The notes under the pieces were generated by a model. The model was not told where the DNA came from, did not search any database, and was given only the letters and a program-made list of their open reading frames with translations. The position numbers and the translations under genes are program-made. From a virus: a stretch of DNA of 38,127 bases. Numbering within the stretch: position 1 is the first letter of the stretch; every line of letters begins with the position of its first letter. The DNA is taken from IMG/VR virus record IMGVR_UViG_3300024979_000051, positions 1 through 38,127 of that record; one strand, written 5' to 3'. Shown here piece by piece: positions 1-38,127 of the stretch.

Positions 1-81
1 AACATCAGTTTCAGCCATTGCAAAAGGGCTGACGATCAATAAAAAAGCACCGAGTCGGCAATACCTGAAAAATAGACGCAC
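1..81 (-). CDS. Partial host gene, N-terminus of a predicted exported protein
   Basis: The first 27 codons of a leftward gene that runs off the window. A GTG start at 79-81 is preceded by a GGGAG Shine-Dalgarno-like sequence 8 nt upstream. The peptide has a basic start (VRLFFRYCR), a hydrophobic core (LGAFLLIVSPF) and an AMA|ETD cleavage-like site, so it resembles a Sec signal peptide. The rest of the protein is not visible and no function can be given. It diverges from the permease gene, with about 95 bp between the two starts. Confidence 0.5.
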   Translation of the reverse strand, partial: MRLFFRYCRLGAFLLIVSPFAMAETDV

Positions 82-134
82 TGAAACACTCCCGAACAAT
101 AAGTCGATATATATTACCGGAACTTGTTTTAACG

Positions 135-167
135 GTGAATGTTAAAATTCACTATTGTCACAATAGT
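135..167. promoter_or_regulatory. Two overlapping dyads upstream of the host permease gene
   Basis: Two inverted repeats share an AC dinucleotide: GTGAAT-N6-ATTCAC (135-152) and ACTATTG-TCA-CAATAGT (151-167), ending 8 bp before the permease ATG. They lie in the divergent intergenic region and could be operators or mRNA structure over the ribosome-binding region. No clear Shine-Dalgarno is seen before the ATG at 176. Function is inferred from position only. Confidence 0.35.
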
Positions 168-175
168 CCTCGATT

Positions 176-582
176 ATGAACTCAACATTGATACAAATGA
201 CCTTGATAATGGTGTGCGGTGCAGGCTGGCGTTTTGCAAAACCGGCGGGCTTATCAGCCGAGCATACGCGGCAAGTGCTGACCACAGTGGTCTATTATTT
301 GCTACTGCCGGCCATGGTTCTGGAGGTCTTATGGACTGCTGATATTGGCTTGCACTCTTTTCAGTATACCTTGTTGGGCGTGGGCAGCATTGTTTTCGCG
401 ATGTTTTGCCTGTGGTTGGTTGGGGCGCTGTTCAAGTTTGAAGACCGGCGTTTGGGGGCGATGATACTGGCGGCGGCATTTCCCAATGTCACGTATCTGG
501 GCTTGCCGGTATTAGAGCAAACCTTTGGCAGCTGGGCCAGATCGGTGGTCATTCAGATGGACCTGTTTGCAACCTCGCCATT
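176..582 (+). pseudogene. AEC-family (auxin efflux carrier-type) permease, N-terminal part, split by the prophage
   Basis: The reading frame starts at ATG 176 and shows hydrophobic segments typical of AEC transporters (MNSTLIQMTLIMVCGAGW, VVYYLLLPAMVLEVLW, LLGVGSIVFAMFCLWLVGAL, and the family-like stretch AAAFPNVTYLGLPVL). After DLFATSP it enters phage DNA at 583 and reads on into phage-derived codons until a stop near 631. The missing part resumes at 38043 on the far side of the prophage: joining 582 to 38043 gives ATSPLLFTAGVMVARHYG in frame. AEC proteins are about 300 residues with roughly ten membrane segments, so a fragment of about 136 residues is almost certainly inactive. The family call rests on these motifs. 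Confidence 0.8.
577..582. repeat. Target-site duplication, left copy (GCCATT)
   Basis: GCCATT directly abuts the TG at the left tip of the prophage, and an identical copy abuts the CA at the right tip (38037-38042). Mu makes 5-bp duplications. Here the perfect match is 6 bp if the tips are TG...CA, or 5 bp (GCCAT) if the element starts one base earlier. Confidence 0.85.
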
Positions 583-635
583 TGTAGCGCGGCGAGATAT
601 TTGGCGTAGTTTTGCGAGATATTTGGCGTAGTTTA
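583..635 (+). repeat. Left prophage end with two transposase-binding repeats
   Basis: The tip reads TGTAGCGCGGC followed by GAGATATTTG (594-603). A 21-bp unit starting GCGAGATATTTGGCG occurs twice in direct orientation with a 22-bp period (592-612 and 614-634). The same core occurs inverted at the right end, 11 nt from that tip, so these are predicted L1/L2 MuA-type binding sites. A separate TTGCATA-A-TATGCAA palindrome follows at 639-653, in the gap before the first gene stops at 668. Confidence 0.85.
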
Positions 636-667
636 ATATTGCATAATATGCAAATGAATTGCTGATT

Positions 668-1135
668 TTAAAAAACCGGCATGGGGATCATAACCCTAGC
701 CCCACCCAAATATGTACACAAATCGAACAGCCTACCAGGATCTATTTTATGCGAGTTTGGATAGTCAACGGACGCCAAAATCGCTTCACTGCAAAAGCGC
801 CTATCTGGATCATCCTGAATCATAGGCAAGACAACCGAAGCCAAGCCGCGTACGTCATACGGCTCACCAGCATGATCGATGAACCACTGTTTCGATTGTT
901 CCGCATCGAAACACGGAACATCCAGCACATCCCAATGCTCCGGGTCGAGTAAAATGTCCTTGACGCGGACACCACCATCAATGAATGACGACGATCCGCA
1001 CGGTACTGGCTTTGAAAGGTCGACCCCGAAGATAGATTCACAATGGCTATACGGAGAATTCATTACCCAGCGAACCGTGATGTTAAATAGACACTGTGGA
1101 AATGGCCTGCTGCCTTTGTAAAATGCGACTAGCAT
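668..1135 (-). CDS. Permuted papain-like (YiiX/NlpC-P60-type) hydrolase
   Basis: A 155-residue protein whose motifs suggest a circularly permuted NlpC/P60 (YiiX/YebB-like) cysteine hydrolase: YSHCE near residues 29-33 supplies the His and polar residue, and RRFCSEA near 112-118 supplies the Cys. Such proteins are often encoded beside phage tail-fibre genes, where they may act on cell-wall peptides or modify the virion during adsorption. Its ATG overlaps the stop of the upstream gene (TAATG at 1133-1137), so translation is probably coupled. It is the last gene of the tail operon and stops 85 bp from the left tip. The fold assignment comes from motif spacing and is moderately certain; the biological substrate is unknown. 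Confidence 0.6.
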   Translation of the reverse strand: MLVAFYKGSRPFPQCLFNITVRWVMNSPYSHCESIFGVDLSKPVPCGSSSFIDGGVRVKDILLDPEHWDVLDVPCFDAEQSKQWFIDHAGEPYDVRGLASVVLPMIQDDPDRRFCSEAILASVDYPNSHKIDPGRLFDLCTYLGGARVMIPMPVF

Positions 1136-1689
1136 TAAAGCCCGATCACAGCCAGATTTGCTTTAGCAATAATGTCATCATGGATCGATTGAGCAGAACC
1201 AGAATCGACAGCGTTTTTAATCTCATATTTGCGCATTCTTAATCCACCAAGAACTTCTAGCGTGGTCCGTAGCGTATCGGCTTGCACGATAATCAAATCT
1301 GCCGCTTGCACGGCGGTTTTACCGGCTGGAGTTGCAAACCCCATCACCCACGGCCCAGCATCTCCTGAATACCCAGATGCGACAAATACTCTTGCAGCAT
1401 CTTCTCGCAAGCGATATTCATCAGAGAAGCGCGTGAATTTACTATAAATAGCGCTGATTTCAGAGTCCACCTGGCCGGATAATTCAAGTTTGACGGTATC
1501 GAGCGACTTAGCTGGGACAGATGGCGCTTCCGAGAACTCAACACCGTCGAATATCCACCCCTCCGAACATCCTGGCACGTTGGAACAGTCAACCCAAATC
1601 ATATCGGGGTGAAACATTGTCTCAATATCGCCATCAGTCGCGATTAGCTCCATGACGATGCCATCTTCAACGCGTGCGTATTTTTTCAT
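1135..1689 (-). CDS. Tail-fibre accessory protein (putative fibre assembly chaperone)
   Basis: A protein of about 184 residues starting MKKYARVEDGIVMELIATDG. The start at 1689 is chosen because its ATG overlaps the fibre stop as TAATG; a longer in-frame start at 1704 lacks this signal. The opening (KYARVEDG.V.E) and the pattern DMIWVDCS..PGCSEGWIFDG are typical of small proteins encoded downstream of phage tail fibres, where they assist fibre trimerisation or occur as fibre-associated tips. The C-terminal half is predicted helical with heptad-like stretches. A chaperone role is inferred from position and size, not from a catalytic motif. Confidence 0.6.
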   Translation of the reverse strand: MKKYARVEDGIVMELIATDGDIETMFHPDMIWVDCSNVPGCSEGWIFDGVEFSEAPSVPAKSLDTVKLELSGQVDSEISAIYSKFTRFSDEYRLREDAARVFVASGYSGDAGPWVMGFATPAGKTAVQAADLIIVQADTLRTTLEVLGGLRMRKYEIKNAVDSGSAQSIHDDIIAKANLAVIGL

Positions 1690-2534
1690 TATGCATACTC
1701 CCAAACAATTACAATCCCAGCCGTCCCACTACCGCCCGATGCAGCGCCGCCGGATGATGGAAGACACGCCCCGCCGCCGCCGCCAGCACCATAGCCACTA
1801 CCAGAATTGCCCGTGGCAAAACTAGTAACCCCCATACCGCCTGCGCCGTAAATTCCAGAACCGCCCGCACCTGATCTGACAATCGGCGTAGCCCCAATTC
1901 CCCACGGCCCTCCTGAACTGCCACCACGGATATTGATATCGCCACCGGAACCGATGCCACCCAATACCCCGGTGCCGCTACCTGTAGTGCCAGCGCTTCC
2001 TTGCGCGCCGCCCGCACCGCCTGTGGCCGAAACCAGCGCCCCAAAGCTCGATGTCCCACCAACGCCGCCAACAAGTCCTGAATTCCCAGCCGCTCCAGCT
2101 GCGCCGATAGTGACAGTCTGTGAGCCGGGGGACACTATTCGTTTTCGAGCATACCCCCCCGCGCCGCCACCCGCCGCGCCCGCGATTTGTCCGGCACCCG
2201 TTGCTACGGAACTTCCACCGCCGCCGCCGCCAGCCACAACCTCTACAACAACGCTATTTGTTCCGGCTGTTGGCGTGTATGTACCGGTTGCGGTAAATAC
2301 CTGAACATTAATCAAGCGGCCGTGAATTGCGGCTGCTAACTGTGCTGAGTTGGCGGGATTTAACGTTAATCCAGCGCCCTCGATTACATTAGCAATCTCC
2401 TCCTGCAGCGCATTAAATGACTCCGCATTAAAGTCCGTCGGGGCTATACCTAAAGCTTTGTTCCCATTCTTGTAGCCATGTTTTCCGGCCCCAAATAAAT
2501 CGACAGCTTTGGTGGCCGTATCTATACGCTGCAT
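1689..2534 (-). CDS. Tail fibre / adhesin with polyglycine-rich C-terminal domain
   Basis: A 281-residue fibre protein. Residues 1-80 (MQRIDTATKAVDLFGAGKHGYKNGN...FNALQEEIANVIEGAGL) form a conserved base-attachment segment found in short phage fibres. From about residue 100 the sequence is dominated by glycine with runs such as GGGGGG and GAAGGGAGG, ending in GIVIVWEYA. This pattern resembles the polyglycine-II helix receptor-binding tips of T4-type gp38 adhesins and the glycine-rich tail proteins of many Mu-like phages. It is probably the host-range determinant. There is no invertase gene or inverted fibre segment as in Mu, so this fibre is not phase-switched by inversion. Confidence 0.75.
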   Translation of the reverse strand: MQRIDTATKAVDLFGAGKHGYKNGNKALGIAPTDFNAESFNALQEEIANVIEGAGLTLNPANSAQLAAAIHGRLINVQVFTATGTYTPTAGTNSVVVEVVAGGGGGGSSVATGAGQIAGAAGGGAGGYARKRIVSPGSQTVTIGAAGAAGNSGLVGGVGGTSSFGALVSATGGAGGAQGSAGTTGSGTGVLGGIGSGGDINIRGGSSGGPWGIGATPIVRSGAGGSGIYGAGGMGVTSFATGNSGSGYGAGGGGGACLPSSGGAASGGSGTAGIVIVWEYA

Positions 2535-2543
2535 AGTGTTCTC

Positions 2544-3134
2544 CTATTGATACGCAAATATGACGCTGGTATGCGCCGGTTTATATTTAGTAATACGACA
2601 CTCCAGCGCTTCGTCGCCCCAGCTTTGCAGAGCGTCGTTACAGTTGCCGTTGCAGTTGGCAATGAACACCCCGCCCGTTGAAAACGGCAGGTTCAGCGTC
2701 CATGCGAATTTATCGCCCTCGCTATACAGCGCATCGTTGCAGTTGTCATTGCAGTTGGCCGGCAAATACTCGTCGATGGTTGCGCCGGGATAGCCCATGG
2801 TTTCGGCAATGTCGATAAAATAGGCCCTACTCTGGCCGCCGACCATGGTCAGTTTCGACTCCAACGCGGCCTGGCGCTGCGCAGTGGTCTGGTCGATAGT
2901 GCCGCAGGGATCTGGAAGACCCGCTACGCGTTCCCAATCCGCCAGCATTTCGATAGTGGTGCGCGGATCGACCTCATTGACCAGATCCACGCAGCGCAGA
3001 TCGATCCTGGCAAACTCATCCGCCCAGGCCAACAGCAACCCCGATAAATTGCTGGTTTGCGTTATTGCCCATGCGATGCCGCGCGGCATTAACGCCTTCA
3101 GCTGACTCCAGTAATCATTAACCGTCATAGCCAT
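2544..3134 (-). CDS. Baseplate protein, Mu gp48 / YmfQ (DUF2313) family
   Basis: A 196-residue protein with the family opening NDYWSQLKALMPRGIAW and LLLAWADEFARIDLRCVDLVNEVDPRTTIEMLADWERVAGLPDPC. In Mu, gp48 is a baseplate component between gp47 and the fibre gene, the same order as here. Two copies of a cysteine/asparagine motif (NCNDNCNDAL and NCNGNCNDAL) lie about 32 residues apart and may bind metal or stabilise a beta-rich domain. Start 3134 has a GGAG 7 nt upstream; an alternative ATG at 3128 overlaps the gp47 stop (ATGA). Confidence 0.85.
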   Translation of the reverse strand: MAMTVNDYWSQLKALMPRGIAWAITQTSNLSGLLLAWADEFARIDLRCVDLVNEVDPRTTIEMLADWERVAGLPDPCGTIDQTTAQRQAALESKLTMVGGQSRAYFIDIAETMGYPGATIDEYLPANCNDNCNDALYSEGDKFAWTLNLPFSTGGVFIANCNGNCNDALQSWGDEALECRITKYKPAHTSVIFAYQ

Positions 3135-4174
3135 GTAATCGCTCCCGGCGCGGTCATGTAGCCAGTGGCGTTGGTCACATCGGCGGCCGGCGCGGTCATG
3201 GTGTAATTAGTTTCGCCAGCGGCCGCGCTAATGGCTGCACGGATATGCGATAAAAGCAGCGTGCCGCCAGGCTCTGACTCTCGGCTGATCAGGTCAGTCA
3301 GCTCCGCCTCGACGGCGGCCTTGACTGCCGCAGTATTGGGAGTAACACCGATGCTGAAAGCCAAGGGCGCAGCAACAGGGGCGACCACATAAAAGCCTTT
3401 CAACGAGACTGGCCGAAGCTCGTCAATATAAGCCTGCACGGTGGCGACTTCACCGGCATCCGGGATGATGCCGGCATCGTTATCGCGCACAAACCTCAGC
3501 GTAACGGTACCCGCCCCAAGTTCTTGCGGATAAACCCAGGCGCGGGTGACCCCGGCCACTTCCAGCGCCCAGGCTTCATAGTCGTGTTTTGCCCCGCCGT
3601 GCGGCGGCTGCTGGATGCGGGCGATAAAACGCGACCGTAAGGCGTTATCGGTTTCCGCGTCAGCGCCGCCGGACAGAACGCCGGCCGTACCGGTTGCAGC
3701 GACGCCTGCGATGGGCGTGGTCAACGTCAATGCGTAACCGGTCGCGGCATTGCCAGCCTGTCCCGCATCGACGGCGGTTACTGCAACGACGGCGGTACCA
3801 GCGGCGATAACCACATCAGCATCGACCGTGTATAAAGCGCCGTCTGCGCGTTGCAGCTCGGTCAGCGCGGGGATGGTGACGCCATTGGTACCGGTCAGCG
3901 TCACGGTTCCGGTGGCGAAGCTGGCGGGAATGCGGTAAATCTTCCAGATCGACGCCCAGCGCTCCAAATATTCAGCTTCGGCCGTATCGAAAATGATCTG
4001 CGTAGCCAGCCATTGGATAAACCCATACAGGCCATGCACCGCCGCCGAATGCACTCGTGACAGTACATTGAGATTGGAGCGGCGCAAGGTTGCATCGCTG
4101 TCCGGCAAGCGCGACTGAATGTCGGCAAACGCGCGGACGATCAGATCTGATAAGGTCGGTCTAGCAAAGGCCAT
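3125..4174 (-). CDS. Baseplate wedge protein, Mu gp47 / P2 gpJ family
   Basis: A 349-residue baseplate J-like protein. Family features include the N-terminal LSDLIVRAFADIQSRLP, the WLATQIIFDTAEAEYLERWASIWKIYR region, SGGADAETDNALRSRFI followed by PPHGGAKHDYEAWALEV, and GVTRAWVYPQELGAGTVTLRFV. In contractile tails this protein forms baseplate wedges around the hub. It sits between gp46 and gp48 as in Mu and overlaps the gp48 start. Length and motif order are normal. Confidence 0.92.
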   Translation of the reverse strand: MAFARPTLSDLIVRAFADIQSRLPDSDATLRRSNLNVLSRVHSAAVHGLYGFIQWLATQIIFDTAEAEYLERWASIWKIYRIPASFATGTVTLTGTNGVTIPALTELQRADGALYTVDADVVIAAGTAVVAVTAVDAGQAGNAATGYALTLTTPIAGVAATGTAGVLSGGADAETDNALRSRFIARIQQPPHGGAKHDYEAWALEVAGVTRAWVYPQELGAGTVTLRFVRDNDAGIIPDAGEVATVQAYIDELRPVSLKGFYVVAPVAAPLAFSIGVTPNTAAVKAAVEAELTDLISRESEPGGTLLLSHIRAAISAAAGETNYTMTAPAADVTNATGYMTAPGAITWL

Positions 4175-4177
4175 TTT

Positions 4178-4627
4178 CTATGCGCTCCAAAAGTGTTCGA
4201 ATCTATAGCGTTTAACGGGATGTCCCGGCCGGGTAATCGACACCCCCAGCGCCAGAACGCCGGAGCGCGGATTGCTGGCGACCACGTCGGCCGGTTCCGC
4301 CACGCCATCATCGACCAGCCACCTCAACGATTCCTCGGCGTATTGCTGGGCGCGGGACAGCACTGCAGGCAATTGCTTTTCACGGCCAAGCAGCCACAGC
4401 CGCGACCCGATCAAATCGCCGTTAACGTCGGCAAAACTATCGCCCCACCAGCCGCGCCGGTCTTTCGAGCCGTCCGGTATGGCATCGTCCGAAAGCGCGC
4501 GCCGGTCGGTGAACAGGCTCAGGATAACGGCGGTTTCCAGACCGTCGTCCTCGGCAAAACCCAGCCCGTCCAGCGCATAATCGACGCCGTGTTCAAGGTC
4601 TATAAAAATGGTTTTTATGTCGCTCAT
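4178..4627 (-). CDS. Baseplate protein, Mu gp46 family
   Basis: A 149-residue gp46-like protein. The pattern GLETAVILSLFTDRRALSDDAIPDGSKDRRGWWGDSF followed by LIGSRLWLLGREKQ is diagnostic for this family (related to T4 gp25-type wedge proteins). The C-terminal FEHFWSA is also typical. It overlaps the upstream gp45 stop (ATGA at 4624-4627) and lies 3 bp before gp47, so the baseplate genes form one coupled unit. Confidence 0.9.
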   Translation of the reverse strand: MSDIKTIFIDLEHGVDYALDGLGFAEDDGLETAVILSLFTDRRALSDDAIPDGSKDRRGWWGDSFADVNGDLIGSRLWLLGREKQLPAVLSRAQQYAEESLRWLVDDGVAEPADVVASNPRSGVLALGVSITRPGHPVKRYRFEHFWSA

Positions 4628-5124
4628 ACCGGCGTTCCTGTTTGCGCGGCACCCGCAGTCACGCCGCCGTGCTTATGTGTTTTCAGACTAATGCCGTCGG
4701 CTATCACATCGCCGCCGGTCACGATCACACGGGGGCAATCGACAATAGTGATGTCATGCGTTGCGCCGGTAATCACGATGCCGGTGCGCGACAATTTAAT
4801 GATGTGGCCCAAGTCGTCATACAAAGCCACTTCCCCGCCTTGCAGATTTTTAAGACGATATCGGCGGTCATCGATTGCCAATACCAGGCCGTGATTGCGA
4901 TTGCCGCCGACAAAAACGCCAGCCACTTCGGCCCCGGCATGGGGCTGACTGGTCAAACCGTAATTCTGGAAGCGCTCCATATCGCGCACCTCGCCGGACA
5001 ACAGCTTGACCTGTACGCCCTGCATCTTGGCGGCATCGTTGACCAGCGCCAACACGCCGCGCGCAACCATCAGATTGACGCGGCGGGCCAGCGGCGCAGT
5101 CAGTTTATTGATAGCGCGGATCAT
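4624..5124 (-). CDS. Baseplate spike, Mu gp45 / gpV family
   Basis: A protein of about 166 residues forming the central spike under the tail tube. It starts MIRAINKLTAPLARRVNLMV, which fits the family N-terminus. The ATG at 5124 overlaps the gp44 stop as ATGA; an alternative ATG at 5139 would add five residues. An OB-fold-like portion (SQPHAGAEVAGVFVGGNRNHGLVLAIDDRRYRL) is followed by the repetitive beta segment GEVALYDDLGHIIKLSRTGIVI typical of the spike shaft, and ends near the H-x-H-rich tip (SLKTHKHGGV) that binds iron in spike proteins of this type. Confidence 0.9.
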   Translation of the reverse strand: MIRAINKLTAPLARRVNLMVARGVLALVNDAAKMQGVQVKLLSGEVRDMERFQNYGLTSQPHAGAEVAGVFVGGNRNHGLVLAIDDRRYRLKNLQGGEVALYDDLGHIIKLSRTGIVITGATHDITIVDCPRVIVTGGDVIADGISLKTHKHGGVTAGAAQTGTPV

Positions 5125-6221
5125 GGCTTCCAATCCCATTCCGGCTGGGTAATGCCGGATTCGTCGCCCTGCGCCTTGCGGATCTTCTTTTCCAGCCGCG
5201 TCTGCTTAATGCCTTCGATCATATCGAACGCATGCGGGTTGGCGACTTGCAGCGTGGTCAGCGTGCCGGAATCGTTCAGCGAATAGCTGGCGGATACAAT
5301 CAGCACATCCAGATCGGCCGACAATAGCGGCGACCTCAGCCGCGTGAGGGTATTGGGCGTCCACAGCTTGCCGCCTACATCCCAGCCCTGCACGGTAATG
5401 GTGGCGCGGGTACCGCGTCCGCGACGGACATTGCGCTCCCATTCGGCGCGCTGCCTCAAGGTTGCGTTGCCGTCCTGGTCTTCAGCCATGATAATCAACG
5501 GCCGGTACCGGGTAATCCCAGCATCCTTGACGCTGGCGACTTGGTGCGCCACCGTTTCGCCGTAGCTGTCGTCGTCGCCTTTGCTCTGGCCTTTGACGAT
5601 GTAATCGCTAAACCGGTCCTTCCAGCTGAATTCGCCTTCACCAATTAAAATGTTTTCGCCTTCGGTTAACCCGGCAGGAGCTCGCGCAGTTCCGGCACGA
5701 GTCAGCAGCAGGTTGCCCAGGCCATCCGACACTAATAACAGCGCACGCATCCGGGCCGCACGCTCCAATTCCTCGAACACGCTCGCGCCTTCCTGTATCG
5801 CAAACACCGGCAGCGCTGCGCCGGTATCGGCGGCCACGATGACTCGAATGCCGAACGGTGCGCACAGATCGGCGGCAATTTGCTCGATCTTCTTATTGCT
5901 CCATTGACCACTCTTATAGATAGCGGAGCAGTCAACGAGGTCAGCGGTCTTGTCGCGGCCGGATATGCTGATGCCATGCGTCTGCTGGTCGAAGCGTGGC
6001 TTTACCGTGTCAATGTAACCGGTGATGACCGTCCGTCCGTTGACCAATACCGCGCATGCCTGGCCTTCTTTGATCTGCCTGGCCTGCTGGCCTTGGGCGG
6101 TATTCCAGCGATCGGTAACGGCTAGCACGAACGTGCCGGCGATCTGCTCGATGCCGGGCTCGATCTCGACCTCCGTCCAGCCACCGTAATAGTTGCCGTC
6201 TACCTTGAGTTCAACGGTCAT
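5121..6221 (-). CDS. Baseplate hub, Mu gp44 (gpP) / T4 gp27-like
   Basis: A 366-residue hub protein of the Mu gpP family. It begins with the beta-rich TVELKVDGNYYGGWTEVEIEPGIEQIAGTFVLAVTDRW and carries the domain signature DLCAPFGIRVIVAADTGAALPVFAIQEGASVFEELERAARMRALLLVSDGLGNLLLTRAG. In Mu this is gp44, homologous to the T4 gp27 hub. It overlaps gp45 and gp43 by 4 nt each, consistent with coordinated translation of the baseplate block. Confidence 0.92.
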   Translation of the reverse strand: MTVELKVDGNYYGGWTEVEIEPGIEQIAGTFVLAVTDRWNTAQGQQARQIKEGQACAVLVNGRTVITGYIDTVKPRFDQQTHGISISGRDKTADLVDCSAIYKSGQWSNKKIEQIAADLCAPFGIRVIVAADTGAALPVFAIQEGASVFEELERAARMRALLLVSDGLGNLLLTRAGTARAPAGLTEGENILIGEGEFSWKDRFSDYIVKGQSKGDDDSYGETVAHQVASVKDAGITRYRPLIIMAEDQDGNATLRQRAEWERNVRRGRGTRATITVQGWDVGGKLWTPNTLTRLRSPLLSADLDVLIVSASYSLNDSGTLTTLQVANPHAFDMIEGIKQTRLEKKIRKAQGDESGITQPEWDWKP

Positions 6222-7657
6222 AAGGTGGGCACCTCAATTGTGCGACCGCCGGGCACAAAGCCGGGGTGGCGGATCTTGTTCCGGGCAACAATAGCGTCGG
6301 CCTGTTCAACATCGCCATATAAATGATGCGCGACAACCAGCGCGGGCAATGTCGCCGGAACCATGTAGATTACGGTACGGGACAAGTCTGCGGCCCGCAC
6401 GGTAATATCCTTAATCACCGCAATGCGTAGTTTTGACAGCGCCATATAAATTTTATCAGGCGCGGTTTCGGCCAATGCTTCCAATTTATCGGCAAGCTCG
6501 TCGCGCAACGCGATAGCGTCGGCATGGTTTGGCGGGATGATCTTAGTTGATAATTTGGCCGCTTCGATGACGGCCGCTTGCCGGATCAGCGTGATGACGG
6601 CGGCCTGATTAACGGCCTGCTGTATCCGGCTGGGCGTGGCGATCGCGTTGGGCGTGGCCAGTGTCGGCGGTATTGAATTGGGCACCGGCTTGGCGGCGCT
6701 GCCAAAATCAAACAACGGACGCAAGGCGGACACGGCTACCGATGCGCTATAGGACGATACGGCCGCCGCTTGCCGAGCGTTAAGCGTGGGCAATGACGCT
6801 GCGGCCGTTGAGCTGATAGCTTGATCCGATGCGGACGAAGACGACGCGATCAACGCAGAAAGTGCGTCTGGGGTGACGGCATCATCCTGACTACTTGAAA
6901 AACCGAACGAAGATAGCAGGGAGGAAAGGCCGCCCATCGGGTTGTCGGCAATACCGGCTAATGCGCTAACCTGCCCGAACAGACCGCTAGCCAGATTGCC
7001 CGGCAAGCTCATCAGGCCTGTCACAGAACCGGCAAAGCCAAACAGCTGCCGGGTGAATTCCGGCAACAGGCCGCCAGACAGCAGATTATTAGCTGCCGAC
7101 TGAATGCTGTCGAGCGCGTCCGTGATCGTAGCCAACGCCTCGGTCGGTAAAAAGTCCTGCAAGCCGGAAATGCTGAAGTTATCAAAAAAACCGGCTTCGG
7201 TTGCCGCCTGAGCCTCATCTGCGGCGGCATTAACGGCTGCGCCGGTGTCGGTGTGCGGCGCAGGGTTGACCGGCTCCCCGGATTCGGAAAACGTCATCGA
7301 GAACCGTGCCATGCCGCCATCGGCGGTAGACTCGGAAATACGGGCCGGCGAACTGAGCACGACCTGCATGCGTCCGCGATACGGATGCACCAGCTCGCCG
7401 GAACCGAATGCCTCCAGAGCATCGATCAGCTTGTCGCGGCCGGCCATGTAGTTCTCGCCGATCACGAAGCCTTCGATTGTGAACTCGCGCGCCTTTCGGC
7501 CCAGGTCTTCGGCATACGGCAAGTCGCGCTGCGGGTATTCATGCAACGCATTGCGCCGCCCTACCTGGCCTTCGGTCGAGACCACGCTAAACGATACGCC
7601 CCGGAACGAGGCCGGTTGCATCTTGTCACGCCAGGTTTGTGCGGGTGCTTCGGCCAT
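6218..7657 (-). CDS. Mu gp43 (gpN) family tail/DNA-circularisation protein
   Basis: A 479-residue protein. The N-terminal domain (WRDKMQPASFRGVSFSVVSTEGQVGRRNALHEYPQRDLPYAEDLGRKAREFTIEGFVIGENY) is the DNA-circulation N-terminal family signature found in Mu gpN. The middle (about residues 145-330) is low-complexity and rich in Ala and Ser, and the C-terminal part ends with a LysM-like RHPGFVPGGRTIEVPT. In Mu the protein is a baseplate-proximal component encoded between the tape measure and gpP, the same place as here. The circularisation name is historical; in this family it behaves as a tail-structural protein. Confidence 0.88.
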   Translation of the reverse strand: MAEAPAQTWRDKMQPASFRGVSFSVVSTEGQVGRRNALHEYPQRDLPYAEDLGRKAREFTIEGFVIGENYMAGRDKLIDALEAFGSGELVHPYRGRMQVVLSSPARISESTADGGMARFSMTFSESGEPVNPAPHTDTGAAVNAAADEAQAATEAGFFDNFSISGLQDFLPTEALATITDALDSIQSAANNLLSGGLLPEFTRQLFGFAGSVTGLMSLPGNLASGLFGQVSALAGIADNPMGGLSSLLSSFGFSSSQDDAVTPDALSALIASSSSASDQAISSTAAASLPTLNARQAAAVSSYSASVAVSALRPLFDFGSAAKPVPNSIPPTLATPNAIATPSRIQQAVNQAAVITLIRQAAVIEAAKLSTKIIPPNHADAIALRDELADKLEALAETAPDKIYMALSKLRIAVIKDITVRAADLSRTVIYMVPATLPALVVAHHLYGDVEQADAIVARNKIRHPGFVPGGRTIEVPTL

Positions 7658-9537
7658 TATCGGGCTCCCGACATGGTAAGGCCCGAATCGACGTTTAAGG
7701 TCATGCGCGGGTCATTCGTTTTCATGGCTGTGACTGTGACCGGAGCGGCGGCATCGATCTTAATGTGCAATGTTCCGCCCACATCGACTTTATCGGGTGC
7801 GCGCCTGGTTAATGGCGCAACAGGTTTTCCCATGGCGATTGGGGCAATAGGCTGGCCCATGGCGATAGGCGCAACAGGCTTAGCCTGTGCGAGCGGGGCA
7901 ACGGGTTTGCCGGTAGCAACCGGTTCAACAGGCCTGGCCTGTGCGAGCGGGGCGACAGTTTTTCCTGTGGACACAGGCGCGACCGGCCCGCCCATAGAGA
8001 TAAGCTCGACCGGTTTGCTCGTAGTGGCCGGCGCGGCAGGCTGGCCCAAATCAATAGACACAAGCGGATCGATTGGACGGCCCGGCGCTTTTTCCGCAGG
8101 GCTACCAGCCTCTTGGCTATTGGCCTGCGGTGTCGGCGGCATTGGGAACATCGCATCGCCGCCGGCAAATGGGCTTTTCAGTCGCATAATGTTTTTAATG
8201 GCTCTATCGATGCCGGCAATGCCCTCAATAAAACCCGAAAACCCTGCCTTAATGCCGCTAAATACATGATCGATAGCCGCCATTAAATCCACGGCAAACC
8301 AGTTTTTTACATTGTCAATGCCGGTTTTAAAACCTGCAACCACAGCATCCCAGTTTTTCCACAGCAAAAACACGGCCGCCGATATCGCCGCGACAATTAA
8401 CACCAACGGATTGGCCAGCATGACCGTGGTTAACGTAACCATGCCGGAAACGATACCGCCGATCGCCAGCAGCAGCGGCCCGGCCATAATAGCGGCAATG
8501 CCGCCAAATGTAATTTTAGCCAGGTTGCCGAACCCGCCCACCAGCACGGACAGCTTGCCGATTGAATCCCACGCCTCCCCCGCAAAAGTAACGATTGCCT
8601 CAAGTGTGGTGCGCAGCTGTTTCCCCCAGGCGTCAACCTCTTTCATGCCCTCGGGTGTCTGTAAAAATTCCAGCTTTTTGATGACCGAATCCAGCGTCGT
8701 TTTCAGGAACTCGAACGCGCCGCCGCTGTTCATTACCTGGTTTACAAAACTTTTCCAGGTATCCGATAACGTGGACATCATCCCTGTCCAGGTGCGGCTT
8801 TGTTTTTCCGCCGCGCCTGCTGCATCCTTACCCATCGCTTCAATCAACAACGCGATTTCCTTGCGGCCTATCTTGCCCTTGCTGATCATATCCATGATAG
8901 CTGCCTCATTTTTGCCCATCGCCTTGGCCAACAACGGCACCACCTTGGTGCCGCGCTCGGTCAATACGTTTACCTCTTCCATCTGTAGCTTGTTTTTCAT
9001 CCAGGCCTGACCCAGCTGGCGGGTAATCTCGATCATGTTTTCCTGGCTGCCGTTGATCTTGGCGTTGCTGTCCACCAGCGCCATCAGTGAGCCGTTCATC
9101 GGATTGATGCCGGCGTTTTTCAGCATGGTGTAAGCTTTGGTCGTAGTGTTCAGCTCCAGAGGCGTTTTTTTGGCAAAGTCGGTTATCCAGGCCATCGCCT
9201 TTTTACCGGCTTCGGCGCTGCCTTCGACCGCTTCAAGCGACACGGCCAGATTCTCGAACTCGGCGGCCGTATCGATAAACATATTCTTAAACGCGAACCC
9301 TGCCGCTCCGGCCATCGCTGTTAGCTTAAAGGTCAGCGAACTGACCTCGCGGCCGACACCGGCCAAGCCGGAACGCATCTGGCTGAGCCCTGTCAATTGC
9401 AGAGACCTGTTCAGCGCGACGCCCAGGTTGCGGGCAGGCGCTTGCAATGCCTCGATCTGGCTGTTCATGCGCCGCAGCGGCGCGGACAAATGATCGACCG
9501 CGCGCAGGATTAAACTGAGGTTAAGATTGCTGCGCAT
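7657..9537 (-). CDS. Tail tape measure protein (Mu gp42)
   Basis: A 626-residue tape measure protein. It begins with a helical domain (LSLILRAVDHLSAPLRRMNSQIEAL), has the family-conserved segment ALEAVEGSAEAGKKAMAWITDFAKKTPLELNTTTKAYTMLKNAGINP, and two long hydrophobic stretches (GGIAAIMAGPLLLAIGGIVSGMV and LIVAAISAAVFLLW, roughly residues 335-400). The C-terminal third carries about nine Pro-rich units of the form PVAP-x-A-x-GK. Tape-measure length sets tail length, so about 626 residues predicts a tail near 90 nm. It follows the gp41' frame, overlapping it by 17 nt, the usual place for a tape measure gene. Confidence 0.92.
   Translation of the reverse strand: MRSNLNLSLILRAVDHLSAPLRRMNSQIEALQAPARNLGVALNRSLQLTGLSQMRSGLAGVGREVSSLTFKLTAMAGAAGFAFKNMFIDTAAEFENLAVSLEAVEGSAEAGKKAMAWITDFAKKTPLELNTTTKAYTMLKNAGINPMNGSLMALVDSNAKINGSQENMIEITRQLGQAWMKNKLQMEEVNVLTERGTKVVPLLAKAMGKNEAAIMDMISKGKIGRKEIALLIEAMGKDAAGAAEKQSRTWTGMMSTLSDTWKSFVNQVMNSGGAFEFLKTTLDSVIKKLEFLQTPEGMKEVDAWGKQLRTTLEAIVTFAGEAWDSIGKLSVLVGGFGNLAKITFGGIAAIMAGPLLLAIGGIVSGMVTLTTVMLANPLVLIVAAISAAVFLLWKNWDAVVAGFKTGIDNVKNWFAVDLMAAIDHVFSGIKAGFSGFIEGIAGIDRAIKNIMRLKSPFAGGDAMFPMPPTPQANSQEAGSPAEKAPGRPIDPLVSIDLGQPAAPATTSKPVELISMGGPVAPVSTGKTVAPLAQARPVEPVATGKPVAPLAQAKPVAPIAMGQPIAPIAMGKPVAPLTRRAPDKVDVGGTLHIKIDAAAPVTVTAMKTNDPRMTLNVDSGLTMSGAR
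7803..8000 (-). repeat. In-frame Pro-rich repeats in the tape measure gene
   Basis: Imperfect 30-nt and shorter units encode successive PVAPIAMGKPVAPL / PVEPVATGKPVAPLAQA-type repeats (roughly residues 512-580). Some units are near-identical at DNA level (for example the GCGATxGGxGCAATAGGC and CTGTGCGAGCGGGGC blocks each occur twice). Such repeats can expand or contract by recombination and would change protein length in steps of about 10 residues. Confidence 0.6.
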
Positions 9538-9673
9538 CGATCCTGACCGCCTCGCCGTGCCACATCAACAATTCATCCACATCCATTCCCCACAGCTCGG
9601 ACGGTTGAAAATGAAAAAAGCAGGCGATATCGCCCATTACTTGCCGCCAGTTGCCGGGGACTGTCCCAAAAAA
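9521..9673 (-). CDS. gp41' frameshift extension of the tail chaperone (GpE-like)
   Basis: This second frame is reached by the -1 shift at 9667-9673 and encodes FGTVPGNWRQVMGDIACFFHFQPSELWG followed by MDVDELLMWHGEAVRIDAQQS. The pattern FHFQPSELW..DVDELLMWHGEA is typical of GpE-type chaperone extensions, in which an aromatic and acidic tail recruits tube subunits. The fused product gp41-gp41' would be about 125 residues. The extension ends just after the tape measure start, with 17 nt of overlap. Confidence 0.8.
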   Translation of the reverse strand, partial: FFGTVPGNWRQVMGDIACFFHFQPSELWGMDVDELLMWHGEAVRIDAQQS

Positions 9674-9900
9674 TCGCCCGCCACCTCGGAGATGGCGTTG
9701 AAGTCTTCCACGTCGATCTGATCGACCGCCGACATCGGCCAATCGGCCATTGAGGCAATCAGCGCCGCAATCTTGCCGATGTCGCCGGTGGCGCTGTCCA
9801 TCGCTTTCATGTGTTTGAGCTTTAACCGATCGGGCAAGGTTATCTCGTTGACTTGTTCGTCGTTAAATATGACGGGATGCTTTAGCGTAATAACGGCCAT
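9637..9900 (-). CDS. Tail assembly chaperone, Mu gp41-type (short product)
   Basis: An 87-residue tail assembly chaperone: MAVITLKHPVIFNDEQVNEITLPDRLKLKHMKAMDS....IAALIASMADWPMSAVDQIDVEDFNAISEVAGDFLG. The start at 9900 is set by a strong AGGAGG 8 nt upstream; an upstream in-frame ATG is not needed. Such chaperones coat the tape measure during tube polymerisation. Its last codons contain a slippery heptamer (9667-9673) that lets ribosomes shift into the overlapping gp41' frame. It sits between tube and tape measure, the invariant position in long-tailed phages. Confidence 0.88.
   Translation of the reverse strand: MAVITLKHPVIFNDEQVNEITLPDRLKLKHMKAMDSATGDIGKIAALIASMADWPMSAVDQIDVEDFNAISEVAGDFLGQSPATGGK
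9667..9673 (-). promoter_or_regulatory. -1 ribosomal frameshift slippery site (T TTT TTG)
   Basis: On the minus strand the gp41 frame reads GAT TTT TTG GGA, so the heptamer T-TTT-TTG fits X-XXY-YYZ with X and Y both U. A -1 slip gives TTT TTT GGG and enters the second frame, which has no ATG in a suitable place. Conserved frameshifts at this tail-chaperone locus are established for Mu, P2 and lambda-like phages. Confidence 0.8.
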
Positions 9901-9902
9901 GA

Positions 9903-10253
9903 TCAAACCTCCTTGCAATCCATAGCGCCAAACGATACCTTGACCTCGCCATCCGACAGGGACAGCGCTTCAAGGCAAACCATGCCGGACAAGACAAACG
10001 ATTTGCCGGTGTCGGTATCAAAAGACCCTGAACCCGCGACAATGGCCTGTATTTCGGTCAGCGAGGTATGGGCGTCGTGGATGATCGTGCATTCCACGCC
10101 GGCCGATTCCGTGCTTTCTTTATAACCGGCGGTGCCGTGATCGGCGGGCACCATTTCCCGCTTCACCTGGCCGAACTTGAGCGTCGCGCCCGACTTTGAC
10201 GACAAGCGCTTGCCGCCGACCGTGATAAAAACCCGCCCTGTAACTTGGCCCAT
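9903..10253 (-). CDS. Tail tube protein (Mu gpM)
   Basis: A 116-residue tube protein with the family pattern GRVFITVGGKRLSSKSGATLKFGQVKREMVPADHGTAGYKESTESAGVECTIIHDAHTSLTEIQAI. It polymerises into the inner tube around the tape measure. It follows the sheath gene by about 10 bp and precedes the chaperone, in Mu order (gpL, gpM, gp41). Length is normal for Mu gpM (118 residues). Confidence 0.92.
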   Translation of the reverse strand: MGQVTGRVFITVGGKRLSSKSGATLKFGQVKREMVPADHGTAGYKESTESAGVECTIIHDAHTSLTEIQAIVAGSGSFDTDTGKSFVLSGMVCLEALSLSDGEVKVSFGAMDCKEV

Positions 10254-10262
10254 ACGCCCCCC

Positions 10263-11741
10263 TTATAAAATGAATTGAACAGCCGCCGCGAACACGTCAA
10301 ATTGATTGACTGTGTTCGGCGGGATGATCGCGTTAACGCGGTTCTGGTCGCTGGTCGATCTGACGACAATCAGATCCTTGATGAACTGGTCAAGGTCTTC
10401 CAGCTGCCCGGCCTTTTCCAGCTCCATCGCCGTGGCGATCAGCGTGTTCCGGATCAGTTTCGGCGTGGCGATCGGCTGACCCGGCTGGATCTTGCCCAGC
10501 ACGTCGTCGCCGGCCAGCTTGTGCCGTGGATAATCGCGCAGCACCGCAATCCTAAACGCATAGCGCATGTAGTCCACCGTCCACTTGGTGTTGAGTTTTA
10601 AAAGACTCACGTCTTCCATGCCGAAGCTGTTTTGCTGGTAAGTTGTCAAAACCTGCTCGATCATCGCCGCGCCGGACTGGTCGAAAATGATAGTGCTGAT
10701 ACCGTCATGCATCAGCAGGTTGCGCTCGGTATCGGTAAAGCGCTCGGCCTCGACCGGGGCCAGCACCGAAGGCAAACGGATGGAGCGGAACGGCACCGCC
10801 GGATCATTCGCGCCCGAGAATTCCACCGCCGCGCCGAACTGGGCGGAAATCACCCACGGCAGAGTCGGCGACTTATTCAGGCCGCTGAACGTGGTGTGCG
10901 CGCTATTTCGCGCCGAGCCATAGGTGGCCAAATTGGCATAGGTGTCGTTTTTATGCCCGAACACATGACCGGTGCGCATATCCATGCCACCCCAACGGCT
11001 TTGCAGCTCGTTTTCCAGCAGTACGATGTTGGCGGCATCCGTCCAGGCGCACAGGATGGTATACGGGTTCATCGTGGACATGGCGGTAATCGCCGCCGCC
11101 ACATCCGGGTTTCCGGTTCCGGTCACGCCGACCGCGAACGCCACGGCCAAGCCTTTGGGCAGGAATTCGCCGCTGTAATAGTTGATGCGGTAATCGATAT
11201 TGTTGCCTTCGACGCCTTTGTGCCGGGCGGTAACAGTGACCACGCCCAGCGCGCTGGTAGCCGTGACTGCGCCATCCAGATCGGCGTTAATGGCCGCCGC
11301 AGTGGCTGTGGCGATATCGGTGACCGTGGCAGCGGCTAAAACGCCCACCTGTAGACGCCTTCCACCTATATATAAGTACAGCGTGCCGGATTCGGTTGGC
11401 GACCCGGTAAAAGTGATGGTCTCGGTCGCCTTAACGCCGGCGACCAGATCGTCCAGCGCCAGCGCGTAGCATTCGGTATAGGGGTTGACTTTCAGCGCCG
11501 CCTCGATCTGCTGCGCAAGCATCGAGCCGCGCCCGAAGTAGTTCACGCCGTCTTCCTTGCGGCTGACTCGCGTCAATACGCCCGCCGCAACCGTGCCGGT
11601 GCTCAGGCGCTGGCCCAAAATCAGCATCTTGTGGCTCATGACCGGCAAGCCGCGCACGGCCTTGGTATGGTCGATTTCGATGTAAGCGCCGGGCACCCGC
11701 CAATCAAGCGGGATGGTTAAAAATGGAATGTTATCAGGCAT
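10263..11741 (-). CDS. Contractile tail sheath protein (Mu gpL)
   Basis: A 492-residue sheath protein: IPFLTIPLDWRVPGAYIEIDHTKAVRGLPVMSHKMLILGQRLSTGTVAAG is the Mu gpL N-terminus, followed by the inserted domain (VTATSALGVVTVTARHKGVEGNNIDYRINYYSGE) and the conserved C-terminal core (MRYAFRIAVLRDYPRHKLAGDD....ATPKLIRNTLIATAMELEKAGQLEDLDQF). The sheath contracts to drive the tube through the envelope. It is the second gene of an operon starting with DUF2635, behind the predicted late promoter at 12002-12055. Confidence 0.95.
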   Translation of the reverse strand: MPDNIPFLTIPLDWRVPGAYIEIDHTKAVRGLPVMSHKMLILGQRLSTGTVAAGVLTRVSRKEDGVNYFGRGSMLAQQIEAALKVNPYTECYALALDDLVAGVKATETITFTGSPTESGTLYLYIGGRRLQVGVLAAATVTDIATATAAAINADLDGAVTATSALGVVTVTARHKGVEGNNIDYRINYYSGEFLPKGLAVAFAVGVTGTGNPDVAAAITAMSTMNPYTILCAWTDAANIVLLENELQSRWGGMDMRTGHVFGHKNDTYANLATYGSARNSAHTTFSGLNKSPTLPWVISAQFGAAVEFSGANDPAVPFRSIRLPSVLAPVEAERFTDTERNLLMHDGISTIIFDQSGAAMIEQVLTTYQQNSFGMEDVSLLKLNTKWTVDYMRYAFRIAVLRDYPRHKLAGDDVLGKIQPGQPIATPKLIRNTLIATAMELEKAGQLEDLDQFIKDLIVVRSTSDQNRVNAIIPPNTVNQFDVFAAAVQFIL

Positions 11742-11744
11742 GGC

Positions 11745-11954
11745 TTAACCCTTGGTTTTTGGTTTTGGTTGGTCGGCGATTTGTTCCTGCACGGCTTCGT
11801 CCGTGACTTCTTCGACATCGCCATCGTTCAATCGGCGCAGCCAGTAACTGGACGCGATAACGGTTTCGCCGCCTTCGGCCAAAAACTGGCCGTTTTCCTT
11901 GCGCAGCTTCAGGCCGTCTTTCGGCTTTATTTTGGTTGGTTCGCCCAATTTCAT
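11745..11954 (-). CDS. Small DUF2635-family protein (Mu gp38-like)
   Basis: A 69-residue protein (MKLGEPTKIKPKDGLKLRKENGQFLAEGGETVIASSYWLRRLNDGDVEEV) of the DUF2635 family, always found just upstream of the Mu-type sheath. The start at 11954 has GGAG 8 nt upstream; the longer ATG at 11981 lacks a ribosome-binding site and lies inside a hairpin. The C-terminus (EEVTDEAVQEQIADQPKPKTKG) is acidic then basic. Its molecular role is unknown. It is the first gene behind the predicted late promoter. Confidence 0.85.
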   Translation of the reverse strand: MKLGEPTKIKPKDGLKLRKENGQFLAEGGETVIASSYWLRRLNDGDVEEVTDEAVQEQIADQPKPKTKG

Positions 11955-11979
11955 ATGTGATCTCCAGAAAGTCATCGGC

Positions 11980-11997
11980 AAACCGCCAGAGCGGTTT
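11980..11997 (-). other. Perfect hairpin in the predicted 5' leader of the sheath operon
   Basis: AAACCGC-N4-GCGGTTT forms a 7-bp stem with a 4-nt loop between the predicted transcription start (about 12002) and the DUF2635 ribosome-binding site. On the minus strand it is not followed by a T-run, so it is not a typical terminator. It may stabilise the 5' end of the mRNA or be an operator. Confidence 0.45.
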
Positions 11998-12001
11998 GAT
12001 C

Positions 12002-12055
12002 TTGGCTATAGTCTAGAGAGTGGGAAATGAAAGCAGTATGCGAAGGGTTTCGCAG
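12002..12055 (-). promoter_or_regulatory. Predicted activator-dependent late promoter P1 (sheath/tail operon)
   Basis: The dyad ATGCGAAG-GG-TTTCGCAG (12038-12055) has its intact arm nearest the promoter. After 22 bp comes the -10-like hexamer TAGACT (minus strand, 12015-12010), with a start predicted near 12002. No -35 consensus is present. The dyad centre lies about 44 bp upstream of the start, like the Mor site in Mu. The same arrangement occurs at 16361-16414 and twice at 29470-29559. It lies in the gap between gp37 and DUF2635. Confidence 0.65.
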
Positions 12056-12090
12056 CCTGCTTTAAATAACAGGCATGGAAGCGGGGGAAG

Positions 12091-12681
12091 TTATTGCGGT
12101 AAAGCCGTGGTGTCGGTTAAATCGGGGGCGCTGGTGGTGTAGTCCGGCGGCTCTTCGGTCCATTTGTCATGCTCGGCCTGCGCCTGGAACGGCTCGACAT
12201 CGTAGTCGGCATGGAAGGTCACGAACGCGCCCAGCGTGGTTTCATCTACCCCCGTACGTCGTACCGTGGTTTCCAGTTGCAGACTGCCGACCGACAGGCC
12301 GTTATCCATCCAGACCTTGTCCTTGGCAAAATTGATGCTTTTCGCGTACCAGGCCGCGCCGGTCGTTTTATGACCGTCGAGAAATTCACTCAGTGCATCA
12401 AGCATCTGGTACAGGCCGATGGTCTGGCCGTCGCCGCGCCGCGCCGCATCGTTGCCCCGCGCATTGCCGGCGACGCAGATCAGATCAAAGCGCAGCGTGG
12501 CTTTTTCATCGCCAATCGCCACCGGACCTGCCACCGCATAAACGGCCGGGGCCGCTGTTTTGAATTTGCGCATCAAGGTCGCGGCATCGCCATCCGGCAA
12601 AGCCTCGACTTCTCGCAGATTCGCGGCAATCGGCGAAGCCTTGACCGCCGCAATCAGCTCAAGTTCGAGTTCAGACAGCAT
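12091..12681 (-). CDS. Mu gp37-family protein (DUF1834), tail completion
   Basis: A protein of about 196 residues starting MLSELELELIAAVKASPIAANLREVEALPDGDAATLMRKFKTAAPAVYAV. The family (Mu gp37, DUF1834) lies between gp36 and the sheath and is thought to act in head-tail joining or tail termination. The start at 12681 is preferred because it overlaps the end of gp36 by 11 nt and matches the family N-terminus; the longer reading frame from 12741 would overlap gp36 by about 70 nt. It is the last gene of the capsid operon, before late promoter P1. Confidence 0.85.
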   Translation of the reverse strand: MLSELELELIAAVKASPIAANLREVEALPDGDAATLMRKFKTAAPAVYAVAGPVAIGDEKATLRFDLICVAGNARGNDAARRGDGQTIGLYQMLDALSEFLDGHKTTGAAWYAKSINFAKDKVWMDNGLSVGSLQLETTVRRTGVDETTLGAFVTFHADYDVEPFQAQAEHDKWTEEPPDYTTSAPDLTDTTALPQ

Positions 12682-13084
12682 CGCGGCCAAATACCGATGG
12701 GCTGGATGAAAACTGCGCACTGTCGCTGGCGACATCGGCAACCGTTCCGGCCGAATCGGCCCCCAACTGGATCACGCCTTTGCCGACTTGCGTCAGATAT
12801 TTGATGGCGTCGTCATAGCGTTTTTTCACCTGCTCGATAACCCTGTCTTCATACAAGTAATACCGGGTCATATCGCAGGCCATCCGCTCAAAATTGGCCG
12901 GAACAGTGGCCAGCGGCAGGGCGTAGCCTGTTAAATAACTGTTGATCTCCGCCTCTGCATCGCTGATGGCCTTATTCAACACCGTCGCATTGATCGTGCC
13001 GGCGGGCGGTGTGGAGCGGTCGGTCAGCTGGGTGATCTCCAACTGGCCGAAACGATCGATCAGGTTTTGCTGGGTGCAGTACAT
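12671..13084 (-). CDS. Mu gp36-family head-tail connector (DUF1320)
   Basis: A 137-residue DUF1320 protein: MYCTQQNLIDRFGQLEITQLTDRSTPPAGTINATVLNKAISDAEAEINSYLTGYALPL, then RMACDMTRYYLYEDR. This family is structurally related to head-completion/adaptor proteins of the gp6/gp15 type. Its ATG overlaps the gp35 stop at 13084 (TAATG). Length and position are as in Mu. Confidence 0.9.
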   Translation of the reverse strand: MYCTQQNLIDRFGQLEITQLTDRSTPPAGTINATVLNKAISDAEAEINSYLTGYALPLATVPANFERMACDMTRYYLYEDRVIEQVKKRYDDAIKYLTQVGKGVIQLGADSAGTVADVASDSAQFSSSPSVFGRDAV

Positions 13085-13443
13085 TATTTAGCCGGTTTTA
13101 TGACGGGCTTGTCTTTGCCTTTTGGCGCTGACTTGTCGTCACCTTCAGACGCTGACTTGTCTTCGCTTTCTGACTCCGACTTACCGTCACCTTCAGGCGC
13201 TGACTTGTCTTCGTCTTTTGATTCCGACTTGTCGTCACCTTCAGACGCTGACTTGTCTTCGTCTTTGGCTCCGCCTTTGCCTTCATGATCCGGCCATACC
13301 TCAATAGTCAGCATCGGCTCGTTAAGCAGGCGTTCCAGTTCATCGGCGGTAAAGCGTTCGTCCGGGTGTGTGACAGGAGCGATTGAATGCACCACTCCGC
13401 ACCGTCTAAAGCCTTCTTTTTTCGAGGTAATAACAGTAGCCAT
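13084..13443 (-). CDS. Mu gp35-like head-region protein with acidic repeat tail
   Basis: A 119-residue protein. Residues 1-55 (VITSKKEGFRRCGVVHSIAPVTHPDERFTADELERLLNEPMLTIEVW) match the small Mu gp35/HI1506-type proteins that follow the major capsid gene. The rest is a low-complexity acidic/basic run of about six imperfect units such as EDKSASEGDDKSESKD and EDKSAPEGDGKSESES, ending KDKPVIKPAK. The tail is likely disordered. The gene lies 8 bp after the major capsid gene; its function in the virion is unknown. Confidence 0.75.
   Translation of the reverse strand: MATVITSKKEGFRRCGVVHSIAPVTHPDERFTADELERLLNEPMLTIEVWPDHEGKGGAKDEDKSASEGDDKSESKDEDKSAPEGDGKSESESEDKSASEGDDKSAPKGKDKPVIKPAK
13110..13275 (-). 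repeat. Tandem imperfect repeats in the gp35-like gene
   Basis: Units of about 36 nt (GACTTGTCGTCACCTTCAG / GCTGACTTGTCTTCG...) repeat through this stretch and encode the alternating DKS-x-EGD and DKSES blocks. Two copies (13131-13155 and 13232-13256) are nearly identical, so slippage or recombination could change the tail length in frame. Confidence 0.65.
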
Positions 13444-13451
13444 GATTGCAC

Positions 13452-14405
13452 CTACACCAATGTAGTTAAGACGGAACCCTGCCAGCGTCCGTAACCGACG
13501 TTGCGCCAGGTGTCCAGGCCGATCTGAATAGCGTCGTTATCGAACGCATATTCCGAATTCTCGTCCTTGACCTTTAACGCCGGTTTGGTTTCTTCCTGCC
13601 GGATCAGCGGCTTGACACTGCCGTCGGTGCGGAACGTGGTGAATTTGTCTGTCCAGCCCGCCACCGTAAACCGTGGATTAACCGCGAGTTTGACCGACAT
13701 GCCGTCCATGCTGAAGGTGCTAGGGCCGGAAACTCGCGCCGTAGACAACCCGGAGCGTGCCGCGTCACTCAGGCCAACCGGAACCATGACCAGGAACTCG
13801 CTGGCCAGTTCGTTGATCGGCTCGCCCTGGTCATCCACAAAGGTATGCAGCTGGGCGATGGATTTCAGGATGGCCTGCTGCATTTCTTCCGGTGACGGTG
13901 CAGTGACTACGCCGTGCGCCGTGGCCGGCAACGCGGAAATGTCCACCGAAATGGTGTTGCTCTGAGAGCCCGACTTGCCTTCGGCGTGGTCGGTATCGAA
14001 AAAATACTGGCCGTCATAGCACAGCGCGGTTGCGCCGTTCACGATCGACGTGCTCAGCAAAGATGCGAAATGGGTCACGCCGCGTTCGGCGAACTCGCCC
14101 ATTCGTACCCGGAGCTGGCCGGTTTTGTCGCGGCGCAAATCTTTCAGCAGGATATCCAGCGTCGACTCGAAGTGACGGTTCTTGATTTCCATACCCTCTG
14201 CGGACAAGCCTTTCGCCTGCCGGCTGCCGATCCATTCACGCAGCGCGGGCGGCATGCCCAGCCAAACATATTTTTCCATCGCCTGGTCGGACGTGAAGTA
14301 ATTCGATACTCCGTCAATCCAGCCAATCGCGTTAAGCGCTTCAAGACGCTCGTAATACATGCCGATAACCGCGCGGCTGCTTAAATCCTGTAAACTTTTT
14401 GACAT
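13452..14405 (-). CDS. Major capsid protein (Mu gpT)
   Basis: A 317-residue Mu gpT-type major head subunit with an HK97-like fold. Family landmarks are YYERLEALNAIGWIDGVSNYFTSDQAMEKYVWLGMPPALREWIGSRQAKGLSAEGMEIKNRHFESTL, DGQYFFDTDHAEGKSGSQSN and the C-terminal NSEYAFDNDAIQIGLDTWRNVGYGRWQGSV. It forms the icosahedral shell after cleavage of the scaffold by gpI. It lies downstream of the decoration-protein gene, in the operon started by the protease. Confidence 0.95.
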   Translation of the reverse strand: MSKSLQDLSSRAVIGMYYERLEALNAIGWIDGVSNYFTSDQAMEKYVWLGMPPALREWIGSRQAKGLSAEGMEIKNRHFESTLDILLKDLRRDKTGQLRVRMGEFAERGVTHFASLLSTSIVNGATALCYDGQYFFDTDHAEGKSGSQSNTISVDISALPATAHGVVTAPSPEEMQQAILKSIAQLHTFVDDQGEPINELASEFLVMVPVGLSDAARSGLSTARVSGPSTFSMDGMSVKLAVNPRFTVAGWTDKFTTFRTDGSVKPLIRQEETKPALKVKDENSEYAFDNDAIQIGLDTWRNVGYGRWQGSVLTTLV

Positions 14406-14424
14406 AGTCGTGATCCCCTAGTTA

Positions 14425-15192
14425 TTAACCTTCAGTCGCCCAAGTGCCGCGCAATGCCACAGCCAATGGGCCGTTGGCGTCGCCGGTCGCAAGCGTTACA
14501 AAATCCCCGCGCCGGGCGGTGGCTTTGGTATTGATCAGGTCTTTGTTGTCGGTGCCGGGCAGATCCGGGCCTTGTATTTTGTCGGCGGCCGCCGGCGAGA
14601 CATTGACCGCAATCGTGCCGAACGCGCCGCCATTGACGATGGTGCAGTTAACCGGCACCGCCACAGCGGGCAGCGTGATAATCTTGGCGTCCACGGTAAC
14701 GACCAACAGCTTGCCGTTGTCCTCAATATCCAGCGTTTTATCAACGGTGATGGCCTCGCGCACCGTATAGGCCGCCCAAGGATCGATATAGCGCGCCGCA
14801 TCGAATGCTACGACCGCCACACCGGCGCTGACATAGCGATGCACGAAACCGATGAAGGTCCCGCCCACCGGGTTAAGGCTGAAGGTATCGTCGTCCGTTG
14901 CGTAAACCGGCTGGCCGACATCGGTAATCACCGCTCCGGTCACGGCCAGCTCGATCTTGCCGCTTTCAATCACCCGCACGTTAATGGCGGCAGCGAGTCC
15001 GGCGGAGTTGTCGGCCTGCGCTTCCGCGAAACCGCCGAACTTGTCGCCGGCGACCAGCGGTCTTGCATGACCGGTGCCTGCAACCAGGCCGACGGCCGCC
15101 AGCAGATAGATAATATCTGCCGCGATAAGCGGGAACTCGTTGCGGTTGCCGCCCTCGACGGGCCGCTGCTTGTCTGCTGTTAATGTAGTCAT
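14425..15192 (-). CDS. Capsid decoration-type protein with extended C-terminus
   Basis: A 255-residue protein between scaffold/protease and major capsid, where a capsid-associated protein is expected (Mu has gp33 there). Residues 1-140 (LAAVGLVAGTGHARPLVAGDKFGGFAEAQADNSAGLAAAINVRVIESGKIELAVTGAVITDVGQPVYATDDDTFSLNPVGGTFIGFVHRYVSAGVAVVAFDA) resemble DUF2190-type decoration proteins. The remaining 110 residues are beta-rich (LDIEDNGKLLVVTVDAKIITLPAVAVPVNCTIVNGGAFGTIAVNVSP..) and look like an added surface domain. The ATG overlaps the protease stop (ATGA at 15189-15192). The decoration call is inferred from position and the N-terminal pattern. Confidence 0.7.
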   Translation of the reverse strand: MTTLTADKQRPVEGGNRNEFPLIAADIIYLLAAVGLVAGTGHARPLVAGDKFGGFAEAQADNSAGLAAAINVRVIESGKIELAVTGAVITDVGQPVYATDDDTFSLNPVGGTFIGFVHRYVSAGVAVVAFDAARYIDPWAAYTVREAITVDKTLDIEDNGKLLVVTVDAKIITLPAVAVPVNCTIVNGGAFGTIAVNVSPAAADKIQGPDLPGTDNKDLINTKATARRGDFVTLATGDANGPLAVALRGTWATEG

Positions 15193-16361
15193 TCTTTACT
15201 CCCATGAATTTTGACCGAGCCCGCTTCATTGGCGCGGACATAGGCGATATAGGTATCTGCGGTGCCGAACTCGGCTTGCAGGGCTGCGGTTTTGTTGAAC
15301 TCCGCTCTGGCCCGGTCTTCAACCGGCAGCGTACTGTCGATCTGACCGTCAACCGGCGGCTTGCCTTGGCTCTGCATGCCGGACAAGGCCGCAATCGGTT
15401 GCGCGGAATCTAAAAACCCGGATAGCGCGGCAAAATCCTGCTTACCCAGATTGGTCAAATAGCTTTCCAGCTGCTCACCGATAATCCGCCCGTCGGCTTT
15501 GCCTTGCTCGATCAACCGGTCAACACGATCGTCAACCACATTGCCGGACAAGGCCGCCAATTGAGTGCGCATCTCATTGACTACGCTAATCGGGGCGTAT
15601 TTCGTCAGGTCTACTTCGGGGTTGATGCGTGCCGCTTCAGTGCCGACCTGCGCCGACAAAGCCGCAATCTCGGCATTTTTAGCCGTTATCAGCGCCGACA
15701 TACTGGTCATCGAGCCATCTTCTTTAGTGAGCATGGCTTTCACTTTATCCAGCTCGGCGCACATCTCGGCTGGGGTGGTTGTTAGCGGCAAATTGAGCAT
15801 ATAGCACAGCCGTTCGCAGAGTTCGTCCATAGTGGATTCCTGTGAGGATGAAGTTGAAAAAATAAGCGCCGCCGCAGCGGCCAAATCATTGAGGTTGTCT
15901 AACGCGGGGTAGTTGGTCAGCGCGGCCATTAGCACGCCGGTGACGTGACCGGTACCATCCCATCGAATGACCGGACTGATGTAGCGGTATTCTTTAGCCA
16001 CTATTGCATCCAAGGCGGCTTGATTCCATTCCATATCAACCGCGTACAGACCATCGCCGTCGCGCCATTCAAACCGTCCACCCCATCCCGCCGCAAGGGC
16101 TTTAATACCGGTGGTTTTGGCGTGCAGGGTTTGGTGCTCGTAATCGACCAGAAACCGTGAACTTAACTCCGCTTGTGCCGCTACAATCGCGGCGGCGTTT
16201 TTGCCGGTCATAATCCAGGCTGGGACGTCGGTCGGCCGATTATCTCGGCAACTGCGAAACGATCCAGCGGGAACCAGTTTGATTTCGGTCGGCGCGACGC
16301 CCTCCAGGTCAACCAGCAGGGCGGACAGTTCGACGTATTGAGTGGCGAGTTTTTTTGTCAT
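15189..16361 (-). CDS. Head maturation protease with C-terminal scaffold (Mu gpI/gpZ)
   Basis: A protein of about 390 residues of the Mu I/Z type. The N-terminal protease part includes GSFRSCRDNRPTDVPAWIMTGKNAAAIVAAQAELSSRFLVDYEHQTLHAKTTG...AGWGGRFEWRDGDGLYAVDMEWNQAALDAIVAKEYRYISPVIRWDGTGHVTG, with the D-Y-E-H-Q motif typical of the family. The C-terminal half (from about residue 230) is helical and coiled-coil-like, as in the scaffold made from the internal start Z. In-frame ATGs exist at 16373, 16370 and 16361. The predicted promoter P2 has its -10 over the first two and its start at or next to the ATG at 16361, so 16361 is preferred and the message may be leaderless. Confidence 0.88.
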   Translation of the reverse strand: MTKKLATQYVELSALLVDLEGVAPTEIKLVPAGSFRSCRDNRPTDVPAWIMTGKNAAAIVAAQAELSSRFLVDYEHQTLHAKTTGIKALAAGWGGRFEWRDGDGLYAVDMEWNQAALDAIVAKEYRYISPVIRWDGTGHVTGVLMAALTNYPALDNLNDLAAAAALIFSTSSSQESTMDELCERLCYMLNLPLTTTPAEMCAELDKVKAMLTKEDGSMTSMSALITAKNAEIAALSAQVGTEAARINPEVDLTKYAPISVVNEMRTQLAALSGNVVDDRVDRLIEQGKADGRIIGEQLESYLTNLGKQDFAALSGFLDSAQPIAALSGMQSQGKPPVDGQIDSTLPVEDRARAEFNKTAALQAEFGTADTYIAYVRANEAGSVKIHGSKE

Positions 16362-16414
16362 GGACCGCATCATAGGCAGTCATGATCAAGTGAGGTATGC
16401 GAAGGACTTCGCAG
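16361..16414 (-). promoter_or_regulatory. Predicted activator-dependent late promoter P2 (protease/capsid operon)
   Basis: The dyad ATGCGAAG-GA-CTTCGCAG (16397-16414) is followed on the minus strand by 22 bp and then TATGAT (16374-16369), a good -10 box with no -35. With a usual 7-nt discriminator, transcription would begin at 16361, the A of an in-frame ATG of the protease gene. This corresponds in position to Mu promoter PI, upstream of gene I. Confidence 0.65.
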
Positions 16415-16437
16415 GGACTGTTTTGCAGAAAGAGGTA

Positions 16438-16467
16438 GACCCTTGTGAGACTGTCCTCGCAAGGGTC
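16438..16467 (-). terminator. Strong hairpin between Mor and the capsid operon (possible terminator)
   Basis: A 30-bp inverted repeat with arms GACCCTTG and CAAGGGTC plus an inner GAG/CTC pair lies in the 190-bp gap after mor (stop at 16606) and before promoter P2. On the minus strand it is followed by a pyrimidine-rich but not uninterrupted T stretch, so intrinsic termination is plausible, not certain. The rest of the gap (16468-16605) has no gene; AGCCCGTT(A/T)A occurs twice. Confidence 0.4.
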
Positions 16468-16605
16468 AGATGAAATAGTACAGGATGTAGCCGTTGGGCG
16501 ATACCCGAATACGTTTATAAACGATTTATGAGCCCGTTTAAGCCTCACTAAGTAATTTTACTAGCCCGTTATAGCGGCCACTATCGTTTTCGGGCCTTAA
16601 ACCGC

Positions 16606-17001
16606 CTATATTTCAAATAAATCCAGATTGAGCATTAACGGCTCGACGGCATGGATAATCGTGCTGATCTGGCGGTCGGTTAATCCGTATTTGCGCACCA
16701 GATTACCCATGCTAAAACCCGCAAGATGGTCCTGACGGATCATCTCATTTCGGACCGCCCGGCGGGCGGCTTCCGCTTTGGCGATCGTCAATGGCTCAGC
16801 CCCGCCAAATACCTTGCTGAACTGGCATGCCGCAGGATAGCCCAACAATTGGCTGAGGCTATGCTCCGGAGTCATATTGGCCGGTACCGACAAGCGCATG
16901 CCGCCGTAAGCGCTCCAGATAAGCCACATGACGTCGTCGCCGCAGTATTCGGCGATTTCCAGCAGGCTGGCAGGCAGCAAGTGGCGGGGCAGTTCGCTCA
17001 T
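16606..17001 (-). CDS. mor: Mor/C-family transcription activator, likely late-gene activator
   Basis: A 131-residue Mor-family protein. The N-terminal half (LPASLLEIAEYCGDDVMWLIWSAYGGMRLSVPAN) is the dimerisation domain and the C-terminal FSMGNLVRKYGLTDRQISTIIHAV is the helix-turn-helix. In Mu, Mor activates the middle promoter by binding a dyad centred at -43.5, and its paralogue C activates late promoters. No second Mor/C gene is seen here, so this protein probably acts directly on the late promoters, whose 18-bp dyads sit at the same distance. The ATG at 17001 overlaps the gemA stop (ATGA). It is the last gene of the early operon. Confidence 0.88.
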   Translation of the reverse strand: MSELPRHLLPASLLEIAEYCGDDVMWLIWSAYGGMRLSVPANMTPEHSLSQLLGYPAACQFSKVFGGAEPLTIAKAEAARRAVRNEMIRQDHLAGFSMGNLVRKYGLTDRQISTIIHAVEPLMLNLDLFEI

Positions 17002-17489
17002 TGTTGCGTAGCGCTCACGGTTGTCTTGAGGCAACGGGCTTGCCATTTCTTCAGCGCCTCGATCACGCCGCTGGCCTGCGCGGTGGTCAGCCATTGCAAG
17101 GCCTCAACCCCCATCAGTCGCTTGACGTAGTTCGCCAGGCTGGCTTCGGACGGATCGCGAACGATGCCCTGGGCGTGCATGTCCAGCCACAAGGCGCGGA
17201 TTTTTTTAGACTGTGCGTCACCGGCCAGCTTCCGGGTTGATGTGTCCTGGCGGTGCTTGACCTTGAAGCCTTGCTTTTTCATGGTCTCAACCGCCTGGCA
17301 CAGCTGGCCGATAGACAGCGTCGAAGCCGAGTATTTGCCGTCTTTCAGGGTAGCGCCCTGCATCGGCAGCCAGATGCCGTAATAGAACTCGTCATCCCAG
17401 CCCAGCTCGGCCTTGCCGACTTGCAGCAGAGTATAGTAGTTTTTGCGGTTATCCGTCTCGGAGCGCGGTTTGTAATGTCTATGATTCAT
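16998..17489 (-). CDS. gemA: GemA regulatory protein (DUF1018)
   Basis: A 163-residue GemA-family protein with the signature YYTLLQVGKAELGWDDEFYYGIWLPMQGATLKDGKYSASTLSIGQLCQAVETMKKQGFK and SKKIRALWLDMHAQGIVRDPSEASLANYVKRLMGVEALQWLTTAQASGVIEALKKW. In Mu, GemA modulates host gene expression and DNA supercoiling and is encoded just before Mor, as here. It overlaps the preceding gene by 11 nt. Confidence 0.9.
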   Translation of the reverse strand: MNHRHYKPRSETDNRKNYYTLLQVGKAELGWDDEFYYGIWLPMQGATLKDGKYSASTLSIGQLCQAVETMKKQGFKVKHRQDTSTRKLAGDAQSKKIRALWLDMHAQGIVRDPSEASLANYVKRLMGVEALQWLTTAQASGVIEALKKWQARCLKTTVSATQQ

Positions 17490-18033
17490 GGGTTGCTCTC
17501 TTGGCTTTGCCCTGCCAGTTGGCTGGCGGGGTTGATTTGGGTTTAATGATCTTGCCTACCGGCTGCATACCTGACTGTGTGCCGGAATATTCGGGGCTAA
17601 AGCCCCTCCCACGCTGCGCCTCGATCGCTTTGGCCTCAGTCACCGCTAGATTCTTTTCGACCCGGCCGACCATGATGGATAACAAATAGCCGTTGGATTT
17701 CAGCGGCAGCACTAATGACGCCGGTTTATTACTAACCAGTTTCATCATCTCTCCTTCCCAGGCTTGCATCGGCATTGGATACTCGACGCCGTTGCGTTTT
17801 ACGGTGCCGGATTTAATCATCGGCATCAGCTCTTGCGTCAAGGCCAGCCGCCGCGACCAGCGCAGCGCCTGCTTACCGGGCTTAAACAGCTCCAAATAAC
17901 GCAGCAGTGCGCCGATCATGCTCGGCGGTACGCTCTGGATCAGCGCCGTCCACTCGTTACCTGCGGCCAGTTCCATGCCTTGAATGATGTCGACCGCCTT
18001 GCCGCAGTAAGGACAATCAAAACTGCAACTCAT
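17479..18033 (-). CDS. Early protein with N-terminal zinc-binding CPYC motif
   Basis: A 184-residue early protein beginning MSCSFDCPYCGKAVDIIQGMEL. The start at 18033 has AAGAGG upstream, inside the end of the DUF3164 gene. Cys3, Cys7 and Cys10 could hold a zinc ion, but no second Cys pair is present. The middle is helical (PPSMIGALLRYLELFKPGKQALRWSRRLALTQELMPMI). A REP-like palindrome is inserted in frame near the C-terminus and encodes the RGRGFSPEYSGTQSG stretch. The general type (zinc-ribbon early protein before gemA) recurs in Mu-like phages; function unknown. Confidence 0.75.
   Translation of the reverse strand: MSCSFDCPYCGKAVDIIQGMELAAGNEWTALIQSVPPSMIGALLRYLELFKPGKQALRWSRRLALTQELMPMIKSGTVKRNGVEYPMPMQAWEGEMMKLVSNKPASLVLPLKSNGYLLSIMVGRVEKNLAVTEAKAIEAQRGRGFSPEYSGTQSGMQPVGKIIKPKSTPPANWQGKAKRATHES
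17585..17614 (-). repeat. REP-like palindrome inserted in frame in an early gene
   Basis: GGGGCTAAAGCCCC (17593-17606) with flanking GTGGGAG on the minus strand has the form GTGGGAG-GGGCTTTAGCCCC-GAATATTCC, the layout of bacterial REP elements in Pseudomonas and methanotroph genomes. These are normally intergenic. Here the repeat keeps the frame open and adds about 10 residues to a phage protein. Confidence 0.6.
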
Positions 18034-18037
18034 CAGA

Positions 18038-18724
18038 TCAAGCCTCTTTTTCAATAGCCAAAAAATCAAACTCAAACCCGAAAGGGAAATCAACAGACGA
18101 CATCGATAACGGGATCGCCACCTTCTCGTTCGCCTCATTCATAAAATACGCCTCGATAAACCAACAGGTGCGCGTCGGCTTGTAGGCCTGCAAGATCGTA
18201 TTAACGCCGTCGGTAAAATTCACATCGTGAAAATCATCGGTCATTTTTTGCAGTTCCAACACGCGGCTAGCGCGCAGATTGCCTTTCGCGTCTTTCTTTA
18301 ACAGCCTGAAAATAGTCTTAACCAACTTTGCCGATGACGGGTCGGTCGCCAACGAATCGATGTAGGCGGTCACTTTTTGAATGCCGGCCGATACCGTATC
18401 GTCCCAGCCGTCATTGACCCGATAGCCGATGGTGATGCCGTATTTGTCCGTCGAAAACGTATGGCTTTGCTGGTTGTCAGTGACGCCGTAAACGTCTGCC
18501 TTCATCTTCAGCAGGTCTTTGAAGTAAGCAAATGTCTCCGATTTAATGGCGCTCAAGTTGTCGGATACGGTCATTAATTTAGCGACTGCATCGGGTACGG
18601 TCGTTTGCACCAAGTCTTTGTAGGCTTTGCGGTCCTGTACGGACTTAGTGCGCTTAGCGCGTAATAAATCTTCCAATTGCTGCTCGGTTAAATGATTGGG
18701 GTCAATCAGGGTCTCAGTCGTCAT
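18038..18724 (-). CDS. DUF3164-family early protein
   Basis: A 228-residue protein of the DUF3164 family, common in early operons of Mu-like phages: DRKAYKDLVQTTVPDAVAKLMTVSDNLSAIKSETFAYFKDLLKMKADVYGV, SHTFSTDKYGITIGYRVNDGWDDTVSAGIQKVTAYI and ASRVLELQKMTDDFHDVNFTDGVNTILQAYKPTRTCWFIEAYF. The domain has no assigned biochemistry. It follows a hydrophobic mini-ORF by 28 bp and precedes the zinc-motif protein by 4 bp. Confidence 0.88.
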   Translation of the reverse strand: MTTETLIDPNHLTEQQLEDLLRAKRTKSVQDRKAYKDLVQTTVPDAVAKLMTVSDNLSAIKSETFAYFKDLLKMKADVYGVTDNQQSHTFSTDKYGITIGYRVNDGWDDTVSAGIQKVTAYIDSLATDPSSAKLVKTIFRLLKKDAKGNLRASRVLELQKMTDDFHDVNFTDGVNTILQAYKPTRTCWFIEAYFMNEANEKVAIPLSMSSVDFPFGFEFDFLAIEKEA

Positions 18725-18752
18725 TTTTCTTATACCAGTTGTGTAAAATTAT

Positions 18753-18818
18753 TTACCAAAAATGGATCATTGCCGGCAGCGCCATCAGCACCACAATCAG
18801 CAACAAGATCCCGTCCAT
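18753..18818 (-). CDS. Translationally coupled 21-residue hydrophobic peptide
   Basis: The ATG at 18818 overlaps the stop of the upstream gene (TAATG at 18816-18820) and opens a 21-codon frame encoding MDGILLLIVVLMALPAMIHFW. It is a single membrane-spanning segment with an acidic start and no basic tail. The coupling and clean hydrophobic composition make it a plausible expressed membrane peptide in the early operon, but a chance ORF cannot be excluded. Confidence 0.5.
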   Translation of the reverse strand: MDGILLLIVVLMALPAMIHFW

Positions 18819-19147
18819 TACTGCGCCGCGCGGTGGTTGCGATGCCCCGGCCAACGGACCACGTTGGACGCGTCCGGATGGCGCATCGGCTTATGCCAGA
18901 CGACCTTGACGTCATCAATAATCGCCGCATAGGATTTGTAAAAGCGGCCATCCTCCCAGCCTTGGCCGGTATAGGCGGACTGCAAATTTCGCGTGGCATA
19001 AGTCGGCTGCACGATCATGGTGATGCCTCGGCCGATCTGCACCTTGATCAGCGCTAACCCCAGGAACTCCAGTTTTGCCGCCGCCAGGACGATCCGGCGG
19101 CGCAGGTCCGGAGCGCAAGGCGCATCGAGTAATTGATAGCTGCTCAT
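18818..19147 (-). CDS. Unrecognised small early protein
   Basis: A 109-residue protein starting MSSYQLLDAPCAPDLRRRIVLAAAKLEFLGLALIKVQIGRGITMIVQP, with a C-terminal WHKPMRHPDASNVVRWPGHRNHR. It starts 2 bp after the MuB-type gene ends, and its stop overlaps the following mini-ORF. The family is not recognised. Codon use resembles its neighbours and gene spacing supports it as real. Confidence 0.65.
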   Translation of the reverse strand: MSSYQLLDAPCAPDLRRRIVLAAAKLEFLGLALIKVQIGRGITMIVQPTYATRNLQSAYTGQGWEDGRFYKSYAAIIDDVKVVWHKPMRHPDASNVVRWPGHRNHRAAQ

Positions 19148-19149
19148 GA

Positions 19150-20316
19150 TTAAGCCTCCCGGATTAAATCGCCGCTGACCTTGGCAAAACCCAGTTGGGC
19201 AGCCTGATTCAATGCGGCAGTGACTAAGTTGTTGACCATCAACGGGTACATCAAGCTGATCGTCTCTCGGGTTTTAGCATTCGATTTGGTAAAGATCAGC
19301 TGGGCCCGGATGCCGTCAATCGCATCGACCTCAAAGACATTGGCGATATCAGCACCGACGCGATTAAACTTAAAGCGCAAGTAGTCGTCGATCGACGCAT
19401 CCAGCGGGGCCAGCTCGACCAACTCGCAGCGCTGCACCACTTCGCGCACCTCGGGCGAGCGCTCGGACAGCTTGTTTTTCAGTTCGGTCTGGCCGATCAG
19501 GATGATCGACAGCAGTTTTTTAAAGCCGTCTTCCAGTTCCAGGAAGCGCTTTAAGTGCTTTAGCGTTTGAGTGCTTAAGGCATGGGCTTCTTCGATGATC
19601 AGGCAATGCGCAAACCCTGCACGGCGGCTGTCTTTGAGTATCCTATGCAGCTGGCGGCTTTTGGCTTCCATGGTCCGCTTGGGGTTCTCGTTGGGCGCTA
19701 CGGTGTTGATGATCGCATCGATAATGCTCGCGGATTTCAGCGTCTTGCCTTTGATATCGTTGTCTTCCATGCCCAATACGTACGGCTGAATCAGGATAAT
19801 CGCCGCATCCTCACGGGCGATGCGGTCTTCCAGGTCTTTGCGCAAGGTGGATTTGCCCGCGCCGCTTTCGCCGACCACGGCCATAAAGCCGCCGAACTTT
19901 GCGGTGCTATACAGGTACTCGCGGACATAGCGCGTGGTCGGGCTGTTGAATACGTCATCCGCTTCGTTGACGTCATCGCTGAACGGATCGCGAAACAGGT
20001 TGAAATGCCGCTTTGCGGCTGGTGACAGCGTTTGTTTTCGTAGTAACATGTCTAAGACCTCCGAGGTCGTTGTTATTTCTGTATCGGCTGTTGGCGCAGC
20101 CGGTGCGGGTTCAAATAAACTGGCCAACATCCCATTAAATCCGCGCGATCTCAGCACTTCTTTTATCGATTCTTCTAAATCGGTTCGGGATGGTTTTTTC
20201 GGCCAAATGCACTTGTTTAGCAGTTGCGCCATCGTTGCCGGACTGACATTGACTGCACGAGCCAGTTCAGCCTGCTTGATGCCTTCTTCGGCTAGGAATA
20301 GTTTTAATTCCAGCAT
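19150..20316 (-). CDS. MuB-type transposition ATPase / target-selection protein
   Basis: A 388-residue AAA+ ATPase like Mu B. Residues 1-60 hold an HTH domain (KQAELARAVNVSPATMAQLLN) as in MuB. The Walker A motif GESGAGKS is at 149-156 and Walker B CLIIEEAH at 238-245, followed by LKHLKRFLELEDGFKKLLSIILIGQTEL (sensor 1). MuB polymerises on DNA, selects targets and activates MuA. The protein is longer than Mu B (312 residues) because of an insert between the HTH and ATPase domains. It lies downstream of the transposase gene, separated by the DUF2786 gene and a 72-codon gene. Confidence 0.92.
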   Translation of the reverse strand: MLELKLFLAEEGIKQAELARAVNVSPATMAQLLNKCIWPKKPSRTDLEESIKEVLRSRGFNGMLASLFEPAPAAPTADTEITTTSEVLDMLLRKQTLSPAAKRHFNLFRDPFSDDVNEADDVFNSPTTRYVREYLYSTAKFGGFMAVVGESGAGKSTLRKDLEDRIAREDAAIILIQPYVLGMEDNDIKGKTLKSASIIDAIINTVAPNENPKRTMEAKSRQLHRILKDSRRAGFAHCLIIEEAHALSTQTLKHLKRFLELEDGFKKLLSIILIGQTELKNKLSERSPEVREVVQRCELVELAPLDASIDDYLRFKFNRVGADIANVFEVDAIDGIRAQLIFTKSNAKTRETISLMYPLMVNNLVTAALNQAAQLGFAKVSGDLIREA

Positions 20317-20317
20317 G

Positions 20318-20536
20318 TTAGTGATGAGCGGCTGATTGCGCAGTTGGAGCGCCTATTTTGCTTGCAACGCTAGCCGCGTAGATCGTGTGAATACACGACT
20401 CTACTAACGTTGCGAGCCTGTTAGCCGGGGTATCGGCATCGGGGGCTTCACCTAGTTTTTCCTGCTTGAGCACTTGCACATTGACGCCGGAGGTAGTCAA
20501 ATCCGTGTCTTCGATGATGATTATTGTTTTAGCCAT
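20318..20536 (-). CDS. Unrecognised small early protein
   Basis: A 72-residue protein (MAKTIIIIEDTDLTTSGVNVQVLKQEKLGEAPDADTPANRLATLVESCIHTIYAASVAS) with a beta-rich start and a helical second half. It stops 2 bp before the MuB-type start and begins 30 bp after the DUF2786 gene, preceded by AAGAGAGA-type purine-rich sequence. The pattern TIIIIEDTD..GV.V occurs in small proteins of Mu-like early regions; no function is known. Confidence 0.7.
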   Translation of the reverse strand: MAKTIIIIEDTDLTTSGVNVQVLKQEKLGEAPDADTPANRLATLVESCIHTIYAASVASKIGAPTAQSAAHH

Positions 20537-20565
20537 TTGCTTATCTCTCTTGGATGGGGTTGTGT

Positions 20566-21264
20566 TTATGCTTTATGCGTCAATGCTTGCCCGCGCTTGC
20601 TTTGTACGGGCTTATGGAGCGATACATCGCTGGCCGCATGTCTGCCGGCGGCCAGCGCATCATAATCTCGGTATCCTTGCGGGGCCTGACCAGTGCGGTT
20701 ATCTGTCTGTAATTGGCCGCCGAAGCGTTGCTGTTTATAGGCAGCAATCGCTTCTTTATCGGCTGGGCTACCTGCAAATACTTGAACTTGACGGCTGACA
20801 CGAGAAACCCAGGCATCGCAAAACAGGTCAGCCATGCGGATTTTATTAGTACGTTTGAAGCGCTTAAGGGTTTTGATGTAGTCAGTACGGTCGTTATTGA
20901 TCTGTCGGCGCAGTACGTCGAAAGTGTACGCGGCCAGTTCCGGTTTGATGCCGATGCCGATGAATTTCATAACGCTATCTTGCCAGCCGCCGCCCGATTG
21001 AAATACCGCTTCACAGCCAAAGGCTCTAGCGACAACGTTACTCAGGCTGCATAGATACAACGGCGGGTTGTACTTGCCGCCGGATTTACAGTGTTTTTCA
21101 TGCACGTTGGCGGCGGCTACGTCGCCGCTGGTCAGGTTATATTTAGCCATTAATACATCAGCTTGACGCTTAGCGGTTTCGGCTTCGGTTGGATTGTCCG
21201 ACGTGGATAAGGCCAATAACTTGGCTATTTTTACTGCAATTTTTTTAAGGTCTTGGTCGTGCAT
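20566..21264 (-). CDS. DUF2786-domain protein
   Basis: A 232-residue protein. Residues 5-50 (LKKIAVKIAKLLALSTSDNPTEAETAKRQADVLMAKYNL) form a DUF2786 domain, often seen in phage and plasmid proteins and sometimes linked to nucleic-acid transactions. The following region (YLCSLSNVVARAFGCEAVFQ...FIGIGIKPELAAYTFDVLRRQI, then KRTNKIRMADLFCDAWVSRVSRQVQVF) is also family-typical. It lies between the transposase and MuB genes. Function unknown. Confidence 0.85.
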   Translation of the reverse strand: MHDQDLKKIAVKIAKLLALSTSDNPTEAETAKRQADVLMAKYNLTSGDVAAANVHEKHCKSGGKYNPPLYLCSLSNVVARAFGCEAVFQSGGGWQDSVMKFIGIGIKPELAAYTFDVLRRQINNDRTDYIKTLKRFKRTNKIRMADLFCDAWVSRVSRQVQVFAGSPADKEAIAAYKQQRFGGQLQTDNRTGQAPQGYRDYDALAAGRHAASDVSLHKPVQSKRGQALTHKA

Positions 21265-21294
21265 CGCTTTACCTATTAATTAATTTGTTGTTTT

Positions 21295-23058
21295 TTAAAC
21301 GGCCTGCAATCTAGCCTTGCCGCCCACGGACCTTCCTGCGCGCAGATCGGCTAAAACCTGTTCCAATTCCGGTTCGGTGGCGCCGTCCGGGAATCGCTGT
21401 TGTAAATCAGCCAGCATGGTAGGCTGCCAATCCTCATGTAAATGCCCACGCAGCCATTTAGCCATTTGCACGGCATTCTTCCGCAGCAGCTCAACCGTTG
21501 GCGCATTGATATCCAATGCAGTGCCGCGTTTAGGCATGAAAGTCGGCAGCTCTTGCTTAGACGCCAGCAGCGGATCAATCCGTCCGTCAAACGGCACATA
21601 ATGCTTGTTGTCGCGCTTCTTCTCGGTTGCAGCCAGCGTATCGGTTCCTGCGGCCAGCTGATGGATGCGCTTGCGATTGGTATCGGCTACCGTGTCCGGC
21701 TTGGCTTTGTGTTCTTGGCCGATCACCGCCGCACTCTCCCTAAAGCCCAGCTCGTTTTTCTTGTCTTCGTACAGTGCAATGTGCTGTTCCTGGCCATCCT
21801 CGCCCCAGACCACCGCCATCGCGGTATCAACCATAAACGGATGCCAATGTACGTACACATCGCTTTTTACATACACGTCCGGCACATGATCGACTTTCCA
21901 GGTACGGCTCTTAAACGATACGGTCAAATCGCCGCGCACTTGGCGCTTGATAGGCTCCTCAGTCGCTAAGCTCAGCAATACCTCGGCGCTGGGCGTAATG
22001 CGCAGTTGCTCGGCGGTAATCGTCAGCCACACCGCAAACCGGGTGCGCTTGGTGCGGCTGTGCTCTTTGGTCGCGTTCCACCACAGCTGATAGGTCTCCG
22101 CTTCCGCATTCAACTCCTCAAAATTGGCCGGGCGTTTTTTCATGTAGCGCAAGGCTTGTTCAAAAGAGGTCTCCACTAAATGGTTGCCTTTTTCAACGCT
22201 GCCTTTGGCCCGAGGATTGCGCCGCCGGTTAACGATCAGCTCAGTACCCATACGTGTGCAAAAGCGCCGCACCAGTCCGCCCGACGTTGCCCCCGGATCA
22301 ACCATCACGATCATCGGCGCACCGTGAAACGGGTCGTTGCCGCTCTTCGGAGCCATCGCCCAAGCCAGGAACCGCACGGTATGCTCACCGCTTTCCGAAT
22401 GTGGATAATAGCGGTAGCGCACCACACCGCTGGCATGATCGCTGACCACGTAACGAATCACCCGGAACTGCTCAATCGCTTTAAGATTTTGCGGTTTGTT
22501 TTTGTAATGCACTGCATCATCCAACTCCACTAATTCGGCGCTGCCATCGGGTAAGTAGTAAATTACACACACCGAGCCATCGACCTGCCACACATGGTTC
22601 GGATGCAACGATTGCAAATTGGTATGCGGCGTTGCCTGCCGCAGTTGATCCGGATGCAGGTTATAAACGCGCAAACCGTTAGCAATCGCCGACTCTGACA
22701 GCGGAACCAGTTCGCCAGTGGCTGTGTCCAGCGTTGCTGCGACTATCTCGCCGTTATCTCTCAGCACTTCAATGGCCTCCTTGAGTGAGGTTATTTTCCG
22801 GTTGTTCTTACGGTAGCCCTCCATGCAGTAGGCCGAAATAATGTCGGCATCTTTCGGGGTCAGCTCCACCACGCCGGCATCGGCGCGGCGCTTGCGCGGC
22901 TTGCTGACCGCAACTTTGTTGAGGTGCCGCATCAACGTACCCCGGCTTGTCCCCAAATCCCGGCAAGCGCGTTGGTAGATCGGTTCCTTCTCGCCGTGGC
23001 CTGCCGCCGCCACGGCGTCGGCAATGCCTACCAGTTGTTTTATATAGGCGGGGTTCAT
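21295..23058 (-). CDS. MuA-type DDE transposase
   Basis: A 587-residue transposase. The N-terminal part (QRACRDLGTSRGTLMRHLNKV) is an HTH DNA-binding region. The catalytic triad is visible: D160 in WQVDGS, D254 in VMVDPGAT and E289 in RAKGSVEKGN, equivalent to MuA D269, D336 and E392. The C-terminal beta-barrel (VRGDLTVSFKSRTWKVDHVPDVYVKSDVYVHWHPFMVDTAMAVVWGEDGQEQHIAL) is the Mu-transposase C domain. It is shorter than MuA (663 residues), mostly at the N-terminus, as in BcepMu-like enzymes. It should bind the GAGATATTTG sites at both prophage ends. Confidence 0.95.
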   Translation of the reverse strand: MNPAYIKQLVGIADAVAAAGHGEKEPIYQRACRDLGTSRGTLMRHLNKVAVSKPRKRRADAGVVELTPKDADIISAYCMEGYRKNNRKITSLKEAIEVLRDNGEIVAATLDTATGELVPLSESAIANGLRVYNLHPDQLRQATPHTNLQSLHPNHVWQVDGSVCVIYYLPDGSAELVELDDAVHYKNKPQNLKAIEQFRVIRYVVSDHASGVVRYRYYPHSESGEHTVRFLAWAMAPKSGNDPFHGAPMIVMVDPGATSGGLVRRFCTRMGTELIVNRRRNPRAKGSVEKGNHLVETSFEQALRYMKKRPANFEELNAEAETYQLWWNATKEHSRTKRTRFAVWLTITAEQLRITPSAEVLLSLATEEPIKRQVRGDLTVSFKSRTWKVDHVPDVYVKSDVYVHWHPFMVDTAMAVVWGEDGQEQHIALYEDKKNELGFRESAAVIGQEHKAKPDTVADTNRKRIHQLAAGTDTLAATEKKRDNKHYVPFDGRIDPLLASKQELPTFMPKRGTALDINAPTVELLRKNAVQMAKWLRGHLHEDWQPTMLADLQQRFPDGATEPELEQVLADLRAGRSVGGKARLQAV

Positions 23059-23060
23059 GG

Positions 23061-24062
23061 TTAGGCCTCAGTTTGTTGTTCTTGCTGGGCTTGATAGGCC
23101 ATAAATGCTTCGGCATCGGCCCGGCCTGGATCGTCAGCGGCTTGTTCGAGTTCCAGAATCGGCTCAAAGCCCATGTTATCTGCCACGCCGTAGGCAGCGG
23201 TAATGATCAGGCCGACCGCTTGACGCGCGGCTAATTCGATGTGCTTTGGCGGCTGGCCATCAAACACGTTGTACAACTTGACGATTTCGCTGTTCAGCGT
23301 AGCGGTGACTTTTGCCGTGAGTTCGCGCGAGTATTCTTGCAGGCGCATCAGCTGGTATTCGCCGGGCATGGCGACTTCGTCTATTTTCGAGGTCTTGTCC
23401 AGTTGCAGCCGGGCCAGCAGCTCGTTCTTTTTGTCCAGCTCTTCGCTTTTGCCTTTGATGACAGAGTCCTTGGCGCCTACGGATTTAGTTAGCTCATCAA
23501 TTTGTTTTTCTGTAACCTCTTTCTCGCGCTGGTGCTTGGCGGCCAATTGCTGCATCAGCTCCAAAGCTTTATCGAAATTTTCTTCTTCGATAGCCATACC
23601 GATAATTTGGCGGTCATCGGCGGGCAGGGCTTTGAGGGCGTTGTAGTCGCGTTGTCTAAAGCCTAGGCGTTCGGCTTGTTCGTAAAGTTCTTCGCCAAGC
23701 AGATTATAGTTATTGATAAGATCACGAATACGCCGACCAGTCTTGCCAAGAAAAATTTCACAGAACTCATCAAAAGTGGAAATATTTCCGGCTACACCAT
23801 CCCTAACATAAGGCAACCCCTTGTATTGTTTAGACTCTCTTACTTTTAAAGCCGTTTCTATAATTAATTTTTCGGAAACTGTTGCCGAAAATTGTGCGGC
23901 TTCGATGCGTCCTATCGCTTTTATGGCTTCAAAACTTCCCATAATTACTGCATCTGCCGCAGCTACGGTATTGTTTTCCTGGCGAATCTCCATCAACCCA
24001 GTATTGTTTTGATCAGCGTCGGTAAATTGCTCAACGCTAGTGTCTCTTGGTGTACGAGCCAT
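23061..24062 (-). CDS. Coiled-coil early protein upstream of the transposase
   Basis: A 333-residue protein just upstream of the transposase gene (2-bp gap). The N-terminal 130 residues include FEAIKAIGRIEAAQFSATVSEKLIIETALKVRESKQYKGL and STFDEFCEIFLGKTGRRIRDLINNYNLLGEELYEQAERLGFRQRDYNALKALP, which resembles DUF3102/KfrA-like or ParB-HTH-like DNA-binding segments. Residues 150-220 form a long coiled coil (QQLAAKHQREKEVTEKQIDELTKSVGAKDSVIKGKSEELDKKNELLARLQ). It may bind DNA and assist replication, but this is inference from composition. Confidence 0.75.
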   Translation of the reverse strand: MARTPRDTSVEQFTDADQNNTGLMEIRQENNTVAAADAVIMGSFEAIKAIGRIEAAQFSATVSEKLIIETALKVRESKQYKGLPYVRDGVAGNISTFDEFCEIFLGKTGRRIRDLINNYNLLGEELYEQAERLGFRQRDYNALKALPADDRQIIGMAIEEENFDKALELMQQLAAKHQREKEVTEKQIDELTKSVGAKDSVIKGKSEELDKKNELLARLQLDKTSKIDEVAMPGEYQLMRLQEYSRELTAKVTATLNSEIVKLYNVFDGQPPKHIELAARQAVGLIITAAYGVADNMGFEPILELEQAADDPGRADAEAFMAYQAQQEQQTEA

Positions 24063-24065
24063 GTC

Positions 24066-24365
24066 TTACCCTCTATTTAGTCGTTGTTGTGATTCTTTGA
24101 TCCGTTCTGCCGCGTTATCCAGAGACTTTAAAATCTGCACGGCATGTTGCCCTAGCCGATGACTAGGCCTGATACGGCTGGTCTCCGGGATGCGTTCAGC
24201 AAAGCCTGCGCTTTCCAGTGTCGAGACATAGCGGGTAATGTCGCTAGCCGAATAACCCGTCTCTTTGACCAACTCGGTCGGGCTAAAGCCGTGGGCAAAA
24301 TTCCTGAGCAAAACGTCTAACACCTTAAGCACCTTGAGTGCGCTTTTGTTATCTTGTGCAGCCAT
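24066..24365 (-). CDS. IclR-type winged-helix regulator (single domain)
   Basis: A 99-residue protein consisting only of the IclR-like N-terminal winged helix: ALKVLKVLDVLLRNFAHGFSPTELVKETGYSASDITRYVSTLESAGFAERIPETSRIRPSHRLGQHAVQIL. Full IclR regulators are about 250 residues with a ligand domain, which is absent. Such truncated IclR-type proteins are typical of BcepMu-like early operons. It probably regulates transcription or assists transposase expression. Confidence 0.82.
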   Translation of the reverse strand: MAAQDNKSALKVLKVLDVLLRNFAHGFSPTELVKETGYSASDITRYVSTLESAGFAERIPETSRIRPSHRLGQHAVQILKSLDNAAERIKESQQRLNRG

Positions 24366-24367
24366 GA

Positions 24368-24544
24368 TTACCCCTTGCTCAGCTTGGCTAATTTACGCTC
24401 CAGTATTTTGGTCAACGTTTTGATGACCTGGGCGGAGTCCTCGGCGTCGATGATGATCGAACCGTAAGAGGTGGCGACCACAAACCCACGAGCCATATCC
24501 GGGATCTGTTTAGCGAGTGCGTATTTCAAATCATTTTCATCCAT
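24368..24544 (-). CDS. Small early protein (58 residues)
   Basis: An ORF from ATG 24544 with GAGGAG upstream encodes MDENDLKYALAKQIPDMARGFVVATSYGSIIIDAEDSAQVIKTLTKILERKLAKLSKG. It fills the gap between the IclR-type gene and the next gene with 2 and 5 bp spacing. The layout (beta hairpin, then basic helix) suggests a compact folded protein. Not recognised as a named family. Confidence 0.7.
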   Translation of the reverse strand: MDENDLKYALAKQIPDMARGFVVATSYGSIIIDAEDSAQVIKTLTKILERKLAKLSKG

Positions 24545-24549
24545 AGCGA

Positions 24550-25026
24550 TTACTCCTCATCAAATGGCAGCTCCGGCTGCCGGTATTTTTCAACATTGCC
24601 TTTATGCCAGGCCATGCGCTCCAAGGCGGTTTGCATGGCGGCTAGTGTGGCGTCCATATCGCTCGGGTCGGCATAAAAGCTCATCAGCGCACCAATAGCA
24701 TCATGTGTTGCCGATTGCAGCGCCTGTATATCTTCTGGCCCGCCTTTGCGGCCTTTGGGTATTTCGATGACCAACTTACCGCCGCTGACCACCAGCCAAC
24801 GGCTGACGAAATCTATGCCGCAGGCATGTTCAAAGCCTTTTATCGATCGGGCCGGCATGCTGGCTTCCTGTATCCATTTGTACAGCGTCCATTTGCTGGC
24901 CAAGCTCATCAGATCAGCGACCGTGTCCACAGAGCGGTTATGTTTAACCCTGGCGTATTCCAAGCAACAATCCATCGCATCACGCAGATCGCGGGGTTGC
25001 ACGGTCTTCCAATTCCTACGGCTCAT
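24550..25026 (-). CDS. Putative early regulatory protein (158 residues)
   Basis: A protein starting MSRRNWKTVQPRDLRDAMDCCLEYARVKHNRSVDTVADLMSLASKWTLYKWIQEASMPARSIKGFEHACGIDFVSRWLVVSGGKLVIEIPKGR. The first 75 residues have a CII/HTH-like layout (helix, ADLMSLASKWTLYKWIQE recognition-like segment), and the C-terminal part is helical and acidic. It resembles regulators found at the head of Mu-like early operons. A palindromic site (25071-25099) lies 45 bp upstream, so it may be controlled there or bind it. Exact family not recognised. Confidence 0.65.
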   Translation of the reverse strand: MSRRNWKTVQPRDLRDAMDCCLEYARVKHNRSVDTVADLMSLASKWTLYKWIQEASMPARSIKGFEHACGIDFVSRWLVVSGGKLVIEIPKGRKGGPEDIQALQSATHDAIGALMSFYADPSDMDATLAAMQTALERMAWHKGNVEKYRQPELPFDEE

Positions 25027-25067
25027 TGCGGATAGCCCTCATACCAGCACCCAAACAAAAACCGCTC

Positions 25068-25099
25068 TTGTGCATTGTGAAAGCCTGTTTCATAATGCA
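25068..25099 (+). promoter_or_regulatory. 29-bp near-perfect palindrome overlapping a predicted rightward promoter
   Basis: TGCATTGTGAAA-GCCTG-TTTCATAATGCA (25071-25099) has 12-bp arms with one mismatch pair. On the plus strand TTGTGC (25068-25073) and CATAAT (25091-25096) are 17 bp apart and form a plausible promoter for the gene at 25137, so the dyad would cover both boxes. It also lies upstream of the leftward gene starting at 25026. It may be the operator of one of the two small HTH proteins or of the repressor. Confidence 0.5.
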
Positions 25100-25136
25100 A
25101 AAATAAGCCCGTCTTAAATCACTACGGGTAATTACC

Positions 25137-25535
25137 ATGGCTGCTATTAAATACTTATGCATTAACTGTCACTGCTCGCTGGTTATTCAGCCGTTTATGC
25201 CGGTTGATAGCAAAGCCAGGCTGCCTCAAATGAGGTGTCCGTTTTGCAAGCACATATGTGCACCTGAGCAGTCGATAGAGGCTCATCGGGACTCACGGGG
25301 CCTGGTTGATAGGCCGGCGCTTTATCGGCTCTGGTCAAATTGCCCAAACGCATATAAGTGCGAACTGCACGGCCAATACGACGCCGATTGCGAGGACGGA
25401 CGGATGATGCCGAAATGTCTGGTCGCCCTTCATGCAGAAGCTGAATACGCAGTGCATTTTGCGCAAGCAGCCGCTCAACCAGCACCAAAGCGCCGATCTC
25501 GAAAGGCACCGGATAGCGCTGAGCGTGGAAGCTGA
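25137..25535 (+). CDS. Cysteine-rich zinc-ribbon-like protein, opposite to the early operon
   Basis: A 132-residue protein on the plus strand. It has CINC (residues 8-11) and CPFC (34-37), an expected zinc ribbon, then more Cys (NCPNAYKC, ADC) and a basic C-terminus KRRSRKAP. The start ATG at 25137 lacks a strong Shine-Dalgarno, but a promoter-like pair with a palindromic operator lies just upstream. A minus-strand ORF covers the same DNA (25195-25593) and has a GAGGAC ribosome-binding-like site; the plus frame is preferred because its Cys pairs and composition look like a folded protein. Function unknown. Confidence 0.55.
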   Translation: MAAIKYLCINCHCSLVIQPFMPVDSKARLPQMRCPFCKHICAPEQSIEAHRDSRGLVDRPALYRLWSNCPNAYKCELHGQYDADCEDGRMMPKCLVALHAEAEYAVHFAQAAAQPAPKRRSRKAPDSAERGS

Positions 25536-25605
25536 TGGTTTGATCGCACGCAACGCGGCGATGATAAACGGGATTATTGAGCGATTGGGCCATGGTTAAG
25601 TCCTC

Positions 25606-25647
25606 GGTAGTTTTGCTTAGGTAGTTTCGCTTAAGTAGTTATGCGTA
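25606..25647. repeat. Three tandem 14-bp repeats plus adjacent palindrome
   Basis: GGTAGTTTTGCTTA, GGTAGTTTCGCTTA and AGTAGTTATGCGTA follow each other without gaps (25606-25619, 25620-25633, 25634-25647). The inverted repeat TACGT-N6-ACGTA (25646-25661) abuts them. The block lies in the short gap between the cysteine-rich gene and the gp16-type gene. Iterated sites next to small DNA-binding proteins suggest binding sites, though no protein can be assigned. Confidence 0.55.
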
Positions 25648-25665
25648 CGTTGTTTTACGTAGGCT

Positions 25666-25944
25666 TTAGGCGGCCCGCCTGTCAACCGAGTCATCGTCGG
25701 CTGATGGCTTGAGGCCCAGGGCGACGGCAATTTTGTGGGCCCGGCCGTAATTGCATTTGTAATAGCCGTTGAGGACCAAAATGACTTCGCGCGGCGGAAA
25801 ACCGTGGTCGCGGGCCCAGCCCGTGGTCGTGATGCCCTGTCTTGCAAACTCGGCTTTGACTTGTTCGGGGGTTTTTACTTGTTCGGGTTTGTTCATGACT
25901 GGCTTTGAAACCCGGTAAATCGATTTAACTGAACAATTGCGCAT
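25666..25944 (-). CDS. BcepMu_gp16-family DNA-binding protein
   Basis: A 92-residue protein. The family core is KTPEQVKAEFARQGITTTGWARDHGFPPREVILVLNGYYKCNYGRAHKIAVALGLKP, matching the phage-associated DNA-binding family represented by BcepMu gp16. The ATG at 25944 has AAGGAG 6 nt upstream, so the N-terminal MRNCSVKSIYRVSKPV is probably translated; a downstream ATG (25896) lacks such a site. It lies 10 bp after a paralogue in the early operon and may play the Ner-like role of limiting repressor and early transcription. Confidence 0.85.
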   Translation of the reverse strand: MRNCSVKSIYRVSKPVMNKPEQVKTPEQVKAEFARQGITTTGWARDHGFPPREVILVLNGYYKCNYGRAHKIAVALGLKPSADDDSVDRRAA

Positions 25945-25954
25945 AAAGTGCTCC

Positions 25955-26155
25955 TTAAGCGGCTTGCTGAGTAAAGGTGGCTAGTTTTTCGGCAATCTCG
26001 CGGCCTTTGCCGTAATTGCCGTGGCGAATACCACGGACAACGTCAGAGACATCGCGAAATTTGAAGCCGTTGGCTTGGGCCCAGGAAGTCATGGTGTGGC
26101 CCCGTTGACGCAGGGTGTGCTTAACGTCGTTGGGGTTAAATTGTGGTGTGCTCAT
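25955..26155 (-). CDS. Second BcepMu_gp16-like DNA-binding protein
   Basis: A 66-residue protein (FNPNDVKHTLRQRGHTMTSWAQANGFKFRDVSDVVRGIRHGNYGKGREIAEKLATF) with the same layout as its neighbour: V-K-x-x-L/F-x-x-x-G-x-T-x-x-x-W-A, then a DNA-recognition helix and GNYGKGREIAEKL. GAGGAG precedes the ATG. It is the first gene of the early operon, behind the promoter at 26199-26228. Tandem duplication followed by divergence is likely. Confidence 0.8.
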   Translation of the reverse strand: MSTPQFNPNDVKHTLRQRGHTMTSWAQANGFKFRDVSDVVRGIRHGNYGKGREIAEKLATFTQQAA

Positions 26156-26198
26156 GTGCGCTCCTCGTTTAACGGTTAGTGGCTGTTTGTCGGTGTTA

Positions 26199-26228
26199 AT
26201 TATTCCACGTTTGTGGAATTTTTGTAAA
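26199..26228 (-). promoter_or_regulatory. Predicted early promoter with perfect 18-bp repressor operator
   Basis: On the minus strand TTTACA (26228-26223) and AATAAT (26204-26199) are 18 bp apart, each one mismatch from consensus. The perfect inverted repeat ATTCCAC-GTTT-GTGGAAT (26202-26219) fills the spacer and touches the -10. It lies between the divergent repressor gene and the first early gene. This is the classic layout of an operator that shuts off the early promoter. Confidence 0.7.
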
Positions 26229-26240
26229 GGAATTTTTCAA

Positions 26241-26756
26241 ATGAAAAATGTAATTGCTGGTCGATTGCTTGAAGAGCGGTTACGGCTAAAGCTAAATAAA
26301 GGCGCAATGGCGCAGGCTGGCGGTGTTGTTAACAGTACGTATACGAATTATGAAGATGGTAAGCGGTCACCTGACGGGGAGTTTTTATCGGCAATAGCTG
26401 CCGCTGGAGCCGATGTGCAATACATCCTAACCGGGGTGCGCTCCATCAATCCGCCGGTTAAGCCATCGACAATAGACCAACATCAAGCGCTGATTAAAGC
26501 AGCTGCGGAAATGGCGACTAAATTTAATCTGCCTGAGGATGGGGCGGCTGATCTGCTAGGTATGATCTATGCAATTGGCAGTCAAAATGCAGAATTACTC
26601 AATACTGCCAACACCCTCAGACCCGACCAAGCCGCGCTGCTTGATAATGTAGAACATTGCGCCAAGGAGGATCAGGAGGCCATCAAGCGCATGGCCTTTA
26701 TAGCCGCTAAAGCGGACAAGGATGAAACGCAATCAGGGAAGAAAAAAAGGGCTTAA
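26241..26756 (+). CDS. Phage repressor, XRE-type HTH (BcepMu gp17-like)
   Basis: A 171-residue repressor. The start ATG 26241 follows AAAGGAA, which excludes the longer upstream reading frame. The N-terminal HTH reads IAGRLLEERLRLKLNKGAMAQAGGVVNSTYTNYEDGKRSPDGEFLSAIAAAGADVQYILTGVR, an XRE/CI-type fold with the common PDGEFLSAIAAAGADVQYILTG pattern. The rest is helical (AALIKAAAEMATKF..) and has no LexA-type S/K protease, so induction is not expected through simple RecA cleavage. It is divergent from the early genes and should bind the palindrome at 26202-26219. Confidence 0.85.
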   Translation: MKNVIAGRLLEERLRLKLNKGAMAQAGGVVNSTYTNYEDGKRSPDGEFLSAIAAAGADVQYILTGVRSINPPVKPSTIDQHQALIKAAAEMATKFNLPEDGAADLLGMIYAIGSQNAELLNTANTLRPDQAALLDNVEHCAKEDQEAIKRMAFIAAKADKDETQSGKKKRA

Positions 26757-26833
26757 ACCGCCCCAATAAGCGCATGAACATAAGCGTTTAACTAGCGCCT
26801 ATGCTATTTACTTTTCGATCTTGGAGGTTAGAT

Positions 26834-27634
26834 ATGGGTTTTTTTGATAGATTAAAGAAAAAAACAGATACCAATACAATTAATTGCGGCCCGGTGACGC
26901 TGAGTTATTCAATAGAGGTCAAAAAAAATCCTATCCATGAGCAAATTGCCGCTTTACACAGGGAGGCTGAAAAGTACAAAAATGTGGATTGGTCTGCTGC
27001 GGTTGTAAGCCTAAAAAAAGCAACCAATTTAATGAGACAACATCCCGGCAGCTATTCACTCACGCAGTGGACGAGATTGCCTATATTTATGCAACAAGCT
27101 GGACAGTTTGATGATGCGATGCAGGAGTTTGAGCGATTGTTAAGTGAGGTAGAAACACGGGTCAGACAGGAGTGTCTTGAAAATGCAAGCGCAGTTCGTA
27201 TTGAGTACATGGTTAATCTAAATTACCAAAAAATCTACGACAAAATGCGCATGGTTTGTAAACGACAAAAGCGCCTTGATGAAGCTGCTGAATATGCTGA
27301 ACTATCCCGCCAACACAGTGAAAGAGTTGCAGAATTACAAAATATCGTTAATCAAGAACTTAAAGATGAACGGAATGCCGTTTATGTTCAATATGCTAAA
27401 AATAGGCTAAAGCAACTTAGGGACCCGGATTTAATTAAATTTTATCCGTATTGGAAATATGTATGCAATGAAACCCAGATACACGCGTGCCATTTAGAGT
27501 ATTCAGGTCTTGTGCTTCGGCATGATGATCCTTGGTGGGATTCACACTTTCCGCCTAATGGCCCTGATTGTCGGTGCAGAGTCGCATCTGCCAAAAATGA
27601 AGAATATACGGGGCAAATAGCACCGCTTGATTGA
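26834..27634 (+). CDS. TPR-like accessory protein ending in a MuF (gpF) C-terminal segment
   Basis: A 266-residue protein; start 26834 follows GGAGG. Residues 40-190 are helical with TPR-like repeats (WSAAVVSLKKATNLMRQHPGSYSL, AGQFDDAMQEFERLLSEVE, KRLDEAAEYAELSRQHSERVAELQ). Residues 197-266 (DPDLIKFYPYWKYVCNE....LVLRHDDPWWDSHFPPNGPDCRCRVASAKNEEYTGQIAPLD) match the end of the MuF core in this prophage's own gpF (residues 136-207), including the DDPWWD and CRC motifs. The DNA of that motif is 27/30 identical. The rest of the MuF domain is missing. The gene is AT-richer than neighbours and follows the repressor, a typical place for lysogenic conversion genes. Role unknown; virion targeting or a recombined remnant are possible. 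Confidence 0.7.
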   Translation: MGFFDRLKKKTDTNTINCGPVTLSYSIEVKKNPIHEQIAALHREAEKYKNVDWSAAVVSLKKATNLMRQHPGSYSLTQWTRLPIFMQQAGQFDDAMQEFERLLSEVETRVRQECLENASAVRIEYMVNLNYQKIYDKMRMVCKRQKRLDEAAEYAELSRQHSERVAELQNIVNQELKDERNAVYVQYAKNRLKQLRDPDLIKFYPYWKYVCNETQIHACHLEYSGLVLRHDDPWWDSHFPPNGPDCRCRVASAKNEEYTGQIAPLD

Positions 27635-27659
27635 TCTTGGAGTAAACGAATGAGCGCGG

Positions 27660-27734
27660 TAGGTTGGGCTGAGGCACGAAGCCCAACACCTCGGCTGTAG
27701 GTTGTTAGACAGCAGAACCCGCTTTCTAACAACC
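27660..27734. repeat. REP-like hairpin and second perfect stem-loop
   Basis: GTTGGGCT (27663-27670) pairs with AGCCCAAC (27680-27687) around a GAGGCACGA loop, a repeat type frequent in intergenic DNA of many Proteobacteria. A second stem, GGTTGTTAGA (27700-27709) with TCTAACAACC (27725-27734), is perfect over 10 bp. Together they follow the TPR-MuF gene and may act as terminator-like structures. The remaining gap to 27847 contains no gene. Confidence 0.6.
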
Positions 27735-27847
27735 TGAAATTAAGCTCAAAAAGACCTTAAGTTAAGCTGAGTTTTTCGTTAATTTTTTGAGATTGGCTTA
27801 CGGGCTTACCCACGCACAAGCAAAGCCCACTATAAACAGGATCAAGT

Positions 27848-28321
27848 ATGGACTCAGCTGCCATCAGCAGTTTAATAGCCGCCGGAGCCGCGCTGGCAGG
27901 CGGGGCGATTTCCCAAGTGTTTTCATTGCTTGGCAAACGCTCAGAACGAAAACATGAAGTGCATCTGCTACGCCGGGCAAAGCTGGAGCAGCTGACGGAG
28001 TTGGTATATCAGTCGCAGCTATTGGCGCTTGAGTCGCTGGAGTTGATTCGGAACGTTCCGGGCAAAGAATCCTTATCAACCGTTCGGCAAACTCAGGATC
28101 AAATCGCCTTGCGGGTTTGTTCCTTAGCGCTGTTATTTTTTCCATCTTTGAAGGTCGTGGCTGGTGAATTTCTGAAGGCATCGGTTGGTTTCCAAATAGC
28201 GTTAGAATCAGGTAAGGAAGATGAAATGATTATTGCCGCGCAACGCGTGACTCCAATCAGGAAGTCGTTGGAGCAAGAAATCGAGCGTTGCGCAATTAAG
28301 CTTGGTTTTCACGGCCGCTGA
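27848..28321 (+). CDS. Predicted single-pass membrane accessory protein
   Basis: A 157-residue protein with a hydrophobic N-terminus (MDSAAISSLIAAGAALAGGAISQVFSLLG) followed by a basic, helical region (KRSERKHEVHLLRRAKLEQLTELVYQSQLLALESLELI) and a second helical part (RVCSLALLFFPSLKVVAGEFLKASVGFQIALESG). The layout suggests a membrane-anchored cytoplasmic helical protein. It is flanked by gaps, unlinked to lysis genes, and resembles a lysogenic conversion gene; superinfection exclusion is one possibility. Not recognised. Confidence 0.6.
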   Translation: MDSAAISSLIAAGAALAGGAISQVFSLLGKRSERKHEVHLLRRAKLEQLTELVYQSQLLALESLELIRNVPGKESLSTVRQTQDQIALRVCSLALLFFPSLKVVAGEFLKASVGFQIALESGKEDEMIIAAQRVTPIRKSLEQEIERCAIKLGFHGR

Positions 28322-28457
28322 CAATTAGGCGTCTTGCCGCCTGGAAAAGCGATCCAGACCGTCACACACGGCAGAACATTAACGCACAGCCGCCGGTTAT
28401 ACGGCGACCAATGCGCACCAATCCAGCAGCTGCCTAATCTGAATAAAAGTCCGATCT
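28322..28457. other. Intergenic stretch without recognised gene
   Basis: This 136-bp stretch separates the plus-strand membrane protein gene from two convergent minus-strand genes. It contains short GC-rich inverted repeats (GGCG-TCTT-GCCGCC region near 28328 and CGCCGG..ACGGCG near 28391-28408) that may form convergent terminators. No ORF is supported. Confidence 0.4.
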
Positions 28458-28673
28458 TCATCGTCTAAACGCCTCCGGTGGCGGCATGTCGCCGGGCGGA
28501 ATCTGTAGCATTTCCCGCCAGACGCGATTGAATTTTCGCGAATCGGCACTCACGGCTTGCCAGTCTTCTTCTGTGTTGCCTTTTTTCAGGTAGTAGCCAC
28601 GGATCGAGGCATGGCGCAGGCTGGCCCGTTGCAGCCGTGCTGGGACTGCATACAGATTGTTATACATCAGCAT
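28458..28673 (-). CDS. Unrecognised small protein, coupled to the upstream phage gene
   Basis: About 71 residues (MLMYNNLYAVPARLQRASLRHASIRGYYLKKGNTEEDWQAVSADSRKFNRVWREMLQIPPGDMPPPEAFRR), basic and probably helical. The ATGs at 28673 and 28667 overlap the stop of the preceding gene (TGATG at 28665-28669), suggesting coupled translation. A longer reading frame to 28727 overlaps the neighbour by about 60 nt and is less likely. Function unknown. Confidence 0.5.
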   Translation of the reverse strand: MLMYNNLYAVPARLQRASLRHASIRGYYLKKGNTEEDWQAVSADSRKFNRVWREMLQIPPGDMPPPEAFRR

Positions 28674-28993
28674 CCGATAGCTTTCATAAGGTCGTATGTC
28701 TTCGGGGCACTCCTTGCTTTGCACCAATCCAACCCGACCTCATCCAGGAATGATGCTTCTATTTCGGCCCACCGTTCTACCAGCTTTGCCCATGTCGGCG
28801 ATAATTCCCGGAGTTTGTCCATGTGCTTCCGCGCCTCTGGTACAGCATCAAGAAATAACAGGCACCTGTTCAGGTCGTCTGGATCGTAGGGGTGCGACTT
28901 CGGACCGTCTAATCCAGCAATGCAGAAGGCCATAGCTTTGGAAGATTGGCCGACGCGACCCGTCGCAAACCAATTTAAAATCTTGTCTTTCAT
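28667..28993 (-). CDS. Conserved small protein of Mu-like prophages
   Basis: A 108-residue protein: MKDKILNWFATGRVGQSSKAMAFCIAGLDGPKSHPYDPDDLNRCLLFLDAVPEARKHMDKLRELSPTWAKLVERWAEIEASFLDEVGLDWCKARSAPKTYDLMKAIG. The layout ILNWFATGRVG.SSKAMA...HPYDPDDLNRCLLFLDAVPE recurs in small Mu-like phage proteins. GAGGAA lies upstream of the ATG. It is on the minus strand next to the endolysin gene, so may belong to the operon driven by promoter P3-minus. Biochemical role unknown. Confidence 0.75.
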   Translation of the reverse strand: MKDKILNWFATGRVGQSSKAMAFCIAGLDGPKSHPYDPDDLNRCLLFLDAVPEARKHMDKLRELSPTWAKLVERWAEIEASFLDEVGLDWCKARSAPKTYDLMKAIGC

Positions 28994-29025
28994 TCTTGGT
29001 TCCTCATTTATGCCTAACCCGTCGC

Positions 29026-29442
29026 TCAGGCAAGGCGTTTACCCGCTCGCAGGTCGGCCAGTGTTAATCCTCCGGTGTATTGGCAATGCGCCAGTTCTTG
29101 AAACCCTTTCCAACGTCCCGCCCACTCTAACCCTAAGCTTTCAGCGATTTTTCCGCACTGATTAAACCGTGCGGTATCGCTCCAGACTGCCTTGCCGTTC
29201 ATGATCGGGCAGAAATCAAAGGCTAAGCGATAGTTGTGAAACGATTGTCCGGCGCCTGCCTTGGTCACGATTTTGCCTGGCTGGGTTCGCCCTTGTGCAT
29301 AGAGCGCGGCTTGCGATTCGTTATCCCGGTAGGTGCTGGTGATGATGATATCGATACCTCGCTGGGCACAGGCGGTAATAAAGGCATGGCACAGGGCGGC
29401 GACGTGGGGGTGCAGGTCTTCGATTTTGCGGCTGTTAATCAT
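29026..29442 (-). CDS. Endolysin, M15-type L-alanyl-D-glutamate peptidase
   Basis: A 138-residue peptidase. Zinc ligands typical of M15C enzymes are visible: H69 and D76 in SFHNYRLAFDFCP and H119 in ELAHCQY. GIDIIITSTYRDNESQAALYAQGRTQPGKIVT is the usual family N-terminal part. The start at 29442 (MINSRKIEDLHPHVAALC) has GGAGA upstream and excludes a longer frame that would begin inside the promoter palindrome. There is no signal peptide, so a holin is needed to release it. Unlike the other lysis genes it lies on the minus strand, divergent from them. Confidence 0.9.
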   Translation of the reverse strand: MINSRKIEDLHPHVAALCHAFITACAQRGIDIIITSTYRDNESQAALYAQGRTQPGKIVTKAGAGQSFHNYRLAFDFCPIMNGKAVWSDTARFNQCGKIAESLGLEWAGRWKGFQELAHCQYTGGLTLADLRAGKRLA

Positions 29443-29469
29443 GGGGTGTCTCCAGTAGACGTAGTTATC

Positions 29470-29523
29470 CGTTCTGAAGTCTACGCATCTGGCGATAAGC
29501 GGGGCATGCGAAGGGCTTCGCAT
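29470..29523 (-). promoter_or_regulatory. Predicted activator-dependent late promoter P3-minus (endolysin)
   Basis: From the perfect palindrome ATGCGAAG-GG-CTTCGCAT (29506-29523), 22 bp leftward lies TAGACT on the minus strand (29483-29478), the same hexamer as in P1, with a start predicted at about 29470. The leader of about 28 nt contains the endolysin ribosome-binding site. No -35 box is visible. Confidence 0.65.
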
Positions 29524-29559
29524 ACTGACTAATTGCCCTAGCGCCTAAAATTTCCTCGC
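29506..29559 (+). promoter_or_regulatory. Predicted activator-dependent late promoter P3-plus (lysis/packaging operon)
   Basis: The same perfect palindrome serves the other direction: 22 bp to its right is TAAAAT (29546-29551), a near-consensus -10, with a start near 29559 and GGAGG at 29581 before the first gene. One symmetric site therefore has a -10 at the same distance on both sides. The two other dyads in the prophage (12038, 16397) have a degenerate outer arm and only one -10. This promoter corresponds to Mu Plys. Confidence 0.65.
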
Positions 29560-29592
29560 GCTGTTGATTAACCCACTATAGGAGGAAATACG

Positions 29593-29928
29593 ATGCGCAA
29601 ATCCACCCGGGCAATTCGCCTATTTTTACTGCCGCTGGTTGCGCCGATTTTACGAGCGCAACCACTTCTTCTTGATTCGCCGCCGATGGTCGAAAAAGGC
29701 TTGGCCGTGGCGGAATCGCCTTCTGACGTGCGGGCATGGGATGCGCCGGATACGCCGTTTTTTATTTTGGCGTCTCATGACGCAGATATTGAGCGTTTAA
29801 GCCTGCAAAACAGCGGCGCTTATCGTCAATTCACGCTAATGGCGCTGGGGAGAGAGCCCGATGGCGACGGCTATACAGATCATGTCGCGTTTAAGCCCGA
29901 TCATCCTATTGATTACGGGGGCGTTTAA
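29593..29928 (+). CDS. Unrecognised first gene of the lysis/packaging operon, possible exported protein
   Basis: A 111-residue protein with a basic, hydrophobic N-terminus (MRKSTRAIRLFLLPLVAPILRAQPLLL) that resembles a signal peptide or membrane anchor, followed by a soluble region (VRAWDAPDTPFFILASHDADIERLSLQNSGAYRQFTLMALGREPDGDGYTDHVAF). A strong GGAGG precedes the ATG. As the first gene behind P3-plus it could belong to lysis control. Not recognised. Confidence 0.6.
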   Translation: MRKSTRAIRLFLLPLVAPILRAQPLLLDSPPMVEKGLAVAESPSDVRAWDAPDTPFFILASHDADIERLSLQNSGAYRQFTLMALGREPDGDGYTDHVAFKPDHPIDYGGV

Positions 29929-29988
29929 GCTTCCGGCTTGCGGGGCGCTTTATGCGCCTCGCTTTTTATCGACAATCGGAGGTATCGC

Positions 29989-30231
29989 ATGACCGGCATA
30001 CAGCAATTGCAGAAAGCCCGGCGTGATTTGCAGAGAAGAAAAAATCAATTAAAAGGCGCTGAATCCAGGCTGGATGTGGCGCAACGTGATGTTGAATGGT
30101 TTCGCTCTAAGATTGATGCCGATCGGATTGTCATTGGCGAGTGCTGGCTTGATCTGATGATTAGCGGCATTTCTCATCGCCAGTTTTTGCATTTTATTTT
30201 GGAATATGAAGATGAAAAGTTGGATTACTAA
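29989..30231 (+). CDS. Small coiled-coil protein of the lysis operon
   Basis: An 80-residue protein starting MTGIQQLQKARRDLQRRKNQLKGAESRLDVAQRDVEWFRSKIDADRIVIGECWLDLMISG; the start at 29989 follows CGGAGG and excludes the longer frame from 29938. It is almost entirely helical and charged, with a coiled coil. Its 3' end overlaps the next gene. Function unknown. Confidence 0.65.
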   Translation: MTGIQQLQKARRDLQRRKNQLKGAESRLDVAQRDVEWFRSKIDADRIVIGECWLDLMISGISHRQFLHFILEYEDEKLDY

Positions 30232-30400
30232 AACGGCCGGTTGGCTGGCGATTGTTTTCGGCTTGGCCGGTTATGCCTTCGGCCTGTTCGATAGCGGAAT
30301 GGCGGGGATGCTCGTCACTAATGGTATGGGCTATATCGGCGTCGATCGCAAATTCCAACGCTTGGCCGACAGCCAGAGCAATAGCCAGGCGGGTGTATGA
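30212..30400 (+). CDS. Small membrane protein, holin candidate
   Basis: About 62 residues: MKSWITKTAGWLAIVFGLAGYAFGLFDSGMAGMLVTNGMGYIGVDRKFQRLADSQSNSQ. One clear membrane segment (TAGWLAIVFGLAGYAFGLF) is followed by a second, weaker hydrophobic stretch. Position directly before the spanin genes and small size suggest a holin or pinholin. GGAA lies 8 nt before ATG 30212; an ATG at 30206 is also in frame. No strict family signature, so the holin call is inferred from context. Confidence 0.55.
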   Translation: MKSWITKTAGWLAIVFGLAGYAFGLFDSGMAGMLVTNGMGYIGVDRKFQRLADSQSNSQAGV

Positions 30401-30753
30401 CACCGATGCTGATTCTCATGCTGTTGGCTGCAACAGCCATAGCCTTGTTGGCAGTATGGATCTGGATTTATCGGCGTGCTGCTGCCGTAAACCGGGCCGA
30501 AGCTGACCGGCAAGCGCAGCGGGCCAATCAGGCAGAAACCCGGATCGCTCGCACGCACAAGCTAAATACCAACCTCGAACAATTACAACAAAAACAACGG
30601 GCGGAAACGATCAATGCAACCACACCGCAACATCTTGCTGAGCGTAATGATTTTGATAATGACTGGTCTGACCGGATGCCCGAGTCCACTGCCGGCGCAA
30701 GTCATTCAGGAACCGCTGACACGGCCGCCGCGCCCGGTGCTGCCGGCGATTAA
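30397..30753 (+). CDS. Rz-like inner-membrane spanin subunit
   Basis: A 118-residue protein with an N-terminal membrane anchor (ILMLLAATAIALLAVWIWIYR) and a periplasmic coiled coil (RAEADRQAQRANQAETRIARTHKLNTNLEQLQQKQRAE), the Rz/i-spanin layout. The lipoprotein partner is encoded in another frame inside its 3' end. Together they would fuse inner and outer membranes at lysis. The sequence is divergent, but the nested pair is diagnostic. Confidence 0.8.
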   Translation: MTPMLILMLLAATAIALLAVWIWIYRRAAAVNRAEADRQAQRANQAETRIARTHKLNTNLEQLQQKQRAETINATTPQHLAERNDFDNDWSDRMPESTAGASHSGTADTAAAPGAAGD

Positions 30754-30880
30754 GTCGGCTGATTTGCAGTGCTTGAGCGATGACACCTATTTGCGCCTGG
30801 CGCAACGCAACCGGCTGCAGCGGCACTATGCCGAGCAGCTGGAGCTGATCATCGACTCGACCCGGGAAACCGCACGATGA
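30614..30880 (+). CDS. Rz1-like outer-membrane lipoprotein spanin
   Basis: An 88-residue lipoprotein: MQPHRNILLSVMILIMTGLTGC with the lipobox LTGC (Cys22), then the proline-rich PSPLPAQVIQEPLTRPPRPVLP typical of Rz1. It starts inside the Rz-like gene in another frame and extends past its stop, the overlapping arrangement known from lambda-like and Mu-like phages. Length is normal for Rz1-type proteins of this class. Confidence 0.85.
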   Translation: MQPHRNILLSVMILIMTGLTGCPSPLPAQVIQEPLTRPPRPVLPAIKSADLQCLSDDTYLRLAQRNRLQRHYAEQLELIIDSTRETAR

Positions 30881-31137
30881 AAGGACTGGAAGCCCTGCTC
30901 AATGACGAGCGCATGAACGCCGAAGAGCTGGGCGACCGCGCCGAGCTGTTCCACCAGGACCTATCGTTGCTGCAACACCAGCAAAAAACGGCCATCGCCC
31001 CAGACGCCGTCTCGCTGGAATGGTGCGAGGAATGCGGCATCGAGATCCCGGAGCAGCGGCGCCAAAGCCTGCCCGGCGTGACGCTGTGCGTAGACTGCAA
31101 ACGTGAACAAGAACTCAAAGACAGGATGCACCGATGA
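30877..31137 (+). CDS. TraR/DksA-type zinc-finger protein
   Basis: An 86-residue protein with a four-cysteine finger: WCEECGIEIPEQRRQSLPGVTLCVDCKREQE. Phage TraR-like proteins bind RNA polymerase through the secondary channel and mimic DksA with ppGpp. The N-terminal helix (NDERMNAEELGDRAELFHQDLSLLQHQQ) carries an acidic tip. It overlaps Rz1 and the following gene by 4 nt each. Position before gp25-like genes matches other Mu-like phages. Confidence 0.88.
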   Translation: MKGLEALLNDERMNAEELGDRAELFHQDLSLLQHQQKTAIAPDAVSLEWCEECGIEIPEQRRQSLPGVTLCVDCKREQELKDRMHR

Positions 31138-31493
31138 ATATAGGGATTTTTGGCGAATGGCTGGACGTGATTTACAAGATAGCGATGGCGGTATTCGGCA
31201 TCTGGCTGTATCTGGATCGGCGCAACGACCGGACGCACCTGCGTATCAGCCAGCTGGAAGAACGGATCGACGGGCGACTGGACACCCATACCGAACGGCT
31301 GACGCGCGTGGAAACGGAGCTGACTAAATCACCCACCCACGATCATCTGGCCGAGGTTTACCGGGAAATCCGCAAAGTATCGGATGCCATGTCAACGATG
31401 GCGATATCGCTGGCGGCCATGAATGCGACGCTGGATAACGTCAGCGACCTGACCCGGCGCATGGACACCTTCTGGCGCAACCATAACAACTAA
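31134..31493 (+). CDS. DUF2730-family protein (Mu gp25-like)
   Basis: A 119-residue protein with one membrane segment (EWLDVIYKIAMAVFGIWLYLDRR) followed by a coiled coil (HLRISQLEERIDGRLDTHTERLTRVETEL) and a helical C-terminus. This is the DUF2730/Mu gp25 layout. It lies between the TraR-type gene and gp26-like gene, overlapping the former as ATGA. Function unknown, though encoded before the packaging genes in Mu as well. Confidence 0.82.
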   Translation: MNIGIFGEWLDVIYKIAMAVFGIWLYLDRRNDRTHLRISQLEERIDGRLDTHTERLTRVETELTKSPTHDHLAEVYREIRKVSDAMSTMAISLAAMNATLDNVSDLTRRMDTFWRNHNN

Positions 31494-31504
31494 GAGGAAA
31501 CGCG

Positions 31505-31798
31505 ATGGACTACAACGCCTTTATGACCGCCCACCGGCGGCTGACTATTTTGCAGCTGCTGAGCGCCGCCAGCGCCTATACGTTGCATGAGCTGGACTTA
31601 AAAAACGGGCTGGCCGCGCAGGGTCAGGTCGCATCGACTGACCAGCTGCGCGCCGATCTGCAATGGCTGCATGAGCAGGGCCTGGTGCTGGCCAAGCAAC
31701 CGGACGGCGTCTGGTTCGCGACATTGACCGCAAGGGGCGGCGACGTAGGTCAAGGGCTTTCAACCGTGCCGGGCGTAGCCAGACCGGAGCCGGTCTAG
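31505..31798 (+). CDS. Mu gp26-like small winged-helix protein
   Basis: A 97-residue protein: RLTILQLLSAASAYTLHELDLKNGLAAQGQVASTDQLRADLQWLHEQGLVLAKQPDGVWFATLTARGGDVGQGLSTVPGVARPEP. The sequence is a winged-helix-like small protein of the VpaChn25_0724/gp26 type, always found before the terminase small subunit in Mu-like phages. AGAGGA precedes the ATG. The stop overlaps the next start (TAGTG). Confidence 0.85.
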   Translation: MDYNAFMTAHRRLTILQLLSAASAYTLHELDLKNGLAAQGQVASTDQLRADLQWLHEQGLVLAKQPDGVWFATLTARGGDVGQGLSTVPGVARPEPV

Positions 31799-32349
31799 TG
31801 GCACCCCGTTCTTCCGTCGAACTGCTGCCGCCTGCTGTGCTGGAGGCATTGAACGCGCGCCTGATCGATCAGGCGTTTAGCGATTATGTCGGCCTGGCCG
31901 CGTGGCTTAAAGAGCAGGGTTTCGAGATCAGCAAGACCGCGGTCTGGCGGCACGGCTCGGACCTGCAAGCCAAGATGGAAAAATCGATGGGCAAGGCCCG
32001 CGAGCGTATGGAGATCGCCAAAGCCTTGCGCGGTGCCAGCGACGACGAAAAAGCCGCGCTGATGGAAGCCACCGAAATGGTGGCAATGGATCAGCTGATG
32101 GATATGTTCGAGGCCACCGCCGAACTGGACGCAGCCGAACGCATGGCCGCCGTGCCCAAGCTGGTGCGGGCGATTGCCGATTTAAACCGGTCGGCGATCG
32201 GCAGCGCCAAGTGGAAACGGGAGTTTGAGGCCGAGATCCGCAAGCAGGCCCGCGAAGAAGCCGCCGAGGAACTGACCCAGGAACTCAAAAACGACGGCAT
32301 CAGCGCCGAGCTGGAAGCGTCCATTAAACGCATATTGATCGGCAAATGA
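31798..32349 (+). CDS. Terminase small subunit (DUF3486, Mu gp27)
   Basis: A 183-residue DUF3486 protein with a GTG start overlapping the previous stop (TAGTG at 31796-31800). The family features are RSSVELLPPAVLEALNARLIDQAFSDYVGLAAWLKEQGFEISKTAVWRHGSDLQAKM (DNA-binding HTH) and a long helical C-terminus. It recognises the phage end for headful packaging from integrated DNA, in complex with the large subunit encoded next (4-nt overlap). Confidence 0.9.
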   Translation: MAPRSSVELLPPAVLEALNARLIDQAFSDYVGLAAWLKEQGFEISKTAVWRHGSDLQAKMEKSMGKARERMEIAKALRGASDDEKAALMEATEMVAMDQLMDMFEATAELDAAERMAAVPKLVRAIADLNRSAIGSAKWKREFEAEIRKQAREEAAEELTQELKNDGISAELEASIKRILIGK

Positions 32350-33893
32350 CCACGACCGTCGAAGAACTGCAAACCGCTGACTATTTCCCCGAAAACGAGC
32401 CGGTGCTGCTGGGCTACCAGGCGCGCTGGTTTGAGGATGAGTCCGAAGTCAAGATCGGCGAAAAATCGCGCCGTACCGGATTTACCTGGGCGGAATCAGC
32501 CAGCAACGTCATCACGGCATCCAAGCCCAAAAGGCGCGGCGGCCGCAATGTTTTTTATATTGGGTCAAGGCAGGAAATGGCGCTGGAGTATATCTCTGCG
32601 TGCGCACTGTTCGCCAAGGCGTTCAACCAGCTGGCCGGTGCTATTTCAGAATCCATGTTCAAGGACGAGGACGGTAGCAAGGAGATCCTGACTTACACGA
32701 TCCGCTTCCCGAATTCCGGTTTCAAGATCAGCGCCCTATCCTCACGGCCCTCCAACTTGCGAGGCATGCAGGGCGACGTGGTGATTGACGAGGCTGCGTT
32801 CCACGACTCATTACATGAGCTGCTTAAGGCCGCGATGGCGTTGATTATGTGGGGTGCGCGGGTGCGCATTATCAGCACCCATAACGGCGTCGATAACGAG
32901 TACAACCAATATATCGAGGACGCGCGCGCCGGCCGCAAGCCTTACAGTGTGCACCGCGTCACGCTGGATGATGCGCTGGACGATGGCTTATTCAAGCGCA
33001 TTTGCTTTGTGACCGGCCAGCAATGGAGCCTTGAGGCTGAGGCCGCTTGGCGAAAGAAGATCATCGACAACGCCCCCAGCCAGGAAGCGGCCGACGAAGA
33101 ATATTTTTGCATCCCCAGCCAGTCCGGCGGCGCGGCCTTGAGCCGGGTGCTGATCGAGGCGCGGATGGACCCGCGTTATCCCGTTATCAGGCTGACCAAA
33201 GACAACGGCTTTAACGAATGGCCGGAGCATTTGCGCCAGGCCGAAATCAAGGACTGGTGCGAAGAAAAGCTGCTGCCGGAACTGAACAAGCTGAACCCGG
33301 CCTTGAATCACGCTTTCGGCGAAGACTTCGGGCGGCTGGGCGACTTGACGGTGATCGAGCCGATGGTGATCGAGCAGAACCTGGACCGCATCGTGCCGTT
33401 TTCCGTAGAGCTGCGCAATATCCCGTTCAAGCAGCAGGAGCAGGTATTGTTCTACATCGTTGACCGCCTGCCCAGGCTGATCGGCGGCGCGCTGGATGCG
33501 GGCGGCAACGGCATGTATCTGGCCGAGCAGGCCCGGCACCGCTACGGATCGGGCCGCATTCACGAGATTAAGCTGTCGGAAAGCTGGTACCTGGCCAACA
33601 TGCCCAAGTTCAAGGCGGCCTTCGAGGACGGCAAGCTGACCATCCCGGCCGATGCCGACCAACTGAACGACCTGCGCGCCTTGCAGGTCATCGGCGGCAT
33701 TATCAAGCTGCCCAAGGCCAAGACCGAAACCGGCAGCAACCAGCGCCACGGCGACAGCGCGATATCGAAAGCGCTGGCCTACTTTGCCAGCCAGCAGGAT
33801 GCGCAGATCATTGAATATACACCGATACCCAGCAAAGAAACACGCTACTGGGATACCGACGATTTAACCGCCACGCGCAAAGGGGCCTGGTAA
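32346..33893 (+). CDS. Terminase large subunit (Mu gp28)
   Basis: A 515-residue ATPase-nuclease. The adenine/ATP-binding region reads QARWFEDESEVKIGEKSRRTGFTWAESAS (Walker A-like, about residues 36-49), and Walker B DVVIDEA is at 144-150. The nuclease part includes FGEDFGRLGDLTVIEP and GGALDAGGNGMYLAEQAR, supplying acidic residues of the RNase-H-like site. It drives DNA into the prohead. Length is close to Mu gp28 (551). Confidence 0.93.
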   Translation: MTTTVEELQTADYFPENEPVLLGYQARWFEDESEVKIGEKSRRTGFTWAESASNVITASKPKRRGGRNVFYIGSRQEMALEYISACALFAKAFNQLAGAISESMFKDEDGSKEILTYTIRFPNSGFKISALSSRPSNLRGMQGDVVIDEAAFHDSLHELLKAAMALIMWGARVRIISTHNGVDNEYNQYIEDARAGRKPYSVHRVTLDDALDDGLFKRICFVTGQQWSLEAEAAWRKKIIDNAPSQEAADEEYFCIPSQSGGAALSRVLIEARMDPRYPVIRLTKDNGFNEWPEHLRQAEIKDWCEEKLLPELNKLNPALNHAFGEDFGRLGDLTVIEPMVIEQNLDRIVPFSVELRNIPFKQQEQVLFYIVDRLPRLIGGALDAGGNGMYLAEQARHRYGSGRIHEIKLSESWYLANMPKFKAAFEDGKLTIPADADQLNDLRALQVIGGIIKLPKAKTETGSNQRHGDSAISKALAYFASQQDAQIIEYTPIPSKETRYWDTDDLTATRKGAW

Positions 33894-35524
33894 TGCAATT
33901 TTTAGACTGGTTTAAAAAGAAACTCGTACCGGCGGACGTGAAAGAGCGCCAGACCGATTCCCCGCAATCGGCTTTGCTGCACCGCGAGTTTGCCGAACAC
34001 CCCTCCAAGGGCCTGACCCCGGCGCGGCTGGCCAGCATCCTGCTGGACGCCGAACAGGGCGACATGATCGCGCAGGCCGAGCTGTACATGGACATGCGCG
34101 AAAAAGACGCCCATATCGACGCCGAGATGCACAAGCGCGAGATGGCCGTCAAAAAGCTGGACTGGACGCTGGAACCGCCGCGCAACGCCACCGCGACCGA
34201 GAAGAAAAACACCCAGTTGCTGGAAGACCTGATCCGCGACGAGCTGGATATCGGCGGCATCCGCATGGATGCGCTGGACGCGATCGGCCACGGCTATGCC
34301 TGCCTGGAACTGGGCTGGGGGCGTACCGCGCAGGGCCTTTGGTTTCCCAACCAGATCGAGCACCGGCCGCCGAGCTGGTTCACCTGCCCGCCGGACAACC
34401 GCAACACCCTGCACCTGCGCCAAAGCGGCGCGGTGTATGGCGCACCGTTGCAGCCGTTCGGCTGGATCGTGCACACCCACAAGTCCCGAGCCGGCTATAT
34501 CGCCCGTGCCGGTCTGTACCGTTCGCTGGCTTGGCCGTACCTGTACAAGAATTTCAGCGTGCGCGACCTGGCCGAGTTTTTGGAAATCTACGGTCTGCCG
34601 ATCCGCGTCGGCAAGTATCCGGCGGGCGCGGGACAAAAAGAAAAGACGGATCTGCTGCGCACCGTGCTCAGCATCGGCCACAATGCCGCCGGCATTATCC
34701 CCGATTCCATGCAGCTGGAATTGCAAGGCATTGTGGCCAATGGCAATGCCGAATCTTTCAAAGTCATGATCGACTGGTGCGAAGCCAGCCAGAGCAAGGC
34801 CATACTGGGCGGTACGCTGACCAGCTCGACCGGGGCCAACGGCAACCGTAGCTTAGGCGACGTGCATAACGAGGTGCGCCTGGATATCCGCGACGATGAC
34901 GCCACCCAGCTGGATCAAACGCTGTCCGCGCACCTGGTCTATCCGATGGCGATGCTGAACGGGCTGTTTGCCGATAACCGCTGCCCATCGTTCGTATCGG
35001 ACACGCAGGAACCGGACGATTTACAGTTGTATTCCGATGCATTGCCGAAGTTGGCGGCGATCGGGATGCGTATCCCGGCGCGTTATGCCCATCAAAAGCT
35101 AAAAATCCCGGAAGCCGAAGGAAACGAGCCGGTTTTGCAGGTGAGTAATGCCAAACCGGTACCGGTACAACCCGATCCGGCTGCGGCATCTTTGGCGGCA
35201 TTGGCCGGTGATTTGAATACTGCCGTAAGCGGGACGAACGGACCCGCAAAAGTACAGCCTGGGCAGGGGGATAATCCTGCCCAGTTGGGCGATGCTATCG
35301 ATTCACATACTGATTTGCTGACAGCAACTGCCGGGGTATCGATCAAATCGATGGTGAGTGCGATACAGCTGAAGGTTGAGCAAGCCGAAAGCCTGGAGGC
35401 TTTGCGTGATGATCTGCTGAATGGTTATGGGGATCTGGATAACGGTGAATTATCCAAAGTCATGGCGCTGGCGTTTGCGGCGGCGGATTTGTCGGGGCGA
35501 TTTGATGTGAGCGAGGGAGGGTGA
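33893..35524 (+). CDS. Portal protein (DUF935, Mu gp29)
   Basis: A 543-residue portal protein. Family landmarks are KGLTPARLASILLDAEQGDMIAQAELYMDMREKDAHIDAEMHKREMAVKKLDWTLEPP, DAIGHGYACLELGW and YPYLYKNFSVRDLAEFLEIYGLPIRVGKYPAGA, then TSSTGANGNRSLGDVHNEVRLDI. Portal forms the DNA-entry dodecamer and docks the terminase and neck. The start overlaps the terminase stop (TAATG). In Mu the next gene is gpF, while here two extra small genes intervene. Confidence 0.93.
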   Translation: MQFLDWFKKKLVPADVKERQTDSPQSALLHREFAEHPSKGLTPARLASILLDAEQGDMIAQAELYMDMREKDAHIDAEMHKREMAVKKLDWTLEPPRNATATEKKNTQLLEDLIRDELDIGGIRMDALDAIGHGYACLELGWGRTAQGLWFPNQIEHRPPSWFTCPPDNRNTLHLRQSGAVYGAPLQPFGWIVHTHKSRAGYIARAGLYRSLAWPYLYKNFSVRDLAEFLEIYGLPIRVGKYPAGAGQKEKTDLLRTVLSIGHNAAGIIPDSMQLELQGIVANGNAESFKVMIDWCEASQSKAILGGTLTSSTGANGNRSLGDVHNEVRLDIRDDDATQLDQTLSAHLVYPMAMLNGLFADNRCPSFVSDTQEPDDLQLYSDALPKLAAIGMRIPARYAHQKLKIPEAEGNEPVLQVSNAKPVPVQPDPAAASLAALAGDLNTAVSGTNGPAKVQPGQGDNPAQLGDAIDSHTDLLTATAGVSIKSMVSAIQLKVEQAESLEALRDDLLNGYGDLDNGELSKVMALAFAAADLSGRFDVSEGG

Positions 35525-35724
35525 TGGCTAACCAACCTGCTATCATAATTAATGGCAATCGACTCACTGATGCGGAAGCTCATACTCTGAGAGCCGCTAT
35601 TGATATGTTTTTATCTGTTGGTCAATCGGTGAGAATAGTTAAATCAGCCCGAAAGCATTTAATCCGTGCTGAAGAAATCAAAGCATTATGCGAAATGACT
35701 ATTCATACGAGTGAGGAGAATTAA
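35524..35724 (+). CDS. Small accessory protein inserted between portal and gpF
   Basis: A 66-residue protein (MANQPAIIINGNRLTDAEAHTLRAAIDMFLSVGQSVRIVKSARKHLIRAEEIKALCEMTIHTSEEN). Start 35524 overlaps the portal stop (TGATG) with GAGGGAGG upstream; a GTG two bases before the stop is also in frame. It is AT-richer than the neighbouring morphogenesis genes. The pattern NGN-LT-aea-tLr-Ai recurs in small phage proteins in this position. Function unknown. Confidence 0.65.
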   Translation: MANQPAIIINGNRLTDAEAHTLRAAIDMFLSVGQSVRIVKSARKHLIRAEEIKALCEMTIHTSEEN

Positions 35725-35725
35725 G

Positions 35726-35875
35726 ATGCTGGTTGGCGTTTTATTTAATCCCTGTGCGTTTTGGATAGGTGCGCATTACTCTATATATAATAGGCGGCTC
35801 TGCATCAATGTGCTGCCGATGCTAACAATTTGGATTGTGTTTAAAGACGGCACGGTGCCTAAAACATGTCGTTAA
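35726..35875 (+). CDS. 49-residue small protein, conserved type in phages
   Basis: The frame encodes MLVGVLFNPCAFWIGAHYSIYNRRLCINVLPMLTIWIVFKDGTVPKTCR. Its ATG follows GAGGAG and the stop overlaps the gpF start by 10 nt. Similar tiny proteins with the layout GAH-S--NRR-CIN-LP--TIWI occur in many tailed phages of Gram-negative bacteria. Function unknown. Confidence 0.7.
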   Translation: MLVGVLFNPCAFWIGAHYSIYNRRLCINVLPMLTIWIVFKDGTVPKTCR

Positions 35876-37302
35876 AGCTATCTCCCACCCAGCTGGCATT
35901 CAATGCCCGTGGCGATGGCAAGTTCAGCCTGCCGTTCCAGGAACAAATCGATTTTTTCCGGCAAAAGCTCAATCTTCCTACCGAGCATTACGATGATATT
36001 TTAGCTGCGGCTCACAATCGCGCCTTTGTGGTGGCGGGGGCGGCCAAGGCCGACCTGCTGGCCGATCTGCGCGGTGCTGTTGATAAAGCGATCGCAGACG
36101 GCAAAACCATTCAGTGGTTCAGGAAGGAGTTTGCCGGGATTGTGCGAGCGCATGGCTGGGAAGGTTGGACGGGATCGGATACCCAGGCGGGCCGCGACTG
36201 GCGGACGCGGGTGATCTACAGCACCAATATCCAGGCCAGCTACAACGCGGGCCGCTATGCGCAGCTGACTCACCCGGATCTGCTTAAGCATTATCCGAAC
36301 TGGAAATATGTCCATAATGATACGGTAGCGCACCCACGGCCGTTGCATAAAAGCTGGTCGGGTACGGTTCTGCCGCATGACGATCCTTGGTGGGATACGC
36401 ACTTTACCCCTAACGGTTATGGCTGCCGCTGCCGTATTACCTCGGCCAATCCAGGCGAATATAAAGGCCAACCGGCCCCGAATGACGGCACCTATGAAAA
36501 GATAGACCGCAACGGCGTGGTGCATACCTTGCCTAAAGGCGTTGATTATGGGTTTGATTATAAGCCGGGAGCACCGGTTTCAAACCAGATGAAGAACTTT
36601 ATCGATAATAAGGCGGCAAGCCTGCCGAAGGAACTGGGCAAGGCGTTTAAGAAGGATATGGAAGCTCGTAAAAGCTCAACGCCTCTAATCAGCAGTGCGT
36701 TTGAATTGCCTAAAAGCGGTTTGGCTAAAACTGCCGTAAATACGGTGCTGATGGAAATAGACGGACTGCACAGTGCGGTCGAATTGCCTGTAATCCCGGT
36801 AAAAAACAGCGCCAGCTATAAGTTTCAGGGGCGGTATGTCTATCAAGAATTAAGCAGAAAGCCTGTCGAGATTGCTATATCTAAAGCGTCGGTAAATCCA
36901 GAGCTGACCGCCGCGCATGAAATCGGGCATTTCATCGATCACCAGGCATTGTGGGATATTGGGGTGTATGCCTCTGTTAAAGCCCCGCTGTTGGATAACT
37001 GGCGGTCGGCTATTGAGGCGAGCGCTGCTACGGATAATTTAAAAACGCTTATGAAAACACACAGCGATTTTAAGATTCGAGAATTGGCTGAGTATTATCT
37101 ATTGGCTAAGGAGCAATGGGCGCGGTCGTATGCTCAGTGGGTAGCGACGCGCAGTAATAATACTGCTATGATTGGACAGGTACAGAAAATAATGCAAGCG
37201 AGCAACCCGGCCTATGGCGCGTCACAGTGGGACGCTGCCGATTTTGAACCGATAGCGGCCGCTATTGATGAGGTCTTCAAAACATTGGGGTGGTTAAGAT
37301 GA
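35866..37302 (+). CDS. Minor head protein gpF (MuF) fused to a zincin metallopeptidase domain
   Basis: A 478-residue protein. Residues 1-215 form the MuF/gpF core: FRQKLNLPTEHYDDILAAAHNRAFVVAGAAKADLLADLRGAVDKAI, TRVIYSTNIQASYNAGRYAQL and PHDDPWWDTHFTPNGYGCRCRITSANPGEY. Residues 280-478 form a second domain containing HEIGH (351-355) in ELTAAHEIGHFIDHQ, and a downstream glutamate in KEQWARSYAQW (E416) suitable as third zinc ligand, i.e. a gluzincin-type peptidase. MuF proteins with C-terminal effector domains are known as polyvalent phage proteins that may be injected with DNA. The zincin may process virion proteins or attack a host target. Mu gpF lacks it. Confidence 0.85.
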   Translation: MSLKLSPTQLAFNARGDGKFSLPFQEQIDFFRQKLNLPTEHYDDILAAAHNRAFVVAGAAKADLLADLRGAVDKAIADGKTIQWFRKEFAGIVRAHGWEGWTGSDTQAGRDWRTRVIYSTNIQASYNAGRYAQLTHPDLLKHYPNWKYVHNDTVAHPRPLHKSWSGTVLPHDDPWWDTHFTPNGYGCRCRITSANPGEYKGQPAPNDGTYEKIDRNGVVHTLPKGVDYGFDYKPGAPVSNQMKNFIDNKAASLPKELGKAFKKDMEARKSSTPLISSAFELPKSGLAKTAVNTVLMEIDGLHSAVELPVIPVKNSASYKFQGRYVYQELSRKPVEIAISKASVNPELTAAHEIGHFIDHQALWDIGVYASVKAPLLDNWRSAIEASAATDNLKTLMKTHSDFKIRELAEYYLLAKEQWARSYAQWVATRSNNTAMIGQVQKIMQASNPAYGASQWDAADFEPIAAAIDEVFKTLGWLR

Positions 37303-37457
37303 TTGAGAATATGGGTACTATCATTTCCGACATTATGCAGCAATATCCTGAAAATGAATGGCTGGAACGTTGCCGTGAGGCGTTGCCTGGCGTCGATGAT
37401 GGCGAAATCCTGAGCGCCATTGAGATATTCAGTGGCGGCGATGTTGAAGCTATATAG
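37299..37457 (+). CDS. 52-residue acidic protein coupled to the gpF-zincin gene
   Basis: The ATG overlaps the gpF stop (ATGA at 37299-37302) and opens MIENMGTIISDIMQQYPENEWLERCREALPGVDDGEILSAIEIFSGGDVEAI. The peptide is acidic and predicted helical. Tight coupling to a metallopeptidase-bearing gene makes it a candidate inhibitor or chaperone of that domain, but no homology is recognised and this role is inference. Confidence 0.6.
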   Translation: MIENMGTIISDIMQQYPENEWLERCREALPGVDDGEILSAIEIFSGGDVEAI

Positions 37458-37468
37458 ATAGGCATATC

Positions 37469-37909
37469 ATGATTGAAATCTCAATCGATAATAGCCGGGT
37501 CGTAGCTAAATTTAATGAGTTATTGCAGAGGACTGGTGATTTATCCCCCGCCGCGAGGAAGATCGGCGAAACGCTAAAAGAGTCCTCTCAGCAACGGTTC
37601 GAATCTACAACCGCCCCAGACGGCACAGCATGGGCTACTAATAAGCCCTCTACCCTGGAACGTAAAAATGGCAGTCGGCCGCTAACCGATGGCGGAACGC
37701 TGGGCGATACCATTGACTATCAACTTCGTGGTGCAGATACCCTATTAATCGGCAGCCCGGCGGAACAAGCCGCTATGATGCAATTTGGCGGTACTAAATC
37801 AGAGTTTCCCAATCTTTGGGGCGATATTGAAGGCAGGGCTTTTTTGGGTATTTCCGATGAAGATGAAACCGACATCCTCAGCATTCTTGAGCATCATTTA
37901 AACGTGTAA
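37469..37909 (+). CDS. Virion morphogenesis protein (Mu gpG / P2 gpS-like)
   Basis: A 146-residue protein: ISIDNSRVVAKFNELLQRTGDLSPAARKIGETLKESSQQRFESTTAPDGTAWATNKPSTLERK, with the family-typical SQQRFES..APDG..WA and MMQFGGTK. Mu gpG acts in head-tail joining or tail completion. It is the last gene on the right, 127 bp from the tip. In Mu it is followed by gene I, which here lies 20 kb away on the other strand. Confidence 0.92.
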   Translation: MIEISIDNSRVVAKFNELLQRTGDLSPAARKIGETLKESSQQRFESTTAPDGTAWATNKPSTLERKNGSRPLTDGGTLGDTIDYQLRGADTLLIGSPAEQAAMMQFGGTKSEFPNLWGDIEGRAFLGISDEDETDILSILEHHLNV

Positions 37910-37958
37910 TTTTCGGCGTTTTTTTATTTTCGCTATGTGAAACTTTATTTTTTTTTAC

Positions 37959-37993
37959 GTTTCGTTTTGTTCTGTTTTATTCCGTTTCATTTC
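37959..37993 (+). repeat. Pentamer repeat (GTTTY-type, seven units) next to the right end
   Basis: GTTTC GTTTT GTTCT GTTTT ATTCC GTTTC ATTTC run without gaps, followed by the inner transposase-site-like core. The T-rich tract continues on the left (37949-37956). It lies in the 127-bp non-coding end and could bend DNA, be a low-complexity expansion or carry protein sites. Confidence 0.6.
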
Positions 37994-38036
37994 ATTTATC
38001 TCACAGTATTACTCTCAAATATCTCACTCCTGTTCA
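37993..38036 (-). repeat. Right prophage end with two transposase-binding cores
   Basis: Read from the right tip inward (minus strand): TGAACAGGAGT then GAGATATTTG (38025-38016), the same core at the same 11-nt distance as at the left end. A degenerate second copy GAGATAAATG lies at 38002-37993, with a 23-bp period close to the 22 bp at the left. The plus strand ends in CA (38035-38036). Confidence 0.85.
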
Positions 38037-38042
38037 GCCATT
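38037..38042. repeat. Target-site duplication, right copy (GCCATT)
   Basis: A second copy of GCCATT adjoins the CA at the right tip; it matches 577-582. Confidence 0.85.
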
Positions 38043-38127
38043 ATTGTTTACTGCAGGGGTTATGGTTGCGCGGCACTATGGAGAAGACACCGCAGAAAAG
38101 CCAAAATCGTTGTGGCTGTTTTTTAAC
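38037..38127 (+). pseudogene. AEC-family permease, continuation after the prophage (runs off the window)
   Basis: The frame continuing from 582 gives PLLFTAGVMVARHYGEDTAEKPKSLWLFFN to the end of the window. PLLFTAGVMVARHYG follows DLFATS naturally and matches the family's central part. It has no start of its own at the junction and belongs to the gene interrupted at 582. The 3' end is outside the window. Confidence 0.8.

Follow-up and report, generated by a model that had tools for sequence, protein, structure and literature searches.

A single Mor-family protein as the predicted direct activator of four late promoters in a Mu-like phage

Phage Mu controls its late operons through a two-step cascade of two paralogous Mor/C proteins: Mor activates a single middle promoter, from which C is made, and the C-dependent late promoters follow. 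The subject here is a Mu-like phage from IMG/VR, a record of 38,127 nt that was analysed over its whole length (the window; all coordinates are positions in it). A sequence-only reading of this DNA had proposed that a conserved dyad at three positions marks four late promoters, and that a single Mor-family protein acts on them directly, merging the Mor and C steps of Mu.

Dyads and promoters in the window

The layout of the window resembles that of phage KS10, with a minus-strand early operon ending in gemA and mor, followed by the protease/head and tail operons, and with a region where the endolysin gene (minus strand) and the lysis/packaging operon (plus strand) diverge. The genes downstream of the dyads were verified as DUF2635 and sheath genes, a Mu-like protease with head genes, an M15 endolysin and a lysis/packaging operon with TerL. 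The relevant features are:

10263-11741, minus strand: sheath gene, following the DUF2635 gene
11745-11954, minus strand: DUF2635 gene, the first gene after the dyad 1 promoter (SD GGAG)
15189-16361, minus strand: Mu-like protease (gpI) gene heading the head operon, start reassigned to 16361 (MTKKLATQYVEL...) (Pfam Mu-like_Pro, 2.6e-82)
16438-16467, minus strand: hairpin in the stretch that separates mor from the protease promoter (-18.6 kcal/mol, z -2.9)
16606-17001, minus strand: mor homologue of 131 aa, which follows gemA and closes the early operon (Pfam Mor, 1.4e-8)
16998-17489, minus strand: gemA, directly upstream of mor as in Mu (Pfam GemA, 7.8e-31)
29026-29442, minus strand: endolysin (M15 peptidase), preceded by an SD
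29593-37909, plus strand: lysis/packaging operon with a TraR/DksA-type protein, TerL, portal and gpF (SD AGGAGG)

A search of the window for ATGCGAAGNNCTTCGCAT with up to three mismatches returned only three matches, at 12038-12055 (two mismatches), 16397-16414 (one) and 29506-29523 (none), which are the positions given in the sequence-only reading. Shuffled sequence is expected to yield 0.24 matches, and none of 100 shuffles reached three. The dyads are made up of 8-bp arms around 2 bp (CTGCGAAG..CTTCGCAT) with a GAA-N4-TTC core. Intact CTTCGCAT half-sites number four in the window, all within the dyads and none elsewhere, and each is followed exactly 22 bp downstream by a TANNNT hexamer (TAGACT, TATGAT, TAGACT and TAAAAT). 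Given a TANNNT background of 0.0077 per position, the probability that at least four of the six arms share one offset by chance is 5e-8, which rises to about 1e-6 when all 21 offsets are counted; the exact spacing that had been claimed is confirmed. The reported lack of a -35 box also held, with no sigma-70 promoter that includes a -35 found in 11900-17100 or 29300-29800. The dyads and hexamers are:

12038-12055, CTGCGAAACCCTTCGCAT on the minus strand: dyad 1, late-promoter dyad and predicted Mor site, conserved upstream of the sheath operon in relatives L005 and G001
12010-12015, minus strand: -10 TAGACT at 22 bp from dyad 1, with transcription predicted to begin at about 12003
16397-16414, CTGCGAAGTCCTTCGCAT on the minus strand: dyad 2, late-promoter dyad and predicted Mor site
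16369-16374, minus strand: -10 TATGAT, 22 bp from dyad 2, followed by GCGGTCC (7 nt) and the protease ATG at 16361
29506-29523, perfect ATGCGAAGGGCTTCGCAT: dyad 3, late-promoter dyad common to two divergent promoters
29478-29483, minus strand: -10 TAGACT at 22 bp from dyad 3, with transcription predicted to begin at about 29471
29546-29551, plus strand: -10 TAAAAT at 22 bp from dyad 3, with transcription predicted to begin at about 29558

When the -10 hexamers are placed at -12 to -7 relative to the predicted starts, the 18-bp dyad and 22-bp spacer put the dyad at -52 to -35, not covering the -10, with its centre at -43.5. At the Mu middle promoter Pm a Mor dimer binds a dyad centred at -43.5, and the promoter has a -10 but no -35 (PMC4390567, PMC4287176). 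The proposal that the dyad centre lies where Mor binds in Mu thus agrees with the published site (PMC4390567). As in Mu, moreover, mor lies beside gemA where the early operon ends. However, the Pm element spans 16 bp with 5-bp arms and a 6-bp G/C-rich spacer, and Pm is a single middle promoter, whereas the window dyads precede four late promoters. The window also resembles the C-dependent promoters Plys, PI, PP and Pmom of Mu (PMC4461284), where one Mor/C-family activator has a site at each of several late operons, including lysis and protease (I). TAGACT, the hexamer of two of the window -10s, is present in the Plys region as well. The C-dependent promoters differ in having another dyad sequence and in needing Mor first to make C, and a search upstream of gene I in Mu gave no dyad promoter like those of the window.

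The window contains one gene matching the Mor/C model PF08765, and the identical search finds two (Mor and C) in Mu, which bears out the single Mor-family protein of the sequence-only reading. The match scored 35.2 bits against a cut-off of 24.9, and 29 bits in the genome scan. A longer mor reading frame was excluded because L005 carries an in-frame stop in the upstream stretch. By profile comparison the protein weakly matched structures of Mu C (9l0x/9vw8) at an E of about 0.005 and of Mu Mor (1rr7) at 0.08, and Mu C (9l0x) also ranked first among PDB matches to the predicted fold, at a non-significant E of 0.75. No middle operon separates mor from the protease gene; mor is directly followed by a late dyad promoter.

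Conservation in relatives and in distant phages

Absence of the dyads from related prophages had been named beforehand among the refuting outcomes, and this test favours the sequence-only reading, as relatives keep both the dyads and the 22-bp spacing. G001, whose Mor is 84% identical, has dyads at the same three positions, each standing 22 bp from a TANNNT hexamer; for the endolysin/lysis dyad this holds in both directions. Its downstream protease is only 44% identical to that of the window, and in its protease dyad both arms have changed together (CTGAGAAG..CTTCTCAT). G002 retains the protease-position dyad and the bidirectional dyad, and L005 retains the sheath and protease dyads. Two further relatives, L013 (Mor 60% identical) and G004 (about 39%), were found through the dyad rather than through Mor, and both carry mor.

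More distant phages have other dyad sequences in the same geometry. A motif-blind sample was made up of the regions around Mor genes in Methylococcales and other gammaproteobacterial genomes, and was queried for near-palindromic 8-2-8 dyads repeated within a region and followed by TANNNT at a fixed offset (14-32 tested). Under strict settings matches appeared only at offsets of 22 and 23, from nine and four sources respectively; the nine include overlapping records of a single phage. Looser settings with overlapping records removed gave six sources at 22 and seven at 23, against 0-3 at other offsets. When the GAA-N4-TTC core was fixed, 24 sites were found at 22 bp and 12 at 23 bp, against a mean near 1.5 per other offset; an offset of 24 bp gave seven sites, only some of which are credible. 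In all, about twenty related viruses have this layout of dyad, 22 or 23 bp and -10, built on palindromes that differ from those of the window, and their head-protease mRNAs are predicted to begin right at the AUG. The core is common to the different dyads and the outer arms are phage-specific, as in these examples:

G003: TTCCGAA..TTCGGAT
G076: CGCTGAA..TTCAGCG
B23: CCCTGAA..TTCAGGC
G264, G341, G470: CCCGGAA..TTCCCCC
G030, G058: GGCGGAA..TTCCGCC

Sites of this kind were also found in named phages:

Curvibacter phage TJ1: dyads at 8194, 18567, 25569 and 31232, each with an xANNNT hexamer exactly 22 bp downstream (GAGACT, CACAGT, GACACT, GACACT)
Burkholderia phage KS10: lysis dyad at 7599, protease dyad at 18124 and a third, less distinct dyad at 31107
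Alteromonadaceae phage B23: dyads at 10240 and 17835, 23 bp
SuMu: dyads at 18470 and 30465, 22 bp

KS10 (PMC2628397) and TJ1 share with the window the divergent layout, the promoters with a dyad 22 bp from the -10 and the leaderless-type protease starts described below. They differ in the dyad, TGGTGAAG..TTTCACCA rather than the window sequence, and in a -10 that often lacks the first T. A single Mor was detected in KS10. B23 is similar in having a single Mor, two dyads and start codons at the predicted +1, but differs in its 23 bp spacing and its collinear Mu-like gene order.

The records found by two other, leaderless-type dyad patterns contained a Mor gene in eight of eight cases. Of the 40 records found with the TTCGGAT pattern, 10 contained Mor; many of the 40 are short fragments or are probably chance matches. 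As most of the phages were found through their Mor gene, the co-occurrence of Mor and dyad is only partly independent. Every larger Mu-like record that was searched with the Pfam model and gave a match had a single Mor-family gene.

The motif is not a general feature of Mor-encoding phages. Sixty further Mor-family regions, taken blind from other genomes (0.93 Mb), yielded no 22-24 bp site in which six or more of the eight arm pairs matched; 43 of these regions had no detected phage genes and serve as a negative control, and about ten were Mu-like and also without the motif. A search for late sites likewise found none in Mu, MP22, Ps59, RcapMu, RR1-B, a Mannheimia phage and Vibrio phage martha, and the D3112- and B3-type phages are without the motif. 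Mu, MP22, Ps59, RcapMu, RR1-B and the approximately ten Mu-like prophages have Mor-family genes despite the missing motif. A protein-DNA recognition code, in which one recognition-helix residue sets the base beside the GAA core, agreed in sample with about 16 phages; on new cases it failed for G132, TJ1 and SuMu and held only for G448, and it was rejected as a rule. A repeat search that did not use the core was dropped as too noisy.

Start codons at the predicted transcription start

The protease start codon was placed at 16361, 7 nt after the -10; the start of the longer open reading frame (16373) falls within the -10 itself. This ATG coincides with the predicted +1 and is not preceded by an SD, so the protease mRNA is predicted to be leaderless. 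The remaining three promoters of the window have leaders with SD sequences.

The same arrangement was surveyed in 22 dyad promoters with an ATG no more than 13 nt downstream that opens a reading frame of more than 60 aa. The distance from the -10 to the ATG was 6 nt in 11 of these, 7 nt in 10 and 9 nt in the remaining one. The genes that start just after a dyad promoter mostly encode the head protease, and also holin-like, endolysin and gp46-like baseplate proteins. SD-like matches of at least 4 nt preceded two of 40 distinct leaderless-type starts, a few of which came from a pattern that already included the ATG, compared with 59 out of 68 for other genes in B23 and TJ1. Starts recorded in GenBank equal the predicted +1 in B23 (10293 and 17888), TJ1 (31284) and SuMu (30517). 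The protease start codons annotated in KS10 (18120) and TJ1 (18593), like a TJ1 CDS start at 25586, fall upstream of or inside dyad promoters and are probably wrong. For these two proteases the AUG at the predicted mRNA start is 18177 in KS10 and 18620 in TJ1.

Probable late activation by one Mor-family protein

The description of late control in the window as a merging of the Mor and C steps is supported, as a reading of the DNA. The geometry of Mu Pm, the presence of one mor gene, and dyads that change while the spacing stays constant together make it very probable that the single Mor directly activates the four late promoters through dyads that replace the -35 box, with a protease mRNA that is predicted to be leaderless. 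The last gene of the early operon would supply the one Mor/C-family activator. A Mor dimer would bind each 18-bp dyad and contact host RNA polymerase as Mu Mor is known to do, through the C-terminal domains of alpha and sigma (PMC4287176, PMC4390567). Four promoters would be activated in this way, those of the sheath/tail, protease/head, endolysin and lysis/packaging genes, the last two through the one dyad at 29506-29523, which could serve its two promoters in turn and whose bidirectional layout is kept in G001 and G002. The change from early to late expression would then be a single step that bypasses the C relay. With its start codon at about +1, the protease gene may be translated only from Mor-driven transcripts and not from early read-through RNA. 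The hairpin at 16438-16467 is a possible weak terminator of the early operon that could stop early transcripts, and together with the leaderless start it would confine protease synthesis to the Mor-driven phase.

Another regulator could bind the dyads and activate the late promoters while Mor acts elsewhere. The window encodes several other HTH proteins (among them an IclR-like one at 24066-24365 and an HTH repressor at 26115-26756), a host factor is a further candidate, and the binding of Mor to the dyads is itself a prediction. We regard this as unlikely, as the position and the -10-only layout fit the published Mor site (PMC4390567, PMC4287176), the dyad sequence varies by phage under constant geometry as expected of a phage-encoded activator, and Mor was present in all of the records recovered by the two leaderless-type dyad patterns. 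A repressor or operator role would also leave the fixed 22 or 23 bp to the -10, at late operons only, unexplained. A two-step cascade in which Mor acts through a diverged C-like protein that escaped detection is less likely still. The window does contain small unannotated ORFs, and remote relatives could escape the Pfam model, but the search that detects both proteins in Mu gives one match in the window and in the larger matching relatives, and the late dyad promoter directly after mor leaves no room for a middle operon before the protease.

Palindromes near promoters are typically operators, and the dyads might on that ground be thought to silence otherwise constitutive late promoters in the lysogen. 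This is highly improbable, since promoters without a -35 element need an activator, the dyads stand clear of the -10, and no dyad of the late-promoter type was found near the repressor gene in a search of the window. The possibility that the dyads are RNA hairpins or chance palindromes is slighter than any of these. Perfect inverted repeats can form RNA structures, but a 2-nt loop is unsuited to a full hairpin, no T tract follows, and a reading as hairpin or terminator was rejected on these grounds; the dyads also lie upstream of the predicted starts and hence outside the late mRNAs. Chance is excluded by the shuffles, the offset searches and the statistics of the 22-bp spacing.

A single Mor/C regulator is not new in itself. 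Single 'late regulator Mor/C' genes have already been recorded in transposable phages (PMC8705779, PMC8541194), and gp27 of KS10 was named Mor (PMC2628397). No description of this late-promoter motif or of leaderless late genes in Mu-like phages was found in the literature searched, which took in few subscription journals. What this analysis adds is the predicted leaderless mRNA at the protease promoter and at some others. It seems likely, though with less confidence than for the window, that many single-Mor Mu-like phages share one late-promoter grammar, consisting of a phage-specific dyad with the GAA-N4-TTC core, 22 or 23 bp, a -10, a G/C-rich discriminator of 6-7 nt and the AUG. Their head protease mRNA would hence be leaderless, as would that of a holin, endolysin or gp46-like baseplate gene in some phages. 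If so, protease synthesis would be strictly tied to Mor-driven initiation, and Mu-like late genes would have their first conserved class of leaderless messages.

For transposable phages more widely, annotations of a 'late activator' could be turned into a defined regulon in which dyad, spacing, -10 and gene starts are predictable, and wrong start codons such as those of the KS10 and TJ1 proteases become correctable. The replacement of the Mor-C relay of Mu by one Mor becomes testable. Mor proteins paired with different dyads form a natural series that would be useful for working out DNA recognition, and the late mRNAs predicted to be leaderless would make up a conserved class in proteobacterial phages.

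Divergent promoters and ORFs behind dyad promoters

The dyad at 29506–29523 in the window apparently serves two divergent promoters, each with its -10 element 22 bp away. Two close relatives of the window (G001 and G002) and a more distant one (G003) likewise contain a single dyad that appears to drive two divergent promoters, with both -10 elements at 22 bp.

The annotated start at 18120 in Burkholderia phage KS10, and those at 18593 and 25586 in Curvibacter phage TJ1, are upstream of or within predicted late promoters. The true protease start is predicted to be at 18177 in KS10 and at 18620 in TJ1.

Very short ORFs (17–27 aa; MKFYN..., MNLKS...), predicted to be leaderless, were found immediately after dyad promoters in regions L230, L232, L235, L251, L260 and L273, and are possible leader peptides. 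A further ORF in the window partly resembles gpF:

26801–27634, + strand, ORF that shares ~53% identity, over a segment at its C-terminus, with gpF of the same phage (35866–37302)

A related gpF-like ORF, predicted to be leaderless, immediately follows a dyad promoter in G003 (region L022).

Mor-family proteins

When the recognition helices of Mor were aligned, one residue tracked the base flanking the GAA core of the dyad, the in-sample pairing being Arg with G, an aromatic residue or His with T, and other residues with C. This correlation broke down in genome G132, TJ1 and SuMu and was rejected.

Genomes G615–G779 (regions L166–L225) each carry 1–5 Mor-family genes, and the helix LTERQIYTIL is near-uniform among the encoded proteins. 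Around these genes phage genes were mostly not detected and no dyad promoters were found. Possibly, Mor-type proteins have a non-phage role.

A DksA/TraR-type protein

The late lysis/packaging operon of the window includes the following gene:

30877–31137, + strand, DksA/TraR-type zinc-finger protein (Pfam zf-dskA_traR, 6e-12)

G/C-rich discriminators are present at the predicted leaderless late promoters, and it is conceivable that this protein influences RNA polymerase there.
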